Shown here piece by piece: positions 1 to 64,000 of a stretch of 64,000 bases of DNA; positions within the stretch are counted from its first letter, which is position 1; each line of letters starts with the position of its first letter. The stretch lies in assembly GCF_003595195.1 (NCBI RefSeq), contig NZ_CP032418.1, forward strand, positions 198,501 to 262,500. The letters run 5' to 3'. The stretch comes from Paenisporosarcina cavernae (lineage in GTDB: Bacteria > Bacillota > Bacilli > Bacillales_A > Planococcaceae). A program made the translations under genes and the position numbers. The notes beneath the pieces were generated by a model, which saw nothing but the letters and a program-made list of their open reading frames with translations, had not been told where the DNA came from and made no database searches.

Positions 1-1014
1 TCTGATCGTTTTGGTCGTAAACGAGTCTTACAAGTAGGCTGGTTTGTTGGGTTATTAGTACCGTTATTCATCATTTTTGCTCCAAATTGGGAGACAATTA
101 TCGTAGCCAATATTCTTTTGGGAATCAATCAAGGTCTTGCGTGGTCTATGACCGTAAATATGAAAATAGATTTAGCGAAAGGCTCTGAAAGAGGTACTGC
201 TGTAGGTTTGAATGAATTTGCAGGCTATTCGGGGGTTGCTATTTTTGCGCTTCTATCAGGTTATGTTGCATCTCATTATGCCGTAACTCCTCAACCCTTT
301 TATCTTGGGTTAGGCATTGCAGTCATTGGTGTTGGATTATCATTTGTGGTGAAGGATACGAAAGAGCACGTAACGCTTCATTTAACCGCTGCGAATGTTA
401 CGACTCAAAGAGCGAAGTCGGCTAAGGAAGTCTTTTCTTTAACGACTTGGCGAAATAAGGAGTTGTCTGCCTTTACGTTTGCAGGACTCGCAACAAATTT
501 CAAAGATGGAATGGTGTGGGGGTTATTGCCCGTTTTCTTGTTTGCAAAAGGTCTTTCACTTGGCGAAATTGGCGTGATTGTCGCGGTGTATCCTGCTGCG
601 TGGGGGATTGTGCAATTAGCGACCGGCACTTGGAGTGATCGAGTGGGACGAAAAGGATTATTAGTCGGAGGTATGATAACGCAAGCGGTGGCAATAGGTC
701 TACTACTCGTAGTAAATACCTTTGTGCTTTGGCTATTAGCTGCAGGAATCCTTGGAGTAGGAACGGCAATGGTGTATCCAGTCCTACAAGCAGCAATAGG
801 AGATGTAGCTTCTCCAGATTGGCGAGCATCCGCAATGGGAGTGTACCGTTTTTGGAGGGATAGTGGATATGCATTTGGTGCTCTGTTAGCAGGAGTACTT
901 GCTGATTTACTGAATGTTACGTGGGCAATCGGCCTTGTCGCTTTATTGCCAGCGGTAGCAGCGATCAACTTAGCATTTCGTTCAAACGAAACACGAGCAA
1001 ACACCAATAGTTGA
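1..1014 (+). CDS. MFS transporter, 5' end outside window
   Basis: The reading frame is open from base 1, so this is the C-terminal part of a major facilitator superfamily permease whose start lies upstream. The first codons read SDRFGRKRV, the conserved cytoplasmic loop 2-3 motif (motif A). A second copy of that motif, SDRVGRKG, lies near residue 211, between the halves of the 12-helix fold. Hydrophobic helices fill the rest. An exporter of small molecules is likely, but the substrate cannot be read from the sequence. It ends at TGA 1012-1014, directly before a strong terminator, so it is the last gene of its unit. Confidence 0.85.
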   Translation, partial: SDRFGRKRVLQVGWFVGLLVPLFIIFAPNWETIIVANILLGINQGLAWSMTVNMKIDLAKGSERGTAVGLNEFAGYSGVAIFALLSGYVASHYAVTPQPFYLGLGIAVIGVGLSFVVKDTKEHVTLHLTAANVTTQRAKSAKEVFSLTTWRNKELSAFTFAGLATNFKDGMVWGLLPVFLFAKGLSLGEIGVIVAVYPAAWGIVQLATGTWSDRVGRKGLLVGGMITQAVAIGLLLVVNTFVLWLLAAGILGVGTAMVYPVLQAAIGDVASPDWRASAMGVYRFWRDSGYAFGALLAGVLADLLNVTWAIGLVALLPAVAAINLAFRSNETRANTNS

Positions 1015-1074
1015 AAAAATCCGAATGATTCGCGAGCATTCTTTTATGAATGTCGTGATCATTCGGATTTTTTG
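1015..1074 (+). terminator. Rho-independent terminator of MFS gene
   Basis: A long inverted repeat starts at the MFS stop codon. The outer arms AATCCGAATGAT and ATCATTCGGATT enclose a second imperfect stem, and TTTTTT follows at 1068-1073. The A-run on the left arm means it could also stop transcription from the right. Confidence 0.85.
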
Positions 1075-1123
1075 TAGAAGAAATGGAGAAGAGTAGTTCT
1101 CTGTTCACTATAGTTTCACTCAA

Positions 1124-1207
1124 CGCAAGTGAATCTCGCGCTTTGCGCCGAGAGAATTAGCGTATGCGCTGATAGAAGATGACGATCCGCTTATAGGAGG
1201 TTCTTCT
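1124..1207. repeat. 21-nt periodic array, GCGCYGATAGAA word
   Basis: Four units start at 1124, 1145, 1166 and 1187, exactly 21 nt apart. They begin CGCAAGTGAATC, GCGCCGAGAGAA, GCGCTGATAGAA and CCGCTTATAGGA. The same word recurs in a second array at 8299. The array fills the gap between two convergent MFS genes (1015-1310), and nothing else is visible there apart from the terminator. Confidence 0.6.
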
Positions 1208-1310
1208 TCCTCTTATTTTGATATTCTAGACACTTTCTTGATGAATCATTTCACCAAGGTAGTTCTTTAAAAATCACTCACTATGGAAAAGTAATTAAAA
1301 TTGTATAATT

Positions 1311-2507
1311 TCATCTATTTTTCCAATCAACTTCTTGTAAATCATTATTCCGCCGTTTTTTATTCAGCAGGATATACATGATTAAACTTGCCACGACTAA
1401 GAAGAATCCAGTTACATATACATTCCGATAGCCCCATTCACTTGCTAAAATACCAAGTGCAAATGCTCCGATTGCCATCCCCATATCCATCGAGTTAAAA
1501 AATAGTGAATTTGCCATTCCTGATTTTTCCCGTTCGACTGAGTCGATTAGCTGTGCTTGGAAAATAGGTGTAATCGAACCGAATCCAAGTCCAATTATCG
1601 CTCCAGACAAGATTAATGACCAAGACGCGTGCGCGGAAAATAGAACGACGAGCCCAATTGCAAAAAGAACCATGGAAGGAACAATTATTACTTTGGCACC
1701 GTATAAATCACTCCATTTTCCTGTGAATGGACGGAATAGGAGCATCGCACTCGCGTAAACTAGGAAGAAGTAACTTGCTGCTGTCACTAGTTTCATTTCC
1801 GCAGCGAAAAGCGGCAAATACGTCGTGATCCCGGAATAAGCTAGCGCTAACAAGAAAATTGGTATGACTAACTTCACTGTGCGAGGATCAATAATTTCTT
1901 TCCAATTAAATTTTGTGCTCATTTTTGGAACGAGATTACGCTCAATAATAGGGATACGAATCATAAAGGCGATAGGTAACAAAATAACGGAGAGACCAAT
2001 AGAGAGTAAAAATGTTTCCATATAAGCACTATGATTAGCTAATGTTAGTGCTAAATATGGTCCAAATACCATCCCAATTCCCATCGCGAGCGAAAAATAA
2101 CTGAAACCCTCGCCGCGACGATTCACGGGTAAAATTTCTGCTGCAACAGTTCCCATCACGGTGGTTAAGACACCAAATGATACACCGTGTACAACTCGTA
2201 GAATTAGCAGGGCCGTAATGTGTGTCGCAACAGGATACATGAGTGCTGCTAGCAAATAAACAAAGCTAGAAAGAAGTAGCAATGTCTTTTGGGAATAACG
2301 GGTTACCCATTTACCCGCAAATGGACGAACCGCAATTGCACCGACAAAGAAAAGTGTTAAGACAAGTCCAATCTGTGGGGCGCTAGCATGTAACGCGTGA
2401 TCTGCATATAAAGGAAGCATGGTTAGTAGTAAATAAAAAATAAAGAACACGAAAAAGTTGATGACTGTAATCAGGATAAAATCTCGTGTCCAAAGTGGCT
2501 GTTTCAT
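1311..2507 (-). CDS. MFS transporter (DHA1-like exporter)
   Basis: A complete 398-residue permease with about twelve hydrophobic helices. The N-terminal segment MKQPLWTRDFILITVINFF, the loop motif RPFAGKWVTRYSQK and its second-half echo RPFTGKWSDLYGAK are typical of the drug/metabolite-efflux branch related to Bacillus YwoG/YfkF. The start follows AGGAGG at a good distance. It stands alone, convergent with the partial MFS gene on its left. Substrate unknown. Confidence 0.85.
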   Translation of the reverse strand: MKQPLWTRDFILITVINFFVFFIFYLLLTMLPLYADHALHASAPQIGLVLTLFFVGAIAVRPFAGKWVTRYSQKTLLLLSSFVYLLAALMYPVATHITALLILRVVHGVSFGVLTTVMGTVAAEILPVNRRGEGFSYFSLAMGIGMVFGPYLALTLANHSAYMETFLLSIGLSVILLPIAFMIRIPIIERNLVPKMSTKFNWKEIIDPRTVKLVIPIFLLALAYSGITTYLPLFAAEMKLVTAASYFFLVYASAMLLFRPFTGKWSDLYGAKVIIVPSMVLFAIGLVVLFSAHASWSLILSGAIIGLGFGSITPIFQAQLIDSVEREKSGMANSLFFNSMDMGMAIGAFALGILASEWGYRNVYVTGFFLVVASLIMYILLNKKRRNNDLQEVDWKNR

Positions 2508-2697
2508 CGAATCCTCCTAAAAAACATCAATGATTTAATTGTATCAATAGATAAAGAGGAACGGGTTGAAAATGCTTAGAAAGTCGAAATTTTTTCTGAA
2601 ATACAGAAAAAAGCTTTTTTTTTGATGTTAATTTCTAACTAATTCACGATCCGATAAATGAATTGCAAGCTATCAGTAGATGGTTTCACAAATCGGT

Positions 2698-2723
2698 TGA
2701 ATCTTTTTTGGAATAGAATCGTA
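2698..2723 (+). promoter_or_regulatory. Candidate ECF-sigma (SigW-like) promoter
   Basis: TGAATC, 16 nt, CGTA lies upstream of the Yip1 gene. SigW-type ECF promoters of Bacillus follow TGAAAC-N16-CGTA, so there is one mismatch. A SigA reading is worse: TTGAAT to TAGAAT is 19 nt. It lies in the 312-base gap 2508-2819, which otherwise holds only the divergent MFS start region and an A/T-rich imperfect hairpin near 2605-2640. Confidence 0.4.
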
Positions 2724-2819
2724 GAATAAAGAGGGGCGATAGTTCGACATTATTTTACAAAAATGTATGTCCAAGAAAAACGTTCTACGATACACTTAAG
2801 AGAAAAGGGGGCAACAATC

Positions 2820-3470
2820 ATGCAAGAAATTAGAGAGACAGAAACAGAGCAGCTTAATCCATTTATCTCGATTTGGACAAAAACGAGGGAGACTGTTCGA
2901 TATGCGTTAGAGTACAAAAGAGAAAAGTATTTTTACTTCATTATTCTTATTGCGGGAATTTTAGCACTTTTACCATCTGTTTTTGACACGACGCTAGGCT
3001 TTGAAATACCTATTATAGTGGCGATACTATTAGCACTTATACTTGGTCCGATTCTTGGATTTATCTCTACCATGATTGGTGCGGGTATTTATTTATTAGT
3101 AGGGAAACTATTTAAAGGGAAAGCAACATTTAATGAAATGTGGAAAACAATCGCTCTAACACAACTTGTTAGTATTTGGATGGCACCACTGTTATTAATC
3201 GGAGCTTTCTTTACAAAAGGATCTTATTTCTCGGATCCGTTTGCTACGACTGTATCACCTACGGCAACCGCAGTAGATGCGATCATTGGAATTTTCCTAC
3301 TTGTACTCGGAATTTGGAGCATTATCATTTCGAGTAAAGCAATTGGTGAAGCGCACCAATTCTCTAGTTGGAAAGGCTTCTTTACAATGCTAATCCCAGG
3401 TGTAATTGTATTTATTATTGCAGTTGTGATTATCGTTACGTTGTCTTTTGCAATGTTCGGCACATTTTAA
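2820..3470 (+). CDS. Yip1-family membrane protein
   Basis: This 216-residue protein has a short polar N-terminus (about 45 residues) and five hydrophobic segments. The central stretch LGPILGFISTMIGAGIYLLV followed by GKLFKGKATFNEMW is characteristic of the Yip1 domain. The start at 2820 is preferred over an in-frame ATG at 2763 because AAAAGGGGG sits just upstream of it. In Bacillus, YknW is a Yip1 protein of the SigW stimulon that works with an ABC exporter. No exporter neighbours this one, so its role is open. A terminator follows at once. Confidence 0.75.
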   Translation: MQEIRETETEQLNPFISIWTKTRETVRYALEYKREKYFYFIILIAGILALLPSVFDTTLGFEIPIIVAILLALILGPILGFISTMIGAGIYLLVGKLFKGKATFNEMWKTIALTQLVSIWMAPLLLIGAFFTKGSYFSDPFATTVSPTATAVDAIIGIFLLVLGIWSIIISSKAIGEAHQFSSWKGFFTMLIPGVIVFIIAVVIIVTLSFAMFGTF

Positions 3471-3478
3471 GTAGTCAT

Positions 3479-3512
3479 CCTCTTACCTTCATTGGTAAGG
3501 GGATTTTTTTGT
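3479..3512 (+). terminator. Terminator of Yip1 gene
   Basis: The stem CCTCTTACC / GGTAAGGGG with loop TTCATT is followed by A and a T-run. It is a simple intrinsic terminator nine bases after the stop. The next 220 bases hold no convincing gene. Confidence 0.8.
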
Positions 3513-3735
3513 GGGAAGATCAAAAAGTTGAGTGCGACCAGTTCGCATTGACAGGAACGCGAACAATTCCATTTGAAAATAATAATCCTTCTTTTTGTAA
3601 AGCTACTTTCAAGGCGAATCAAACGACGGAAGCAAATTTAGAGAGAAATTCCTGGTCGTTTGAAATTTCTGATAAAAAAGAATTGTTAAACTTCCATTCT
3701 TTGCAGTAAGATAGTAGGTACAAAGAAATAGAACG

Positions 3736-5388
3736 GTGGAATTTGTCGTGGTGTCAAAACAACTTGCGTTAATGGATTCGATTTTGGAAGTGCGAAAAAT
3801 CGCCCTTTCCGAACCAAAGATCGCTTACAAAAAAGCAGATGAATATCGTATTCAAGCAAAAGCAGTACTAGCAAAAGAGCAAGAAGCAGCTGCTTTATTT
3901 GTCATGGCGTTGTCTAGTCGATCGATGACAAAGTTAGAAGAATGTTATAACCACGCATATGATGCATTAAAGTTATACGAAGAATTAGAGCATAGGGATG
4001 GTCAGTCCGAATCGCTGAATCTTATCGGAATCGTTTATTTTTATTATGGAATGTATGAACAAGCTCTAGAGTATTTTTTAAAAGCGCTTTATTTGATTGA
4101 GGATACAGATCAATTCCTTATCTTAAGCCGGATTTATAATAATAAAGGCGAAGTTTATCGAGAAGTGGGCAATGAAGAGGAAGCGTTGAAAGCATTCGAG
4201 AAGGCAAGGGACATCTGTGAAAAGCATGATTTCAAGCATAATTTAGGCGTCATTTTAGAAAATATTGGCGAAATTTATTACAATCGGCAAAATTACGCGG
4301 AAAGCTATCAATACCTTCAAAAGAGTTATGCCATTTTAAAAGAGTTGTCAGACACGACTTCTTTAGCCGAAGTAGAAAACAAAATTGGACGTATTTATTT
4401 TCATTGGAAAGAATTCGACAAAGCGCGAACTCATTTTGAGAATTCGTTAAAGCGGTTGGAATTTCTGGGGAATAAATTTTACATAATTGAAGTATTGATC
4501 AATCTTGCGGAATCGGCATTGCTCGATTCGGAGGAAGAGTTTTTAGCATTAATGAAGCGAGCACTATCGTTCGCAGAAGATATTGAAGCAAGAAAATCCA
4601 CAAGCAAAATCTTTAAACGATTAAGCGAGTATTATGAACAAACGTCCGAATACAAACACGCGCTTGACTATTATAAAAAGTATCACCATGTGGAACAAGC
4701 AATTGAAACATCTGCAGTCTCTCAAAAATTAGAAATTATAAAAATTGAGTTAAATAAAGTATTTGCTGGCAAAGAAGTCGAGAAAATGGCGAAAGTGAAT
4801 GAGCAACTGGAATATGAAATTTCCACACAAAAGAAAATGTTAACAGAATTAGAGCAAGCAAATGTATCGTTGCATGGTGAAGCGTATATTGATGAACTGA
4901 CACAAGTGTGTAATCGCCGCGCAGTGATGAAATATTTAAATGACCTGTGGAAATCGGAGGAGAAGTCATCGAATCTCATTTCTCTCTTAATGTTCGATAT
5001 TGATTTCTTTAAACATTACAACGATATGCACGGGCACGTAGAAGGAGATAAATGTTTAAAAGCAGTTGCTGCAACGTTAAAAAACGAGTTATCTTCAGTT
5101 GAAGGAATCGTTGGACGATATGGTGGGGAAGAGTTTGTGGCGGTTTTAGAAAGTGTGTCATTAGACGTTTTGAACGAATTGACCGATCGAATTCGTCAGT
5201 CCGTCTCGAAGTTACCATTTTCATTTATCAAAGATGCGAAAACACATCCGGTAACGATTAGTATAGGAGCAGTTCACGGGAAGCGAAACGAGTTTGGCCA
5301 GCAGGAAGAAATGTTTGTCAAAGCGGATGGTGCCCTTTATCGCTCCAAATCTGGCGGGCGAAATCGGACAACTATTATGGAGCAGTAG
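3736..5388 (+). CDS. TPR-GGDEF protein, probable diguanylate cyclase
   Basis: A 550-residue cytoplasmic protein. Residues ~30-335 are helical repeats of TPR type (for example ALEYFLKALYLIED, YYNRQNYAESYQYLQKSYA). A coiled coil follows (~345-385), then a GGDEF domain opening with DELTQVCNRRA. The active site is GGEEF at residues 463-467, consistent with c-di-GMP synthesis. The inhibitory RxxD site normally five residues before it is absent (SSVEGIVGRYGGEEF), so product inhibition should be weak. The start is uncertain: GTG 3736 has no clear ribosome site, and GTG 3748/3751 or ATG 3772 are alternatives. Confidence 0.85.
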   Translation: MEFVVVSKQLALMDSILEVRKIALSEPKIAYKKADEYRIQAKAVLAKEQEAAALFVMALSSRSMTKLEECYNHAYDALKLYEELEHRDGQSESLNLIGIVYFYYGMYEQALEYFLKALYLIEDTDQFLILSRIYNNKGEVYREVGNEEEALKAFEKARDICEKHDFKHNLGVILENIGEIYYNRQNYAESYQYLQKSYAILKELSDTTSLAEVENKIGRIYFHWKEFDKARTHFENSLKRLEFLGNKFYIIEVLINLAESALLDSEEEFLALMKRALSFAEDIEARKSTSKIFKRLSEYYEQTSEYKHALDYYKKYHHVEQAIETSAVSQKLEIIKIELNKVFAGKEVEKMAKVNEQLEYEISTQKKMLTELEQANVSLHGEAYIDELTQVCNRRAVMKYLNDLWKSEEKSSNLISLLMFDIDFFKHYNDMHGHVEGDKCLKAVAATLKNELSSVEGIVGRYGGEEFVAVLESVSLDVLNELTDRIRQSVSKLPFSFIKDAKTHPVTISIGAVHGKRNEFGQQEEMFVKADGALYRSKSGGRNRTTIMEQ

Positions 5389-5499
5389 GTGCTCGCTGAG
5401 ACAAGGCATCATGAGCAATCCGTTCATGGTGCTTTTTGATGTTAGTTTAATGTCTGTTCTAGAACACATAAGATAGACGGAAATAGGAGGAGGGGAAAA

Positions 5500-6501
5500 A
5501 TGCCATACGTGTTAGTTCGCGACGATATTACAAAAATGAATGTGGATTTCATTGTTAATCCATCTAATACTTTACTTGAAAAAGGTGCTGGGACGAGCGG
5601 CATGATTTTCGATGCAGCAGGGGAGACTGATTTAGAAACTGTTTGTATATCCCTTCGTCCCGTTCCATTGACGCAAGCAGTCCATACCCCAGCTTTTGAC
5701 TTGCCAAGCCGCCACATTCTGCACGTGGCAGTACCAACTTTCGGCTTTCATCTACAAAGTGATCGAGCTCTTTTGATGGAGACTTACAATCATGCACTGA
5801 TGCTTGCCGACAAACTGAATGCACGTACGATTGCTTTTCCATTACTTGGCTCAGGTGCGAACGGTTACCCAAAAGAAATGGCTTTTGACATTGCGAATAA
5901 AGCTATTACTGCTTACTTACAGCGACATGACATAACAGTGTACCTCGTGTTATTTGATCAAGAAGCCGTGGAAGTGTCTCGTAAGATAAAAGCATCTGTG
6001 CAGCATTTTATTGACCAGCATTATGTGGATCAAGCGGAAAAACACTACAAACGCCGTAATCGACGGCTAGATATACAAATGGCTCCTCGAGTAGTGGAGG
6101 AGGGTCAATTTGAGTTTGAAGTAAATGAAATGCGATCCTTAGACGATGTGCTGCTAGAATTAGAGGAAAGTTTTTCAGAACGCTTACTTCGTTTCATTGA
6201 CCAAAAAGGAATGACCGATGTAGATGCTTATAAAGGAGCAAATATCGATCGGCGATTGTTCTCGAAAATTCGGACGAATAAGGAATATCAACCGCAAAAG
6301 AAAACGGTCTTCGCATTTGCGATTTCCCTTCGATTGAATCTAGATGAGGCGAAAGATTTACTACAAGCTGCCGGCTATTCGCTGTCGCGTAGTAGTAAGT
6401 TCGACGTGATCATGGAGTATTTCTTGGTGAATGAAGTCTATGACCTAATGGAAGTGAATGAAACGTTATTTGCATTTGATCAACCTATTTTAGGTGCGTA
6501 A
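5500..6501 (+). CDS. Macro domain protein with C-terminal HTH-like domain
   Basis: Residues ~1-165 form a macro (ADP-ribose binding) domain. VNPSNTLLEKGAG matches the first ligand loop and GSGANGYP the phosphate loop, though GAG and GAN replace the more usual GGG and G[VI]Y. Residues ~225-325 are an all-helical domain (GANIDRRLFSKIR, KKTVFAFAISLRLNLDEAKDLL) that resembles an XRE-like helix-turn-helix often fused to macro domains in Firmicutes. The start has AGGAGGAGG in front. The VWA gene follows 108 bp later on the same strand. It may read or remove ADP-ribose and may regulate, but neither is proven. Confidence 0.75.
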   Translation: MPYVLVRDDITKMNVDFIVNPSNTLLEKGAGTSGMIFDAAGETDLETVCISLRPVPLTQAVHTPAFDLPSRHILHVAVPTFGFHLQSDRALLMETYNHALMLADKLNARTIAFPLLGSGANGYPKEMAFDIANKAITAYLQRHDITVYLVLFDQEAVEVSRKIKASVQHFIDQHYVDQAEKHYKRRNRRLDIQMAPRVVEEGQFEFEVNEMRSLDDVLLELEESFSERLLRFIDQKGMTDVDAYKGANIDRRLFSKIRTNKEYQPQKKTVFAFAISLRLNLDEAKDLLQAAGYSLSRSSKFDVIMEYFLVNEVYDLMEVNETLFAFDQPILGA

Positions 6502-6609
6502 AACGCCTTTGAAAATAGAAAGTAAAATGTCGCTTTCGATGCGACCATTTCTGTCGTTATTCTTTGTATGATGAACGTGTACTTACATCATTCATTGGAG
6601 GAATTAAAC

Positions 6610-7242
6610 ATGAAAACAGAATTGGTATTTATCTTAGACAAAAGCGGCTCCATGTCAGGACTTGAGAAAGATACTATTGGTGGATTTAATTCGCTTGTGG
6701 CAAAGCAACGCAAGGAAGAAGGTGAGGCCATCATTACCACTGTATTGTTTGACCATGACTGTGAATTGTTGCATGACAGAATTGATATGGACGGGATATC
6801 TCCTATGACAGAAGAGGAGTATAGGCTTGGAGGGACGACAGCCTTGCTTGATGCAATAGGAATGACAATTCAAAAAATCGCGAAAGCACATCAACACACG
6901 AAACAAGAGGTCCGCCCAGAAAAAGTTCTGGTGGTGATCACGACGGACGGTATGGAAAATGCTAGTCGAGAGTTTACAATCGAGAAAGTGCGTCACTTAG
7001 TTTCGGATAAACAGAAAACAGGTTGGGAATTTCTCTTTTTAGGTGCGAATATTGATGCACTTTCTACGGCAGATTCATATGGCATTAAACAAGAAAATGC
7101 CGTAAATTTTCACGCGGATGAAGCGGGTATGCAGTTAAATTATCAAGTGGTGAATGAAGCTGTTTCGAGTTTTAGACAAGGTAGAAAATTAGAAAAATCG
7201 TGGAAACAAGAGATTGAACAAGATTTTGAAACGAGAAAATAA
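6610..7242 (+). CDS. VWA domain protein
   Basis: A 210-residue protein that is almost entirely a von Willebrand A domain. The metal-ion site is complete: DKSGSMSG near residue 9, the Thr of GGTTALLDA near residue 78, and the Asp of TTDGMENA near residue 115. There is no signal peptide or membrane segment, so it is cytoplasmic. The start at 6610 follows GGAGG; an in-frame ATG at 6568 has none. It pairs with the macro-domain gene and probably binds a protein partner. Confidence 0.8.
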   Translation: MKTELVFILDKSGSMSGLEKDTIGGFNSLVAKQRKEEGEAIITTVLFDHDCELLHDRIDMDGISPMTEEEYRLGGTTALLDAIGMTIQKIAKAHQHTKQEVRPEKVLVVITTDGMENASREFTIEKVRHLVSDKQKTGWEFLFLGANIDALSTADSYGIKQENAVNFHADEAGMQLNYQVVNEAVSSFRQGRKLEKSWKQEIEQDFETRK

Positions 7243-7254
7243 AGGCGTTTTCGA

Positions 7255-7284
7255 GGGGTAGCGAAATTAGCTGTTCCTTTTTTC
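7255..7284 (+). terminator. Terminator after VWA gene
   Basis: GGGGTAGC and GCTGTTCC form an eight-pair stem with several G-U pairs around GAAATTA, followed by TTTTTT at 7278-7283. Confidence 0.55.
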
Positions 7285-7346
7285 ATTTCCAAAAAGTGTC
7301 TAAATGGCAGGCGTTTCGGGAATGTCAGAAGTAGGGAGTGATACAG

Positions 7347-7793
7347 ATGGCGTTTGACTACGATTTAGATTTTGACAGCATCGATTTTCGGCAAAAACCG
7401 GAATTATACCGAGTTGGCCGTGGAGAGCAGGGGGTGCTTTTAGTAGAACCGTATAAGTCGGAAATTTTGCCGCATTGGCGATTTAAAACGCCTGATATTG
7501 CCAAGAAGTCCTCGGAGAAGATTATGGAATTGTTTGAGGAATACCGGAAAAAAGACGATTTTGTCGGAATGGATATGGCGAGAAAGTTTATCCAAATGGG
7601 CTATACGCGCGCAAGACGATACACGAATTATAAGGGTGGGCGAAAATACAACGAAGACGGATCCATCAAAGAACGAGATATAGACCCTGTAAAAGCAGAA
7701 TCAGCATCGATATTTAAAAAGAGATGGGACGAAATTAGAGAAGATGAGGACTATTTAAAACGGAAAAAGGCGCATCAAAAAAAGTACGGGTAA
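7347..7793 (+). CDS. DUF4385 family protein
   Basis: A 148-residue basic cytoplasmic protein. RVGRGEQGVLLVEPYKSEI, PHWRFKT, and the C-terminal YTRARRYTNYKGGRKY followed by a Lys-rich tail match the DUF4385 family as I know it. Its function is unknown. The start at ATG 7347 is chosen because AGGGAG ends about eight bases upstream; the in-frame GTG at 7338 lies inside that site. It stands alone behind the VWA terminator. Confidence 0.7.
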   Translation: MAFDYDLDFDSIDFRQKPELYRVGRGEQGVLLVEPYKSEILPHWRFKTPDIAKKSSEKIMELFEEYRKKDDFVGMDMARKFIQMGYTRARRYTNYKGGRKYNEDGSIKERDIDPVKAESASIFKKRWDEIREDEDYLKRKKAHQKKYG

Positions 7794-7807
7794 AAAACTT
7801 GAACATG

Positions 7808-7827
7808 ATATACCGTTAGGGGTATAT
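7808..7827 (+). promoter_or_regulatory. CsoR/CstR-like operator
   Basis: ATATACC, six bases GTTAGG, GGTATAT is a near-perfect inverted repeat 25 bp before the rhodanese start. It resembles the TACCC/GGGTA operators of the CsoR/CstR family. CstR answers to persulfide and controls rhodanese-type genes, which fits the gene downstream. No csoR-type gene is in the window. Confidence 0.4.
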
Positions 7828-7852
7828 TGTAGTGGAGAAAAGGAGGATAAAA

Positions 7853-8218
7853 ATGAAAAAATTATTTCTCATACTACCGGCATTGCTCTTACTGTTATCA
7901 GCATGTGGCAACGACGAAGCATATGAAACGATTCAGATTAGCGATATAGAAGCTAAACAACAGGAAGGTTATACAGTGCTAGATGTTCGGGAAGAAAGCG
8001 AATATGACATGGGGCACATTATTGGCGCTGAAAACAAGCCGTTAACAGAACTTCAAGCAGATAACGTGGAAGGACTGAGTGAAGACAAACAATATATCGT
8101 TATTTGCCAATCAGGGAATCGTTCGAAGCAAGCAAGTGATATCCTTGCGAAAAAAGGATACGATTTCGTGAATGTGGCTCAAGGCATGTCATCTTGGAAC
8201 GGGGATATTGAAAACTAA
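7853..8218 (+). CDS. Rhodanese-like lipoprotein
   Basis: A 121-residue protein with a lipoprotein signal (MKKLFLILPALLLLLSAC, Cys at residue 18) and one rhodanese domain. The active loop CQSGNRS carries the catalytic Cys, and LDVREESEYDMGHIIGA is the typical front motif. It would transfer sulfane sulfur on the outer face of the membrane. The start follows AAGGAGG. The CstR-like operator upstream suggests induction by sulfide or persulfide. Confidence 0.85.
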   Translation: MKKLFLILPALLLLLSACGNDEAYETIQISDIEAKQQEGYTVLDVREESEYDMGHIIGAENKPLTELQADNVEGLSEDKQYIVICQSGNRSKQASDILAKKGYDFVNVAQGMSSWNGDIEN

Positions 8219-8233
8219 CGTAGGACTGATTGG

Positions 8234-8268
8234 GAGGAAATCTTTGCGGAGATTTTCTCTTTTTTATT
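8234..8268 (+). terminator. Terminator of rhodanese gene
   Basis: GAGGAAATCT and AGATTTTCTC form a ten-pair stem with one G-U pair around TTGCGG, followed by TTTTTT. Confidence 0.8.
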
Positions 8269-8298
8269 TTAAAAGAAATATATTGGCAGCTTGAATTT

Positions 8299-8400
8299 GC
8301 GCCGATAGAAATCACGGTTGCGATTATAGATTGAGATATACACTGATAGCGGCTGCCGCTGCGCTTATAGAAGCCTTTTTCTCGTAAGAAATTGACCCAT
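8299..8400. repeat. 21-nt periodic array, GCGCYGATAGAA word (second locus)
   Basis: Units start at 8299, 8320, 8341, 8361 and 8381 (steps 21, 21, 20, 20). They begin GCGCCGATAG, GCGATTATAG, CACTGATAGC, GCGCTTATAG and CTCGTAAGAA. The word matches the array at 1124. It lies in the 332-base gap 8219-8550 between two genes on the same strand, after the terminator. The last 100 bases of the gap should carry the promoter of the GNAT gene. Confidence 0.6.
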
Positions 8401-8550
8401 AACCCCACTTTTTTGCTTCCTCTTTCACCCCTAGTGACTAACTTGTTGAAAATTATTAACGAAAGCATCCAATTATTGCTAAAATGAAAGAGCAAAGCAG
8501 TAAAGGGGGGACTACCGTTGTTTAGTGTCATACGTAAAGAAGGAGAATAT

Positions 8551-9225
8551 ATGCTGGTCGATCAAGTAAAGATTGAAGAAGCCAGTCGTTCATCTTACAT
8601 AGAAGCTTTCGACAAGCTGTTTCTTGAATGGCAACAGTCGTCGATGGAATATCTATCTCTTTTAATGGATGCTTCGTTTGAAACGTACTTACTCAAAAAG
8701 GGATTTCATCAAGTTTCCTCAATAGTGGAATACACTCGCTCGTTAGATGCGAAGTTTTCGTTACCGACAGATATAACGGTTCATTGTCTCGCAAATGGCG
8801 CATACTCCGATAAAGAGTTTGCCGAACTTTATGAGTTAGCGAGATCCGGAACGGCGAATAAAAATAACTTATTTACGATAGAACAAATCATGGAAAGTTT
8901 ACCAAACGAGTTAGGTGCTACGTGGCGATCTAACTGTTTCATTTTTACGGAGAATGAAACACCTCTTGGAATAGGAATTCCGCACATCGAGCAAGGGAAA
9001 ACGGAAGAAGGGCGTATGTTCTACTTCGGCGTCTTACCTGATTTTCGTCAGCAGTCATATGGTGCAAAGTTGCACCTCCTCACCCTTCACGAAATGAAGA
9101 AACTCGGAGCGACGACGTATGTCGGAAGTACAGATGAGAATAATTACGGAATGATTCGTATTTTCGAAAAGAATGGTGCATCGAAACGCGATCATAAAGG
9201 AATATATCGTATTAATCGAAAGTAG
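8551..9225 (+). CDS. GNAT family N-acetyltransferase
   Basis: A 224-residue protein with a two-part GNAT fold. The acetyl-CoA loop region is FGVLPDFRQQSYGAKLHLLTLHEM, given here in its two parts (FGVLPDFRQQSYGAK and LHLLTLHEM), ending in STDENNYGMIRIFEKNGA. The substrate is unknown. The start at ATG 8551 has AAGGAG six bases upstream; an upstream TTG at 8518 with AAAGGGGGG would add 11 residues and cannot be excluded. The next gene begins nine bases after the stop. Confidence 0.75.
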   Translation: MLVDQVKIEEASRSSYIEAFDKLFLEWQQSSMEYLSLLMDASFETYLLKKGFHQVSSIVEYTRSLDAKFSLPTDITVHCLANGAYSDKEFAELYELARSGTANKNNLFTIEQIMESLPNELGATWRSNCFIFTENETPLGIGIPHIEQGKTEEGRMFYFGVLPDFRQQSYGAKLHLLTLHEMKKLGATTYVGSTDENNYGMIRIFEKNGASKRDHKGIYRINRK

Positions 9226-9234
9226 AGGTGCCCC

Positions 9235-9795
9235 ATGAAATTTGTCATTATTGTTGGTCCGCAAGCTGTCGGTAAAATGACGGTAGGACAAGAATTAGAA
9301 AAAGTGACGGGCTTACAATTGTTTCATAACCATTTGACCATCGAACTTGTATTGCCATATTTTGATTATGCGACAAAAGCTGGTCAGCGATTAGTCCATC
9401 TATTTCGAGAAGAAATCTTTCGGGAATATGCGAAATCCGATAAGTACGGAATGATCTTCACGTATGTATGGGCTTTTAATTCTGAAAAAGATCACGCGTA
9501 TGTCCAGGACATTACGAAAATTTTTGAAGAAGCGGGCGGAGAAGTATTCGTCGTAGAACTAGAAGCGGAACTTGATGCACGTTTAGAGCGTAATCGTCAC
9601 GAGCACCGTCTTGCGCATAAGCCTTCCAAGCGCAATATTGCTTGGTCTGAAAATCACTTGTTAGAATCGATGGAATTTATGCGTCTCAATTCTTTTGTGA
9701 ATGAAGTGCCTCACAAGAATTACGTTCGAATTAATAACACGAATCTTTCTCCAGAAGAAACCGCGCAAAAAATTAAAGCCGCGTTTAACCTATAA
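9235..9795 (+). CDS. P-loop NTPase/kinase-like protein
   Basis: A 186-residue protein with an N-terminal Walker A-like loop GPQAVGKM and the general size of shikimate/cytidylate-type small kinases. The loop ends in Met where Ser or Thr normally binds Mg-ATP. FHNHLTIELV and RNRHEHRLAHKPSKRN could be substrate or lid segments. Proteins of this type are annotated as AAA or shikimate-kinase-like with no known substrate. It is nine bases behind the GNAT gene, so the two are probably co-transcribed. Confidence 0.65.
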   Translation: MKFVIIVGPQAVGKMTVGQELEKVTGLQLFHNHLTIELVLPYFDYATKAGQRLVHLFREEIFREYAKSDKYGMIFTYVWAFNSEKDHAYVQDITKIFEEAGGEVFVVELEAELDARLERNRHEHRLAHKPSKRNIAWSENHLLESMEFMRLNSFVNEVPHKNYVRINNTNLSPEETAQKIKAAFNL

Positions 9796-9802
9796 AATAT
9801 AA

Positions 9803-9837
9803 AATGCCAAGGGAATAAACCTCCCTTGGCATTTTTA
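9803..9837. terminator. Bidirectional terminator
   Basis: ATGCCAAGGGA and TCCCTTGGCAT form a perfect 11-bp stem with a seven-base loop. T-runs flank it on both strands, so it can serve the P-loop gene and the convergent gene that ends at 9879. Confidence 0.85.
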
Positions 9838-9878
9838 AATCAAATTATATTGCTTCAATCATCGTTTAAAGTCGATAG

Positions 9879-11546
9879 TTATTCCAACCCTGCAATCGTC
9901 ATTTCCTTCACGGGTAAGAAAATTTCTCCTGTTTCTAAATACGTGAGGGACACTTGATCGTCAACTTGCAAATACACTGCAAGAGGGGCAACTTCTGTTG
10001 ACACTAAATAATCGTTTCCATCTGTTAAGCGGAACGAGACTAACGTTAAGTCTCCAACTCGTTCTTTATAAATTCGTTCGACTTGACCGCTCGTTGTTGC
10101 ACTTTCTGCAGAAGAACTTCCATTTACAGAACTTCCACCTCGTTGAAGGGCAGTTTTATACAGCTTCAATGCTTCATTCGGAGTAGCACCATATGCGGAA
10201 ATTTCAGGGTTTGCCGCAGATACGATGAAGTAGTTTTGTAAGAAACCATTTTCATCTAACACAGGTGTTAACCAGCTAGCTTCTCCGTAAAAGTTATACA
10301 AAATCGCCATTTCACCTGACCATTTTTTCTCAATAAATTTCTTTTCCACAATTTGCAGTGCACCATCGGAATCCATATAGGAATCTTCTAAATTCCCTGT
10401 GTAAAACGTCGATTCTCCAGTACGAGCATTTGTTAAAGAATAACCCAACATGGAGTCCACGCCTTCTTTTGGGCTAGAGAAATCTGTGAAGTAATACATG
10501 TCTCCACTCTCATCAAATATTGGACTAACGTTCGCTTCCGTTCCTTCATCCGACGGTATTTTCACGTCTTTTTTACCAAATTTACTATTCCAAAAACCGT
10601 GCACATAATTTCCGTAATAACTATTTTGTAAACTCACAACCTCTGGTGCAATCGCTCCGTCAATAAATGCTGGAATATCATCCATGGCATATGACTTCAC
10701 ATCCCCGCTATCTGGATCGATCACGGCAATTCCAGTTGATTCGAAACCGTTTCGTGCAGAAATATACTCCCCAAACGTGCGAATATAGAACGGTTTTCCA
10801 TTATCATCGACTTCTAACTGCATAGTTCCTTTGAAAATCGTCTCTGGCATCGCTAGTCTTAAATGACGTTCGATGTTTTTTTGGAAGAAAGAGGACGGCG
10901 TGTACGACATCTCGGCTTGGATAAATTTTGGATTATCGGAGGAGTCTGTAGCACTCATTTTGAAATATCCAGGCGTCGTATCTCCATTCATCCATTTAAA
11001 GAAACCGGAGAATTCCACAGGTGCGATATAGACATACGCATCTCCTACTTTTTGAATTTGTAATCGACCAAGTTCATAATAACTTGTGTTAGGTACTTGG
11101 CCAAAAGCTTTTTTCATTTTATTCCGAGCAAATTTAGGTGGTACACTTGCAGGTGTTTCTGTTTCATCAAATGCTTCAATTTCTACTTCTTGATCCATTA
11201 ATGTAGACTGATACTTTTCGTCTGCGTTAAAAAGTGGCGCACTCATAAAATAAGTCGCAGCACCAATCGACAGAACTAACACAACGCCTTTTGCCATCTG
11301 CTCTTTCCCACGTGCAGTACTGAAGCCTACTATGGAAGCAATCAACGCTAATGGCCATAACGCTTCTATATTTCGATCAATATTAGTGAAATAAACAAAT
11401 AGGAATACGACAATCGCGACAACTAAACTTATCAATAAGACTCCGATTCCTAGACCTTTACGCTTTTCTTTTGCAATAGTCAGTGGTGTCATCAATAAAG
11501 CTGCGGCGATTCCGACTAGAACACTGTATAAAATGGTTAAACCCAT
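9879..11546 (-). CDS. Large membrane-anchored protein of unknown function
   Basis: A 555-residue protein I do not recognise. Residues 1-115 hold four hydrophobic segments. Residues ~125-555 are a long polar, beta-rich domain with many Tyr, Gly and Asp residues, probably outside the cell (for example FSGFFKWMNGDTTPGYFK, SYYGNYVHGFWNSKFG). A Ser-rich linker (GGSSVNGSSSAESATTSG) separates a small C-terminal beta domain, ~485-555. The start has GAGGAG upstream. It stands alone between a terminator and the guanidine riboswitch region. Confidence 0.6.
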   Translation of the reverse strand: MGLTILYSVLVGIAAALLMTPLTIAKEKRKGLGIGVLLISLVVAIVVFLFVYFTNIDRNIEALWPLALIASIVGFSTARGKEQMAKGVVLVLSIGAATYFMSAPLFNADEKYQSTLMDQEVEIEAFDETETPASVPPKFARNKMKKAFGQVPNTSYYELGRLQIQKVGDAYVYIAPVEFSGFFKWMNGDTTPGYFKMSATDSSDNPKFIQAEMSYTPSSFFQKNIERHLRLAMPETIFKGTMQLEVDDNGKPFYIRTFGEYISARNGFESTGIAVIDPDSGDVKSYAMDDIPAFIDGAIAPEVVSLQNSYYGNYVHGFWNSKFGKKDVKIPSDEGTEANVSPIFDESGDMYYFTDFSSPKEGVDSMLGYSLTNARTGESTFYTGNLEDSYMDSDGALQIVEKKFIEKKWSGEMAILYNFYGEASWLTPVLDENGFLQNYFIVSAANPEISAYGATPNEALKLYKTALQRGGSSVNGSSSAESATTSGQVERIYKERVGDLTLVSFRLTDGNDYLVSTEVAPLAVYLQVDDQVSLTYLETGEIFLPVKEMTIAGLE

Positions 11547-11689
11547 ACGAACTCCTCGTTTCTAAGATGTTATAGTTTGTATACGAGCGAACAGGTAAAA
11601 AGTTTCACTTTCCCCATGAATCAGTAATCGGTACTCAATCACTTGAAACGAACAAACTGCCAGTATATAGTAGTAGCAACTCAATAGAA

Positions 11690-11823
11690 CGATGTTTTCT
11701 AGGGTTCCGTATCGAAAGGTAGTCTGGTCCGAGAGAAAACGCACGACTTATTGTTGTGACACGGAAGGATAAAAGCCTGGGAGATACTGCAAATGCAGCG
11801 TTCTCTTGGGCTGTTTTTTTTGG
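11690..11823 (+). ncRNA. Guanidine-I (ykkC) riboswitch with terminator
   Basis: The conserved blocks are in order: CTAGGGTTCCG (11699), GGTCCGAGAG (11726), ACACGGAAGGATAAAAGCC (11759) and GGGAGA. These identify the ykkC/guanidine-I class. The 3' part can refold as AGCCTGGGAGA with TCTCTTGGGCT (11774-11812) followed by eight T, an intrinsic terminator. Guanidine binding should therefore allow readthrough into the two SMR genes. A further hairpin lies before the ribosome site. The 392-base gap 11547-11938 is explained by these elements. Confidence 0.93.
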
Positions 11824-11884
11824 AGTTGTCGAAGGATTAACGTTCGTAATAAGTATAGTTTATTCACCAAAGGCAACCTAAAAC

Positions 11885-11912
11885 AGAGACTTTGCACAGC
11901 TTCCAAGTCTCT
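11885..11912 (+). other. Leader hairpin between riboswitch and ykkC
   Basis: AGAGACTT and AAGTCTCT are perfect eight-base arms around a 12-base loop. No T-run follows, so it is not an obvious terminator. It ends 14 bases before the GAAGGA ribosome site. Confidence 0.5.
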
Positions 11913-11938
11913 TACTCTATCGAAAGAAGGAATTTAGC

Positions 11939-12274
11939 ATGACTTGGTTCAGTATCATCATCGCAAGCATCTTTGAAGTTCTCTGGGTCATCGGCCTCAA
12001 ACACGCGAGCACGCCTCTCGAATGGGGAGGCACACTCATTGCGATTGCCGTTAGCTTTTACTTATTAATCGCGGCTGGAAACAAATTACCTGTCGGAACG
12101 GTGTACGCTGTATTCGTGGGGCTCGGAACGGCAGGCACTGTGTTAAGCGACATTGTCTTGTTTAACGCTTCCGTCTCTTTTTCCAAAATTTTTCTCATTA
12201 GCACGTTATTAGTCGGTGTCATAGGGCTGAAGCTGTTGGAAAATGAAAAACCTCAAAGAGGAGGGACTCAGTAA
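11939..12274 (+). CDS. ykkC: SMR guanidinium exporter subunit YkkC
   Basis: A 111-residue small multidrug resistance protein with four membrane helices. The N-terminal helix ends [12 protein letters not shown], with the membrane Glu at residue 13 that couples export to protons. [19 protein letters not shown] is the family signature, very close to Bacillus YkkC. It works as an unequal pair with YkkD. The guanidine-I riboswitch upstream makes guanidinium the likely substrate. Its stop overlaps the start of the partner gene (TAATG). Confidence 0.92.
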
Positions 12275-12588
12275 TGGCATGGTTCTGGTTACTATTAGCT
12301 GGTCTGTTTGAAACAAGTGGAGTTGTCACGATATCTCTTTGGCATAGGAAAAAAAGTATTTACCGATTTATCTCAATGCTAGTGGCATTTACCGCGAGCT
12401 TTCTCTTTTTAGCACTTGCAATGAAAGAATTGACAATGGGGTTAGCTTATGCCATTTGGACAGGCATTGGAGCAACAGGTGGCGCAGTAGTAGGGATGCT
12501 TTATTTCGAGGAGTCTCGTGACTGGAAACGTCTTGTTGCTATTAGCATTATTGTTGCAAGTGTCATCGGACTAAAGTTATTATCATAA
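12274..12588 (+). CDS. ykkD: SMR guanidinium exporter subunit YkkD
   Basis: A 104-residue partner of YkkC with four helices. It keeps the membrane Glu (GLFETSG, residue 13), MGLAYAIWTGIGATGGAVVG and the C-terminal GLKLLS. One base is shared with the ykkC stop codon, so translation is coupled. It is probably inserted opposite to YkkC, as in other paired SMR exporters. That topology is family knowledge and not visible here. Confidence 0.9.
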   Translation: MAWFWLLLAGLFETSGVVTISLWHRKKSIYRFISMLVAFTASFLFLALAMKELTMGLAYAIWTGIGATGGAVVGMLYFEESRDWKRLVAISIIVASVIGLKLLS

Positions 12589-12736
12589 AAAAGTAGTACT
12601 TGGGACGCGAAAAAAGGGAAATGTAATAAGGAATAGGCTATTTGACTTACATTATAGGTAGACCATATCACCCTTTTTAGAAATTATAGTAAGTAACTGA
12701 TTTTATTCACGATATAAAATGATAAAATAACTATAT

Positions 12737-12762
12737 GTTTTGATGGTGTACCATGTCAAAAC
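12737..12762 (+). promoter_or_regulatory. Inverted repeat upstream of MobA-like gene
   Basis: GTTTTGA-TGGT and ACCA-TG-TCAAAAC form a hairpin or operator with a two-base loop and a two-base bulge. A/T-rich promoter-like sequence (GATATAAAATGATAAAATAA) lies just before it. No T-run follows, so an operator is more likely than a terminator. The remaining bases of the gap show nothing clear. Confidence 0.4.
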
Positions 12763-12830
12763 GTGAAGTTACATAAACCATATTTCATCAGAAAAAAGAG
12801 ACATAGAAAACCTGCCAAATGGGGTGACGT

Positions 12831-13388
12831 ATGAGAAAAAGAGAAGTTGGAATTTTACTAGCGTACGACGAAGTATTAGAAAAGTGGAATCCTACCGTTC
12901 TGCAGAAGTTACAAGGAAAAAAAGTATATGAACATGCATATCATGCCTTAAAAGCGGTATGTGACGAAGTGGTTATTATCACTAACGATCGCATCGTGGA
13001 AGATTTCCCACCAAATTTAACGGTCATTCGGGAGCTCCCAGAGTACAAAGGAAAAGGTCCACTTGCCAGTGTTTTGTCTGGAATGAAACGATTTAATTCC
13101 GAAAAATATGTGTTGTTGCCCTATTATATGCCTTATATTTTAGGAAAAGATATGCGACAGCTAATGGAGTTGTCACCAATGAGTGCAGATATTGTAGCGG
13201 TTCGTACAAGACAAGAAGAATATCCGCTGATGAGCATATGGAGCAAAGATGTTATTGATCAGCTTGAAAGTGCTTTGCAAGATGGTGCACTGCAAACATT
13301 AGATTTTTTGAAAAAAGTAGATACTGAATGGATTTTTGCAGAGGATATTTCGATTCATCCGGAAATCTTTCGGAATTTAGAAGAATAA
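12831..13388 (+). CDS. Degenerate MobA-like nucleotidyltransferase
   Basis: A 185-residue protein with the layout of MobA (molybdenum cofactor guanylyltransferase): GPLASVLSGM matches the GPLAG motif, YPLMSIW the central PLxGLY-type motif, and FRNLEE the C-terminal F-x-N-L/I-N end. The nucleotide-binding front motif LAGGxSxRMG is missing; the N-terminus reads GILLAYDEVLEKW. It may bind a ligand without catalysing guanylyl transfer. No other moa/mob genes are nearby. It has GGGGTG upstream and a terminator downstream, so it is transcribed alone. Confidence 0.6.
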   Translation: MRKREVGILLAYDEVLEKWNPTVLQKLQGKKVYEHAYHALKAVCDEVVIITNDRIVEDFPPNLTVIRELPEYKGKGPLASVLSGMKRFNSEKYVLLPYYMPYILGKDMRQLMELSPMSADIVAVRTRQEEYPLMSIWSKDVIDQLESALQDGALQTLDFLKKVDTEWIFAEDISIHPEIFRNLEE

Positions 13389-13395
13389 TGAAAAA

Positions 13396-13427
13396 GAGGT
13401 GTCGAGATTAATTCTTGATACCTTTTT
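13396..13427 (+). terminator. Terminator of MobA-like gene
   Basis: GGTGTCGAG and CTTGATACC form a nine-pair stem with one G-U pair around ATTAATT, followed by TTTTTT. Beyond it, the 313-base gap 13389-13701 carries the promoter and leader of the amino acid transporter. Confidence 0.8.
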
Positions 13428-13617
13428 TATGCAGAATATTGGTTAATACTTATCATCCTCTTTCGTGAAAAAACTTTTTGTTGTATAAAGAAATAATTCG
13501 TTCATTTCCCAAAGCCTACACTTCTACTATTGAAAATGTGGACAACTGCGCAATCATCTCTCCACGAGTTCATCCCTCTCATTCTATGAAAAATGTCCTC
13601 GAAGACTCATTTGAGCG

Positions 13618-13646
13618 TTGTTTAACGCAGTAAATTCTATTATAAT
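13618..13646 (+). promoter_or_regulatory. SigA promoter of amino acid ABC operon
   Basis: TTGTTT, 17 nt, TATAAT. Transcription should start near 13653, leaving a leader of about 50 bases. Confidence 0.65.
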
Positions 13647-13652
13647 AAGTAC

Positions 13653-13677
13653 AATTATCCTAAATATTCAGATAATT
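13653..13677 (+). promoter_or_regulatory. Inverted repeat at transcription start (operator candidate)
   Basis: AATTATC and GATAATT are perfect seven-base arms 11 bases apart, placed right at the expected +1. This position fits repressor binding. A link to the arginine regulator AhrC/ArgR is possible but the match to the ARG box is poor. Confidence 0.35.
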
Positions 13678-13701
13678 AAAATAACGAATGGGGGATGTCA
13701 A

Positions 13702-14481
13702 ATGAAGAAGTCAAAAAAGTTATTTCTTGTTGGAGCACTCTTTACCAGTGTTAGCTTATTATTATCCGGATGTGGAGAGGGAGATTCAGACGGAGCATCA
13801 GGCGATGGAGAAAAATATGTCGTCGCAACCGATGCCACCTATGCGCCAATGGAATATATGGACGATAGCGGGAAAATCGTCGGAATCGATATTGATATCG
13901 TTGACGCAATTGCCGAAGAAGCTGGCATTGAAATAGAATACAAAAACTATGGCTGGGAGCCTTTATTCTCAGCAGTACAAAATGGTGAAGTAGATTTTGC
14001 AGTTTCTTCTATTACCATTACTGATGAGCGGAAAGAAACATTCGACTTCTCGGATCCTTACTACTTTGCAAACCAGTTAATCTTAGTCCCAGAAGATTCG
14101 GATGTGAAGAGTTTTGATGATTTAAAGGATAAAAAAGTATCTGTTCAAATTAACACAACGGGGCATGAAGCAGTGAAAGATCTTCTTGGCAATACAAGTT
14201 CTAGTATTGTTGCTACAGAAACAATGCCACTTGCGATCAGTGAAATGATTAATGGCAATGCAGATGCGGCAGTTGGAGATAATGCAGTCATTAATGAATA
14301 CAAAAAGAATAATCCTGACGTGAAATTAAAAGTGATTGAAGATGATTCATTTGAAAAAGAATACTACGGTTTGATGATGAAAAAAGGAAACGACGAGCTT
14401 GCGGAAAAATTAAATGAAGCTATCCAATCGTTAAAGGATAGTGGAAAACTAGAAGAGATCACAGGCTTTAAAGTAGAGTAG
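13702..14481 (+). CDS. Polar amino acid ABC transporter, substrate-binding lipoprotein
   Basis: A 259-residue solute-binding protein (SBP_bac_3 fold) with lipobox LLSGC (Cys at residue 25). VATDATYAPMEYMDDSG is the family N-terminal motif, and SSITITDERKETFDFSDPYY the conserved ligand loop with the Arg that binds the amino acid carboxylate. Family members bind arginine, lysine or glutamine; the operon resembles Bacillus artPQR. The start at ATG 13702 follows GGGGGA. It is the first gene of a three-gene operon. Confidence 0.88.
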   Translation: MKKSKKLFLVGALFTSVSLLLSGCGEGDSDGASGDGEKYVVATDATYAPMEYMDDSGKIVGIDIDIVDAIAEEAGIEIEYKNYGWEPLFSAVQNGEVDFAVSSITITDERKETFDFSDPYYFANQLILVPEDSDVKSFDDLKDKKVSVQINTTGHEAVKDLLGNTSSSIVATETMPLAISEMINGNADAAVGDNAVINEYKKNNPDVKLKVIEDDSFEKEYYGLMMKKGNDELAEKLNEAIQSLKDSGKLEEITGFKVE

Positions 14482-14516
14482 AAAATCTATTGAAAGCATA
14501 ATTGGAGGTCTGACAG

Positions 14517-15254
14517 ATGGATTTTCTAGATGCAATACGATGGGACATCGTATGGAATTACCGAGATTTATTTATTCGAGGGCTTTGGATTACGCTTTCA
14601 CTGACTCTTTTAGGGTATATTGGCGGAATTATTTTAGGATTGCTTCTTGGAATGGGAAAGTTATCGAAGAAGAAATGGATTTACTATCCAAGTAAATACT
14701 ATGTCGACTTCTTTCGTGGTACACCGTTACTCGTACAAATCTTACTCATTCATTTAGCAATTATCCCGACAATATTTGGGCATTCACTAGGATATTTCGT
14801 ATCAGGAGTAACAGCGCTTGTGCTAAATAGTGCTGCATATAATGCGGAAATTATTCGTGCGGGCATTCAGTCGATTGATAAAGGGCAATCAGAAGCTGCA
14901 CGCTCACTTGGCATGACAAGTAAAATGTCGATGCGCTATATTATTTTGCCTCAAGCATTAAGACGAATGATTCCGCCGCTAGGGAACGAGTTAATCGCCC
15001 TACTGAAAGATTCGTCCTTAGTAACAGTTATTGCGGCAAATGATATTTTATATGCTGGAAAAGTAGTCGCTGGTGCCTATGCTCGTTTCTGGGAGCCGTA
15101 TATTACAGTGGCTATTTTGTATTTACTTTTGACATATGTGTTCGGGAAAATTATCACGTATGTGGAAAAGCGGTTTAGCAATTCCTACGTACCTCCGAAA
15201 AAGAAAACAATATCCGTTACTGATCGCGGACGAGTAGGAGGGATTGGTCGATGA
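14517..15254 (+). CDS. Polar amino acid ABC transporter permease
   Basis: A 245-residue HisM-type permease with about five helices. [15 protein letters not shown] and the EAA loop [20 protein letters not shown] (contacts the ATPase) are clear. The C-terminus has an extra basic, polar tail of about 25 residues beyond the usual end. Its stop overlaps the ATPase start by four bases (ATGA), so the two are translationally coupled. Confidence 0.9.
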
Positions 15255-15973
15255 TAAACATTCATAACCTTCACAAATCGTTTGGAGATTTACATGTATT
15301 AAAAGGCATTGATTATGAAGTACGCGAGAAGGAAATAATTTGCGTCATCGGTCCAAGTGGTTCTGGAAAAAGTACGTTCTTACGTTGCATTAATTTGCTC
15401 GAAGAGATAACGGACGGAGAAGTTGTAATTGACGGCGTAAAAGTGAATGATCCGAAAACGGATATAAACGCAATTCGTCGAAACGTGGGAATGGTGTTTC
15501 AACAATTTAATTTGTTTCCTCATATGAGAGTGATCGACAATATTACACTCGCACCGATAAAAATTAAAAACATGAAACCAAAAGATGCACAAAAACTAGC
15601 GCATGAATTACTCGAAAAAGTAGGTCTAGGCGATAAAGCGAATGCTTACCCTGAGCAGCTGTCAGGCGGACAAATGCAGCGTGTCGCTATAGCACGAGCA
15701 CTTGCGATGCAACCGAAAGTCATGCTATTTGATGAACCTACATCCGCACTGGATCCTGAGATGGTCAATGAAGTGCTTGACGTTATGAAGCAGTTGGCGC
15801 TCGAAGGAATGACGATGGTAGTCGTTACACATGAAATGGGATTTGCGAAGGAAATGGGAGATCGTGTGTTATTTATGGATCAAGGTGTATTAGTGGAAGA
15901 CGGAACACCGAGTGAAGTATTTGATTACCCTAAACATGAACGAACAAAGTCATTTTTAAGTAAAGTTCTCTAA
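15251..15973 (+). CDS. Polar amino acid ABC transporter ATPase
   Basis: A 240-residue GlnQ/ArtR-type ATPase: Walker [10 protein letters not shown] (residues ~34-42), Q-loop [10 protein letters not shown], signature LSGGQMQR, Walker [15 protein letters not shown], and switch His in VVTHEM. It energises the import of the amino acid bound by the upstream lipoprotein. Last gene of the operon, with a terminator seven bases on. Confidence 0.93.
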
Positions 15974-15980
15974 CATGTAG

Positions 15981-16013
15981 CCTCTTTGTTCTTCGGAATG
16001 AAGGGGTTTCTTT
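15981..16013 (+). terminator. Terminator of amino acid ABC operon
   Basis: CCTCTTTGTTC and GAATGAAGGGG pair over 11 positions (three wobbles) around a TTCG tetraloop, followed by TTTCTTTT. Confidence 0.75.
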
Positions 16014-16178
16014 TACAATTGGAACGGGTGAATTTACTAAAAATACTATAATTATGGCTATTTTCAATCGACTGAAAAAGATGAAATCTAGGGAGAAACG
16101 CACTCAATTTAATCTTAGAACTATGGTAAACTATAAATAACTATTAAGAATACTTCTTTATACGGAGGTGGAAATCGT

Positions 16179-16874
16179 ATGTACGTGGAAAAAGAAACAA
16201 TAAGTAATGATTTACAAGAATTACTTACGTTACCGCACCATGTGAAACATTTCACCAAAGATACCTACTTGTTCCGAGAAGGAGATCCAATTAAGTATCT
16301 TTATTTCCTTGTGAAGGGGAAAGTCCAATTAAGTAAAGTCACATCCGAAGGGCGAGAACTAACCCTTCGAATTTGTGGACGTAACCAGCTGCTAGGAGAA
16401 GTATATTTGTATACCGATGATTCTTCCTATATGTTGGATGCTAAAGTGAAAGATGACGTAGAATGTTTCGTTTTTCCATTGGAAGAGTTGGAAAAAGAGC
16501 TGCAACATAACGCCAGATTAGCCACTGCATTCATGAAATGGATGTGTACGAATCAACAAAAAACACAAACAAGATTTCGTGATTTGATTTTGCACGGGAA
16601 GAAAGGTGCGCTATATTCCACGCTCATTCGTTTATCGAATAGTTACGGAATACAGCGAGCGGACGGTATTTTAATTGATGTGCAGCTGACAAACCAAGAA
16701 TTGGCAAACTTTTGTGGTATGGCGCGGGAAGTAGCAAATCGACTCCTTGGAGATCTGAAAAAAAACGAAATTGTCTCCAGTTGTGATGGCAAATTACTCA
16801 TCCGCAATTTAAAATTCTTACAAGATGAAATTCAATGTGAACATTGTCCCGCTACATTGTGTCGAATAGATTAA
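16179..16874 (+). CDS. fnr: Oxygen-sensing regulator Fnr (Crp/Fnr family)
   Basis: A 231-residue regulator: a cyclic-nucleotide-binding-like beta barrel (~15-135), a dimer helix, then a winged HTH with LTNQELANFCGMAREVANRLL as recognition region. The C-terminal end carries Cys220, Cys223 and Cys228 (CxxC-x4-C). Bacillus Fnr uses the same spacing at its C-terminus to hold an oxygen-labile [4Fe-4S] cluster, unlike the N-terminal cluster of E. coli FNR. The start has GGAGGTG upstream. A perfect Fnr box lies 255 bp beyond its stop, before the oxidase operon. Confidence 0.88.
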   Translation: MYVEKETISNDLQELLTLPHHVKHFTKDTYLFREGDPIKYLYFLVKGKVQLSKVTSEGRELTLRICGRNQLLGEVYLYTDDSSYMLDAKVKDDVECFVFPLEELEKELQHNARLATAFMKWMCTNQQKTQTRFRDLILHGKKGALYSTLIRLSNSYGIQRADGILIDVQLTNQELANFCGMAREVANRLLGDLKKNEIVSSCDGKLLIRNLKFLQDEIQCEHCPATLCRID

Positions 16875-16879
16875 CAAGA

Positions 16880-16911
16880 AACGTATCCGTGAAAGATGGA
16901 TGCGTTTTTTT
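16880..16911 (+). terminator. Terminator of fnr
   Basis: AACGTATCC and GGATGCGTT pair over nine positions (one wobble), followed by a T-run. The rest of the 334-base gap 16875-17208 contains the Fnr box and, at 16980-17017, two loosely similar CTTCTnTT segments 23 bases apart. Confidence 0.8.
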
Positions 16912-17128
16912 GTTGTGTAAATGTGATGAAGACTGGATGTCAGGAAATTATTTCATTCAAGAGATAGGTAGGATAGTCGCTTCTCTTTCAGCGGAAAAGC
17001 CACTTCTATTGAGGCAAACATAACGAAAGCCTTTAAAGACCGATTTGCTTTCATCAAATCCTTACGTTCGCCATTTTTTGACAAAGTTATGTCCGATGGA
17101 CGAGAAAAAGAATGATTTTTGTCACCTC

Positions 17129-17144
17129 TGTGATATTTATCACA
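17129..17144 (+). promoter_or_regulatory. Perfect Fnr box upstream of ba3 oxidase
   Basis: TGTGA-TATTTA-TCACA is a fully symmetric Crp/Fnr site, matching the consensus TGTGA-N6-TCACA. Its centre is 72 bp before the first oxidase gene. If it activates at the usual -41.5 position, transcription starts near 17178. The -10 region there is poor, which is common for activated promoters. Confidence 0.82.
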
Positions 17145-17208
17145 GTAGCAAATTTTGGAATGATTTACCCTTAGAACAAGTAGAGTAAACGGGTGAGGTG
17201 AAAGCGGA

Positions 17209-17331
17209 ATGGCAAAACAGAAAAAGGTTCAAGAAGAGAATTTGAAAGGAACATTGATTAGTGTATTTTTTGTTGGATTAGTCATTGTCGTGATGTGGGT
17301 AGCAGTGTATCTCATGTATTTAGCGCGTTAA
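17209..17331 (+). CDS. ba3-type oxidase small subunit IIa-like peptide
   Basis: A 40-residue peptide: a charged N-terminus (MAKQKKVQEENLKG) and one membrane helix (TLISVFFVGLVIVVMW) ending in LMYLAR. Size, topology and place directly before subunit II match the subunit IIa of ba3 cytochrome oxidases, which supplies the helix missing from their short subunit II. The ribosome site is GAGGTG. First gene of the oxidase operon, 15 bases before the next. Confidence 0.78.
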   Translation: MAKQKKVQEENLKGTLISVFFVGLVIVVMWVAVYLMYLAR

Positions 17332-17346
17332 GAAAGGAGAAAGAAC

Positions 17347-17820
17347 ATGCATCTTCATAAATTTGAAAAAATCTGGTTAACATTCGGCGTCGCGTGTTTA
17401 GTTGTCTTTGTCAGCATTGTTGGTGTGAGTGCATTTACACAAGATCATACGCCAGCAGGAGGGCTAGAAACAATCGACCCAGAGAAAGTGGATCAAACAG
17501 CACCATTTGATCATCCTGGTGTTACACAGATTGACGATAATACGTATCAAGCAACAATCGTAGCGATGACATTTGGTTACGAAGCACCAGACTTAAAGGT
17601 GCCAGTTGGCAAAGAAGTGATTTTTAAAGTAACAAGTAAAGATGTGGTTCACAGCTTTACAATTGATAACACAAATATCAATATGATGGTCGTACCAGGT
17701 CAAATAACAACTAAGTCGTATACGTTTGAAAAACCCGGCAAGTATTTAATCTTGTGTAATGAATATTGTGGCTCCGGTCACCATTTTATGTCGACAGAAA
17801 TTGAGGTGACAGAATCATGA
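17347..17820 (+). CDS. ba3-type cytochrome c oxidase subunit II
   Basis: A 157-residue subunit with one N-terminal membrane helix (~9-30) and a cupredoxin domain facing outward. The CuA site is complete: the His of DVVHSF, then CNEYCGSGHHFM with both Cys, His and Met. This short form with a single helix is typical of the ba3 (B-family) oxidases. It takes electrons from cytochrome c and passes them to subunit I. Its stop overlaps the subunit I start by four bases. Confidence 0.92.
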   Translation: MHLHKFEKIWLTFGVACLVVFVSIVGVSAFTQDHTPAGGLETIDPEKVDQTAPFDHPGVTQIDDNTYQATIVAMTFGYEAPDLKVPVGKEVIFKVTSKDVVHSFTIDNTNINMMVVPGQITTKSYTFEKPGKYLILCNEYCGSGHHFMSTEIEVTES

Positions 17821-19469
17821 TACCTGTTGCAGATCGAAAATTAGCGCTTTGGAATATCGGTGTAGCGTATACAGCCTTCTTAATCGGAACACTAGCTGGT
17901 TTACTCCAAGTGTTTATTCGTAATGATAAATTAGAATTGCCAGCATGGTTAGATTACTATCAAATCTTAACGGCTCATGGTGTATTATTAGCACTTATAT
18001 TTACAACATTTTTCATCTTTGCATTCTTTGTTACTGGTTTCAGTAAAAGTTTAGGAGCATTTGGTCCAAAAGTGTTGCTTTGGAATTGGATTGGGTTTGC
18101 GGTGATGTTCGGTGGAACCGTTCTTGCGACGGTAATGATCGTTTCTGGAAAAGCATCTGTTCTCTATACGTTTTACGCACCGCTTATGGCAAGTCCTTGG
18201 TATTATGTGGGTCTCGCATTATTTGTAGTAGGTTCATGGATTATGGGATTCGCACTAGTGGGACACTACTGGAGATGGCGTAAAGAGCATCCGGGTGAAC
18301 TTAGCCCTTTATTCGCTTTTATGGGTGTCTCCACAATCGTATTATGGGTTATCGCGTGTCTTGGGGTTGTGGCGACGGTTTTATTCCAATACATTCCTTG
18401 GGCATTTGGTTGGGTAGATACGATTAATGTAGAGCTTAGCCGTTCGTTGTTTTGGTATTTCGGACATCCACTAGTTTACTTCTGGTTACTACCAGCATAC
18501 ATGGCGTGGTATGTCGTGGTTCCTAAATTATTAGGAGTAAAAGTATTTAGTGATTCTCTTGCTCGACTTGCGTTCGTGTTGTTCATCCTGTTCTCGATTC
18601 CAGTTGGTTTTCATCACCAATTAACAGAACCAGGGATTTCGAACTTCTGGAAATTCTTACAAGTCGTGTTAACGTTCATGGTAATTATTCCTTCTTTATT
18701 AACTGCCTTTTCTATGTTTGCAACATTTGAACGTTCGGGCAGAAAAAATGGTGGAAAAGGTTTATTTGGATGGTTTACAAAACTTCCTTGGAGAGATGTA
18801 CGATTTACCTCGATCTTTGTAGCGATGGCGTTTTTCATTCCTGGAGGCGCTGGTGGGATTATTAATGCTAGTTTCCAATTGAATGAAATCGTGCATAATA
18901 CACTTTGGATTGTAGGGCATTTTCATATTACGGTCGGAACTCCAGTAGCGATGACATTTATGGGCGTTACTTTCTGGATGGTTCCTTACTTAACAGGAAG
19001 AAAGTTCTCGAAAACGATGGCTCGATTAGGGTTCATTCAAATCGGGACGTGGGCAGTCGGTATGCTATTGATGAGTACATCTCAGCATATTTTAGGGTTG
19101 CTTGGCGCACCTCGAAGAACCGCGTATGCAGGCTACAATAATCACCCTTCTGCACTTGAATGGTTTGATGGATTACTTACAAATCACGTCACGATGGCGG
19201 TGGGAGGAAGCATCTTATTCTTATCTGCGATGCTACTGATTTACATTGTCATCATGAGTATGTTCTTATCACCAAAAGCAGTGGAAGCACATGAATTCGT
19301 GGAATTCCCAATGGCGGACAGTGATAAAGAAGCAACTCCAGCATTTTTAGAAAACTGGGTACTATGGATTGGCGTTGCGTTCATGCTGATCATCATTGCA
19401 TATGCAATTCCACTCGCACAAATGATTCAACACGCGCCGCCAGGATCAAAAGGATTTATCACATGGTAG
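17817..19469 (+). CDS. ba3-type cytochrome c oxidase subunit I
   Basis: A 550-residue haem-copper oxidase core with about 13 membrane helices. LTAHGVLLAL holds the low-spin haem His, GHPLVYFWLLPAYMAW the CuB His and the Tyr region, HHQ the further CuB ligands, and IVGHFHITVGTPVAM the high-spin haem and second low-spin ligands. GHPLVYFW in place of A-family GHPEVYI marks it as B-type, with the K channel only. Such oxidases have high oxygen affinity, consistent with the Fnr box upstream. Confidence 0.93.
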   Translation: MIPVADRKLALWNIGVAYTAFLIGTLAGLLQVFIRNDKLELPAWLDYYQILTAHGVLLALIFTTFFIFAFFVTGFSKSLGAFGPKVLLWNWIGFAVMFGGTVLATVMIVSGKASVLYTFYAPLMASPWYYVGLALFVVGSWIMGFALVGHYWRWRKEHPGELSPLFAFMGVSTIVLWVIACLGVVATVLFQYIPWAFGWVDTINVELSRSLFWYFGHPLVYFWLLPAYMAWYVVVPKLLGVKVFSDSLARLAFVLFILFSIPVGFHHQLTEPGISNFWKFLQVVLTFMVIIPSLLTAFSMFATFERSGRKNGGKGLFGWFTKLPWRDVRFTSIFVAMAFFIPGGAGGIINASFQLNEIVHNTLWIVGHFHITVGTPVAMTFMGVTFWMVPYLTGRKFSKTMARLGFIQIGTWAVGMLLMSTSQHILGLLGAPRRTAYAGYNNHPSALEWFDGLLTNHVTMAVGGSILFLSAMLLIYIVIMSMFLSPKAVEAHEFVEFPMADSDKEATPAFLENWVLWIGVAFMLIIIAYAIPLAQMIQHAPPGSKGFITW

Positions 19470-19481
19470 GAGTTGAGTGAA

Positions 19482-19565
19482 ATGGTACTAATGTTAATCT
19501 TTTTCTTTATCGTAATCGTTTTAACAACCGGAATGTTAGTAGAGTTAAATACAAACGAAGATTAA
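19482..19565 (+). CDS. 27-residue membrane peptide after oxidase subunit I
   Basis: ATG 19482 opens a 27-codon frame with one hydrophobic helix (LMLIFFFIVIVLTTGMLV) and a short acidic tail ELNTNED. AGGAG lies about ten bases upstream and the subunit I stop is 12 bases away. It is probably an accessory small subunit or assembly peptide of the oxidase. I cannot name a family. Confidence 0.6.
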   Translation: MVLMLIFFFIVIVLTTGMLVELNTNED

Positions 19566-19572
19566 TCGATTT

Positions 19573-19600
19573 CCCGTCATCCTTTTGGTGGCGGGATTTT
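19573..19600 (+). terminator. Terminator of oxidase operon
   Basis: CCCGTCATCC and GGTGGCGGG pair imperfectly around TTTT, followed by ATTTTCT. It lies eight bases after the 27-codon frame. The rest of the 340-base gap 19566-19905 holds a minus-strand RNA unit. Confidence 0.65.
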
Positions 19601-19691
19601 CTATATGGAAAAGTTAGTAGTTTTTTGGAATGAAAGACTTCATTTGGCGACGCAAAACGGCTCTGTATGGAGTTTTGACAAGAAAAAAGCA

Positions 19692-19723
19692 ATATAAAAA
19701 CACCCCGCCCGTAGGCAAGGTGT
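19692..19723 (-). terminator. Terminator of the small RNA
   Basis: On the minus strand ACACCTTGCC, loop TACG, GGCGGGGTGT, then TTTTTATATT. Ten pairs with one G-U pair. Its orientation, away from the oxidase operon, shows that the transcript runs leftward. Confidence 0.8.
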
Positions 19724-19815
19724 ATCTCGAAAGTTTGCGGCGTTCCAAACCACGCTCCACAACGTGTTCCTTTTCAGGAGTGTTTGTACGTCTTACGCAA
19801 ACGAGCTCATCGCGC
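19692..19815 (-). ncRNA. Unassigned structured small RNA, about 120 nt
   Basis: Read on the minus strand, a promoter (-35 TTGACT, 17 nt, -10 TAAAGT) is followed by a GC-rich segment with nested pairing. GTTTGCG (19803-19797) pairs with CGCAAAC, inside which CAAAC/GTTTG and CTCC/GGAG pair again. A perfect intrinsic terminator ends it. No open frame with a ribosome site is visible and no gene follows on this strand, so it is neither a leader nor a coding RNA. It is not 6S, SRP, tmRNA or RNase P by size and motifs. I do not recognise the family. Confidence 0.6.
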
Positions 19816-19820
19816 TCCTA

Positions 19821-19849
19821 ACTTTAAAGTGTTCGAAGAGAAAAGTCAA
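19821..19849 (-). promoter_or_regulatory. SigA promoter of the small RNA
   Basis: On the minus strand TTGACT (19849-19844), 17 bases, TAAAGT (19826-19821). The start should be near 19815-19813, just before the first stem. Confidence 0.6.
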
Positions 19850-19905
19850 GAGTATCGTAGATTAGAGGGAAAAGGTGGGACTGTTGAGTATTGAATGAAT
19901 CTCAT

Positions 19906-20370
19906 TTAGTCCTTCTTGTCCTCTTGATCCTCTAAGTCTTTAATCAATTTTTTCATTTCGGCAATTTCTTCTTTTTGCGTTTTGATGATTCCATCTGCTA
20001 ATTCACGCACTCGGGGGTCAGAAATGTTTGCCCGTTCCGATGTCAGTATCGCAATAGAGTGATGCGGAATCATCGCTTCCATCCACGCCACATCATCTAC
20101 GGTAGATTGACTGCGGACGAGTGTAAGCGACAAGGCAAAGACAATCACGCTTACAGCGAGTATACCAATGTTTGCTTTTTTGTTATCATACATTTTCCAC
20201 ATGAATAGTAGCATAATAATGGACATTACAGACCCCATAATGAGTGCCATATATACTCGTGTCTGGCTATAGAAAATATGATCGAGTTGGAAAACATTTA
20301 AATACATGAGCCAGTACATCAGAAAAGTAGAAGTGGCGATCATGATGAAAAACTTTACGTATTTGTTCAT
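19906..20370 (-). CDS. DUF305 membrane protein
   Basis: About 154 residues. Three hydrophobic segments fill residues ~5-95, followed by an outward DUF305 helical domain with the typical MEAMIPHHSIAI motif and a long charged helix (KTQKEEIAEMKKLIKDLEDQ). His-rich DUF305 proteins are linked to copper or other metal handling, but the function is not settled. The start at 20370 is preferred because AAGGAG lies in front of it; an ATG six codons earlier lacks a site. Divergent from the PadR gene. Confidence 0.8.
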   Translation of the reverse strand: MNKYVKFFIMIATSTFLMYWLMYLNVFQLDHIFYSQTRVYMALIMGSVMSIIMLLFMWKMYDNKKANIGILAVSVIVFALSLTLVRSQSTVDDVAWMEAMIPHHSIAILTSERANISDPRVRELADGIIKTQKEEIAEMKKLIKDLEDQEDKKD

Positions 20371-20484
20371 TCCTTTTTCTCCTTCCATTATGTCGATAGT
20401 AAAATTTTCCCTAGAAAACGAAATCTAAACAAGAAGTTGGACTATTTATTGACCAGTACCTTGCAATGAATAATACATCATGTT

Positions 20485-20509
20485 ATAGTACTGTATAATA
20501 AATAGTACT
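20485..20509 (+). promoter_or_regulatory. Paired ATAGTACT sites around a -10 box
   Basis: ATAGTACT occurs at 20485-20492 and 20502-20509, 17 bases apart, with TATAAT (20494-20499) between them. AGTACT is itself a palindrome. A regulator bound here would block the promoter, so autorepression by the PadR protein downstream is likely. Confidence 0.55.
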
Positions 20510-20524
20510 GAAGGGAGGAACATC

Positions 20525-20845
20525 ATGAACATTCAATTCAAGAAAGGCGTCCTTAACTTATGTGTCGTTGCATTAGTGGATCAGAAAGATCGCTATGGCT
20601 ATGAATTAGTTCAAGCGATTTCTACTCAAATTGAAATTTCCGAGGGATCAGTTTATCCATTACTTCGGCGCTTAACTTCCGAAGGGTATTTTGAGACATA
20701 TTTAGTCGAATCAACCGAAGGGCCGCCTCGGAAATATTATCGGATTACGCCAGAAGGAAAAGACTATTTACAAAAGCAATTGGGAGAGTGGGAACACTTT
20801 ATGGAAGGTGTTCAAAATTTACTTTACAAGGGGGACTCAAAATGA
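20525..20845 (+). CDS. PadR family transcriptional regulator
   Basis: A 106-residue winged-helix protein. YGYELVQAIS, SEGSVYPLLRRLTSEGYFE and PPRKYYRITPEGKDYL are the PadR hallmarks. It is a short PadR-s2 form with one C-terminal dimer helix. The start follows GGGAGG. The stop overlaps the next start by four bases (ATGA). PadR genes fused this way to HAAS/DUF4097 genes usually control envelope-stress membrane proteins. Probably autorepressed through the paired sites upstream. Confidence 0.9.
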   Translation: MNIQFKKGVLNLCVVALVDQKDRYGYELVQAISTQIEISEGSVYPLLRRLTSEGYFETYLVESTEGPPRKYYRITPEGKDYLQKQLGEWEHFMEGVQNLLYKGDSK

Positions 20846-21864
20846 CAGAGTCAGTATTTTTAGAACAACTAAAAAATGCATTAGGAGCACTACGAGAAAG
20901 TGAACGACAAGATATCGTGGCAGATTTTCGGGAGTATTTCGCAAATGGTAGAGAAGATGGAAAAACAGATGAAGAAATTGCGAGTTCACTTGGAGATCCT
21001 TACGAATTAGCAAAAGAAATGTTAGTCGCCTATACAATCGAAGACAGATTTGAAGCAGTCGTGCCTGATAAAGGGGACTTTACAAAAGTACTGATTGAAT
21101 CCGAACATGCGAAGCTTATTATTGGACCTTCTCCAGATGATCAACCACATGCAGAAATGATGGATCATACATCCGATACGACTCTCTCAATGGATGTAGT
21201 AGGAGATACGTTAGAAATTAAAGTGATTCAGAAAAAACGGAAGATGTTCATTTTTAATATATCGTTTACAACAACGTCACCAGTCGTGAAGATCTTATTG
21301 CCAAAAAGAACATACGAATCGTTTATGGTGGAAAATGATAATGGAGCAACACTTATTAACGAAGTTGCTGCGCTGATTTATAAGGTTGAATCCGATAATG
21401 GCCGAATTGAGGTCCAAGATGCGGTGGCAGAAGAATTTCAAGCGGTGACAGATAACGGTCGTGTTATGCTGACGAATGTAAAAGCGCGAAATGTTCATGC
21501 AGAAACTGACAATGGGAGAATTGAGCTCAAATCAATTGAAGCACTATCCGTTTATGCGAAATCAGATAACGGCAGAATTGAACTTGAGAAAGTGATAGGA
21601 AAACTTCACGCGGAAACAGACAACGGGCGTATTAACGCATATATTCCGATAGTGACACAAGCAGTACGTTTTGAAACAGACAATGGTGCGATTGAATTAG
21701 CAATGGATCGTCAGCCTGAAAACGCAACCATTCGCACAAAAAAGGATTGGGGAAGTGTCGAAATCTTTGGTGAAAAAGCTCGTGAAAGAGTGTTCGGAGA
21801 TGGTTCTACCTTAATCGATTTAAAAACGGATAATGGCAGTATTAAAGTGAAAAATCGCATGTAA
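20842..21864 (+). CDS. HAAS-DUF4097 beta-solenoid protein
   Basis: A 340-residue protein without signal peptide or membrane helix. Residues 1-62 form a HAAS (DUF1700-like) helical domain, ESERQDIVADFREYF. Residues ~85-340 are DUF4097, a right-handed beta-solenoid with eight DNG turns about 19-22 residues apart (ESDNGRIE, VTDNGRVM, ETDNGRIE, KSDNGRIE and so on). It resembles YvlB/LiaX-type stress proteins. The start is ATG 20842 after AAGGGGG. Coupled to the PadR gene. Confidence 0.82.
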   Translation: MTESVFLEQLKNALGALRESERQDIVADFREYFANGREDGKTDEEIASSLGDPYELAKEMLVAYTIEDRFEAVVPDKGDFTKVLIESEHAKLIIGPSPDDQPHAEMMDHTSDTTLSMDVVGDTLEIKVIQKKRKMFIFNISFTTTSPVVKILLPKRTYESFMVENDNGATLINEVAALIYKVESDNGRIEVQDAVAEEFQAVTDNGRVMLTNVKARNVHAETDNGRIELKSIEALSVYAKSDNGRIELEKVIGKLHAETDNGRINAYIPIVTQAVRFETDNGAIELAMDRQPENATIRTKKDWGSVEIFGEKARERVFGDGSTLIDLKTDNGSIKVKNRM

Positions 21865-21930
21865 CTGAAATTGCACGGTAGAAGGGTAGTACTCCTTCTC
21901 CGTGCTATTGCTTTCAATGAAGTGAGTTTT

Positions 21931-22046
21931 CCCATAGATACGTGAAAAATGCCCATAGAAAGACGAAATCGCCCATAGAAACGTTTTATTTCCCATAGAA
22001 GCGACTGAATTTCTCATAGAGAGACGATAGTTTCCCATAGATCAAA
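21931..22046. repeat. 21-nt periodic array, CCCATAGA word (six copies)
   Basis: CCCATAGA starts at 21931, 21952, 21972, 21992 and 22034, with CTCATAGA at 22013. The steps are 21, 20, 20, 21 and 21. The 12-13 bases between copies are A-rich and often begin AGACG or ACG. The array lies between convergent genes ending at 21864 and 22140. Confidence 0.85.
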
Positions 22047-22122
22047 TTTTACAATGAATAATGGATAGAGTTGTTAGCAATTTGATGGGTAAAACATTAT
22101 CTCGAGAATGGTGAATCAAAAC

Positions 22123-22140
22123 AGAGGGAACATCTCCTCT
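22123..22140 (-). terminator. Weak terminator of GNAT gene
   Basis: On the minus strand AGAGG and CCCTCT form a short stem directly after the stop codon, followed by GTTTTG. The stem is only five to six pairs, so termination may be partial. Confidence 0.35.
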
Positions 22141-22664
22141 TATACAAACTTGCACATGATGATATCGGCGATATATTCTGTTTCACTAAGTTTAATCTCT
22201 CGAATTTTCCTGCCTTCTTCTTGAAAACCCATCTTCTGATACAAAGCGATCGCCTGAGAATTTGTTGAAAAAACGCCTAAAGATACTTTTTCAATAGACG
22301 GATGTTTTTCTGCCCAATCGAGTAAAGCGGATAGAAGCAGTTTTCCAATCCCTTTGGAGCGATGTTCTTTCGCAATCGACATGGAAATCGTTCCTGTATG
22401 CGCAAGACGCTCATAGATTTGTGCACGGAATCGAATAGAACCAATTACTTTGTTCTCCGATTCTGCAACCAATATCAGGTCGTTTTCAGAAGCTAAGACG
22501 GATTGAATTTGCTTCAAGTGATTTTCTGCAGTGACACCTTCCATATCTTTTGGAACGACGATAAAATAGTCACCTTCCGAAATATCAGATTGTTGAATGT
22601 TAAATAAATCGTTCGCATCGCTTTCTGAAACTGGTCGGATGATGACTGTCTGTTTTTGAGTCAT
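22140..22664 (-). CDS. GNAT family N-acetyltransferase (RimI-like)
   Basis: A 174-residue acetyltransferase. The acetyl-CoA loop reads MSIAKEHRSKGIGKLLLSAL and the C-terminal motif SLGVFSTNSQAIALYQKMGF. Length and motifs fit the Bacillus YkkB/RimI-like group. Substrate unknown. It lies 19 bases after adaB on the same strand, so it may belong to the ada operon, with AGGGGA as ribosome site. Confidence 0.82.
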   Translation of the reverse strand: MTQKQTVIIRPVSESDANDLFNIQQSDISEGDYFIVVPKDMEGVTAENHLKQIQSVLASENDLILVAESENKVIGSIRFRAQIYERLAHTGTISMSIAKEHRSKGIGKLLLSALLDWAEKHPSIEKVSLGVFSTNSQAIALYQKMGFQEEGRKIREIKLSETEYIADIIMCKFV

Positions 22665-22683
22665 ATTCTTTTTCCCCTATCTT

Positions 22684-23184
22684 TTAACGTCGTTCAAGTG
22701 TCAATAGTTCTTCTTTCAATTTTAGTCCCCCTCGGAATCCCGTTAGGGTTCCGTTACGCCCAATAACGCGATGACACGGGATGAATACCATGACAGGGTT
22801 GGCTCCGATTGCGCCACCTACAGCTCGAACAGCGGATGGCTTTCCAATTTCGGCAGCGATTTCCCCGTAAGAGACCGTCTTCCCATATGGGATTTTTTGA
22901 AGCGCGTTCCATACCGATTGTTGAAAATCTGTTCCGCGTAGGTCAAGTGTCACATCAGCATGTCTTTCATTGCCAAAAAAATACTGATCCAGGGCTGTAG
23001 TTGCTACTTGAAGTTTCGGTGGATTTTGTTCAAATGTTGCTTTTGGAATTTTCTTCTGTGCCCACGTTTCGAGTTCGTGAAATCCTTCGTTTGGGGAACC
23101 GATGAAGCAAAGTCCTTTTTCTGTTGCAGCTAGAATATACGTGTCTTCAGTTGGTTTAGCGCTTGTCCAAAAGATCGTTTCCAT
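22684..23184 (-). CDS. adaB: O6-methylguanine-DNA methyltransferase AdaB
   Basis: A 166-residue suicide methyltransferase. The acceptor Cys sits in IPCHRVIG, after RAVGGAIGANP; YGKTVSYGEIAAEIGKPSAV is the DNA-binding helix region, and TGFRGGLKLKEELL the C-terminal signature. It removes methyl groups from O6 of guanine. The start at 23184 (METIFW) lies within the end of adaA, so the two overlap by 29 bases. This matches the adaA-adaB order of Bacillus subtilis. Confidence 0.92.
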   Translation of the reverse strand: METIFWTSAKPTEDTYILAATEKGLCFIGSPNEGFHELETWAQKKIPKATFEQNPPKLQVATTALDQYFFGNERHADVTLDLRGTDFQQSVWNALQKIPYGKTVSYGEIAAEIGKPSAVRAVGGAIGANPVMVFIPCHRVIGRNGTLTGFRGGLKLKEELLTLERR

Positions 23185-23740
23185 GAGATCGTTGCTCCTT
23201 TCGAAATTGCAGCGGTGTGCAGGAAGTGAATTTTTTGAATGTGGTAATGAAATAAGCAGTGGTGCCATATCCGACTTTTGTTGCGACGCGGGATATTGGC
23301 CATTCTGTCGTGCTCAGCAAGTGTTTTGCATACTCGATTCTGTGTTGTTGGACGAGTGCCAGTGGAGCGAGCCCAGTGTGTTTTTTAACCGTTCGATGAA
23401 CATGGGAGGGGCTGCCGTGACAGGCGTCTGCGATTGTTTGAAGTGTCAAGGGTAGTTGGAAATGATGCGCGATGTATTCCTCGATGACGTGTACCCATTC
23501 TTTCTCTGGCAATAAAAGATTGTCCGGTTTGCACCGCTTGCAAGGACTATATCCGGCACGAACGAAATCGGAGGAATCGTTCGAAATATGCACATTTTCT
23601 CGCTTCGGCGTTCTGGATTTGCACGAGACCTTGCAAAATATGTGTGTCGAGGATACGCCATAAAAGAAGGAAGCGTCGTGTTTAGCATCATTTTGTACAA
23701 TCGCATCCCATTCACTATCTGTCGGTCTACGAATTTCCAT
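23156..23740 (-). CDS. adaA: Methylphosphotriester-DNA transferase/activator AdaA
   Basis: A 194-residue protein in two parts. Residues ~1-85 are the Ada zinc domain with four Cys: FCKVSCKSRTPKREN and PCKRCKPD. The first Cys accepts methyl from phosphotriesters. Residues ~95-185 are an AraC-type double HTH (LQTIADACHGSPSHVHRTVK, ISRVATKVGYGTTAYFITTF). When methylated it activates its own operon. The start at 23740 (MEIRRPT) is chosen because AGGAG stands before it. Confidence 0.92.
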   Translation of the reverse strand: MEIRRPTDSEWDAIVQNDAKHDASFFYGVSSTHIFCKVSCKSRTPKRENVHISNDSSDFVRAGYSPCKRCKPDNLLLPEKEWVHVIEEYIAHHFQLPLTLQTIADACHGSPSHVHRTVKKHTGLAPLALVQQHRIEYAKHLLSTTEWPISRVATKVGYGTTAYFITTFKKFTSCTPLQFRKEQRSHGNDLLDKR

Positions 23741-23801
23741 CCTCCACACTCCTTTTGTTAGAAGTATACTAAATTGGTTGTAGGAATTGCGGATTTGGGC
23801 A

Positions 23802-23838
23802 ATAAAAAAGCAAGATAACGAAATTTCCGTCATCTTGC
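23802..23838 (-). terminator. Terminator of ZIP transporter gene
   Basis: On the minus strand GCAAGATGACG and CGTTATCTTGC pair with one mismatch around GAAATTT, followed by TTTTTTATTG. It also separates the ZIP gene from adaA. Confidence 0.82.
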
Positions 23839-23844
23839 ACGTTC

Positions 23845-24570
23845 TTAAAATGTTGTTAAAACGAGTGAAACTAATAATCCAGCAGCCGCCACAAATCCAA
23901 CGACTGGACCACCCTCTTCATAGGCTTCAGGCATCATAGTTGATGCAACCATTGCCATAATGCCACCACCTGCAAAGGACGCGATCAATGCGAGTGTCGA
24001 TTCACTTACCCCTTCTAAAAAGAAATACCCTCCAAAAGAGCTAAGTGCAGCAACTGCAAGAACAGCAATCCACATCCAAATAATTTTCCCTTTCGAGAAA
24101 CCACTACTTTGCAGACCTGTCGTACTAGAAAGTCCTTCAGGGAAGTTACTCAAGAAAATCGCGATTACCAGTAACCAGCTGACACTCCCACCAGTTGTTA
24201 AACTTGCCCCAATCATAATAGATTCGGGAATGGCATCCATCACAGTGCCTAGGAAAATCGCTAGACCCGATCCTGCAGCGGCATGTGCATGGGAGCGTTT
24301 CCGATGTTGAGCCCCTCTTTTTTGTAACCAAAAATCAAATAATGTGAAAATAAGTGCACCACTCAAAAATCCGATAATAATAGGTGTAAGTCCAGATTTC
24401 TCCGCCGATTCACCGAGAAGTTCAAAAGTTGCGGCACCCATTAAAACCCCTGTACCAAAACTCATAATAATTCCAATTCCACGTTTAGGGATGTGCGTGA
24501 AAAGAGCCACAAGTGCGCCAATTAAGACGGCAGAACCTGAAACGCCTCCCCATAAAACAGCTTGCCACAT
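23845..24570 (-). CDS. ZIP family divalent metal transporter
   Basis: A 241-residue membrane protein with about eight helices. The variable loop carries a His-rich segment (RGAQHRKRSHAHAAAGSG). The metal path shows VMDAIPESIMIGA and FLSNFPEGLSS, the H/N-x-x-P-E-G-type motifs of helices 4 and 5, with Asp and Asn in place of the usual His. It probably imports zinc, iron or manganese. ATG 24570 is favoured over 24576 by its nine-base distance from GGAGG. Confidence 0.82.
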   Translation of the reverse strand: MWQAVLWGGVSGSAVLIGALVALFTHIPKRGIGIIMSFGTGVLMGAATFELLGESAEKSGLTPIIIGFLSGALIFTLFDFWLQKRGAQHRKRSHAHAAAGSGLAIFLGTVMDAIPESIMIGASLTTGGSVSWLLVIAIFLSNFPEGLSSTTGLQSSGFSKGKIIWMWIAVLAVAALSSFGGYFFLEGVSESTLALIASFAGGGIMAMVASTMMPEAYEEGGPVVGFVAAAGLLVSLVLTTF

Positions 24571-24664
24571 GAGCATCTACCTCCAATAATTCTCTTTACC
24601 ACTCATGGAAATTTTCAATCCTACCGGGGAAAAAAATGTATACTTAAAGGAAGGGGGAACGAAT

Positions 24665-25411
24665 GTGAAATCGAAAATTTTAGTATTAGATATTTTGTTT
24701 TATGTAGCATTACCATTAATAGTTTGGAACTTACTGAGAGATACAATTGGCGATTATTATGCCATGCTGCTGACAGGAGTACCAGCCATCATTTATAGCT
24801 TGTATCGCTTTTATGAAATGAAGCGAGTGAACGTGACAGGAATCTTTATTTTAGCTTCGTTATTTATCGGACCAGCTGTTGATTTATTATCAGGATCAGC
24901 AATCCGTTTGTTATGGAATAACGTGATATTAACCATTGTCATTGCAGCCTTTTTTATCGGGACAGTGGTGGCACGAAAACCATTAGCGCTGTATTTTGCA
25001 TTGGATGTCGCAGAATTACAAGGGTATGATCGTACATTTAGTTATCGTCTATATACAGAAAAGAAATTGTTTATCGTCTTTCAAGCAATCACGCTTTTAT
25101 TTGCGTTAAGAAGCTTAATTATGGCGGCCGTCAATTCATGGCTTATCTCGACTTACGGCGTGGAAGCATTTGACGAAGGAATCGTTCTAAAACAAGTCCT
25201 GAACTGGGCGGGTACGTTTGTCATTGTCATTGGATTTGTGTATATTTCTAAAATCATTCAAGATTCACCAGAAATTATTCAAAAACTCGAGCTTGAGCTG
25301 GGAATGAAATACGAAACACCTGAAGACGTCGAATCGACTTCGGAGGAAACTAGTACTGCAGAACGTGAGAGCACAGAAGTAGAAGAGATGGAAACAAGAA
25401 AAGATACGTAA
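24665..25411 (+). CDS. VC0807-family membrane protein
   Basis: A 248-residue protein with about six helices and an acidic cytoplasmic tail (residues ~215-248, rich in Glu, Ser and Thr). LDILFYVALPLIVWNLLRD, TGVPAIIYSLYRFYEMKRVN and SGSAIRLLWNNVIL fit the VC0807 group, related in fold to septation protein A. Function unknown. GTG 24665 is taken as start because AAGGAAGGGGG precedes it. Divergent from the ZIP gene. Confidence 0.65.
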   Translation: MKSKILVLDILFYVALPLIVWNLLRDTIGDYYAMLLTGVPAIIYSLYRFYEMKRVNVTGIFILASLFIGPAVDLLSGSAIRLLWNNVILTIVIAAFFIGTVVARKPLALYFALDVAELQGYDRTFSYRLYTEKKLFIVFQAITLLFALRSLIMAAVNSWLISTYGVEAFDEGIVLKQVLNWAGTFVIVIGFVYISKIIQDSPEIIQKLELELGMKYETPEDVESTSEETSTAERESTEVEEMETRKDT

Positions 25412-25435
25412 CTATTGGAGTTAGAGGTGTCGTCT

Positions 25436-25966
25436 ATGGGAAATCGGAACGTGGTGTTATTTATCGCGACAAGTTTGGACGGGTTTATTGCCACAAAAGA
25501 CGGTGAACTCGATTGGCTGTTTCGAGTAGAAGGAGAAGGCGATAATGGGTATACCGAATTTTATGAGACGATTGACACGATGCTTCTTGGAAGAAAATCG
25601 TATGAACATGTTCTGCGTTTAACGGAAGGGGACTATCCACACCGAGACCGAGTAAATTATGTCTGGACATCTAGTAAGCGTAAAGACGAAGAAAATGTGC
25701 ATTTCGTCAACGAGTCAGTAGAAACAGTGATTCGCCGCCTAAAAAAAGAACCTGGAAAAGACTTGTGGCTTGTTGGTGGTTCGGAACTCATTGCGGAATG
25801 TTTGAAAGCAAATCTGGTCGATAAAATTATTTTAACAACTGCACCGATACTTGTCGGAGAAGGAATTCCTCTTTTTCCAACAGGATTTTCACTCGACTCT
25901 CTCGAATTAGTGGATATAAAACAATTTGGACAATTTGTTCAAACAGTATATGTAAACAAAGGATAA
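25436..25966 (+). CDS. Dihydrofolate reductase-like (RibD C-terminal) protein
   Basis: A 176-residue protein of the DHFR/RibD_C fold: IATSLDGFIATKDGELDWL at the start, MLLGRKSYEH for the cofactor, LWLVGGSELIAECL and TTAPILVGEGIPLFP near the end. Bacillus YyaP/YwjB are of this group. It probably uses NADPH, but the substrate is not known. The start at ATG 25436 follows GAGGTG and lies 24 bases after the preceding stop. Confidence 0.82.
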   Translation: MGNRNVVLFIATSLDGFIATKDGELDWLFRVEGEGDNGYTEFYETIDTMLLGRKSYEHVLRLTEGDYPHRDRVNYVWTSSKRKDEENVHFVNESVETVIRRLKKEPGKDLWLVGGSELIAECLKANLVDKIILTTAPILVGEGIPLFPTGFSLDSLELVDIKQFGQFVQTVYVNKG

Positions 25967-26005
25967 ATGGCAATCTCACTCTATCCGTCGTACTCGTAGG
26001 AAGGG

Positions 26006-26389
26006 ATGAAACGTATTGTGAAGGGGACATCTTGGCAATTATATCTATTTTTCGGATTGTTACTCATTGGTCTATGTGTTTTTTTATTTTTAGCAAGTCA
26101 AAAAGAAGACATCGCTACGCCGAAAGTTTTGTATGAAGGATATGTAGCGGAACAAGAATTTAACCGCATCCTCGTTGTAACTGCTGAAGTATGGGAAAAA
26201 AATAAAGATCTGCCTAATGTAAATTGGGGAGAGGAAGACCCTCAATGTATATGGTTTACATTTCCTGAAAAACATGTAGACGTGAAACGAGGAAATGAAG
26301 TCACCGTGACGTTTAACGGGGTAGTGCAAGAATCTCTACCTGGTAAAGCAAATGCAGATAAAATAACCGTACGGAAGGAGCAGAACTAA
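26006..26389 (+). CDS. DUF3221-like membrane-anchored protein
   Basis: A 127-residue protein with an N-terminal helix (LYLFFGLLLIGLCVFLFLA, ~13-31) and a small outward beta domain. The segment EGYVAEQEFNRILVVTAE and the end GNEVTVTFNGVVQESLPGKA fit DUF3221. Function unknown. AGGAAGGG is very close to ATG 26006, so GTG 26018 is an alternative start. The next gene starts on the base after its stop. Confidence 0.6.
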   Translation: MKRIVKGTSWQLYLFFGLLLIGLCVFLFLASQKEDIATPKVLYEGYVAEQEFNRILVVTAEVWEKNKDLPNVNWGEEDPQCIWFTFPEKHVDVKRGNEVTVTFNGVVQESLPGKANADKITVRKEQN

Positions 26390-26932
26390 GTGAAAAAAAT
26401 CTATGTCGTACGACACTGTCAAGCAGAGGGGCAAGCGCCAGAAGCACAATTGACAGCAGAAGGTGCAAAACAGGCGGAGCAACTTGCGGTATTTTTTGAA
26501 GGAATAACGCTCACGAAGGTACTTTCAAGTCCCTTTGTACGGGCTATGCAGTCAGCAGAGCCACTAGCAAGAGAACAAAAGGTGGAAATTGTGGTCGAAG
26601 AGGGATTAGCGGAACGAGTTCTTTCGACTGCGCACATGGATAATTGGTTAGAGAAATTACAAGAGACATATCGAGACTTAGAACTTTCTTTTGACGGAGG
26701 AGAAACGAGTCGCGCTGCTATGAACCGAATCGTATCAGTTACAGAAGCACTTTGGAATGAAGACGGGGAAGCAGCAGTCCTTGTAACACATGGTAACATC
26801 ATGAGCTTACTGCTGAAACATTACGAAGAATCGCATGGATTTGCGACGTGGGTCAAGTTAACGAATCCTGATGTATACGTTCTTGAAAAAGAAGCAGATA
26901 TCGTATCGGTACAACGTGTTTGGAAGGAATAA
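26390..26932 (+). CDS. Histidine phosphatase family protein
   Basis: A 180-residue protein of the phosphoglycerate-mutase-like superfamily. The catalytic motif is VVRHCQAEGQ, with Cys where most members have Gly (RHG). SSPFVRAMQSAEPLA supplies the second Arg and VLVTHGNIMSLLL the second His. All four catalytic residues are therefore present. It starts with GTG. Substrate unknown. Confidence 0.8.
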   Translation: MKKIYVVRHCQAEGQAPEAQLTAEGAKQAEQLAVFFEGITLTKVLSSPFVRAMQSAEPLAREQKVEIVVEEGLAERVLSTAHMDNWLEKLQETYRDLELSFDGGETSRAAMNRIVSVTEALWNEDGEAAVLVTHGNIMSLLLKHYEESHGFATWVKLTNPDVYVLEKEADIVSVQRVWKE

Positions 26933-27006
26933 AAATTGTATTTCCAAAAAATAGTCCTTTTGCTACAATTTCCATGTATGGGAAATTTATATAAGGGGAT
27001 AGATCG

Positions 27007-27408
27007 ATGGAGCACGAAGTACAAACAATTAAAATTAATCAACCGGCACTAATCTTGAAAGCATTTGCAGTTGGGGTACCGATTATTGTTTTTTTCAAAT
27101 TACTCGAGTATAACCTACTACTTGCTATAGGTGCGACACTTCTTGTGGCCTTATATGAAGTCTGGATGATCCGAATGGAAGTGAACAAACCATTTCATTT
27201 CTATCAAGATCGATTTGATGGGACAGTAAATAGTATTGGGATCAAAATGTCCTATGATGAGATTGAATCGGTTGAAGTAACGGACAAACACTTTGTCATC
27301 GTGACACATGACAACAAGCGGACAAAAAAGATGAAGCGAAATCCAAGGTCAGAACAACTTTTACAATACCTAACTATGAGAGTACCAGAGAAAATTCGAG
27401 CAGTGTAA
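27007..27408 (+). CDS. Small membrane protein with PH-like domain
   Basis: A 133-residue protein: two adjacent helices (ILKAFAVGVPIIVFFKL and LLLAIGATLLVALYEVW), then a cytoplasmic beta-rich part (FDGTVNSIGIKMSYDEIESVEVTD and a Lys-rich strand) that resembles a bacterial PH domain. I do not recognise a named family. It is 17 bases before the GNAT gene. Confidence 0.55.
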   Translation: MEHEVQTIKINQPALILKAFAVGVPIIVFFKLLEYNLLLAIGATLLVALYEVWMIRMEVNKPFHFYQDRFDGTVNSIGIKMSYDEIESVEVTDKHFVIVTHDNKRTKKMKRNPRSEQLLQYLTMRVPEKIRAV

Positions 27409-27424
27409 AGCTAGGAGGAGTTCG

Positions 27425-28096
27425 ATGTACCGTAAAGAACAGTACGTTTTTTTAGGCAATGAACCCGTGAAAGCAATCGTTCGTAATTATCAAAAAGAAG
27501 ATTTTAGCGAGTTAATGCGTGTACAACGTGAAAGTTTTCCACCTCCTTTTCGACAAGACCTTTTATGGTCGGAGGAGCAATTGGAGAGTCATCTTGCAAC
27601 TTACCCGGAAGGGTCATTTTGTGTCGAGATCGAAGGAGAAGTTGTTGGTTCAATCACAGGGATGAAAATAAACTTTGACTCGAATAGCGTGAGTCACTCT
27701 TGGGAAGAAGTAACCAATCAGGGATACATAGTTAGTCACGACCCGGATGGAGATACTCTTTATGTCGTTGATATTTGTGTTCGACCTGCGTATCGAAAAT
27801 TAGACGTAGGTAAAATGTTATTGCATGCTATGTACGAAAGAGTCGTCTATGAAGGAATGACGAGAGTGCTTGGAGGCGGCAGAATGCCTGGTTATTCTCA
27901 GTATGCGGAGCAGGCTACTCCAGAGGAATATGTAGAACGAGTTGTTGCGGGTGTTTGGCGAGATCCAGTAATTACGTTTATGCTACGATGTGGAAGGTCT
28001 CCAGTCGCTATCGTGACGAATTATTTAGAGGATGAGGCGTCACATAACTTCGGCTTACTAATGGAGTGGAGAAATCCATTTATCACAACTACATAA
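27425..28096 (+). CDS. GNAT family N-acetyltransferase
   Basis: A 223-residue acetyltransferase. VVDICVRPAYRKLDVGKMLL is the acetyl-CoA loop, with DVG where G-x-G is usual. An insertion LGGGRMPGYSQYAEQATPEEYVERV follows (given here as LGGGRMPGYSQYA, then EQATPEEYVERV), as in the larger YkwB-type GNATs. Substrate unknown. It starts after AGGAGG and is followed by a strong terminator. Confidence 0.72.
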   Translation: MYRKEQYVFLGNEPVKAIVRNYQKEDFSELMRVQRESFPPPFRQDLLWSEEQLESHLATYPEGSFCVEIEGEVVGSITGMKINFDSNSVSHSWEEVTNQGYIVSHDPDGDTLYVVDICVRPAYRKLDVGKMLLHAMYERVVYEGMTRVLGGGRMPGYSQYAEQATPEEYVERVVAGVWRDPVITFMLRCGRSPVAIVTNYLEDEASHNFGLLMEWRNPFITTT

Positions 28097-28100
28097 GCGG

Positions 28101-28150
28101 AAAAACCGTTTCTTACGATTGGGGTGGCCATTCGTGAGAGACGGTTTTTT
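28101..28150 (+). terminator. Terminator of GNAT gene
   Basis: AAAAACCGTTTCTTACGA and TCGTGAGAGACGGTTTTTT pair over about 17 positions (two mismatches) around a 13-base loop. It heads the 393-base gap 28097-28489. An array follows, and 28290-28489 shows nothing I can identify. Confidence 0.82.
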
Positions 28151-28204
28151 GTTTGTAGAGTAAGTTTTCGAGACAAAATGGAGTGATTGGAAGAAAAATT
28201 CCAT

Positions 28205-28288
28205 GGGATCCTATCTATTTTGGGACCAGCCCATTTCTACGAACTTCCAGCCCAAAATGAATAAATCCCGAGACATTAGACAATTGTT
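28205..28288. repeat. 21-nt periodic array, CCAGCCCA word (weak)
   Basis: CCAGCCCA occurs at 28226 and 28247, 21 bases apart. Looser units sit one step on either side: GGGATCC at 28205 and CCGAGAC at 28268. The array lies between convergent genes. It is the weakest of the eight arrays. Confidence 0.35.
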
Positions 28289-28489
28289 TCCAGTAAAATT
28301 AAGTCGACTTAGTATCCTTGTTCTCTTATAAAGCCAGAACTTTGGAATGAAGATTAATAATCCTTTACAGGCGTATTTGTACGGTGAATAAAAATGGTTT
28401 TAGATTGATAGGACCAGTAGACAAGAGTATTCCCATTTTACTAATTTTTTCTTGAAGAACCATAGAAGTCACCTTTATTAATTGCCCTA

Positions 28490-28861
28490 TTACCAATGAG
28501 CTTGCAGTTTATTGCCACTTAGATCATAGAAATAGAAATATAAGTGACCATTATCTTCTTGTATATCCTCCACATTCACACGATTTTTAACTAAATGTTG
28601 ATGAAATTCATGTAAATTCGGACTTGTAAATCCGATGATAAATTCATTTTCATTATTAATAGTAAAATGTGCAAATGTTTCATCTGTTGTAGAAACTAAG
28701 ATGAGCAAGAAAGGTCCTTCATTTACTTTTATAATGGCCATGTCCTCTGTGATGTTCAATAACTGGAACCTTAATATGTCTCTATACCATTGTGCAGAAA
28801 GTTCTAAATTTCTTACCGGAATTCTTATATAATGTACTTGTTCGATAAACGATTTACTCAC
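28490..28861 (-). CDS. Glyoxalase/bleomycin-resistance (VOC) protein
   Basis: A 123-residue protein with two beta-alpha-beta-beta-beta units of the vicinal oxygen chelate fold. HYIRIPVRNLELSAQWYRDI opens it and FYFYDLSGNKLQAHW closes it. The metal ligands of true glyoxalases are only partly present. Function unknown, possibly a lyase-like or binding protein. Alone on this strand. Confidence 0.75.
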   Translation of the reverse strand: MSKSFIEQVHYIRIPVRNLELSAQWYRDILRFQLLNITEDMAIIKVNEGPFLLILVSTTDETFAHFTINNENEFIIGFTSPNLHEFHQHLVKNRVNVEDIQEDNGHLYFYFYDLSGNKLQAHW

Positions 28862-29049
28862 AGTATCCTCTCCTTTGCTAAGTCGTGTCTTTAAAAAAGT
28901 TCTTCATGCCTCTCCCTTTTTCCTTCACTTAACCGAACTCTCTTTTAGATTTTCTTGTAACTAATTAGACGTGAGCTTGTCAAAATACCTAGCCACCGTA
29001 ATTTACCGCAACGTTCTCTTAAACCATTCCTATATGATTCTCATAACAA

Positions 29050-29080
29050 TAAAAAACCGCTACGATGTGACTCGTAGCGG
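29050..29080 (-). terminator. Terminator of immune inhibitor A gene
   Basis: On the minus strand CCGCTACGA and TCGTAGCGG are a perfect nine-pair stem around GTCACA, followed by TTTTTTATTG. Confidence 0.88.
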
Positions 29081-29089
29081 CTGAAATGC

Positions 29090-31492
29090 TTATTTATACA
29101 GAACAATCGATCCAACTGATTTGTCTTTCGCTTGCCCATTTACCATTACTTTTAAGCCGTAATTAGTAATGTTACGTCCAGCATCTGGCATGTACGTATT
29201 TGCAAATGAATTCGCGTCGTCAAACAATTTAATTCCTTTTTGACTTGCATACGATAAGGATTGAGCACCTGGGTAAACTAAGTCTAGCCCAGAAGTATTA
29301 TCTAAACCGAATGCAGCGTCAGCTAAATGGTAACGTGTACTAGCTTGTACTGGCTCCGATCCATCCGCAAATGACCATAACAAGTTATTGTTTGCATGTG
29401 CATCTACTAATCCAATGAATCCGTCACCTGGGTGAACTCCTGTCCAGTTGTCTGTGAATGAAGGATCCACGTACCAAACTAAAAGTCCAGCGTCATAGCT
29501 CATGATAGAAGCCCCACGAGCGATGTGTGCTAATCCGGTATCAACGCCTTTATGATTTCTCCACTCAAGTAAGTAGTAGTGATCAGAGTAGTTATATCCA
29601 TCGTTGCGAACGAAGCCATTTAATTCAAACGGACCATCAGCAACTTCTGCTCCGTCTTCCACGATTGTTTGGCCATCCGCCACGACTTTCACGTTATCGG
29701 CGAAGAATCCAGTTTGAGAAGAACCCCAATCCGTTGCGTAACGTAGTGAAACTAAAATTTCTTGTCCAGCATAAGCAGATAAGTCAAAGCTTTGTGCTTG
29801 CCATCCATCCGATTCACCAGTGAATCCAGGCATTGAATCGATAATAGTTGGATACGCTTCAGGTACTGCAGTGCTTTTCGTGTTTTCATTTCCTAAAGAA
29901 GTCCAAGTTGCCCCACCGTCAGTCGAAACTTGAGCGAATGCAAAATCCCAATCTTCTTCAATTGAATACCATGCGTCAAATGTTAAAGTAGCAGAACTTT
30001 TACCTGTTAAATCAACAGAAGAAATGATGCGGTTATCAATTTCATCTCCATTGCCACCCCAGAAATGGTATGAACCAGTGTTTGGTGATACCAAAGGTGA
30101 TTTCTTTTGCGGTAAATTCACACGTACAGCTTGACTATTTTTCCCTAAAGGAGAATTTGCTTGGTCAAGAAGCACTTGTGATCCTTTTTTCGAAATGTCA
30201 TCAAAATTCATCACTGTTGGCTCAAACCATTCGCCACCAAGGGTTGCTTGTAAATATTGTTTTGCCAGTGGAGAGAATCCTGTTGGCTCTGTACCAGGAA
30301 TTGTCCCAGCCCATGAACCACTAGCCATAATAGACCAGTACCCTACAGCTTCACCAGTTCCAGAGTAAATTGTGTCATACTCATCTGGATAGCCTAAGTC
30401 GTGACCGTATTCATGTGCAAATACACCAGTTGCGCCATCTTCAGGCATTACTGTGTAATCGTAGAAACCAGGTAATCCACTTCCTAGACCGTCAAGGTCA
30501 ACAAATTTAGCAGAACGGTGAGACCAAATTGCGTCATCGCCTTGTGCTCCACCACCAGCTTCTTGTCCCATTCCAGCATGGATAATTTGTAAATGGTCAA
30601 CCAAGCCATCTGGCTCCCAGAAGTTCCCATCTCCATCCAAATCGTGTGGATCTTCTAAATCGTAGTCTTCAAGCGGGATTCCAGCTGCTAAAGCTGCTTT
30701 ATACGTATCCACTATTAACTGTTTAGAACCACCTGGATTCACGTTATCGTGTCCACCAGTTGAACGGTCCCCACCATAATAAGCTGCTGTTCCTGGAACT
30801 TCTAGCCAACCGTAAGCTTTTCCTTCGATTGTATACGTTCCGCCAGATTGCTCTTCATAGAATTGCTTTTGAGAAACAAAGTTCTCACCATTTGGACCTT
30901 CTACTCCATTGTCTCCAAAAATCATGTCTTCGAAGTGCTCTAAATTGTAATCTTCATAGTAATTATCCGTATCTGTTGGAAGAATGCTATTGTGTTTAAC
31001 ATCTGCATATTCCACCGTTAACGTTAACAATTTTCCTTTTGAAACAACACCAGGAGATTTCCCTTCTGAAACTGGAGCAGGGTTCCCTTTCACTTGACCA
31101 TTCTTGTTTCCTTTACCTTTTAACAAACCTTTATTGAAGTCTTTCACTTTCTTTTCTTTCTTTTTCTCTGCTTTTTTCGCTTTATCTGCTAATGGATCTG
31201 CAGTAGTTGAAGGAGTTGCTTGTCCTTTTTTTGCAATGTATTTTTGCAGCCCTGCTTGCTTTTCTTTTTCCGTTGCGTTCTTTGCAATCACGCCACGTTT
31301 TTGTAGAGCTTCGATCAATTTCTCATCATTTACAATAGAAAGATCGATGCCTCCAGCAAAATGAGATGTTTGTGAAACTTGCTTGTGTAGAGGTGCATCG
31401 TTTGTTGGTGCAGCTAAACTTCCAGAAGTACCAGCTAGAAGTGATCCTGCGAACACTGCTGATGCAATACTTGATTTCCAAAACTTGTTCAA
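29090..31492 (-). CDS. Immune inhibitor A, M6 metalloprotease
   Basis: An 800-residue secreted zinc protease of the InhA type. A signal peptide (cleaved after ~28, SGSLAA) is followed by a propeptide with a very Lys-rich stretch (~100-135). The catalytic domain has HEYGHDLGYPDE, with HExxH at 360-364 and the downstream ligands. A central beta-jellyroll domain (~475-615, FDAWYSIEEDWDFAFAQVS) and the second M6 part follow. It degrades host or environmental proteins. TTG 31492 is taken as start: AAGGGGG stands eight bases before it, and the upstream ATG lacks a site. Confidence 0.93.
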   Translation of the reverse strand: MNKFWKSSIASAVFAGSLLAGTSGSLAAPTNDAPLHKQVSQTSHFAGGIDLSIVNDEKLIEALQKRGVIAKNATEKEKQAGLQKYIAKKGQATPSTTADPLADKAKKAEKKKEKKVKDFNKGLLKGKGNKNGQVKGNPAPVSEGKSPGVVSKGKLLTLTVEYADVKHNSILPTDTDNYYEDYNLEHFEDMIFGDNGVEGPNGENFVSQKQFYEEQSGGTYTIEGKAYGWLEVPGTAAYYGGDRSTGGHDNVNPGGSKQLIVDTYKAALAAGIPLEDYDLEDPHDLDGDGNFWEPDGLVDHLQIIHAGMGQEAGGGAQGDDAIWSHRSAKFVDLDGLGSGLPGFYDYTVMPEDGATGVFAHEYGHDLGYPDEYDTIYSGTGEAVGYWSIMASGSWAGTIPGTEPTGFSPLAKQYLQATLGGEWFEPTVMNFDDISKKGSQVLLDQANSPLGKNSQAVRVNLPQKKSPLVSPNTGSYHFWGGNGDEIDNRIISSVDLTGKSSATLTFDAWYSIEEDWDFAFAQVSTDGGATWTSLGNENTKSTAVPEAYPTIIDSMPGFTGESDGWQAQSFDLSAYAGQEILVSLRYATDWGSSQTGFFADNVKVVADGQTIVEDGAEVADGPFELNGFVRNDGYNYSDHYYLLEWRNHKGVDTGLAHIARGASIMSYDAGLLVWYVDPSFTDNWTGVHPGDGFIGLVDAHANNNLLWSFADGSEPVQASTRYHLADAAFGLDNTSGLDLVYPGAQSLSYASQKGIKLFDDANSFANTYMPDAGRNITNYGLKVMVNGQAKDKSVGSIVLYK

Positions 31493-31660
31493 ATCATTAC
31501 CCCCTTGGAATTTATACAACAGTTATAGAATATTCAAAAAACTCCGACTATACCATATGCTTCCAATACTATTTTTTGGAATAAAAATAAAAGACTATTA
31601 GCAGGTGTCAGAGTATTCAGAAAGTATCTATTTATCTACCAATTCGTGGGGTTTTTATGT

Positions 31661-31688
31661 AAAAAGCACCATTTCGACAAGAGGTGCT
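31661..31688 (-). terminator. Terminator of cupin gene
   Basis: On the minus strand AGCACCT and GGTGCT pair over six to seven positions around TCTTGTCGAAAT, followed by TTTTTAC. Moderately strong. Confidence 0.55.
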
Positions 31689-31736
31689 ATGATTCTACTT
31701 TCAGGATAGGAGGGACAATTTATCCATATAAACCGG

Positions 31737-32228
31737 TTAATCTTTCCAATAAAGAGGTACGGGGCCTTTGTGACCATACACAGGATCTAACGTTGGCAAA
31801 GGAATACGTTCAATAGATGCAACAGCTTTTGTAAAAAACGTTTCTTTTTCTGTTAAAACATCGTATTCCATCCCATCAGGATAAGCACCAATTACTTGAA
31901 AAGATTCTGAAGCAGAAATTTTACGATGTCCAGTGCCCCCTGGTAATAAAAGGACATCACCAGCTTTCACATGAACCATTTGTCCGTTTTCTCCTCCAAG
32001 CATTAATTTCGCGTGTCCACTAATGACACCTAGTACCTCGTGGGCAGTGCTGTGATAATGCGTATAATTGAAAATCGTATCTTTCCAACTGTTTCTCCAA
32101 TTATTTAGTGTGAATACCGTTTTTATTTCGTTCGGGTGCTCCCGAAAGACTTGCTGATAGATTAGTACTGGTAATTCTGGATTATTCGGAATCCAACCAG
32201 AGGGCTGAAAATACATTCGCTTAATCAT
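31737..32228 (-). CDS. Cupin protein, YjlB-like
   Basis: A 163-residue single-cupin protein. YTHYHSTAHEVLGVISGHA holds the first metal motif (H-x-H, Glu, then Gly) and GDVLLLPGGTGHRKI the second. QPSGWIPNNPELPVLIY at the front matches Bacillus YjlB. It probably binds a divalent metal; the substrate is unknown. GAGAGGAAG precedes ATG 32228, so this start is chosen over one seven codons earlier. Confidence 0.8.
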   Translation of the reverse strand: MIKRMYFQPSGWIPNNPELPVLIYQQVFREHPNEIKTVFTLNNWRNSWKDTIFNYTHYHSTAHEVLGVISGHAKLMLGGENGQMVHVKAGDVLLLPGGTGHRKISASESFQVIGAYPDGMEYDVLTEKETFFTKAVASIERIPLPTLDPVYGHKGPVPLYWKD

Positions 32229-32338
32229 CGGATTCTTCCTCTCCATCAAAATTTGTACTTACTCTATACCCAAAAAAGTGACATTGAAATATTTCTGTAT
32301 ACATTTGACCTTAATTTGTAATGAATATGGACATGTTT

Positions 32339-32355
32339 TGTTACGCAACTGTAAT
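32339..32355 (+). promoter_or_regulatory. WalR (YycF) box
   Basis: TGTTAC-GCAAC-TGTAAT exactly fits the WalR consensus TGTWAH-N5-TGTWAH. It lies 50 bp before the LysM-3D gene, as in the WalR-activated yocH promoter of Bacillus. Confidence 0.72.
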
Positions 32356-32404
32356 ATTCGAATGATATTTTATGTATACATTTGCGAAATCAAAGGAGAA
32401 CAAC

Positions 32405-32980
32405 GTGAAGAAATTTTCTTTTCTATTAAGTTTTGTTTTAGTATTCTTGATTGCATTCGCCCCGGCCACAGAAGCTGCGACTTCTAGTTACACTGTAAAA
32501 AAAGGTGATACCCTTTATAAAATTGCTAAAATGCACAAGGTGTCAGTAGCAAACATCAAATCTTGGAACAAATTACGCTCTGATTTAATTAAACCAAACA
32601 TGAAGTTAAAACTAGTAAAACCAAAAGCAAGTGCATCAAAATCGAAATCGAAAGCTAAATCTGTTTCCCGTAGTAATGACGATAATGTCGTAAAAGAGTT
32701 TTACGTAACTTCTACATCCTATACAGCGAATTGTCGAGGATGTTCTGGAATCACCTCGACAGGGATTAACTTGAAACGTAATCCTGACGCAAAAGTAATT
32801 GCAGTGGACCCACGAGTTATTAAACTTGGAACCAAGGTATACGTAGAAGGATACGGATATGCTATTGCGGGAGACACAGGCAGTGCAATTAAAGGAAATA
32901 AAATTGACGTTTTCTTTGACACACGTTCCGAAGCACTAAACTGGGGACGTCGCACAGTGAAAATTAAAATATTAGATTAA
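32405..32980 (+). CDS. Secreted LysM-3D cell wall hydrolase, YocH-like
   Basis: A 191-residue secreted protein. A signal peptide (~1-27, ending TEAAT) is followed by one LysM repeat (YTVKKGDTLYKIAKMHKVSV), a Lys/Ser linker, and a C-terminal 3D domain. The 3D domain shows the three Asp of the lytic transglycosylase-like barrel (AVDPRVI, AGDTGSAI, IDVFFDTR). It probably trims peptidoglycan. GTG 32405 follows AAAGGAG. The WalR box upstream places it in the cell wall homeostasis regulon. Confidence 0.88.
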   Translation: MKKFSFLLSFVLVFLIAFAPATEAATSSYTVKKGDTLYKIAKMHKVSVANIKSWNKLRSDLIKPNMKLKLVKPKASASKSKSKAKSVSRSNDDNVVKEFYVTSTSYTANCRGCSGITSTGINLKRNPDAKVIAVDPRVIKLGTKVYVEGYGYAIAGDTGSAIKGNKIDVFFDTRSEALNWGRRTVKIKILD

Positions 32981-32991
32981 TAGTATTATCG

Positions 32992-33019
32992 GCACATCGG
33001 ACTTTCCGGTGTGCTTTTT
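32992..33019 (+). terminator. Terminator of LysM-3D gene
   Basis: GCACATCGGA and TCCGGTGTGC pair over ten positions (one wobble) with a three-base loop, followed by TTTTTC. Confidence 0.82.
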
Positions 33020-33073
33020 CATTTTTGAAAAAATAACTTTCGCTAGCGAAGGCCCCTTAAAGCCACAGATGTA

Positions 33074-33093
33074 CGTTTTGCGGACGCAAAACG
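33074..33093. repeat. CGTTTTGCG palindrome
   Basis: CGTTTTGCG and CGCAAAACG are perfect nine-base arms around GA. Near-identical palindromes lie at 46470 and 46509, so this is a dispersed element. No T-run follows. Confidence 0.6.
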
Positions 33094-33110
33094 ATCCGAT
33101 AGGAGAAAGA

Positions 33111-33190
33111 CCTGTCAACGAGCGAAAAAACGTGCAGAAAACCGAAAAATCCTGTCAGCGAACGCGAAAAACATACAATGAACCATGTAA
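33111..33190. repeat. 20-nt periodic array, CCTGTCA/CATGCA words
   Basis: Units start at 33111 (CCTGTCAACGAGCG), 33131 (CGTGCAGAAAACCG), 33151 (CCTGTCAGCGAACG) and 33171 (ACATACAATGAACC). The same words, in the same order and reverse-complemented, make the 146-bp repeats at 45032 and 46323. The 441-base gap 32981-33421 holds this array, two inverted repeats and the rpiR promoter. Confidence 0.65.
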
Positions 33191-33208
33191 TCCCTAATAC
33201 AATGCACC

Positions 33209-33234
33209 TTCGGAACTTAAGCTGACGTTCCGAA
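33209..33234. repeat. Inverted repeat TTCGGAAC
   Basis: TTCGGAAC and GTTCCGAA are perfect eight-base arms around a ten-base loop. There is no T-run. It may be the remains of a terminator or a binding site. Confidence 0.45.
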
Positions 33235-33348
33235 TATGTAGGTACAAATTACGCAACGTTTCCCCCTAATAACTCAACTGTCAATCTACTGATAATCTTC
33301 GCCATACCGCGCTTTCTCTCTAATTGTTACAAACATGTGACATATTAC

Positions 33349-33378
33349 TTGCAGGATTTCCTGCAAACACGTTATAAT
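33349..33378 (+). promoter_or_regulatory. Promoter with overlapping palindromic operator
   Basis: TTGCAGGA-TT-TCCTGCAA (33349-33366) is a perfect eight-base-arm palindrome. Its left end TTGCAG serves as -35, 18 bases before TATAAT (33373-33378). It stands before the rpiR-type gene, so autoregulation by that protein is likely. Confidence 0.65.
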
Positions 33379-33421
33379 GAAAAAGCAATTACCGTGCCGC
33401 AAGGGTAAATAGGGGTGTAAA

Positions 33422-34276
33422 ATGAAGGATTTACTGCAGGAGTTGGAAAATTCAATGCACACTTTTTCAGCTGGTCAAAAACGTATTGCGAAGTTAATAG
33501 AAGAGAAACAAATGTTTGTGGCTTTTTCTTCTGCTTCGGAGATCGGAAGACAGGCAGAAGTGAGTGAGTCAACTGTGATTCGTTTTGCGCAGAAACTTGG
33601 ATTTAAAGGGTTTGTTGAATTCCAAACGGCGCTACAACAAGTAATCACGGAAGCTCGAATTGAATCGAGGGAACAAGAGGAAGTCACGTCAACATCGATT
33701 GTGAGAAATTTGCTTGATGCAGATATTCTAAGTATCCAACAGTTGAAAAACACGCTATCGGAAGAACGACTTTTAGAAGCGGTGGATTATTTAGGGCAAG
33801 CCAGCAACATATATGTAACAAGCAATTTTTTCGATTACGGTTTAGCGCATTCATTTGCTCATTGGCTGAACATGGTGCAAGGAAGCACGGAACTCTTAAT
33901 GCAGGGTGATGTACAATATTATCACCAACTGTCCAAGCTTACAGCAAACGATGTTGTCGTTGTATTTGCATTTCCTCGCTATACGAAAAATGTGATGGAA
34001 ACTGTTGAGACAGCGAAAGAGCAAGGTGCAAAAATTATCGTGATTACGGATAATGCATTGTCACCGTTAAGCCCTCTGGCTGATTTGTCTTTTTTTGTAC
34101 CGGTTCCTACCAACTTAAGCATCGATTCCTACACGGCTGTTCATGCTTTGACAGCCTCTATCATGCGTTTCTTGTACGTGAAAGAACATGATAAAGTTCG
34201 TGCCAACTTGGATCGAGTAAATTCGATGTATGCACGTAAATCCATTTTCATCCCTCCTCTAGAGAGCACGGAATAA
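33422..34276 (+). CDS. MurR/RpiR family regulator (HTH-SIS)
   Basis: A 284-residue regulator. Residues ~1-75 are the RpiR HTH (FSSASEIGRQAEVSESTVIRF, AQKLGFKGFVEFQ). Residues ~125-265 are a SIS domain (YVTSNFFDYGLAHSFAHWLN, DVVVVFAFPRYTKNVMETV, IIVITDNALSPLS), which normally binds sugar phosphates. It is the first gene of an operon with a polar amino acid ABC transporter, 27 bases upstream of the binding protein. The effector might thus be an amino acid-related or phospho-sugar compound; unknown. Confidence 0.85.
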   Translation: MKDLLQELENSMHTFSAGQKRIAKLIEEKQMFVAFSSASEIGRQAEVSESTVIRFAQKLGFKGFVEFQTALQQVITEARIESREQEEVTSTSIVRNLLDADILSIQQLKNTLSEERLLEAVDYLGQASNIYVTSNFFDYGLAHSFAHWLNMVQGSTELLMQGDVQYYHQLSKLTANDVVVVFAFPRYTKNVMETVETAKEQGAKIIVITDNALSPLSPLADLSFFVPVPTNLSIDSYTAVHALTASIMRFLYVKEHDKVRANLDRVNSMYARKSIFIPPLESTE

Positions 34277-34303
34277 TATACGCATTCAAAGGAGAACGAC
34301 GAA

Positions 34304-35119
34304 ATGAAAAAGAAAGCAACGATTTTTGCTTCATTTGCAGCAACAGCATTATTACTTGCAGGGTGTGGATCTGACTCAGATAACGCTAGCGGAGACGATT
34401 CTGGTTTAAATCTACATGAAGAAGGTAAGTTAACATACGCATCAAGTGGATTGTACAAACCGTTCAGCTTTACAGACGGTGGAGATTTAACTGGTTTTGA
34501 CGTAGAAGTTGGAGCTGCAATTGCAGAAGAAATGGGATTAGAACCTAACCCAATTACAACTCCATGGGAAACGATTACACAATCGCTTCTTGGGAATAAA
34601 TTCGATGCAATCATTGGGTCAATGGCTATTACAGAAGAACGCTCCAAACGTGTAGCATTCTCTGATCCGTACTACTATTCTGGAGGAATGATTTTTGTTC
34701 CAGAAAACTCTGATATCGCATCTGCAGATGATTTAAAAGGAAAAACGATTGGAGTAGTCGCACAAAGTACGTATGACACGGCTGCACAAGAATATACAGA
34801 TGACATTAAATACTACAATTCAGATGTTGTAGCATTAAAAGATTTAACAGTTGAAGGTCGTTTAGATGCTGTAATTACAGCAGACGTTGTTGGGTATGAG
34901 GCAATTTCTTCTGGAATGGCGATTAAAGAAGTGGGAGACCCATTATGGATTGAACAAGCGGCAGTAGCTGTTCGCCCAGATGACGAAGAGTTGTTAAATG
35001 AAATTAATGACGCATTAGCAGCAATTATCGAAGATGGCACGTATGAAGAGATTTCAAACAAGTGGTTCGATCGTGACTTGCTTGATGTGGACTTAGAAGG
35101 AATCGAAATCCTCAAGTAG
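34304..35119 (+). CDS. Amino acid ABC transporter, substrate-binding lipoprotein
   Basis: A 271-residue SBP_bac_3 lipoprotein (lipobox LLAGC). YASSGLYKPFSFTDGGDLTG and GSMAITEERSKRVAFSDPYY are the conserved ligand segments, with the carboxylate-binding Arg. It differs clearly from the first such protein at 13702, so the two systems probably take different amino acids. Cystine- or glutamate-type transport is possible. AAAGGAG precedes the start. Confidence 0.88.
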   Translation: MKKKATIFASFAATALLLAGCGSDSDNASGDDSGLNLHEEGKLTYASSGLYKPFSFTDGGDLTGFDVEVGAAIAEEMGLEPNPITTPWETITQSLLGNKFDAIIGSMAITEERSKRVAFSDPYYYSGGMIFVPENSDIASADDLKGKTIGVVAQSTYDTAAQEYTDDIKYYNSDVVALKDLTVEGRLDAVITADVVGYEAISSGMAIKEVGDPLWIEQAAVAVRPDDEELLNEINDALAAIIEDGTYEEISNKWFDRDLLDVDLEGIEILK

Positions 35120-35143
35120 GATCAGAAACGGAGAGGATATTAG

Positions 35144-35806
35144 ATGGAATTTATTCAAACGATCATGGATGTCCTAGTACGAACTGCTCCTGGATTTTTA
35201 GAGGCAACGGTCTTAACGTTACAAATCACGGCCGTTGCCCTCATCTTGGGGACCATTTTAGGGCTTGTCTTCGCCTTAATGAAAATATCTCGCTCGAAAA
35301 TATTGCAAACAATCGCGAATTTCTATATCACGATTATTCGTGGAACACCATTAATCGTACAAATCATGTTTTTATACTTTGGTATTACGGCCATTATTGT
35401 ACTGGACGGATTCTGGGCAGGGGCAATTGCACTAGGTGTTCATAATGGTGCTTACATTGCAGAAATTTTCCGTGGGGCAATTCAAGGAATTGACAAAGGA
35501 CAACGCGAAGCAAGTATGGCTCTTGGGATGACTCGTTTTCAAAGCATGAAACGAATTATTTTCCCGCAAGCGTTAAAACGTTCGATTCCGCCACTTGGCA
35601 ACCAATTTATTATTACCCTCAAAGACTCATCATTAGTGTATATCATTAGTGTGCCTGAGTTATTTGGGATTGCGAATCGTGATGCAGCACAATCGTTTCA
35701 ACCATTCGAAACTTATTTAGTTGTTGGTTTTTATTATCTTATTTTAGTATTAATCTTCACGCTCATTTTGAAATGGTATGAAAATCGTTTAAACGTAGAT
35801 AAATAG
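35144..35806 (+). CDS. Amino acid ABC transporter permease
   Basis: A 220-residue HisM-type permease of about five helices with IIRGTPLIVQIMFLYFG and the EAA loop EASMALGMTRFQSMKRIIFP. Normal length, without the extra tail of the paralogue at 14517. It starts 24 bases after the binding-protein stop, with GGAGAGG in front. Confidence 0.9.
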   Translation: MEFIQTIMDVLVRTAPGFLEATVLTLQITAVALILGTILGLVFALMKISRSKILQTIANFYITIIRGTPLIVQIMFLYFGITAIIVLDGFWAGAIALGVHNGAYIAEIFRGAIQGIDKGQREASMALGMTRFQSMKRIIFPQALKRSIPPLGNQFIITLKDSSLVYIISVPELFGIANRDAAQSFQPFETYLVVGFYYLILVLIFTLILKWYENRLNVDK

Positions 35807-35819
35807 GAGGTGAGAAGAC

Positions 35820-36542
35820 ATGTTAAAAGCGACAAATATTCATAAATCGTTTGGAGATTTAGAAGTATTAAAGGGAATTGACTTAGAAGTGGAGCCTTCT
35901 GAAGTGGTCGTTCTAGTTGGAGTCAGTGGTTCAGGTAAAAGTACTTTGCTCCGCTGCTTTAACTTTTTGGAGTATATGAATGAAGGATCCATTGAATTAG
36001 ATGGGCATGTGATTGATCCAAATGCGGATAAATTATCCCAAATTCGTGCCGATGTCGGCATGGTATTCCAACATTTTAATTTATTCCCACATAAAACGGT
36101 GTTAGAAAATATCATCGAAGCGCCGATTATTGTGAAAAAGATGAAAAAAGAAGCTGCTATTGCGCAAGCGAAAGAATTGCTTGAAAAAGTTGGACTGGAA
36201 GATAAAGCGGATGTCTATCCGAATAAGCTTTCAGGTGGTCAAAAGCAACGTGTTGCGATTGCTCGAGCACTTGCAATGGAACCGAAAGTATTATTGTTTG
36301 ACGAGCCAACGTCTGCACTAGACCCGGAACTTGTTGGGGAAGTGTTAAATGTTATGCAACAATTAGCGCAAGAAGGAATGACGATGGTTGTCGTCACGCA
36401 TGAGATGAAATTTGCACGAGAAGTTGCTGATCGAGTAATCATGTTAGACGAAGGGAAAATTATTGAATCAACTGATTCGCATACATTCTTCCACCATCCG
36501 ACACATGAACGGACGAAACAGTTTTTACAAATGGTCGATTAG
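35820..36542 (+). CDS. Amino acid ABC transporter ATPase
   Basis: A 240-residue ATPase: Walker [20 protein letters not shown] (His at the Q-loop's second position), signature LSGGQKQR, Walker [15 protein letters not shown] and switch VVTHEM. Closely similar in layout to the ATPase at 15251. It follows the permease by 13 bases with AGGAGGTGAG as ribosome site, and ends the operon. Confidence 0.93.
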
Positions 36543-36585
36543 AAAAGGCATTTCTCAGTCACAGCGACTGGGAGATGCCTTTTTT
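36543..36585. terminator. Bidirectional terminator
   Basis: AGGCATTTCTCAGTC and GACTGGGAGATGCCT pair over 15 positions (one wobble) around a five-base loop. T-run on the plus strand and a shorter T-run on the minus strand. It separates convergent genes only 43 bases apart. Confidence 0.85.
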
Positions 36586-37305
36586 CTACCATTCTATTTC
36601 TTCTGGATATTCTTTCTTTAACGACATATCGCTGATGGAACTTTTGGTTGGATTGGCTGCTGCAATTACTTTTTCTTTTACTGAATCGTATTCCGGGTTA
36701 GGAACCGCAAATTTCAATGCTAGTTTACCGAGAATTTCCGTACGTTGTTCTTTCGTGAAATCGATAAATTGTAAATTCATCATGTCGACGTATTGAACGG
36801 CATAATCTTCGACAGAAGTAACGCCAGAACTAATCGTCGTCATAAACTGGATAAAGTCTTTCGGATCTGATACTTTTTCGAGTAATTCCCCTACTAGTGA
36901 CTGGAATTTGCGAAGTGTGGTGACGTGAATATCTAACATCGCATACTTGTGCTTATGCGTATACAAGCGTATGAAGTCATTCAATGCCACTGTCGTGAAT
37001 AATAATTCTGGCCAAAGAATTTCAAAAGAGAAATAAACATTTTTATCTGGACCGACAAATTCGTGAGCTACCATGGAATCTTTCGACAATCCATTGCCAA
37101 TGAGCAACAAATTATTCTTTCCACGAGATGCAGCGTGAATATCATTTGCAACTTCCAAAAGTCGTTTCCTCGGGCCTTCCCAATCATAATATTTATTTTC
37201 ATCGCCAAGGACTGTGTGAAATGCTTGAAACAATTCGTCCAAATCCCAGAAGTCACCCATAATAGTAGCTCCTGTCAAATTGGCCGTGTGTTGAATGGAT
37301 AACAT
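36586..37305 (-). CDS. DUF6904-like protein
   Basis: A 239-residue cytoplasmic protein, mostly helical. The start MLSIQHTANLTGATIMGDFWDL and the Trp/Phe-rich middle (YFSFEILWPELLFTTVALND, given as YFSFEILWPELLF and TTVALND) fit the DUF6904 family as I recall it. No catalytic motif is visible. GAGGAG precedes the start. Function unknown. Confidence 0.55.
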   Translation of the reverse strand: MLSIQHTANLTGATIMGDFWDLDELFQAFHTVLGDENKYYDWEGPRKRLLEVANDIHAASRGKNNLLLIGNGLSKDSMVAHEFVGPDKNVYFSFEILWPELLFTTVALNDFIRLYTHKHKYAMLDIHVTTLRKFQSLVGELLEKVSDPKDFIQFMTTISSGVTSVEDYAVQYVDMMNLQFIDFTKEQRTEILGKLALKFAVPNPEYDSVKEKVIAAANPTKSSISDMSLKKEYPEEIEW

Positions 37306-37353
37306 ATGACTTTCTCCTCTACTCCTCTATTTTTCGAACAACTATGCACTCCA

Positions 37354-38058
37354 TTATCGTTTCGGTTCGTAGTTCAATTTTTGGAATAAAATACGTAGTT
37401 CTTCCTCGTCCAAGTCTTTCCATTCTCCAATAGAAAGGTGATCGAGGGTAATATTCATGATACGAACGCGTTGAAGTCTTCTTATACCATACCCAAGTGC
37501 AGCACACATACGCCTAATTTGGCGATTTAATCCTTGCGTTAAGATAATCGAGAACTGATGAGAACTTAATTTCGTCACTTTACATGGCAATGTTACAGTA
37601 TCCAAAATCTCAACACCACTTGCCATTTTGTTGATAAATGCTTGAGAAATTGGGCGATCTACCGTGACAATGTATTCTTTTTCATGGTCATTTTCTGCAC
37701 GAAGTATTTCATTCACAATATCCCCATCATTGGTCAATAAAATGAGACCATCGGAATCTTTATCTAACCGGCCAATATGAAAAATACGTAATGGGTGGCC
37801 GACAAAATCGACTATATTTCCTTTTATATGGCGTTCCGTTGTACTCGTGATCCCAACTGGCTTGTTCAATTTAATGTACACATACGGATCTTCATGTTTC
37901 ACGGGCTTTCCATCTACCATGACATCGTCAGTAGCTTCCACTTTCGTACCTAATTCTGCTTTCATTCCGTTTACAAATACTCGGCCATCTTCGATCCATT
38001 TATCCGCTCCGCGTCTGGAAACGATTCCTGCTTCGCTTAAAAATTTGTTTAATCTCAC
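37354..38058 (-). CDS. rluF: 23S rRNA pseudouridine synthase RluF-like
   Basis: A 234-residue enzyme. Residues ~1-50 are an S4 RNA-binding domain (LNKFLSEAGIVSRRGADKWI). The catalytic domain has HIGRLDKDSDGLILLTNDGD with the catalytic Asp, and GLNRQIRRMCAALGY, a signature of the RluF/RsuA branch. RluF modifies U2604 of E. coli 23S rRNA; RluB/RsuA-type activity cannot be excluded. The start is GTG 38058 (MRLNKF), preceded by AGGTGA, instead of the upstream GTG. Confidence 0.85.
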   Translation of the reverse strand: MRLNKFLSEAGIVSRRGADKWIEDGRVFVNGMKAELGTKVEATDDVMVDGKPVKHEDPYVYIKLNKPVGITSTTERHIKGNIVDFVGHPLRIFHIGRLDKDSDGLILLTNDGDIVNEILRAENDHEKEYIVTVDRPISQAFINKMASGVEILDTVTLPCKVTKLSSHQFSIILTQGLNRQIRRMCAALGYGIRRLQRVRIMNITLDHLSIGEWKDLDEEELRILFQKLNYEPKR

Positions 38059-38164
38059 CGTTATCACCTGCTTTAAAAGTTATCTCTATTATAGAGGTAC
38101 ATCATTGTCTATTGAAAGAAATAGCGTGTAGACTAATAAAAAAGAGACTGAGGGAGTTGTTGTC

Positions 38165-38320
38165 ATGAAAATAATCATTTCACTAATGTTACTTGCTGTC
38201 GTTGCATGGAGTTTCTTCCGTCCTTCTAAGCGTGGAAAAATGACCTTTACCAATTTGATAAATGAACCTCATGAAGAGAAGAAGGAAGTAAATGTGTCCA
38301 AAGAAGAGGAAGACAGATAG
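38165..38320 (+). CDS. 51-residue single-helix membrane peptide
   Basis: ATG 38165 after AGGGAG opens a 51-codon frame. A hydrophobic N-terminal helix (IIISLMLLAVVAWSFF) is followed by a basic stop-transfer (RPSKRGK) and a strongly acidic tail (EEKKEVNVSKEEEDR). The tail should face the cytoplasm. Function unknown. It is divergent from rluF and lies 130 bases before the aldehyde dehydrogenase. Confidence 0.6.
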   Translation: MKIIISLMLLAVVAWSFFRPSKRGKMTFTNLINEPHEEKKEVNVSKEEEDR

Positions 38321-38450
38321 AAAGAGTAGGATTTTCAAATAGGAAGACTTATTTGAACCGAAAAGCATCTTGATTCAACACTCTTGAATGTGTTCAGTTG
38401 TGACTATTTCCCGGGAAATAAGGGAAAAGAAAGAGAATGGAGGTGGCAAC

Positions 38451-39884
38451 ATGAACGAATGGAAATTATGGATTAATGGAAAATGGATGGACACGCAAGA
38501 AACAATCGATTTGAAAGCGCCATATGATGGGAAGCTTATTGCACGCATTGCGAAAGGAACAGCGGACGATGTAACAAAAGCGATTGAAGGAGCGGACGAC
38601 GCTTTTCATTCCTTTAAAAAGTGGACTGCTCACGAACGTGCTGAAATGTTGTATCAAGTTGTTGCAATCATGAAAAAAAGAAAGCAAGAGCTTGCGGAGA
38701 TTATGGCCAAGGAAGCTGGAAAACCGATTAAAACATCGTTAGCAGAGATGGATCGGACTATTTCCACGTATTTGTTTGCCGCAGAGGAAGCGAAACAAAT
38801 CCACGGAGAAACCATTCCGATGGATGCAGCGCCAGGTGGAAAAGACCGAATTGGGTGGACGAAAAAAGAGCCAATTGGCGTAGTGGCTGCAATTACGCCA
38901 TTTAACTTTCCATTTAACTTAGTGGCACATAAATTAGGTCCTGCTTTCGCTGTCGGAAATACGGTTGTGTTAAAACCCGCGTCCCAAACACCTGTCAGTT
39001 CCTTAGTTTTAGCAGAAATATTCCAAGAAGCTGGTCTGCCAGCAGGTGCTTTACAAATTGTCACGGGTGGCGGTAAAGAGCTAAGTGATGCATTAGTGAC
39101 ACATCCGAAAGTGAAAAAAGTAACGTTCACCGGAAGTGTGGATGTGGGACTGCAGATTAAAGAGAAAGTCGGGCTGCGTAAAATTACGTTAGAACTTGGT
39201 TCGAACTCTGCACTGATCGTCGAACCTTCAACTCCAGTCGATCAAATCATCAAGAGAAGTGTAGAAGGTGCCTTTGGATTTGCCGGACAAGTATGTATTT
39301 CCTTGCAACGAATCTATGTGGCACGCAGTATATACGATGAATTTGTGAAGGCATTTGTACAGGAGACGGAAAATCTAGTGGTTGGAGATCCGTTAGACGA
39401 AAAAACAGATGTTAGCTCGATGATCCACCCAGAAGAAGTAACGAGAATTTCTGAATGGATTGAAGAAGCAAAAGAAAATGGCGCAACGGTTGTGACAGGA
39501 GGAGAAGTAACCGAGCGCAAGTTGCAGCCGACTGTTCTAACACATACGACTCCTACCATGAAGGTAGTATGCCAAGAAGTATTTGCACCCATCGTCTCCA
39601 TCATGCCGTATGATTCACTTGATGAAGCTATATCACTTGTGAATGACTCCAAATACGGTTTAAATGTAGGAATTTATACGAATGTATTAACGGATGCATT
39701 ACATGCAGCAGATGAGTTGCAAGCTGGTGCCATAATTATTAATGATATTCCGACATTCCGTATAGATAACATGCCGTATGGCGGTGTGAAAATGAGTGGA
39801 TATGGCCGTGAAGGAGTAAAATTCGCGGTGGATGAAATGACAGAATTGAAATTCATCACGATGAAAACAACGTTTGAATCGTAG
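38451..39884 (+). CDS. NAD(P)-dependent aldehyde dehydrogenase
   Basis: A 477-residue ALDH. TPFNFPFNLVAHKLGPA and NTVVLKPASQTP bind the cofactor, FTGSVDVG is the dinucleotide motif, LELGSNSA has the general base Glu, and GQVCISLQRI the catalytic Cys. GQVCISLQRI resembles lactaldehyde/glycolaldehyde-type members, but the substrate is not certain. ATG 38451 follows GGAGGTG. It stands alone with its own terminator. Confidence 0.88.
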   Translation: MNEWKLWINGKWMDTQETIDLKAPYDGKLIARIAKGTADDVTKAIEGADDAFHSFKKWTAHERAEMLYQVVAIMKKRKQELAEIMAKEAGKPIKTSLAEMDRTISTYLFAAEEAKQIHGETIPMDAAPGGKDRIGWTKKEPIGVVAAITPFNFPFNLVAHKLGPAFAVGNTVVLKPASQTPVSSLVLAEIFQEAGLPAGALQIVTGGGKELSDALVTHPKVKKVTFTGSVDVGLQIKEKVGLRKITLELGSNSALIVEPSTPVDQIIKRSVEGAFGFAGQVCISLQRIYVARSIYDEFVKAFVQETENLVVGDPLDEKTDVSSMIHPEEVTRISEWIEEAKENGATVVTGGEVTERKLQPTVLTHTTPTMKVVCQEVFAPIVSIMPYDSLDEAISLVNDSKYGLNVGIYTNVLTDALHAADELQAGAIIINDIPTFRIDNMPYGGVKMSGYGREGVKFAVDEMTELKFITMKTTFES

Positions 39885-39902
39885 TAAGTAAAGTCACATA
39901 TA

Positions 39903-39941
39903 GAGAGTGCGTTGAGTGAAAACTCATCGTGCTCTTTTTTC
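39903..39941 (+). terminator. Terminator of aldehyde dehydrogenase gene
   Basis: AGAGTGCGTTGAGT and ACTCATCGTGCTCT pair with a few mismatches around GAAA, followed by TTTTTT. Confidence 0.78.
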
Positions 39942-40029
39942 ATTGTCATGATGCTTGTTAATCCATGGATCAAAGAGATACTTCACCACGCTCTAACAAC
40001 CTTCATACATTATGGAAAAGGAGGATGGA

Positions 40030-40716
40030 ATGGTTTATTGCCAAGTTCCAATCACTAATGTATGGACGCATCCATCAAAAGTAAGAAAAGTAGATGACCT
40101 CATGCTTCAAGAAAATCCAAATGTCATCGATTGGTTGGAGAAGCAAACGCTTCAACAACGAAAAGATTTAGCCGAACACTGTCGTATTCAAACACAACTT
40201 AACTATGGAGAAAAAGTTGAAATTGATCATATCGAAAAGGAATGGGCTTGTGTCTATTGTTTGGAACAACCGACATCCAAACAATCGAAGGGTTACCCTG
40301 GATGGGTTTTGCGCAAACATCTAACGTCGGAAAAACTCGAATCCGATCAATTACCGCCAAATCTTCATCTATCCGATTTTTTAGGGAAGCCCTATTGCTG
40401 GGGTGGGCTGTCGAAAGATGCCATTGATTGCTCTGGCCTTGTCTATATACTTGCAAAAAGTACTGGGAACTTGATTCCCCGAGATGCGAAAGATCAAGTA
40501 GAATGTGGGTTTTACGTTTCCAAAGTGGTAGTAGGTGATTGTTTATTTTTTGGGGAGAAGCGTGCTCAACATGTAGGGATTGCGATTTCTTCAAAGGAGA
40601 TGATCCATGCTCCATGTACAGGGAAAACGGTCGAAAAGATTTCTATTGCTGACTACAAGACGTATCCACTGCTTTCCATACGACGCGGAATAATATCACC
40701 TAAAGTAGTCGTATAA
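40030..40716 (+). CDS. NlpC/P60 peptidoglycan peptidase, YkfC-like
   Basis: A 228-residue protein without signal peptide. Residues ~1-100 are SH3-like (ITNVWTHPSK, GWVLRKHL). The C-terminal ~110-220 form an NlpC/P60 domain: YCWGGLSKDAIDCSGLVYIL with the catalytic Cys and AQHVGIAIS with the His. It resembles YkfC, a dipeptidyl-peptidase that recycles murein peptides in the cytoplasm. ATG 40030 is preferred because it lies five bases after AAGGAGG; ATG 40012 precedes that site. Confidence 0.82.
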   Translation: MVYCQVPITNVWTHPSKVRKVDDLMLQENPNVIDWLEKQTLQQRKDLAEHCRIQTQLNYGEKVEIDHIEKEWACVYCLEQPTSKQSKGYPGWVLRKHLTSEKLESDQLPPNLHLSDFLGKPYCWGGLSKDAIDCSGLVYILAKSTGNLIPRDAKDQVECGFYVSKVVVGDCLFFGEKRAQHVGIAISSKEMIHAPCTGKTVEKISIADYKTYPLLSIRRGIISPKVVV

Positions 40717-40809
40717 TCTATAAGTTTTTCTTATCTCTCTTCTTTCATTTATCGTCATTTTCTTATGACTTAAGACGATTTATACTGAAAGGAGAAAGAA
40801 GGGATTCGG

Positions 40810-41544
40810 ATGGAGTATATCACGTTGTTTGTCACAGGGATCGTTGCTACAACTATTGGAACATTAGCTGGAGGAGGGGGATTGATTAGTCTACCTATTA
40901 TGATGTTGCTTGGGATGCCCATTCATTCCGCCATTGGAGCCAACAAAGTGTCCAATAGTGTTAGTTCGACGACTAGTTTTTTAACGCTTTTGCGGAAAAA
41001 GCAGATTACCTTGAAACAGGCTTGGTGGATCGCTCCGATCAGTTTAACAGGTGGAGTAATGGGGGGATTACTCGCCAATTCATTTACCTCAGAACAACTA
41101 TCTATTATTGCAATTGGCTTGTTGTTATTCGCATTCGCAACTTCCTTTCTTGGAAGAAATAATTTTGATGGAACAGAAATTCTTACGCGCACAAAGAAAA
41201 GTATGGCAGGATTACTAGGCATCGGGATATATGACGGCTTTTTCGGTCCTGGTCAAGGAACGCTTATGTTATTCCTGTTTAACCATCTTCGAATTGGCTA
41301 CGTACGATCCGTTGCACTTGTGCGCTTTGCTACTATGAGTAGCTGTATAGGTGCAGCAATCAGCTATATCTTTTCTGGAAACATTTTGTGGGCTTTAACA
41401 TTGTGTTTAATGGCAGGATCGATTACAGGGGCACAGCTTGGAGTTCGAATTGCGGAAAATCTTAATCCAAAACATGTGAAACCTATTTTGCGAGTGGTAA
41501 CAGCTCTTTTAATTGTTCAAATCGCTTGGGGACAAATTTCCTAA
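40810..41544 (+). CDS. TSUP (TauE/SafE) family exporter
   Basis: A 244-residue membrane protein with about eight helices in two repeats. The N-terminal GTLAGGGGLISLPIMMLLG and the second-half GIYDGFFGPGQGTLMLFL are the two family motifs. Members export sulfite, sulfoacetate or other organosulfur anions. The substrate is not visible. Weak GGATTCGG-type ribosome site with GAAAGGAG further upstream. Confidence 0.85.
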   Translation: MEYITLFVTGIVATTIGTLAGGGGLISLPIMMLLGMPIHSAIGANKVSNSVSSTTSFLTLLRKKQITLKQAWWIAPISLTGGVMGGLLANSFTSEQLSIIAIGLLLFAFATSFLGRNNFDGTEILTRTKKSMAGLLGIGIYDGFFGPGQGTLMLFLFNHLRIGYVRSVALVRFATMSSCIGAAISYIFSGNILWALTLCLMAGSITGAQLGVRIAENLNPKHVKPILRVVTALLIVQIAWGQIS

Positions 41545-41608
41545 TCCGTGAATCTTTTCCTGTTTGAGAACGTACTAGTACTTGTAATCATTTATAAGGA
41601 GGTGCGTC

Positions 41609-42511
41609 ATGGAACCAATTGTTGAATTACGTAATCTGTCGAAAACAATCGGCTCGAAAAAGATCATCAAAAATTTGAATCTATCGCTATATCCTGGCCA
41701 AATTACAGGCTTCCTAGGTCCAAATGGAGCAGGGAAGACGACGACCATTCGAATGATGGCAGGTCTCATGAAGCCAACTAGCGGGGAAGTATGGATTGAA
41801 GGTCAATCGAACCAAACCCATTTTGAAGAAACGATGCAAAAAATGGGGGTCATCGTAGAAAATCCCGAAATGTATAAATTCATGTCTGGATGGAAAAATC
41901 TCGTTCATTTCGCACGCATGCACAAAGGCGTGGATGAGAATCGAATTCGAGAAGTCGTAGCCCAAGTTGGGATGGAAAAACGAATTCATGAAAAAGTTTC
42001 GACCTACTCACTTGGAATGCGTCAACGTTTAGGATTAGCGCAAGCTCTATTACACCGTCCTAAATTTCTTATTCTAGATGAACCTACAAACGGGTTAGAC
42101 CCCGCTGGAATTCGTGAATTTCGTACATACCTTCGACAAATTGCAGAGCAAGACGGCGTTTCCGTTTTCGTTTCAAGTCATTTGTTATCCGAAATTGAAT
42201 TGATGTGCGACCGCATCGCCGTGATACAAAATGGCGAATTGATCGATATCCGAGAAATGCATCAAACAACAGAATCGTTCTACTATTTACAAGCAGAACC
42301 GAGCGATGCTTTGACAGCTGTTTTGGGGAATAAAGTGCAGGACGTGACAGCGCATAATAAGGGCTATGTTCTTGCTATTACCGAAGCAGAAGTCCCATCC
42401 CTCATTTCGGAGCTTGTTGCGAATGGTGTCGCGATCTACCAAATCGCACCATTTAAAAAGACATTAGAAGATCAATTCTTAGAAATGACGGGAGGTGGCC
42501 AAATTGTTTAA
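41609..42511 (+). CDS. ABC-2 exporter ATPase (BcrA-like)
   Basis: A 300-residue ATPase: Walker A GPNGAGKTT, signature YSLGMRQRLG, Walker B FLILDEPTNGLDPAG and switch VSSHLLSE. The YSLGMRQRL signature and the ~80-residue C-terminal extension are typical of BcrA/lantibiotic-immunity and other DRA-family exporters. It overlaps the start of the permease gene. It may give resistance to a peptide antibiotic, but there is no sensor or regulator nearby. Confidence 0.85.
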   Translation: MEPIVELRNLSKTIGSKKIIKNLNLSLYPGQITGFLGPNGAGKTTTIRMMAGLMKPTSGEVWIEGQSNQTHFEETMQKMGVIVENPEMYKFMSGWKNLVHFARMHKGVDENRIREVVAQVGMEKRIHEKVSTYSLGMRQRLGLAQALLHRPKFLILDEPTNGLDPAGIREFRTYLRQIAEQDGVSVFVSSHLLSEIELMCDRIAVIQNGELIDIREMHQTTESFYYLQAEPSDALTAVLGNKVQDVTAHNKGYVLAITEAEVPSLISELVANGVAIYQIAPFKKTLEDQFLEMTGGGQIV

Positions 42512-43436
42512 TCTTATCAAAAATGAATGGATGAAACTTTGGCACAAGAAATCCTCTTGGATAATGGTGGCATTACTCGTTGTTTTACTGTTAGGAGTCA
42601 CTGGCATTATGCAGTTTGTCTCTGGACAAATGGATCAAGGTTCTTCGCAACCTTCTTTACAACAAGAGAAAGCATCCATTGAACAGCAACTTTCTGCAAA
42701 AGTGGATCCTATCACAGAAAAAGTATTAAAAGAAGATTTAGCGAAGATTGACTATCAGTTAGAGAACGATGTAGAAACAATTGATCCACAAAGTGGAGAG
42801 CAATACTTAATTGATTCATACGGGCTATTGTCGATTGTCGTATTAATGACGGTCATTGCTGCGGCAGGAATAGTAGCATCGGAATTCTCCACTGGTACCA
42901 TCAAAATGCTTCTTTCTCGCCCTGTCAAACGATGGAAAATTCTTGCGAGTAAATACGTCACATCCCTTTTATTTGGGTTGTTTTTAGCACTTGTTGCGAT
43001 GCTCACGACTTATTTAGCGAGTATTCTATTTTATGACGCATCCAATGGTGTACTGCTAGATGTGAAAGATGGAAAAGTTGTTGAAATTAGCGTGATGGCC
43101 AAAGTACTCAAGCTTTATGGACTGCAGTTCATTACGGTGATAGTGTATGCAACATTAGCCTTCATGATTGGAAGTGTCTTCCGTTCTAGTTCGCTTGCGA
43201 TAGGATTGTCGATTTTCTTACTCTTTGTAGGACCAAATGTCGTATTCTTCTTACGTGACTATGAAATCACAAAATACTTCTTCTTCACTCACTCAGATTT
43301 AGCGATGTATGAAACACCATTCCAAGTAGTACCGGACATTACGATCGGATTTTCTTTAGCGGTTTTATTCGTCTACATGGTACTCTTTTTACTCGTCAGC
43401 TTCTGGTCGTTTGTCCAGAGAGACGTAAAAGCATAA
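42504..43436 (+). CDS. ABC-2 exporter permease
   Basis: About 310 residues. A first helix (~14-37), a long polar outward loop (~40-105), then five helices. FNLIKNEWMKLWHKKSSWIM is the usual N-terminus of ABC-2 permeases. TTG 42504 is taken as start since GGGAGGTGG precedes it by about eight bases; GTG 42495 lies in that site. The start overlaps the ATPase stop by eight bases. Confidence 0.8.
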   Translation: MFNLIKNEWMKLWHKKSSWIMVALLVVLLLGVTGIMQFVSGQMDQGSSQPSLQQEKASIEQQLSAKVDPITEKVLKEDLAKIDYQLENDVETIDPQSGEQYLIDSYGLLSIVVLMTVIAAAGIVASEFSTGTIKMLLSRPVKRWKILASKYVTSLLFGLFLALVAMLTTYLASILFYDASNGVLLDVKDGKVVEISVMAKVLKLYGLQFITVIVYATLAFMIGSVFRSSSLAIGLSIFLLFVGPNVVFFLRDYEITKYFFFTHSDLAMYETPFQVVPDITIGFSLAVLFVYMVLFLLVSFWSFVQRDVKA

Positions 43437-43444
43437 TGAAGACG

Positions 43445-43479
43445 CTCGAAGAAATGGCTATTTCTTCGAGTGTTTTTTT
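43445..43479 (+). terminator. Terminator of ABC-2 exporter operon
   Basis: CTCGAAGAAAT and ATTTCTTCGAG are perfect 11-base arms around GGCT, followed by TG and seven T. Confidence 0.9.
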
Positions 43480-43637
43480 CTCGGAATAAAAGAAAGAAGG
43501 AGTATTGTCCTGGGAATTTCCTGGGTCTAGGGAAAATAAACGTATTATTTGTCAAAATATAGACTAAATCATCATACGAAAGTCGGGTATTTGATGGTAA
43601 GATAATGAAAAAGAAGCGATAAAAAGGGGAAAAAACA

Positions 43638-44945
43638 ATGGTCACTTTATTCCGAAGCAAACAACCTACTAAAAATGCCGTCGTCTTGCAACCAGAGAAA
43701 TTTTTGGATCAAGTAGAGTTAAATGTCGACAATCATCCAGAAATTGCAAAACAAATTGCGATGATTCATTTAACAAAAGAAGATTTAGCGATTATTCGGC
43801 AATTACATGAATTCGTTATCCCACATTTAGATGAAATGACAACAGACTTCTATGACGCAGTGGAACTTGGTTCGGGATTGATGCAAATTATCGAAAAAAA
43901 TAGCAGTGTCGAACGATTAAAAGTAACACTTCGTCGTCATATAGAAGAAATGTTCCATGGCACGGTGAATGAAGCATACATAAAACAACGAATTACCATT
44001 GCTCATGTGCATGTTCGAATTGGATTAGGAACTAAATGGTACATGGGTTCATTCCAAGCATTTGTATCAGCTTTAACCGACATTATCATGAACTTAGAAA
44101 TGAAGAAGGAAGATCATGCAAAGTCAATTAAAGCTGTGACGAAAATCTTAAATCTGGAGCAACAATTAGTGATTGAAGCGTATGATGCCCAACACGATCG
44201 AATTCGAGAAAAAGCGGCAGATGAAAAATCCAAGTTAATCCATTCAGTTCGAGTGACTGCAGAAGATTTAGCTGCGATTAGTGAACAAACGAGTGCGTCC
44301 ATTCAACAACTATCTTCCGAATCGGACGAAATCGCAAACTTCACCCAACAAGGCTTGAATTTAGTCACCTCTACAGACGAAAAATCACAAACTGGAAAAG
44401 TGTTACTAGACCAACAAAGTGGACAAATGAATTCCATCTTAGAGAGCGTCGAAGTGCTTGAAACAACCATGAACCGATTACGTGATTCTTCCCAAAAAAT
44501 CAGTGAGATCGTGGGCTTAGTAACATCTATCGCAGATCAAACCAACTTGCTTGCGTTAAATGCTTCCATTGAAGCAGCGCGGGCAGGAGAACACGGTAGA
44601 GGATTTGCTGTCGTTGCAGACGAAGTAAGAAAATTAGCGGAAGAAACAAAATCAGCCGTACAAAACGTTTCCGAGTTAATTGCTGAAACCGAAAGCAGCA
44701 TCTCCAACATGGAGAATTCTGTCACACACGTGGACCAAAAAATCAATGACTCCGTTTCCACTCAAGCGGACTTGTCATCTAGCTTCTACTCCATTGTCGA
44801 TGCAATGACAGGGATTAAAGATCAAAGCGAGCGCACGACAAACCAAATCGCTACAATGGCAAATGTCTTAGAAGAACTAACAGCCGCAACGTCTCAAGTA
44901 GCTTCTTCTTCGGACAACTTAATGACATCCATTCAAGATATATAA
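43638..44945 (+). CDS. hemAT: Haem-based aerotaxis transducer HemAT
   Basis: A 435-residue soluble chemotaxis receptor. Residues ~1-180 are a globin-coupled sensor; the proximal haem ligand is His125 in HVHVRIGL. Residues ~200-435 are the methyl-accepting signalling hairpin, whose tip [20 protein letters not shown] and [17 protein letters not shown] bind CheA/CheW. There are no membrane segments, as in HemAT. It senses oxygen and steers swimming, so the organism is likely motile. Upstream DNA may hold a SigD promoter but the match is poor. Confidence 0.93.
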
Positions 44946-44952
44946 TTACCTT

Positions 44953-44986
44953 CCCCTTGCGATTCACTCGCTGGGGGTTTTTGTTT
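44953..44986 (+). terminator. Terminator of hemAT
   Basis: CCCCTTGCGA and TCGCTGGGGG pair over ten positions (one mismatch or wobble) around TTCAC, followed by TTTTTG. It opens the 354-base gap 44946-45299, which also holds a 146-bp repeat. Confidence 0.8.
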
Positions 44987-45031
44987 TAGTACGATATTCG
45001 TCGTTTTGGAGGTCGCAAACACGCTTCGTGG

Positions 45032-45177
45032 TTGGAAGAAAATGGCTCATTGCATGTTTTTTGCGTTTATTAACAGGAGATTTCCGTTTTTTGCATGTTT
45101 TGAGGCAAAACTTGCATGTTTTACAGAGAAAGTTGCACGATTTTCACGCTCACTGACAGGACTTTAACCGAAGTAGA
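45032..45177. repeat. 146-bp direct repeat, left copy (21-nt periodic)
   Basis: This copy and the one at 46323-46468 have equal length and differ at only nine positions by my count. Inside, words recur at 45050 TTGCATG, 45071 TAACAGG, 45091 TTGCATG, 45112 TTGCATG, 45133 TTGCACG and 45154 TGACAGG, steps of 20-21. It lies 123 bases before the NERD gene. Confidence 0.9.
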
Positions 45178-45299
45178 AGGCACTGATCAAGGACATTGCA
45201 TGAAAAAAATAGAAATAGATTAGTAACTTCCAAAATTCTGGTAGTATATTTATTCATAAATATGGTATCTTAAGTTAATTTCATGAAAGGAGTAAAGAC

Positions 45300-46259
45300 T
45301 TGATATTAAAATATTTAAGTGAAAAATCTACAGAGATTTCTGCGCTCGAAAGTGCATTAGAGAGATTGAATCCCCATCATTCTTCTTATGCCTATCTGGA
45401 ACAAACCCTTTATCGGAAAAAATCTGGTATCGCTGGTGAACTCCAACTTCAAAAACTCCTCAACACTAAAACCTTACTTTACGATAATTTCATTCTGTTT
45501 GATTTGCATCTTTTCTCTTCTGGCCTATTCCAAATTGATTGTTTACTAGTTACACGATCCTTTGTTTTGGTTTTAGAAATGAAGAATATTGCTGGAAGTA
45601 TAGTGATCCATCCTACCTCTCATAATCTTGAGCGGACTAGATCAGATGGACAAGTAAATTATATGCGCAATCCATTTTATCAATTGAGAGAAACGATGGA
45701 CTTGTTAGAAGACTTTTTCCTAATGAATGGTATTAATTTGCCTGTGAAAGGAGTCCTTGTCTTTCGTGATGCAAATTCTGCACTTAATGTAAAAGAAAAT
45801 TCTTTACCATCCGTTACATTGCCTGATTTACATGGCTTTCTTAGAAGAACAAAAAGTAATGAAAATCTATTAACTCCAGAAGCCTTTATTAATGTTATAG
45901 ACAGTCTACTAACAAAGCATTTTTGCTATATACCAAAACCAATCTCAGAGAGATTTGATATTCCAAAAAAAGATTTCACCATCGGAGTGAAATGCCCAAA
46001 CTGTCTAAAATTTGGAATGAAACGTCTACATGGAACATGGATGTGTGTTGACTGTAAAAATTTTCATCGGACTGCTCATATATCTGCTTTGCTCGATTAT
46101 CAATTTTTATTTAGCAAAACTATAAGTAGGATCGAAATGGAAAAGTTTCTACAATGTGGTACGAGTACTGCTAGAACAATTGTGAAAAACGAAAAAATCC
46201 ATTATGAAGTACAAAAAAACAAGAAAATTTATCAACTTAATAGTCCTTACCATCTTTAA
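45300..46259 (+). CDS. NERD domain nuclease-like protein with zinc ribbon
   Basis: A 319-residue protein. Residues ~40-155 are a NERD (nuclease-related) domain: GIAGELQLQKLL, then FQIDCLLVTRSFVLVLEMKN, which holds the Asp, Glu and Lys of the PD-(D/E)xK fold. A C4 zinc ribbon follows at ~235-257 (CPNCLKFGMK, WMCVDC), and the C-terminus is a short HTH-like segment (FLQCGTSTARTIVKNE). It may cut or bind DNA. TTG 45300 follows AAAGGAG by eight bases. It is flanked on both sides by the 146-bp repeats. Confidence 0.78.
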   Translation: MILKYLSEKSTEISALESALERLNPHHSSYAYLEQTLYRKKSGIAGELQLQKLLNTKTLLYDNFILFDLHLFSSGLFQIDCLLVTRSFVLVLEMKNIAGSIVIHPTSHNLERTRSDGQVNYMRNPFYQLRETMDLLEDFFLMNGINLPVKGVLVFRDANSALNVKENSLPSVTLPDLHGFLRRTKSNENLLTPEAFINVIDSLLTKHFCYIPKPISERFDIPKKDFTIGVKCPNCLKFGMKRLHGTWMCVDCKNFHRTAHISALLDYQFLFSKTISRIEMEKFLQCGTSTARTIVKNEKIHYEVQKNKKIYQLNSPYHL

Positions 46260-46322
46260 GATAAAATTTCTGGTGCGATAATGAAAAAAGTGCGTTTTCC
46301 TCTGTGAAAACGTTCTTTATAT

Positions 46323-46468
46323 TTGGAAGAAAATGGCTCATTGCATGTTTTTTGCGTTTATTAACAGGAGATTTCCATTTTTTGCACGTTTTGAGTTGAA
46401 ACTTGCATGTTTTGCAAAGAAAGTTGCACGATTTTCATGCTCACTGACAGGACTTTAACCAAAGTAGA
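46323..46468. repeat. 146-bp direct repeat, right copy (21-nt periodic)
   Basis: Same sequence as 45032-45177 apart from nine substitutions, nearly all transitions. Words at 46341, 46362, 46382, 46403, 46424 and 46445 have steps of 20-21. It begins 63 bases after the NERD stop and lies in the 320-base convergent gap 46260-46579, together with two palindromes and a minus-strand terminator. Confidence 0.9.
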
Positions 46469-46469
46469 C

Positions 46470-46532
46470 CGTTTTGCATCCGCAAAACGCCCTTATCCAC
46501 ACTATTTAATCGTTTTCGCGTGCGAAAACGAT
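46470..46532. repeat. Two GC/AT palindromes
   Basis: CGTTTTGC / GCAAAACG (46470-46489, loop ATCC), then ATCGTTTTCGC / GCGAAAACGAT (46509-46532, loop GT). They resemble the palindrome at 33074 and directly follow the 146-bp repeat. There are no T-runs. Confidence 0.6.
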
Positions 46533-46538
46533 CCATTC

Positions 46539-46572
46539 AACAAAAAAGAAGTTTTTCGCATTCGCGAAAAAC
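46539..46572 (-). terminator. Terminator of atl-peptide operon
   Basis: On the minus strand GTTTTTCGC and GCGAAAAAC are perfect nine-base arms with a four-base loop, followed by TTCTTTTTTGTTG. It lies eight bases after the 31-codon gene. Confidence 0.82.
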
Positions 46573-46579
46573 CTCTGAT

Positions 46580-46675
46580 TTAATGTTTTCGAAATAGGAT
46601 GGCTCCTAGTATAGTGCCGATAATAAATAGTGCAAGTACCCCAACAATTGCTCCGATCATAACTAACATACTCAT
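46580..46675 (-). CDS. 31-residue membrane peptide coupled to ATL gene
   Basis: On the minus strand AAGGAGG is followed by ATG and 31 codons: MSMLVMIGAIVGVLALF, then IIGTILGAILFRKH. It is a single helix with a Gly/Ala face and a basic C-terminus. Its ATG overlaps the ATL stop codon (ATGA) and an intrinsic terminator follows eight bases after its stop. Both the strong ribosome site and the coupling argue that it is real. Function unknown. Confidence 0.65.
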   Translation of the reverse strand: MSMLVMIGAIVGVLALFIIGTILGAILFRKH

Positions 46676-46998
46676 TTGTTTTCCTCCTTTTCACGTTGGA
46701 ATTTCGAGAGATTTACTCGTCCATCTGGTAAAAATTCAACGTTCTCTTTCTCTAATAGCCGACGCTGAACCGTTGCATCTTCCAGTGATTTTATCGCTAT
46801 TTCTCCGCGAGAATTTACTATTCTGTGCCAAGGAAGATTGTGTTTTTCGCTTAAAGTATGAAGGATTCTTACTACTTGTCTAGCAGCTCGTGGACTTCCC
46901 GCCATTTTGGCAATTTGTCCGTAAGTTGTTACATAACCAGGTGGTATCTCCTTTAAAATTTTCACTACGGTCTCAGTAAAGGGTTGGATAAAAATCAC
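46672..46998 (-). CDS. Alkyltransferase-like (ATL) DNA-damage protein
   Basis: A 108-residue protein of the MGMT fold without methyltransferase activity. PWHRIV replaces the PCHRV active site, with Trp for the acceptor Cys, as in E. coli YbaZ and other ATLs. YVTTYGQIAKMAGSPRAARQV is the DNA-binding region. ATLs bind O6-alkylguanine and hand it to nucleotide excision repair. The start is odd: AAAGGA directly abuts GTG 46998, and no ATG is available, so the true start may be a few codons on. Confidence 0.85.
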   Translation of the reverse strand: MIFIQPFTETVVKILKEIPPGYVTTYGQIAKMAGSPRAARQVVRILHTLSEKHNLPWHRIVNSRGEIAIKSLEDATVQRRLLEKENVEFLPDGRVNLSKFQREKEENK

Positions 46999-47089
46999 TC
47001 CTTTCTAGCATTGTATCGAAACTTTTTCGGGTATACTAGAATTAATCAGTCATTATATGACAGTAATTTAACTTTTGAGGTGTTTAATG

Positions 47090-47380
47090 ATGGAAATTAC
47101 TCAGTACTCCGTGGAAGAAATTCACGATCCTACAGGGATTATTGAAGGGAAACGCTACGAGTTTTTATTAGATATTGAAGTGGATGAAGAAGATGAGCTT
47201 TTCCAAGAAAACGGAGTGGAACTTCGCGCAATCATTGGAGAAAAAGATGGCGTATATCACTTAGTTCAACACTTTTTGTTAGATCGAGTTACGACGAAAA
47301 TACTCGATTTTGAGTTAGAGGATGAAGAAGTGGAAATGGTTGTAGCTTTTTGCAAAGAAGTTCTGCTTCAAGAGAGTTAA
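47090..47380 (+). CDS. Small acidic conserved protein
   Basis: A 96-residue acidic protein (EVDEEDELFQENG, FELEDEEVEMVVAF) with alternating beta and helix patterns and no membrane segment. It looks like a small Bacillales family (perhaps DUF6509) but I cannot confirm this. Two ATGs in a row (47087, 47090) follow GAGGTG; the second has the better spacing. Function unknown. Confidence 0.6.
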   Translation: MEITQYSVEEIHDPTGIIEGKRYEFLLDIEVDEEDELFQENGVELRAIIGEKDGVYHLVQHFLLDRVTTKILDFELEDEEVEMVVAFCKEVLLQES

Positions 47381-47387
47381 TCCAATC

Positions 47388-47420
47388 ACAATAGGTTCTG
47401 TGGTCTATCCCTATTGTAGC
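47388..47420 (+). other. Inverted repeat after small acidic gene
   Basis: ACAATAGG and CCTATTGT are perfect eight-base arms around TTCTGTGGTCTATC. A short AGCTTTG follows instead of a T-run, so termination would be weak. Confidence 0.4.
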
Positions 47421-47513
47421 TTTGTAGTAACAAATGCTAACAACAGAAAAAAGAATACGTTCACAACGATAACCAAAATTTTGTGGTGATCAAAATGAGA
47501 GTAGGTGGACATT

Positions 47514-48632
47514 ATGCAGGGATATGATTATTTCTTCCAAGATTTATTCGTTTTCAATGCGTCGTTTGTTGGACTTACACTAATCGCATCTTATCTAACG
47601 AAAAAATATGGAATGGTACATTGGATTACCATTGTCTCATTGCTGCTACTCTATTCCATGCTATTTTCTCACTTCTTGTTCAACCCATATTTTGGTATCG
47701 TTTTTTTCAATATTCCTTTCATAATGGCTCCAATTATTATTGTGAAAATCTATTATGATCGACGTATTATGTATATGTTTATCGCGTTTGTGTTCACGGT
47801 AACGCAAATCAGTTATTTTGTGCTAAGCGATTTTCGGCTGAATACATTTTTGGTAGTAGCGTATTTAGGAATCTCCCTGTTGGTCATCCTTTTGCCATCA
47901 ACAAAACAGAGATGGTTGGATGCATGTATCTTGTATGCAGCATCATTTGGAATAACAGTGCTATGCGTAGCTTTATCTAATGTTTTTGAAATTAGACTTT
48001 TGACAGTTGAAATGATTATTTGGTTCCTAAACTTTTTCACCTTATTATGGATATCCCATTATATAGTTCCAGAACTGCTTCGCTATGTAGAGAATACCTT
48101 TACGGAAGCAGAACTAGAACGAGATTCTTTAACTGGTGCATATAATCGGTATAGTTTAAAAAAGCATTTAGAAGCGATAACGATTCAACATTTAAACCAT
48201 GCGAAATTTCCTTTTTCGATCCTTTTTTTAGATATTAATTTGTTTAAGCAAATTAATGATGATTATGGACATCTTGTAGGAGACATATATTTAAAAACAT
48301 TTGTAGAGAAGATTCAAGGCAATATTCGGCAAGAAGATCAGCTATTTCGATATGGTGGAGACGAGTTCATTATTTTCACCAAGCTGACTGATGATGAACT
48401 CAACCATCTATTGATGAGATTAGAAAAAGAAGTACAGGGACAGACCTTTTCTACTGATAATCACATCTTGACTCTCCATTATTCTATTGGTGTAGCAAGT
48501 TATCCAAAAGATGGATCATTGGTGCAAGAAATCGTGAAAATTGCAGATCAACGAATGTACAAAAACAAGCGAAAAAATCGTGGATTGTCATATCATGAAA
48601 AACAAAACGTAAGTGAGACTTCGAACGATTGA
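47514..48632 (+). CDS. Membrane diguanylate cyclase (GGDEF)
   Basis: A 372-residue protein with six or seven N-terminal helices (~1-185) similar to 5TM/7TM sensor regions. A GGDEF domain follows: RDSLTGAYNRYSLKKHL at its start and RYGGDEFIIF as active site. RQED five residues before GGDEF is an intact RxxD inhibitory site, so the enzyme should be feedback-inhibited by c-di-GMP, unlike the TPR-GGDEF protein at 3736. ATG 47514 follows AGGTGG; GTG 47505 is an alternative. Confidence 0.88.
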   Translation: MQGYDYFFQDLFVFNASFVGLTLIASYLTKKYGMVHWITIVSLLLLYSMLFSHFLFNPYFGIVFFNIPFIMAPIIIVKIYYDRRIMYMFIAFVFTVTQISYFVLSDFRLNTFLVVAYLGISLLVILLPSTKQRWLDACILYAASFGITVLCVALSNVFEIRLLTVEMIIWFLNFFTLLWISHYIVPELLRYVENTFTEAELERDSLTGAYNRYSLKKHLEAITIQHLNHAKFPFSILFLDINLFKQINDDYGHLVGDIYLKTFVEKIQGNIRQEDQLFRYGGDEFIIFTKLTDDELNHLLMRLEKEVQGQTFSTDNHILTLHYSIGVASYPKDGSLVQEIVKIADQRMYKNKRKNRGLSYHEKQNVSETSND

Positions 48633-48649
48633 GTTCGAAGTCTTTCTTA
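48617..48649 (+). terminator. Terminator overlapping the GGDEF stop codon
   Basis: GACTTCGAAC and GTTCGAAGTC are perfect ten-base arms. The loop GATTGA contains the TGA stop. TTTCTTAT follows. Confidence 0.8.
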
Positions 48650-48845
48650 TGACCGTTATTTCTCTACAAACATCATACAGCTCTTAAGACAATGCTTGAA
48701 ATGAAGACTTCTATTGTTGCGAAGTCCTCATTAAAATCACCGTCACAAGAAGAAAGAAAAGCTCTATTCAACAATTCGGCACTTTATAATCTGTAAAAAG
48801 GTGATAGGATGAATGATTGTAAATAGATTTTAGAGAGCGGGTGTC

Positions 48846-50525
48846 GTGTTGGAATCGAATTGGTGGAAAAAGAGTGTTGTGTATCAAATCTATCCACGTA
48901 GTTTTAATGACTCAAATGGGGATGGAATAGGCGATTTGCCAGGTATTATAGAGAAGTTAGATTATTTGCAGAAGTTAGGGATAGATGTCCTTTGGTTAAG
49001 TCCTATTTTCGATTCACCCAATGATGACAATGGCTATGATATTCGCAACTACGAAACGATTATGGATGAATTTGGGACGATGGAAGATGTGGAATTGCTC
49101 ATTTCGGAAGCGAAAAAAAGAGGAATTCATCTTGTCATGGATTTAGTTGTAAACCATACTTCGGATGAGCATGAATGGTTTGCGGAGGCTAAAAAGTCGA
49201 AGGACAATGCGTATCGAGATTATTACATATGGCGAGAAGGAGAAGGAAGTAACCCTCCAAATAACTGGGGATCCTTTTTTAGTGGTTCGGCATGGGAATG
49301 GAATGAGCCTACCCAAGATTATTATTTGCATTTGTTTTCCAAGAAGCAACCTGATTTGAACTGGGAATCAGATTCTCTTCGTAAAGCTGTCTATGAAATG
49401 ATGCATTTTTGGTTAAATAAAGGTGTAGCAGGCTTCCGGATGGATGTAATCAACTTAATTTCTAAACACCCTGCCTTACCAAATGGCCCGGTACATCCAG
49501 GGCAGTTGTTCGGAGACGGATCTCCTTATTACATGAATGGTCCGAAAATTCACGATTATATGCAAGAAATGCACCAAGAAGTACTTTCTCGTGGAGATAT
49601 ATTGACGGTCGGAGAATGTCCAGGTGCGACGACAGAAGACGCGGCACTATTTTCTGATCCAAATCGCAATGAATTATCCATGATATTTACGTTTGAGCAT
49701 ATGAGTTTAGACAGTGGTCCTTATGAAAAGTGGGATTTGCGCGCTCTTCATTTACCGAAGTTGAAAAAGAATTTCCGAAAATGGCAAACCGAGCTACATG
49801 GCAAAGGGTGGAACAGTTTGTACTGGAACAACCATGATCAACCACGAATTGTTTCACGGTTTGGAAATGATACAGACTACCGAGTAGAGTCCGCGAAAAT
49901 GTTGGCGACGTGTTTACATTTCATGCAAGGTACTCCCTACATTTACCAAGGAGAAGAAATTGGTATGACGAATGTGGTGTTTGAATCCATTGAAGACTAT
50001 CAAGATTTAGAAACACGTCGAATGTATGATGAGAAAATGGCAAACGGGGCAGTGCATGAAGATGTCATGCAATCGATTTACGTGAAAGGTCGTGACAATG
50101 CACGGACGCCAATGCAATGGGATGATACAGCCGAGGCTGGATTTACGACAGGAACACCTTGGTTAAAAGTGAATCCAAATTATAAAACAATCAATGTACA
50201 GGAAGCCCTTGCTTCACCGAATTCTATTTTTGCTTATTATCAAAGCCTTATTCAATTACGTAAAGAATTGGACATCTTAACAGAAGGATCTTTTGTACTC
50301 TTACTACCAGATGACGAAGAAATTTTCGCTTATCAACGTCACTGGCAGGAAGAAATGTTGACAGTGTATTGTAATTTTAGTGCGTCTACACGAGACATTT
50401 CTTGTGTGCACGAAAACGAATCAGATGTTGTCATAAAAAATTACGAAACTCTTGAATGGCATGATAATACGCTAACTTTACGACCTTTTGAGGCGGTCAT
50501 CTTTAAATTCAATAAGAATGCATGA
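48846..50525 (+). CDS. GH13 alpha-glucosidase, predicted oligo-1,6-glucosidase
   Basis: A 559-residue cytoplasmic GH13_31 enzyme. The catalytic triad is present: Asp200 in GFRMDVINLISK, Glu in VGECPG, Asp in NNHDQPR. The residue after the nucleophile is Val. In this subfamily Val there goes with alpha-1,6 specificity (isomaltose, panose) and Ala/Thr with alpha-1,4. QIYPRSFNDSNGDGIGDLPG is the N-terminal hallmark with a metal loop. GTG 48846 or TTG 48849 is the start; the ribosome site is weak. First gene of the alpha-glucoside locus. Confidence 0.88.
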   Translation: MLESNWWKKSVVYQIYPRSFNDSNGDGIGDLPGIIEKLDYLQKLGIDVLWLSPIFDSPNDDNGYDIRNYETIMDEFGTMEDVELLISEAKKRGIHLVMDLVVNHTSDEHEWFAEAKKSKDNAYRDYYIWREGEGSNPPNNWGSFFSGSAWEWNEPTQDYYLHLFSKKQPDLNWESDSLRKAVYEMMHFWLNKGVAGFRMDVINLISKHPALPNGPVHPGQLFGDGSPYYMNGPKIHDYMQEMHQEVLSRGDILTVGECPGATTEDAALFSDPNRNELSMIFTFEHMSLDSGPYEKWDLRALHLPKLKKNFRKWQTELHGKGWNSLYWNNHDQPRIVSRFGNDTDYRVESAKMLATCLHFMQGTPYIYQGEEIGMTNVVFESIEDYQDLETRRMYDEKMANGAVHEDVMQSIYVKGRDNARTPMQWDDTAEAGFTTGTPWLKVNPNYKTINVQEALASPNSIFAYYQSLIQLRKELDILTEGSFVLLLPDDEEIFAYQRHWQEEMLTVYCNFSASTRDISCVHENESDVVIKNYETLEWHDNTLTLRPFEAVIFKFNKNA

Positions 50526-50584
50526 CTAGACGTATGAGAAAAATAAGCTATGATAGAAAGCATAAATACGGTGGAGGTGTACGT

Positions 50585-51490
50585 GTGAAAAAAGTTCTTG
50601 GAGTGGATATCGGGGGAACGAAAATTCGCATGGGTATCGTGGATGCAGATGGTACCGTTCATGTGGATGAAACAATCCCGACGATAACTCCGTTGTATCC
50701 TTATTTAGAAGAACAAGTTCTTTCTATGATGGCAAGATATCCGGAAATTTCTGCTATAGGGATTGGTACTCGCGGTATGGTAGACGCGGAAAACGGCATT
50801 ATCACATTTGAAACTGCCACTCTACCTGGTTGGCAAGGCACTCATGTAAAGTCTCAGTTAGAAAAAGCAACGGGACTTCGTGTGGAAGTAAACAATGATG
50901 CGAACTGTGCTGCGCTTGCAGAAGCTACGATTGGTGCTGCAAAAGGGATTCGTCGAGTCGTGTGCTTAACAGTAGGCACTGGATTAGGCGGCGGATTTGT
51001 TTTTGACAACATCGTGATGAATGGTGCACATGGTGGAGCAGGTGAAGTTGGACATATGACGCTTTATCCGAGAGGATATGCTTGTACGTGTGGTAGACTC
51101 GGGTGCAATGAACAATATGTATCGGGCACTGCCTTGAATCGAATGATTGCAGAGAAAAACCTTCTAGATTCAAATGGGATTTTGATGAAGTCACATGATT
51201 TATTCGACTCTGCAAAAGCGGGAGATGAAGTGGCGAAGTCTATTATTTCAACGTTTGTAAGTGATTTTGCTTCGGTCATCAGTACGATACAGGCGGCATT
51301 AGATATGGACGTAGTAGTGATCGGTGGAGGAGTTGCGGATTCATCGGAATATTGGTGGAATGATCTGCTCGAGGCGCTACAACCATTATTGTTAAAACCA
51401 CTTGAACTGAAAAAAGCCGTTTTTGGCAATGAAGCAGGCATGCTCGGGGCTGCGATGTTAGTACAAGAAAACGTGACAGTAAAAGCTTAA
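50585..51490 (+). CDS. ROK family glucokinase
   Basis: A 301-residue sugar kinase. VDIGGTKIRMGIV binds ATP phosphate, NNDANCAALAEA holds the catalytic Asp, TVGTGLGGGFV is the second phosphate loop, and CTCGRLGCNEQYVSG the zinc motif of ROK kinases. It would phosphorylate glucose released by the two glucosidases. GTG 50585 is the start, since GGAGGTG lies before it. It follows the first glucosidase by 59 bases. Confidence 0.88.
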   Translation: MKKVLGVDIGGTKIRMGIVDADGTVHVDETIPTITPLYPYLEEQVLSMMARYPEISAIGIGTRGMVDAENGIITFETATLPGWQGTHVKSQLEKATGLRVEVNNDANCAALAEATIGAAKGIRRVVCLTVGTGLGGGFVFDNIVMNGAHGGAGEVGHMTLYPRGYACTCGRLGCNEQYVSGTALNRMIAEKNLLDSNGILMKSHDLFDSAKAGDEVAKSIISTFVSDFASVISTIQAALDMDVVVIGGGVADSSEYWWNDLLEALQPLLLKPLELKKAVFGNEAGMLGAAMLVQENVTVKA

Positions 51491-51511
51491 AGGGAAAAGG
51501 AAGTGAGTCTA

Positions 51512-52612
51512 ATGGCAAGTTTAGTATTGGATAATATTTCAAAAGTATACGACAACAAAGTAACAGCCGTTTCTAACTTTCATCTTCAAGTGGAAGATGA
51601 AGAATTTATCGTGTTTGTTGGGCCGTCTGGATGTGGAAAGTCCACAACTTTACGTATGATTGCTGGGCTAGAAGAAATTTCTGGTGGAGACTTTTTCGTC
51701 GATGGCAAACGAATGAACGATGTGACACCGAAAGAGCGCGATATTGCAATGGTTTTCCAGAACTACGCATTGTATCCTCATATGACGGTGTATGAAAACA
51801 TGGCGTTCGGCTTAAAATTGCGTAAAGTACCGAAAAAAGAAATTGATCGTCGTGTGAATGAAGCGGCAGCTATTCTAGGGCTAGAATCGTATTTAAAGCG
51901 TAAACCGAAAGCATTATCTGGTGGACAACGTCAACGTGTGGCGCTTGGTCGTGCAATTGTACGAGATGCGAAAATTTTCTTAATGGATGAACCGTTATCA
52001 AACTTGGATTCAAAACTACGTGTACAAATGCGTGCTGAAATAGCGAAATTACATCAACGTCTAAAAACAACGACAATCTATGTAACGCATGATCAGACAG
52101 AAGCTATGACGATGGCGAGCCGGATCGTGATTATGAAAGACGGCGTTGTGCAACAAATTGGCACACCAAAAGAAGTCTACGAAGAACCTACGAACGTATT
52201 TGTTGGAGGATTTATTGGATCTCCTGCAATGAATTTCTTCCGTGGAGTATATGCAAATGGTCAATTCGGCATGGGAGAAACAGTTTTAACTATTCCTACT
52301 GCTCGACAATCAGTCCTGAAAGCGTATGAAGGAAAAGAAGTCATCTTGGGAATTCGTCCTGAACATATTAACAATGATTTTAGAACGCTTGAATCGGAGC
52401 AAGGGATGAAAATTGCCACTACTGTGGATGTAGCGGAACTTACTGGAGCAGAGCAAATGGTATATGCAACGCTAGAGGGGCAAGAATTTATTGGACGTAT
52501 TGACTCGAAAAACACTGTCCACCCAGGGGACGCAATTGACTTAGCATTCCACTTAGAGCGTGCTCATTTCTTCGATGTTGACACAGAAGAACGGATTATG
52601 ACGGTGGAATAA
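51512..52612 (+). CDS. msmX: Sugar ABC transporter ATPase MsmX
   Basis: A 366-residue ATPase nearly identical in layout to Bacillus MsmX. Walker A GPSGCGKST, FQNYALYPHMTVY, signature LSGGQRQRVALGRAIV, Walker B FLMDEPLSNLDSKL, switch YVTHDQTEAMTM, then a TOBE/MalK regulatory domain (~240-366). In Bacillus MsmX is a shared ATPase for several oligosaccharide importers. Here it is beside one, and probably energises it. ATG 51512 is preferred, with AAAAGGAAGTGAG upstream. Confidence 0.92.
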   Translation: MASLVLDNISKVYDNKVTAVSNFHLQVEDEEFIVFVGPSGCGKSTTLRMIAGLEEISGGDFFVDGKRMNDVTPKERDIAMVFQNYALYPHMTVYENMAFGLKLRKVPKKEIDRRVNEAAAILGLESYLKRKPKALSGGQRQRVALGRAIVRDAKIFLMDEPLSNLDSKLRVQMRAEIAKLHQRLKTTTIYVTHDQTEAMTMASRIVIMKDGVVQQIGTPKEVYEEPTNVFVGGFIGSPAMNFFRGVYANGQFGMGETVLTIPTARQSVLKAYEGKEVILGIRPEHINNDFRTLESEQGMKIATTVDVAELTGAEQMVYATLEGQEFIGRIDSKNTVHPGDAIDLAFHLERAHFFDVDTEERIMTVE

Positions 52613-52684
52613 AAAGCGGAAATTGTACGAAAATTTGGGTATTGTCATTCTAAAATGCATATGATAGGATGAATTTAATCATTT

Positions 52685-52702
52685 TGTGCAAACGCTTTCA
52701 CA
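52685..52702 (+). promoter_or_regulatory. LacI-family operator / cre site 1
   Basis: TGTGCAAACGCTTTCACA is nearly symmetric with the central CG typical of LacI-family operators. It also fits the CcpA cre consensus TGNAANCGNTNNCA. It lies about 80 bp before the binding-protein gene. Confidence 0.72.
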
Positions 52703-52729
52703 GTTTAGCGTTTCCTTTTTTTAACAATC

Positions 52730-52747
52730 TGTGCAAACGTTTTCACG
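52730..52747 (+). promoter_or_regulatory. LacI-family operator / cre site 2
   Basis: TGTGCAAACGTTTTCACG, a second copy 45 bases after the first, so on nearly the same helical face. The promoter of the binding-protein gene must lie between or over the two sites. The LacI-type gene at 55963 or CcpA would bind. Confidence 0.72.
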
Positions 52748-52780
52748 GCTTTAACAAACTAATTATTGGGGGATTTATTC

Positions 52781-54079
52781 ATGAAAAACAGCAAATTGCG
52801 TTTCGGTCTGTTAGCGTTCATCCTTGTACTTTCAGGAATTTTAGCTGGATGTAACTCTGATGGTGATTCATCGAACGGAGATGGCGGTAAAGATGTAACA
52901 ATCGACATTTTCCAATTCAAAGTAGAGTTTAAAGATCAATTTGAAGCGTTAGCAAAAGCATACGAAGAAGAGCACGATGGCGTGAAAATCAATATCACTA
53001 CTGTTGGTGGTGGAGAAGATTACGGCGCAGCATTACGTTCTAAATTCGCATCTGGTAAAGAACCTGCGATTTATAATATCGGGGGACCTCAAGATGTAGC
53101 AGACTGGAAAGACAAATTAGCAGATTTATCTGATACAAAAGCAGCGGGTGCAGCTCTTGAAGGTTCATTAGACGGAGTAACAGTTGATGATGCAGTACTT
53201 GGACTTCCATACAATCAAGAAGGATATGGATTTATCTACAACAAAGCAGTATTCGAAAAAGCTGGAATTGATGTAGCGTCTATTAAAGACTTAGCTTCAT
53301 TAGAAGCAGCTGTTAAAACATTAGATAGTAAAAAAGATGAGCTAGGATTAGAAGCAGTATTTGCTTTACCTGGTAAAGAAACTTGGGTTACTGGTTTACA
53401 CTTATCAAACGTTTTCATCGCGCCTGAATTTGATAGCAATGTGTTAACTGCATTTGATGCAAAAACAATTGATTTCAAATATGGTGATGCGTTTAAATCA
53501 ATTTTAGATTTACAAAATGACTATTCTGTTCAACCAACAGTAAGCCTAGATTACTCTATGCAAGTTGAAGAGTTATTCTCTTTACAAAAAGTAGCTATGA
53601 TTCAACAAGGTAACTGGGTATACGGATCAATTGCTGGCATTGACGAAGATTTCGCTCAAAACGGCGTTGGCATTCTACCAATTCCTGTAGAAGGATTTGA
53701 AGGAGATTCTATGCCAGTCGGAATTCCAATGTACTGGGGCGTAAACAGCAATGCAGACGAAGCAGTAGTTGACGCATCGAAAGATTTCTTAGACTGGTTG
53801 TATACTTCTGAAAAAGGTAAAGAAACAGTGATGAGCGAATTTAAATTCATCCCTGCTTACGAAGGATATGATTCTTCGAAAATCGCAGATCCAATCTCAC
53901 AAGAAATTTATAAATACGCAGAAGAAGGCAAAACAATTGGCTGGACATTCATGGGTTACCCAACTGGATGGGGTCAAGATGAGCTTGGCGTAGGCATTCA
54001 AAAATACTTGAGCGACGAAGCAAGCTGGGAAGAAGTAGTAGATTCTGCTAAAGCAGCATGGGAAGAAGCTCGTAAATAA
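52781..54079 (+). CDS. Alpha-glucoside ABC transporter, substrate-binding lipoprotein
   Basis: A 432-residue extracellular binding protein (SBP_bac_1) with lipobox ILAGC (Cys at residue 24). FKVEFKDQFEALAKAYEEEH and the late WTFMGYPTGWGQDELG are typical of the MalE/MsmE-type sugar binders, the latter rich in ring-stacking aromatics. It should capture maltodextrins or isomalto-oligosaccharides. The start follows GGGGGA. It is separated from the permease genes by a strong hairpin, which would raise its share of transcripts. Confidence 0.88.
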   Translation: MKNSKLRFGLLAFILVLSGILAGCNSDGDSSNGDGGKDVTIDIFQFKVEFKDQFEALAKAYEEEHDGVKINITTVGGGEDYGAALRSKFASGKEPAIYNIGGPQDVADWKDKLADLSDTKAAGAALEGSLDGVTVDDAVLGLPYNQEGYGFIYNKAVFEKAGIDVASIKDLASLEAAVKTLDSKKDELGLEAVFALPGKETWVTGLHLSNVFIAPEFDSNVLTAFDAKTIDFKYGDAFKSILDLQNDYSVQPTVSLDYSMQVEELFSLQKVAMIQQGNWVYGSIAGIDEDFAQNGVGILPIPVEGFEGDSMPVGIPMYWGVNSNADEAVVDASKDFLDWLYTSEKGKETVMSEFKFIPAYEGYDSSKIADPISQEIYKYAEEGKTIGWTFMGYPTGWGQDELGVGIQKYLSDEASWEEVVDSAKAAWEEARK

Positions 54080-54094
54080 CACGCGCATCGAAAA

Positions 54095-54129
54095 CAAAAC
54101 AAAGTAGCCACTCGTGCTACTTTGTTTTG
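54095..54129 (+). terminator. Intercistronic hairpin, partial terminator
   Basis: CAAAACAAAGTAGC and GCTACTTTGTTTTG are perfect 14-base arms around CACTCGT. The right arm has Ts but no real T-run follows. It lies between the binding-protein and permease genes and probably attenuates or protects the upstream mRNA. Confidence 0.72.
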
Positions 54130-54266
54130 TCTGTTTAAGACGATGTCGTAAATTTCCATTGTTGTCGGTAAGTACCGATTGTTTTAGTAAACAAAAACGG
54201 AAACGCTAAATTAGTCTCAATAGAGTAAGATTAAAAGTTAGAAAGAAAAGTTGTAGGAGGTGGCAT

Positions 54267-55127
54267 ATGCGCACCCGTAGTTTAACGTATTGGTTGTTCC
54301 TTGCCCCCGTATTATTGGCACTTACACTTGTTGTAATTGCTCCATTATTACTCGGTGTCTATTATTCATTCACAGACTGGAACGGAATTTCAACCAACAG
54401 CTTTGTTGGTTTTCAAAATTATATTGATTTGTGGTCAGACAAAGAATTTAAAGATTCGTTATGGTTCACGACTAAATTCTCGATTGTCTCGGTTATTTTA
54501 ATTAACTTTATCGGTTTGTCCCTTGCGTTAATTGTTACATCGAAAATCAAATCGAGTAAGTTTCTTCGTACCATTTTCTTCATGCCAAACTTAATTGGTG
54601 GATTAATCTTAGGATTTATCTGGCAGTTCATTTTCATCAAAGTGTTTGGTACTGTTGGAACGATCTTCGGTATGGAAGGCTTAAAAGGATGGCTATCTAC
54701 ACCTGAAACTGGATTTTGGGGGTTAGTCATTTTGATGAGCTGGCAAATGTCCGGATATATTATGGTCATTTACATCGCTTATTTAGAAGGTGTATCGAAA
54801 GAATTACTAGAAGCATCTGAAATCGATGGCGCAAATGCTTTTCAACGTTTCCGATTTGTGGTGTTTCCTTTAGTGGCACCAGCGTTTACTGTATCGATGT
54901 TTTTAACGTTATCGAATACTTTTAAATTGTACGATCAAAACTTGTCCTTAACAGCAGGTGGTCCATATAATTCTACTCAAATGGTTGCGATGGAAATTTT
55001 CAACACAGCCTTTGGACAATATGATATGGCATATGCACAAGCAAAAGCGGTTATTTTCTTTATCATCGTAGCAATCATCGCTTTAGTACAAGTGTACATT
55101 AACAAGAAACGTGAGGTGGAAATGTAA
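54267..55127 (+). CDS. Sugar ABC transporter permease (MalF-like)
   Basis: A 286-residue permease with six helices. The EAA loop reads EASEIDGANAFQRFRFVVFP. The protein lacks the large P2 loop of enterobacterial MalF, as usual in Gram-positives. AGGAGGTGG precedes the start. A segment GGAAACGCTAAA at 54200 repeats, inverted, a sequence between the two operators upstream of the binding protein. The stop shares a base with the next start (TAATG). Confidence 0.9.
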   Translation: MRTRSLTYWLFLAPVLLALTLVVIAPLLLGVYYSFTDWNGISTNSFVGFQNYIDLWSDKEFKDSLWFTTKFSIVSVILINFIGLSLALIVTSKIKSSKFLRTIFFMPNLIGGLILGFIWQFIFIKVFGTVGTIFGMEGLKGWLSTPETGFWGLVILMSWQMSGYIMVIYIAYLEGVSKELLEASEIDGANAFQRFRFVVFPLVAPAFTVSMFLTLSNTFKLYDQNLSLTAGGPYNSTQMVAMEIFNTAFGQYDMAYAQAKAVIFFIIVAIIALVQVYINKKREVEM

Positions 55128-55942
55128 TGAGAAAATCACGCCGTTTCCCACTAGAGATACTCGGTATCCTACTTGCGTTATTGTGGTTAGCACCATTTTA
55201 CCTAATGATTGTGAACTCGTTAAAAACGAAACGAGAGATCTTTTCGGATACGTTAAAGCTTCCAGATACATTTACATTAGATAATTATAAAGAAGCGTTT
55301 GTGCAACTAGATTTTGTGCAAACATTTTTCAACTCGTTCATCATCACTGTACTGAGTGTATTGATCATCATCGTATTTTCTTCCATGGCAGCTTATGCGT
55401 TGTCTCGTTCGAAAAGTCGACTAAGCACCATCTTGTTTTTTGTTTTTGTCGCTGCGATGTTAATACCTTTCCAATCCGTGATGATTCCGTTAATTACTAT
55501 TTTCGGGAAGTTTGAAATGTTAAATCGTGCAGGGTTGATCTTCATGTATTTAGGATTTGGTGCAAGTTTATCCATCTTCCTGTATCACGGTGCACTTACG
55601 TCTATTCCTAAATCGTTAGATGAAGCTGCCACTATTGATGGGGCGAATAAATTCCAAGTATTTTGGTATATTATTTTCCCGATGTTAAAGCCAATTACAG
55701 TAACGGTCGCGATTTTAAATACGATTTGGATCTGGAATGACTATTTACTACCGTCTCTAGTGATCAACCAACAAGGAATGGAAACGATTCCGCTGAAAAT
55801 GTTCTTCTTCTTCGGAGAATATACAAAACAATGGCATCTAGCGCTAGCTGGATTAACACTGGCGATTATACCAGTCATTATTGGCTATTTCTTCGCACAA
55901 CGAGAAATTATTAAAGGTGTGTCAGATGGTGCGGTAAAATAG
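55127..55942 (+). CDS. Sugar ABC transporter permease (MalG-like)
   Basis: A 271-residue permease with six helices and the EAA loop EAATIDGANKFQVFWYIIFP. The end RE-I-I-K-G-V-SDGAVK is the typical MalG C-terminus (QREIIKGVSDGAVK). It forms the membrane channel with the preceding permease and is translationally coupled to it. The LacI regulator follows after 20 bases. Confidence 0.92.
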   Translation: MRKSRRFPLEILGILLALLWLAPFYLMIVNSLKTKREIFSDTLKLPDTFTLDNYKEAFVQLDFVQTFFNSFIITVLSVLIIIVFSSMAAYALSRSKSRLSTILFFVFVAAMLIPFQSVMIPLITIFGKFEMLNRAGLIFMYLGFGASLSIFLYHGALTSIPKSLDEAATIDGANKFQVFWYIIFPMLKPITVTVAILNTIWIWNDYLLPSLVINQQGMETIPLKMFFFFGEYTKQWHLALAGLTLAIIPVIIGYFFAQREIIKGVSDGAVK

Positions 55943-55962
55943 TAGAAAAAGGGGGAGTAAAC

Positions 55963-56991
55963 ATGGCAACAACGATTATTGATGTAGCAAAAGAAGCAAA
56001 TGTCTCCCCATCTACTGTTTCCCGAGTCATTGCAAACAACCCTAGAATTAGTGAACGAACAAAACAGAAAGTTCGAGAAGTGATGGACCGTCTGGACTAT
56101 CATCCGAATTTTCAAGCTCGCAACTTAGCGGCAAAGTCGACAAAAACGATTGGTGTGATCATGGCTAGTTCTTCTGTCCTCGCTTTTCAGAATCCGTTCT
56201 TTCCAGAAGTGTTAAGAGGGATTTGTAGTGCGGCGCATGCGAGTAAATACGGCATGTATTTATCAACGGGCGAAACGGAAGAAGAGATTTTTGACGAAGT
56301 TGTCTCCATGACGCAAGGTCGACGCGTAGACGGAATCATCCTCCTTTATTCAAAAGTGAAGGATCGAACGATGGACTATTTGCAGTCCATTGATTTTCCC
56401 TTTGTTGTGGTTGGTCGTCCCTTTGAGAATGAAGCATCCGTGACGTATGTAGATAATGATAATACGGCGATCGCTGCAGAAGTCGTGGACTATTTATTGT
56501 CGCTTGGACATCAAGATATCGCCTTCGTTGGAGGGGATATCAACTATGTGGTGTCGCGTGATCGTTTAGCGGGTTATCAGCAAGCATTAGAAACAGCTGG
56601 AATTCCTTTTCAACAAGCGTATTATTTACAAGATTCGACGGTGAATGAAGATGGGGCTTCTGCCATTGATGCGTTATTTCATTTACCAAATCGACCGACA
56701 GCATTAATTGCCCATGATGATTTAACCGCATACGAAATCATTAGTATTTTAGAGCGGAAAGAAATTAACGTGCCAACAGATATCTCTATTATTAGCTTTA
56801 ATAACCATGTGCTTTCCCAGCATTTACGTCCGCCGCTTACTTCCGTGGATATTCAAATATATGACCTTGGTTTAGAGGCGACGGAATGTTTATTAAACAA
56901 AATGGATGATCCGAAACTTCCAGCGACGCATCGTATCATTGGTGCGAAAATAATAACTAGAGAATCATGTGCACGACGTGGAATAGACTGA
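55963..56991 (+). CDS. LacI family regulator of alpha-glucoside genes
   Basis: A 342-residue repressor. Residues ~3-55 are the LacI HTH and hinge (TIIDVAKEANVSPSTVSRVI, HPNFQARNLA), and the rest is a periplasmic-binding-like effector domain. Its place inside the operon, and the two LacI-type operators before the binding-protein gene, make local autoregulation likely; MalR-type with maltose or a glucoside as inducer. It starts after GGGGGAG. Confidence 0.9.
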   Translation: MATTIIDVAKEANVSPSTVSRVIANNPRISERTKQKVREVMDRLDYHPNFQARNLAAKSTKTIGVIMASSSVLAFQNPFFPEVLRGICSAAHASKYGMYLSTGETEEEIFDEVVSMTQGRRVDGIILLYSKVKDRTMDYLQSIDFPFVVVGRPFENEASVTYVDNDNTAIAAEVVDYLLSLGHQDIAFVGGDINYVVSRDRLAGYQQALETAGIPFQQAYYLQDSTVNEDGASAIDALFHLPNRPTALIAHDDLTAYEIISILERKEINVPTDISIISFNNHVLSQHLRPPLTSVDIQIYDLGLEATECLLNKMDDPKLPATHRIIGAKIITRESCARRGID

Positions 56992-57009
56992 GAAAAATGA
57001 GGAATTAGT

Positions 57010-58668
57010 ATGGAAAAGCGTTGGTGGAAAGAAGCAGTAGCTTATCAAGTGTATCCAAGAAGTTTCCAAGATTCGAATGGAGATGGAATTGGTGATTTAC
57101 AGGGAATGATCTCGAAATTAGATTACATAAAAGAGCTTGGCATCGATGTAATTTGGATTTGTCCTATGTACAAATCACCGAATGATGACAATGGCTATGA
57201 TATAAGTGATTACCAAGATATTATGGATGAGTTTGGAACGATGGCTGACTTCGACCTGCTTTTAAAAGAAGTTCACGCTCGCGGGATGAAGCTTATTATT
57301 GACTTAGTAATCAATCACACGAGTGATGAACATGAGTGGTTTATCGAATCACGTTCTTCTAAAACGTCGGACAAACGTGACTGGTATATTTGGCGTGATG
57401 GCAAAGATGGCAGAGAACCGAACAACTGGGAAAGTATTTTCAACGGGCCTGCTTGGGAATTAGATGAAAAAACGGGTCAATATTATTTGCACATTTTCTC
57501 TAAAAAGCAACCAGACTTGAACTGGGAAAACAGCGATGTTCGTAAAGCACTATATGATATGGTGAATTGGTGGTTAGACAAAGGAATCGATGGTTTCCGT
57601 GTTGATGCCATTAGTCATATTAAAAAAGACGTCACGTTTGAAGATATGCCTAACCATACAGATCGCCCGATTATTCAAGCGTGGGATAAGTACATGAACG
57701 TGGAAGGCATTCAGCCATTTTTGGGAGAATTAAAAGACGAAACCTTTGCGAAATACGACATCATGACAGTCGGCGAAGCGAATGGTGTGTCCATTGATGA
57801 AATTGATCGATGGGTAGACCCCGAAAAAGGCAAATTCGATATGATTTTCCAATTTGAACACTTAAGTTTGTGGGATGCTGAGTCGAAGAAAGCACTTGAT
57901 ATTATTGAATTAAAAAAGACACTTTCTCGTTGGCAACATGCACTAGATGGTCAAGGTTGGAATGCCCTTTTCATTGAAAATCATGACAAAGCACGCGTCG
58001 TATCTACGTGGGGAAATGACCAAGACTTTTGGAGAGAAAGTGCGACAGCATTTGGTATGATGTATTTCTTCATGCAAGGAACACCGTTCATTTACCAAGG
58101 GCAAGAGATAGGAATGACGAACGTTCATTTTGAAAACCTAGCGGATTACCGCGATGTAGCAACCCACAATTTATATGCTTCTAAAAAAATGGATGGACTT
58201 TCTCACGATGAGCTAATGCAAATTATTTGGGATAGCAGTCGCGATAACTCGCGTACTCCTATGCAGTGGACGGCTGAAGAAAATGCTGGTTTCACGAGTG
58301 GAAGCCCGTGGATTGGTGTAAATCCTAATTACACCGAGTTAAATGTGCAAACACAACAATCGGATCCTACATCGATCCTCTCGTTCTATAAAAAAATGAT
58401 CGCTATACGCAAATCAGCGGACGTATTTGTCTATGGAACATACGATTTACTTTTAGAAGATGATCCGCAAATCTTCGCCTATACACGAACACTTGGAACA
58501 GAGCGCGTATTAATCGTGACGAATCTCTCTGAACACCAAGCAGTATACGCGGGAGATGCAACACTTCGTTACGATCAATTACTACTAGCGAATACAGCAT
58601 GTGCCCTGCATCAAGATGCAAAAAGTATTACACTAGCACCGTACGAAGCACGTCTTTACAACATCTAA
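57010..58668 (+). CDS. GH13 alpha-glucosidase, predicted alpha-1,4 type
   Basis: A 552-residue GH13_31 enzyme, paralogous to the one at 48846. Asp199 in GFRVDAISHIKK, Glu in VGEANG and Asp in IENHDKARVV form the triad. The residue after the nucleophile is Ala200, which in this subfamily goes with alpha-1,4 (maltose-type) specificity, and ENHDKAR replaces NHDQPR of the 1,6-type. It follows the LacI gene by 18 bases and ends the locus at a strong terminator. Confidence 0.88.
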   Translation: MEKRWWKEAVAYQVYPRSFQDSNGDGIGDLQGMISKLDYIKELGIDVIWICPMYKSPNDDNGYDISDYQDIMDEFGTMADFDLLLKEVHARGMKLIIDLVINHTSDEHEWFIESRSSKTSDKRDWYIWRDGKDGREPNNWESIFNGPAWELDEKTGQYYLHIFSKKQPDLNWENSDVRKALYDMVNWWLDKGIDGFRVDAISHIKKDVTFEDMPNHTDRPIIQAWDKYMNVEGIQPFLGELKDETFAKYDIMTVGEANGVSIDEIDRWVDPEKGKFDMIFQFEHLSLWDAESKKALDIIELKKTLSRWQHALDGQGWNALFIENHDKARVVSTWGNDQDFWRESATAFGMMYFFMQGTPFIYQGQEIGMTNVHFENLADYRDVATHNLYASKKMDGLSHDELMQIIWDSSRDNSRTPMQWTAEENAGFTSGSPWIGVNPNYTELNVQTQQSDPTSILSFYKKMIAIRKSADVFVYGTYDLLLEDDPQIFAYTRTLGTERVLIVTNLSEHQAVYAGDATLRYDQLLLANTACALHQDAKSITLAPYEARLYNI

Positions 58669-58674
58669 CGAACT

Positions 58675-58708
58675 GCCTGATCAAACTTTCTTGATCAGGC
58701 TTTTTTTT
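58675..58708 (+). terminator. Terminator of alpha-glucoside locus
   Basis: GCCTGATCAA and TTGATCAGGC are perfect ten-base arms around ACTTTC, followed by eight T. It opens the 351-base gap 58669-59019. Between it and the array at 58857, a purine-rich stretch holds nothing I can assign. Confidence 0.92.
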
Positions 58709-58856
58709 ATTTAGGAAGATTTTCGACGAACCGAAAATCACCAATTGAAATGGAAGGAGGAAGATTTTTGGCATGACAAAAATCAACCCTATTGGATGAA
58801 GGGGCAGAATGTAGAAGGGACTAGGCAAGTGGATAGGGAGGGGGAAAATGGGAGAT

Positions 58857-58962
58857 TGTTCTAATGTTTTCTTGGAGTGTCCCAATGTTTGAGTAAAGTG
58901 TCCCAATGTTCGCGGAAAGTGTCCCAATCACCACGAAAAAGTGTCCCATTCCGCTTATAACC
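58857..58962. repeat. 21-nt periodic array, TGTCCCAAT word (five copies)
   Basis: Units start at 58857 (TGTTCTAATG), 58878, 58899, 58920 (TGTCCCAAT) and 58942 (TGTCCCATT), steps of 21, 21, 21 and 22. The spacers are A/G-rich, ending AAAG. It lies between the convergent glucosidase and pgi genes. Because the step is a multiple of three, the minus strand reads as heptapeptide repeats, but without a ribosome site. Confidence 0.85.
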
Positions 58963-58978
58963 TACTTTTCATTTAAAT

Positions 58979-59016
58979 GAAAAAAGCCGCACGCCCTCTG
59001 AGACATGCGACTTTTC
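58979..59016 (-). terminator. Terminator of pgi
   Basis: On the minus strand AGTCGCATG and CGTGCGGCT pair over nine positions (wobbles) around TCTCAGAGGG, followed by TTTTTT. Confidence 0.8.
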
Positions 59017-59019
59017 TTA

Positions 59020-60300
59020 TTAGTAACCAGGTTTTTTCAATAGTTTAAAGATATTTGTTTTGTAGTCTTCCACACCTGGTTGATCAAATGGATTGATGTC
59101 TAATAAGTATGCACTGTATGCACAGGAAATCATGAAGAAATAGAGAAGTTCTCCGATGTGGTATTCGTCTAATTTTTCAATTGTTAGTGCTAATTGAGGG
59201 ACGCCTCCGTCTAAATGTGCTTTGGATGTTGCTTCGTATCCCACTTTGTTGAATTCCTGTAAGGAGAGCCCCGCTAAGTAGTTGAGTTCGTCTCCGTTGT
59301 TTTCCGCTTCGAATACAGTTAGGTCTGTTTGTACTTTTTGTACGTTTAAAAATGTTTCAAATAAGAATCTACGGCCATCTTGAATGTATTGTCCAAGGGA
59401 GTGTAGGTCGGTTGTATAGGAAACGGATGCTGGGAATACTCCTTTCCCCTCTTTTCCTTCGCTTTCGCCGAATAATTGCTTCCACCATTCTTGAACAAAG
59501 GATAGTTTTGCATCAAATGTTGCAAGGATTTCTACTTCGTATCCTTTGTTATAGAGGAAGTTCCGAGCTGCTGCGTATTGCATCGCTGTGTTGTTGCTAA
59601 AGTCTGCAGTGCCATAAAATGCTTCTGCATTTTTTGCACCTCGCATTAGTTCTTGGATATCATATCCGGCTGCAGCGATTGGAAGTAAGCCGACTGCCGT
59701 AAAGACAGAATATCGTCCTCCAACATTGGCAGGAACTTCGAAGCGTTGGTATCCTTTTTCTGTTGCTAAATGAAGGAGAGATCCCTTTTGAGCATCTGTG
59801 GTGACATATATACGACTTGCTGCGTCCACTCCGTACCGCTTTTCCATATACGTTTGGAGGAATCGAAACGCAAGTGCTGGTTCTGTTGTTGTTCCTGATT
59901 TGGAAATGACGTTAATCGACACTTCCTTGTCATTCACATACTCCATTAAATTTGCCAAATATTCTCCACTGACGTGGTGACCAGCAAAAATCACTTCGAC
60001 ACCGGAAGATGCTTTAAAATAGCTGGATAAAGCTTCCATTACAGCTTTGGATCCTAAGTAAGATCCTCCAATTCCAATAACGATGAGGACGTCTGAAGTG
60101 GACTTGATCTTTTGAGCAGTTTCCTTCATTTCATTCAAAAAAGCGTCCGTCATATTAGAAGGCCAATCATGCCATCCTAAGAAATCGGATCCTGCGCCTA
60201 CTTTTTGGTGAAGATTTTCACGAATTTGAGTCAATTTTTCTTGAAATGAAGTAGAGGAAATGTCCTCGAAATTTCCTGAATACGTAAGTTGAATTGTCAT
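59020..60300 (-). CDS. pgi: Glucose-6-phosphate isomerase
   Basis: A 426-residue enzyme of glycolysis. GIGGSYLGSKA and INVISKSGTTTEPALAFR bind the sugar phosphate, GGRYSVFTAVGLLP is signature 1, and the end DQPGVEDYKTNIFKLLKKPG is the usual C-terminus. It is about 25 residues shorter than the Bacillus subtilis enzyme, by gaps rather than truncation. Beside the glucoside locus it would take glucose-6-phosphate from the ROK kinase into glycolysis. Confidence 0.95.
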   Translation of the reverse strand: MTIQLTYSGNFEDISSTSFQEKLTQIRENLHQKVGAGSDFLGWHDWPSNMTDAFLNEMKETAQKIKSTSDVLIVIGIGGSYLGSKAVMEALSSYFKASSGVEVIFAGHHVSGEYLANLMEYVNDKEVSINVISKSGTTTEPALAFRFLQTYMEKRYGVDAASRIYVTTDAQKGSLLHLATEKGYQRFEVPANVGGRYSVFTAVGLLPIAAAGYDIQELMRGAKNAEAFYGTADFSNNTAMQYAAARNFLYNKGYEVEILATFDAKLSFVQEWWKQLFGESEGKEGKGVFPASVSYTTDLHSLGQYIQDGRRFLFETFLNVQKVQTDLTVFEAENNGDELNYLAGLSLQEFNKVGYEATSKAHLDGGVPQLALTIEKLDEYHIGELLYFFMISCAYSAYLLDINPFDQPGVEDYKTNIFKLLKKPGY

Positions 60301-60400
60301 GTTTTTCTCCTTAAGATGTAGTCATTCTATTTTACCATTTTTCGTGCTTTTAGCGCGCTTTTCGTCTAGTATTAAACAAAACAAACTTGGGGGTAGAGAC

Positions 60401-61246
60401 ATGACATTTTCAATCGTAGGGTATGATCCAAAAACGAAGGAACACGGTATCGCGGTAGCTTCCAAATTTTTGAGTGTCGGTGCAGTAGTGCCATTTGCAA
60501 AAGCAGGTGTTGGTGCTATTGCGACACAATCATGGGCAAATTTAGATTATGGAGTAAAAGGTTTGGAGTTACTTGAACAAGGACATTCACCTCAAGAAGT
60601 ATTTGAGCAAATTCGTGCGACCGATGAAAATTTCGCCTCAAGACAAATTGGGATTGTCGATGCGAAAGGTAGAGGATTTACATTCACAGGGGACGAGTGT
60701 TTTGATTGGGCAGGTGGCCTCGCTGGGGAAAATTATGCCGCACAAGGAAATATCCTCGTCGATCATTCGACCGTTGAAAATATGGAAGCGACGTTTCTTC
60801 AAACAGAAGGCTCTCTTGCTGACCGCCTTCTTTCTGCATTGCTAGCAGGAGACGCAGCTGGTGGCGATTCCCGTGGGAAACAATCAGCAGCGCTTCTTGT
60901 TGTGAAAGAAAATGGTAGCTATGGCGGTTATACCGATAAATACATCGATCTTCGTGTAGATGATCATGAAGATCCAGTTGTAGAACTTGGGAGATTAATG
61001 AAACTACACAAATTGTACTTTGAAGGAACGAAGAAAGAAGACATCGTGGAAGTTTCGGGTGTTCTAGAAGACGAAATTCGTGAATTGCTCTATCGTTCCG
61101 GTCATCTGTCGAGAGAATATGCCGATCACGATTCTATCTTAAAAGCATTAGAATCGTATCAATATCGAGAAAACTTTGATGAACGTGTGCAACCGAAAGG
61201 TTTTGTGGATGTGCAGGTCGTCGAGTATATGCGTTTAATGAAATAA
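60401..61246 (+). CDS. DUF1028 family protein (Ntn-hydrolase-like)
   Basis: A 281-residue protein. FSIVGYDPKTKEHGIAVASKF at the start (here FSIVGYDPKTKEHG, IAVASKF), VGAVVPFAKAGVGAIATQSW and AQGNILV are the DUF1028 hallmarks, a Ntn-hydrolase-like fold. A C-terminal ~55-residue part may bind peptidoglycan or a ligand. Reaction unknown. ATG 60401 follows TTGGGGG. Divergent from pgi, and 15 bases before the glutaminase gene. Confidence 0.85.
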   Translation: MTFSIVGYDPKTKEHGIAVASKFLSVGAVVPFAKAGVGAIATQSWANLDYGVKGLELLEQGHSPQEVFEQIRATDENFASRQIGIVDAKGRGFTFTGDECFDWAGGLAGENYAAQGNILVDHSTVENMEATFLQTEGSLADRLLSALLAGDAAGGDSRGKQSAALLVVKENGSYGGYTDKYIDLRVDDHEDPVVELGRLMKLHKLYFEGTKKEDIVEVSGVLEDEIRELLYRSGHLSREYADHDSILKALESYQYRENFDERVQPKGFVDVQVVEYMRLMK

Positions 61247-61261
61247 AAAGGGAGTGACTCC

Positions 61262-62182
61262 ATGATTAATCAACAAGATGTCGAAACATTTTTTCATGAA
61301 TGCCATCACACGGCGAAAGAAGGAAAAGTAGCGTCTTATATTCCTGCATTAGCACGAGTGAACCCCGACACCTTTGCGATTAGTATTTTAACGAAAAACG
61401 GTGAAAAATTAGAGTACGGTGACGTGCGGCAAACATTTACACTGCAAAGTATTTCAAAAGTGCTCGCTTTTCTCTTCGCATTAGAAAATTTCGGGGAAGA
61501 GAAAGTGTTCGATAAAATTACATTAGATCCAAAAGGCGATCCATTTAACTCGATTATGGGGTTTCAGTCTACAACCGAAGGTAACGTTTACAATCCAATG
61601 ATTAACTCCGGTGCGATCGTGATTTGCGCGATGATAGCGGAAGAATATGGAGAGCAAGCGTTATCGAAAGTGATGAGCTTCATTAAAAAACTGACGAATG
61701 ACGAGACGATTTACGTCGATGTGGAAGTATTTGATTCAGAGAAATCCACTGCCTATCGAAATCGTGCAATCGCCTATTTTTTGCAAGACGCAGGAATTAT
61801 TGCTGATACCAATGTTGCGCTCGACTTGTATTTTCAACTATGTTCGATTGCTGTAAATGTAGAGGCTATTGCAAGAATTGGTGCTATTTTGGCGAATAAA
61901 GGATACGAACCTGTTTCCGAAATTCAAATGGTTTCAGATAGCAATGTCAAGATGGTCAATGCGTATATGCTGTTAAGTGGGATGTATGATGCTTCTTCGA
62001 AGTTTGCAATCAAAGTAGGAGTTCCAGCAAAAAGTGGTGTGTCAGGAAGTATTTTAGCGGTGGTGACAGATAAGATGGGAATTGGTATTCTTTCCCCGCC
62101 TCTGGATGAGCGGGGAAATAGCGTTGCCGGTATTAGGTTGCTGAAAAAACTCTCTGATGAGTGGGATTTGTCGATTTTTTAA
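61262..62182 (+). CDS. glsA: Glutaminase A
   Basis: A 306-residue serine-dependent glutaminase: LQSISKVLAF holds the catalytic Ser-x-x-Lys, NPMINSGAIV and the Tyr of AYRNRAIAYF complete the site, and GVPAKSGVSGSIL the oxyanion strand. It converts glutamine to glutamate and ammonia. The gene follows the DUF1028 gene closely and its last four bases overlap the convergent MEDS gene. Confidence 0.95.
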   Translation: MINQQDVETFFHECHHTAKEGKVASYIPALARVNPDTFAISILTKNGEKLEYGDVRQTFTLQSISKVLAFLFALENFGEEKVFDKITLDPKGDPFNSIMGFQSTTEGNVYNPMINSGAIVICAMIAEEYGEQALSKVMSFIKKLTNDETIYVDVEVFDSEKSTAYRNRAIAYFLQDAGIIADTNVALDLYFQLCSIAVNVEAIARIGAILANKGYEPVSEIQMVSDSNVKMVNAYMLLSGMYDASSKFAIKVGVPAKSGVSGSILAVVTDKMGIGILSPPLDERGNSVAGIRLLKKLSDEWDLSIF

Positions 62183-62754
62183 CCAGCATTCGAAGCTTGT
62201 CTACTTCTGTATAATGGTGAAATTTCGTACGACGTATCTGTCAGTAAATGTAAATGAGTAGAGGCAAGCGTTTCATGCAAACGTTCCGTCAGACGTTGAG
62301 TCGAGTAAGCGCAAACCGTGAGCATTTTTTGATCCAAGATGTATTCATCTGCATATGACTCAAACTCTTCAGCTTTTTCGGTATCTGGCGTTGTAGAACT
62401 CCATTCCACTTGAGCCCACGATCGAATTTCTTTTGAGTTGTTAAACCTTGAAAGCTCTTTTTCAAAATGATCTAAAATAGTGGACGTGTTAAAGTCTCCA
62501 TTTGATAAATAAAAGTCGTAATTGTTTACAAGGTGTATTTCCTGAGGTCCCGCAGTGGGAAACTCTTTCTTTAATAGGCCCTCAAGTATGGGTATATTCC
62601 TCATATTATCGATAATTAAAATCGATTGATTTTGCTGAATGCCATCTGCAATAAATTCTTTCAAACGCTCTATGTAGATCTGGTTACTTGAATAGCGGTA
62701 GTATACATGTCCCTGGTTAATAGGGAAAAGCGCTTCATTCGAAAAAGTGTTCAA
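62179..62754 (-). CDS. MEDS sensory domain protein
   Basis: A 191-residue stand-alone MEDS (DcmR sensory) domain. HVYYRYSSN at the start, ILIIDNMRNIPILEGLL in the middle and MLTVCAYSTQRLTERL with HLHLLTDTSYEISPLY near the end match the family. Such domains sense small ligands and are often fused to kinases or sigma-factor regulators; here no output domain is attached. It is convergent with glsA, sharing four bases. Confidence 0.72.
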   Translation of the reverse strand: MNTFSNEALFPINQGHVYYRYSSNQIYIERLKEFIADGIQQNQSILIIDNMRNIPILEGLLKKEFPTAGPQEIHLVNNYDFYLSNGDFNTSTILDHFEKELSRFNNSKEIRSWAQVEWSSTTPDTEKAEEFESYADEYILDQKMLTVCAYSTQRLTERLHETLASTHLHLLTDTSYEISPLYRSRQASNAG

Positions 62755-62856
62755 CGTGCACCTCCGGGATAATATGTACCGATATCATAGCAATATACGA
62801 GATAGAAAGCCAATATATATCGGAATGGAATACGCTCGAAAGAAAAGAGGAACAAA

Positions 62857-63162
62857 ATGATGCATCAATTTATTTATCAATTGAAGCTAATTCCAACATT
62901 ATTAAATGAAGAAAATTGGACGGAGAAAGAAAACGAGTGTGTGACTCGTCATTTTCAACGTCTTCAGCAGTTAGTGGAAGAAGGAAAAGTAATTCTTGCT
63001 GGAAGAACGCTGACGATGGATGAGAAAGCATTTGGAATCGTGATTTTAGAAGTAACATCGGAGGAAGAAGCGAGAGAGATCATGGAAACGGATCCTACAG
63101 TTGAAGAAAGAGTCATGACTGCGGAGTTGTTTCCTTACCGAGTTGCGTTAATGAGAAAGTAG
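62857..63162 (+). CDS. YciI-like protein
   Basis: A 101-residue ferredoxin-like-fold protein. HFQRLQQLVEEGKVILAGRT and the end AREIMETDPTVEERVMTAEL fit the YciI family, with the conserved Asp in TDP. The usual His-Asp pair is only partly kept, so activity is uncertain. Two ATGs in a row open it. Followed by a strong terminator. Confidence 0.8.
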   Translation: MMHQFIYQLKLIPTLLNEENWTEKENECVTRHFQRLQQLVEEGKVILAGRTLTMDEKAFGIVILEVTSEEEAREIMETDPTVEERVMTAELFPYRVALMRK

Positions 63163-63170
63163 AACATAAA

Positions 63171-63217
63171 AATGACCCGAGGAAATCGCTTATCAGGAGC
63201 TATTCCTTCGGGTCATT
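63171..63217. terminator. Bidirectional terminator
   Basis: AATGACCCGAGGAA and TTCCTTCGGGTCATT pair over 13-14 positions around an 18-base loop. T-rich sequence on both sides suits both the YciI-like gene and nupC. Confidence 0.82.
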
Positions 63218-63226
63218 CTTCATTTA

Positions 63227-64000
63227 TTAAACAAACATTCCAGCAATTGCTGCTGAAAGTAACGATGCAAGCATCCCTGCTGCAACTGAACGAATTCCCA
63301 ATCGAGCAATGTCTGGACGACGATTTGGAGCTAGTCCACCTAAACCACCAAGCAGAATAGCCATGGAGCTTAAGTTCGCAAATCCACAAAGCGCGAAACT
63401 AACAACAATAACGGTTTTTGGAGAAAGATTTGCAATTTCAGGTGCAAAGGAAGAATAGGCGACAAACTCATTCAACACAAGTTTTTGTCCAATATAACTA
63501 CCTGCCTGAATCGCTTCTTCCCAAGGTACACCGATCACAAATGCTAGTGGTGCAAAAACGTAGCCTAGAATAAGCTGTAAGGTGATACCGTCTGCACCAA
63601 ACCATCCAGTAACGGTGCTTAAGACTAAATTGATTAACGCGATTAATCCGATAAACGCAAGTAGCATAGCGCCAACATTTAATGCTAGCATTAATCCGTC
63701 ACCAGCACCACGTGCAGCAGCATCGATTACGTTGACTGCTTCTTCATCCCGCTCAACTTCTACTTCTTCAATGACCGATTTCTCCGTCTCGGGAATAAAC
63801 ATTTTGGCCATAACAAGACCAGCAGGTGCAGCCATAAAGCTTGCTGCTAATAAATATTCGAGTGGTACTCCAAGAAGCGCATATCCAACTAAAACTGAAC
63901 CTGCAACTGAAGCCAATCCACCAGTCATTACAGCAAACAGTTCTGACTTCGTCATGTTCGCGATAAACGGTTTTACAACCAAAGGTGCTTCTGTTTGACC
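63227..64000 (-). CDS. nupC: NupC-type nucleoside transporter, 5' end outside window
   Basis: The frame is open to base 64000, so only the C-terminal 257 residues are present. The first visible codons read [13 protein letters not shown], the conserved concentrative nucleoside transporter motif. [23 protein letters not shown] and [20 protein letters not shown] continue the family pattern. It is a cation-coupled nucleoside importer (CNT family). Probably transcribed with genes outside the window. Confidence 0.92.

Follow-up and report, generated by a model that had tools for sequence, protein, structure and literature searches.

Short direct repeats with a step of 21 bp occupy the intergenic DNA of the window (the 64,000-nucleotide stretch analysed here) and extend well past it into the rest of the genome. 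A word of 7-13 letters recurs almost exactly every 21 bases, or two turns of DNA, while the letters in between drift. Units measure 20-21 bp, spacers 8-14 bp, and arrays of 3-35 units are found at gene ends. Relatives within the family Caryophanaceae/Planococcaceae also have arrays, with other words and the same step. Tentatively, and at slightly less than an even chance, we read them as head-to-tail DNA recognition arrays for a putative drifting DNA-binding factor at transcription-unit ends. A changing word combined with a constant step across lineages may point to a DNA-recognition system not described before.

Eight arrays had been proposed in the window by the initial annotation, and seven stand when each place's chain score is set against those of 300 dinucleotide-shuffled versions of the gap it lies in. 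The family B word or a variant of it builds the plus-strand arrays at 1144..1218 (TGCGCYKATAG type, three good units and one weak; score 6.0, p<=0.0033), at 8298..8370 (four units, steps 21/20/21; score 3.0, p 0.017) and, in a convergent gap, at 21928..22041 (variant CCCATAGA, six units, steps 21/20/20/21/21; score 13.5, p<=0.0033). Words TGCGCCGATAG and TGCGCTTATAG of the second of these have family B counterparts at other places in the genome, and the word pair of the third occurs at 14 places in five genome regions. Family C words TGACAGG and TGCACG, read on the minus strand, form about three units at 33106..33171 (score 3.0, p 0.027), weak alone. Taken by themselves, the arrays at 8299 and 33111 would fail correction for eight tests, but they carry words of genome-wide families. 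A dispersed element of six family C units (TTGCAYGWTTT / TRACAGGA), beginning with TTGGAAGAAAATGGCT, lies on the plus strand at 45032..45168 (score 7.5, p<=0.0033), with a second copy, also on the plus strand, at 46323..46459 (score 6.5, p<=0.0033). These copies differ in 1/66 word letters and 7/49 spacer letters, and a second pair of paralogous elements in 0/55 and 4/60; words were marked by hand, one word of the second pair remaining unmarked. Short REP-like palindromes of the TTTTCGC..GCGAAAA type (46476..46570, unstranded; three by eye, two by pattern) lie beside an array. Family A word AGTGTCCCAATGT forms 4-5 units at 21-22 bp on the plus strand at 58855..58950 (score 13.5, p<=0.0033), between the predicted terminators of two convergent genes. 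The remaining proposal, at 28205..28300 (plus strand), is not supported and scores at chance (1.5, p 0.35). Both matches at gathering score in an Rfam search fall outside the arrays. Several words are in use, as first described, but instead of simply differing between loci they belong to about five families that keep reappearing around the genome.

The genome-wide lag analysis that had been proposed as a check places the same peak outside the window. In 362 gaps (95,210 bp) of the same genome, drawn from 40 spread 20-kb stretches with the window excluded, the intergenic lag spectrum has its maxima at 20-21 bp and multiples, with z values of 13 at lag 20, 27 at 21, 16 at 42, 16 at 63, 14 at 84 and 11 at 105. 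The only further lags with z>4 between 10 and 129 are 10 (4.4), 40 (7.9), 41 (5.4) and 80 (4.6). Arrays are present in 18/362 gaps and in none of the shuffles; at threshold 6, 12/362 gaps are called at the array step and 0 at control steps of 16-18, 24-26, 27-29 and 30-32. Gap counts cover gaps of at least 60 bp lying away from stretch edges, and array counts are lower bounds since the detector misses degenerate arrays. Across 1095 gaps of the family, a scan of all periods between 12 and 45 (without the overlapping locus L201, part of L126) found 90 gaps with a 20-22 bp array. Calls numbered 10 at period 20, 82 at 21, 1 at 22 and 27 at the doubles of 40-42, with only five at all other periods. 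In arrays of at least four units (n=74), 307/371 steps are 21 and 37/371 are 20; the step is thus near-constant, as originally reported, but the reported figure of about 20.7 is a mixture.

The location outside genes is also broadly borne out. Among long ORFs (>=200 aa), 21-bp chain matches occur in 5/587 in G000 and 10/669 in relatives, against 0-4 and 0-2, respectively, at the other tested lags. This slight excess consists of weak matches of 2-4 units, several of them coiled-coil-like, with the exception of two false ORFs over G018 arrays. A coding function of the arrays was rejected, as mixed 20/21/22 steps break the frame in G000 and long ORFs hold no true arrays.

Words and spacers contrast in several genomes. 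In relative G004, a search that allowed any spacing between 11 and 37 bp placed 81/83 neighbouring words at exactly 21 bp, and a reversed control pattern gave 3 matches. Across eight dispersed G004 copies (L104 dropped; the fetch pattern demanded two adjacent units per locus and left the rest free), the 7-letter word differs at 0/980 and the spacers at 451/1568, with 0 indel cells. In G004 and in the CTATACG arrays, spacers resemble each other about as little within an array as between arrays, and two columns beyond the search pattern are 100% conserved in the CTATACG arrays. In relative G033, 41/44 steps equal 21 and spacer identity is mostly low, except for an AAA preceding the word. Recognition is supported because word and spacing are conserved in several relatives while the spacers have diverged strongly and without indels. 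To this extent the initial proposal of a bound protein is partly supported, but no binding protein was found. A survey of 107 arrays in 63 clusters, in which part of L126 counts twice as L201, revealed no single motif common to the words and a mild enrichment of GATA (11 observed vs 2.9 expected), ATAG (10 vs 3.3) and TAGA (8 vs 3.0). One exact family A pattern had no match in the searched genome contigs, which may omit the window's own genome.

If the arrays are recognition arrays, each 7-13 bp word would be the site of a putative sequence-specific factor, and neighbouring sites kept two helical turns apart, start to start, would allow bound units to touch along the DNA and perhaps to bind cooperatively. 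At transcription-unit ends, with convergent gaps preferred and usually past a predicted terminator, the bound protein row could serve as a boundary: a roadblock, an insulator or an anchor for the nucleoid. In each lineage, word and factor would drift jointly, and the array copies of a genome would follow via duplication and conversion. It is possible, though clearly less likely than not, that this amounts to a family-wide chromosomal boundary system, in which a putative factor polymerises head-to-tail along the arrays and its word drifts so quickly that sister species have position and pitch in common and not the word; bacteria would then have their own version of fast-evolving satellite DNA and the protein that binds it. 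Besides the missing binding protein and common motif, several points count against recognition. A genome with several word classes would require either several factors or a single one of loose specificity, and simple tolerance would also explain why arrays favour gaps without promoters. A fixed step with free words is real and family-wide, but strict helical phase, on which selection had been suggested, is not supported because a few arrays step 20 throughout (L175 and L256; L119 nearly so), slowly leaving one face of 10.5-bp DNA.

The proposed comparison of orthologous gaps covered two genes. Downstream of one M20-peptidase gene, an array is present in 16/21 Planococcus-clade loci, which surround a single gene and hence are not independent; the count leaves out cut locus L207, Indiicoccus L222 (short flank, no array called) and loci from L224 on (match <=59% identity, called empty in this gap). 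The words there have changed, with several classes differing by subclade, a finding counted in favour of recognition, and P. glaciei and P. 107-1 have visible degenerate arrays that the detector missed. Downstream of the window's alpha-amylase gene, 0/7 relatives of the genus have an array at threshold 4.5 (best score 3.5, from two GAGCGATAA words in L067), so array position is not always kept, a further point against recognition.

Satellite-like neutral or selfish DNA, its units multiplied by slippage or unequal exchange and homogenised within the genome, is the main rival and a realistic possibility, though short of even. The arrays would then be tolerated in promoter-less gaps, and the machinery that duplicates or copies the units would set the 21-bp step. 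Duplication, the other process initially suggested, does occur: whole units are gained or lost between close species (8 in P. ruber vs 5 in P. 107-1, by eye), and Planococcus and G018 have higher-order repeats (by eye). Dispersed copies have common ends, and family A spacers are partly homogenised, with identities of 0.50-0.58 within arrays and 0.26-0.41 between them. In two close Planococcus pairs (four arrays) the words change no more slowly than the spacers (9/219 vs 6/161), which speaks for neutrality and against recognition. Neutrality is likewise consistent with the presence of an array in only 1/87 divergent gaps and with the slight excess of weak 21-bp matches in long ORFs. A free process, however, should yield many periods, whereas almost only 20-22 and its doubles are observed. 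Unchanged words beside strongly diverged, indel-free spacers are not expected of it, nor is the lack of true arrays in long ORFs although 21 stays in frame.

Convergent gaps hold arrays in 9/78 cases vs 11/328 without the window (p 0.006) and in 12/86 vs 12/356 with it (p 0.0005). Within the window, five of six convergent gaps had been credited with an array; the present caller finds 3/6, from a list lacking the 58857 array, which another gene call places in a convergent gap. Convergent-gap enrichment and a pitch close to two helical turns would also suit arrays that bend or wrap DNA (e.g. for gyrase between convergent genes), as would the many words in which, by eye, G and C gather at one end and A at the opposite one. 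That only such a two-turn GC-/AT-rich rhythm counts is nevertheless improbable: shape alone does not require words to be letter-for-letter identical within an array and from copy to copy, and lag 10 gives a weak signal (z 4.4). Ten large family A arrays are flanked by what look, from translations inspected by eye, like ordinary chromosomal genes. Palindromes of the one type searched occur in 4/442 gaps, and arrays in 3/4 of those.

Less probable still is an RNA element acting in transcript 3′ ends as a sponge, stability or termination signal. Arrays do come after gene ends, and in the Planococcus M20 gap the array starts just after the gene's T-run (by eye). In co-directional gaps, however, family A is found 5 times in sense and 4 times in antisense (for the rest, arrays are too few and sense is arbitrary), and among convergent arrays a predicted terminator separates gene from array on the left in 11/14 and on the right in 8/14, provisional counts from the author's own predictor. 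Binding by LytTR-type regulators is scarcely credible, and as general binder they were rejected: the step and head-to-tail layout agree with the sites described in PMC6193735 and the G003/G004 words include GTTG, but those known sites occur as pairs ahead of promoters, a single LytTR match in G000 faces about five word families, and G015, without a LytTR match, has array L146 (score 9.0; 100% identical to L214 over 1300 bp).

With 1.27 Mb taken as the boundary, family A runs along the leading strand in 14/18 arrays, or in 13/18 if the terminus is at ~1.21 Mb per skew; the other families give 5/8, 2/4, 2/3 and 1/3, and a hand count in G004 gives 22/28 loci with origin and terminus assumed. This replication-strand orientation is suggestive, is confounded with gene strand and is not claimed.

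Under either the recognition or the neutral reading, array-bearing gaps are not featureless. If recognition is true, a whole bacterial family has a fast-evolving, hitherto undescribed system that binds DNA where transcription units end, and the many word variants found at common positions would allow co-evolution of word and binder to be tested directly. Should the arrays be neutral instead, they are a satellite DNA of bacteria whose 21-bp ruler still calls for an explanation.

Among the open-licence papers that the literature searches listed, none describes these 21-bp arrays. CRISPR repeats of ~24-40 bp with spacers of ~30 bp do not match their dimensions of 20-21 and 8-14 bp. Plasmid-origin iterons and the 20-bp ParR centromere repeats place words head-to-tail at intervals of about two turns, and an oligomeric protein binds them. 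They share this pitch with the arrays, but form one array per replicon beside a rep or par gene, whereas here many chromosomal arrays use several words. REP/BIME elements of enterobacteria are scattered over 3′ ends and the gaps of convergent gene pairs, locations similar to those seen here, and REP-like palindromes accompany some arrays; their core, however, is a palindrome with no 21-bp direct-repeat pitch, while array words are non-palindromic direct repeats. The LytTR repeat is 9 bp, which with a 12-bp separation gives a 21-bp step. According to PMC6193735, LytTR direct repeats lie mostly 12 bp apart, sometimes 11 or 13, and diverge in sequence with spacing kept. The step agrees with that of the arrays; the words mostly look unlike, and pairs upstream of promoters contrast with 3-35 units at gene ends. 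TAACTGA heptamer repeats also form short intergenic direct-repeat arrays at many loci but consist of one fixed heptamer that, in the principal genome of that study, mostly lies directly upstream of start codons (PMC4679880), unlike the arrays here. STAR elements of Staphylococcus aureus and S. lugdunensis have a 14-bp word (consensus TNTGTTGNGGCCC, not seen by eye among the consensus words of the 63 clusters) and spacers of 40-44 bp, giving a step of ~54-58 bp (PMC3532100), well above the 21 of 307/371 steps here. That study gives them no known function, as is likewise the case for the arrays, and describes one word per genus at loci not common to species, whereas here an orthologous gap keeps its array with changed words. 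Like STAR (PMC3532100), the arrays are interspersed intergenic direct repeats, dispersed and composed of word plus spacer, with a start signature and a variable number of units.

Eight intergenic arrays, in which a short word returns head to tail about every 21 bp between drifting spacers, had been proposed in the window. Direct inspection of the sequence and scoring with a chain detector, which links 11-bp words repeated every 20-22 bp and compares each gap with 300 dinucleotide shuffles, bear out five of them, at 1124, 21931, 45032, 46323 and 58857 (each p<=0.0033 against shuffles). The arrays at 8299 (p 0.017) and 33111 (p 0.027) are weaker, yet their words occur genome-wide. The array at 28205 is unsupported (p 0.35 against dinucleotide shuffles of its own gap).

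The pitch recurs elsewhere on the single 2.54-Mb contig of the Paenisporosarcina cavernae genome, of which the window spans 198501-262500. Forty stretches spread over the genome supplied 362 gaps, in which the recurrence of 6-mers peaks at 20, 21, 42, 63, 84 and 105 bp (z of 13, 27, 16, 16, 14 and 11, respectively), the remaining lags with z>4 being 10 (4.4), 40 (7.9), 41 (5.4) and 80 (4.6). The chain detector calls arrays in 18 of these gaps and in none of the shuffles; a stricter threshold retains 12/362, with zero calls in four control step ranges. Scanning the periods 12 to 45 one at a time in 1095 gaps from this genome, family relatives and named family members found a 20-22 bp array in 90, with calls concentrated at period 21 (82), followed by 40-42 (27), 20 (10), 22 (1) and all others (5). 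Lag spectrum, shuffles, control steps and period scan thus speak against the possibility, raised in the initial annotation, that the lag-21 peak is missing genome-wide or equalled in shuffled sequence. Within 74 arrays of at least four units, the step is 21 bp in 307/371 cases, 20 in 37/371 and another value in 27/371; 46 arrays are purely 21-step and three purely 20-step. Given the arrays that step by 20 bp, the pitch should be equated with strict helical phase only with caution.

Words of this genome group into families that are found again at unrelated loci. Family A, with the word AGTGTCCYAATGT, accounts for 20 arrays with 218 units in the sampled stretches; BLAST gives 73 matches to it, some of which overlap. 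Family B uses GCGCYKATAGAA and CCCATAGAA, family C TTGCAYGWTTT / TRACAGGA, family D CGTMARNTAAC and family E a GATCGATTC-like word. The window also contains a Guanidine-I riboswitch (11688-11785, plus strand; 81.9 bits vs a gathering score of 63), a match to the BsrF small RNA barely above threshold (19700-19813, minus strand; 50.8 vs 50), and REP-like short palindromes, TTTTCGC..GCGAAAA / TTTTGCG..CGCAAAA, at 33075 and 46476-46570. Three of the four gaps with such a palindrome (sample and window) also hold an array.

Sampled stretches from congeners and from further genera of the family have the same pitch with different words: CCAAGTTGGAAAA in G003, CACGTTGTAAAAAT, AGCCGATTAAAT and GTGGCCGATAAAT in G004, CACGTAGTAATTAT in G005, GAACGGGTAGAAA in G006, GGGTAGAATAAAT in G009, TTCGTGCGKWTAC in G018, GGWCACTCG in G024 and, at step 20, TTTATCCGC in G019. 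One relative, G033, can be named as Planococcus salinarum from locus L131, which is 100% identical to L201 over 1300 bp; the family is therefore Caryophanaceae, alias Planococcaceae. Density is uneven: the first detector found arrays in 4/17 stretches of one set, and G001 and G008, both seemingly empty at first look, have them in 4/68 and 2/73 gaps. At named loci around one gene, arrays occupy 33/121 gaps within the family, compared with 1/100 in Bacillaceae, Staphylococcus and Thermoactinomycetaceae (the control step likewise gives 1) and 2/43 in eight genomes from yet other families, where both calls are weak and rich in A/T. Outside the family, Metabacillus litoralis carries an array of AATCGAAGATA at 20-bp pitch (L256:928). 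Sharing of words is narrow: one exact G018 word pair occurs in 1/25 genomes of its genus, one G004 pair in 2/250 of the family and one family A pair in 2/61.

The orthologous gap 3' of an M20-type peptidase gene illustrates word turnover. An array was detected in 16 of 21 Planococcus-clade loci (L201-L223 minus L207 and L222), with words varying by subclade: CGTAAGATAA, CTATACGACACC, GTGTCGATAG, TTCATGTAAAA / TTCAGGTAAG and ACTTCGATAGAA. In a five-species alignment, the GC-rich hairpins that form the non-array part of a ~230-bp composite are conserved, and the words at homologous positions have been replaced in concert, retaining a TA.G..A core. The composite is tandemly repeated 3' of the M20 gene at four Planococcus loci (L131, L132, L135 and L136). 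Downstream of the window's alpha-amylase gene, the array is retained in none of seven relatives, which counts against position-keeping as a general rule.

Satellite-like neutral repeats would offer a rival to recognition of the words, and the relative change of word and spacer bears on the choice. With spacing left open between 11 and 37 bp, neighbouring G004 words lie exactly 21 apart in 81/83 cases. Eight dispersed G004 copies, fetched with a pattern that demanded two adjacent units per locus, differ at 0/980 word and 451/1568 spacer letters, with no indel cells. In P. salinarum the step is 21 in 41/44 cases (within 60 bp), though most spacer columns are only 0.2-0.5 identical. Two paralogous pairs in P. 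cavernae differ at 1/66 and 0/55 word positions, and at 7/49 and 4/60 spacer positions. Against word constraint, two close Planococcus pairs differ at 9/219 word and 6/161 spacer positions; gain and loss of whole units also count against constraint on word and pitch. Family A word columns are ~0.8-1.0 identical within and between arrays, a high value by construction for columns inside the search pattern, except at a C/T position (0.63/0.49). Spacer core identity is 0.50-0.58 within arrays vs 0.26-0.41 between them, a sign of local duplication. From these sequence comparisons we conclude that word and pitch are probably under long-term constraint in several lineages, not demonstrably at each locus, and that units are supplied by duplication.

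Arrays favor convergent gaps. In 45 stretches not picked for arrays, and with the window excluded, they occur in 9/78 convergent, 10/248 co-directional and 1/80 divergent gaps (convergent vs remaining, p=0.006); with the window included, the counts are 12/86, 11/269 and 1/87 (p=0.0005). Among 14 convergent arrays, our own simple predictor places a terminator on the left, separating gene from array, in 11 and on the right in 8. In co-directional gaps, family A runs sense in five cases and antisense in four, and other families split 2 and 3 with arbitrary sense assignment. A function at the level of DNA, or tolerance of such sequence at these places, is a better fit than a function as RNA. By the look of their translations, the neighbors of ten large arrays are ordinary chromosomal genes. 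Word orientation tends to follow the presumed leading strand (22/28 G004 loci by hand count; 13-14/18 for family A in P. cavernae), which may merely reflect gene strand.

The most economical account is word recognition by a putative factor at the ends of transcription units. Such a factor would bind the words head to tail, and neighboring molecules would touch one another at the two-turn step. LytTR proteins have a binding geometry resembling that of the arrays (PMC6193735). As a general binder LytTR was rejected: G015 has no LytTR protein, yet an array is present. Among the papers listed by a literature search of open-licence texts, none describes these arrays. The closest described kind are STAR elements (PMC3532100), which differ from the 21-bp arrays in word, pitch and positional behavior.
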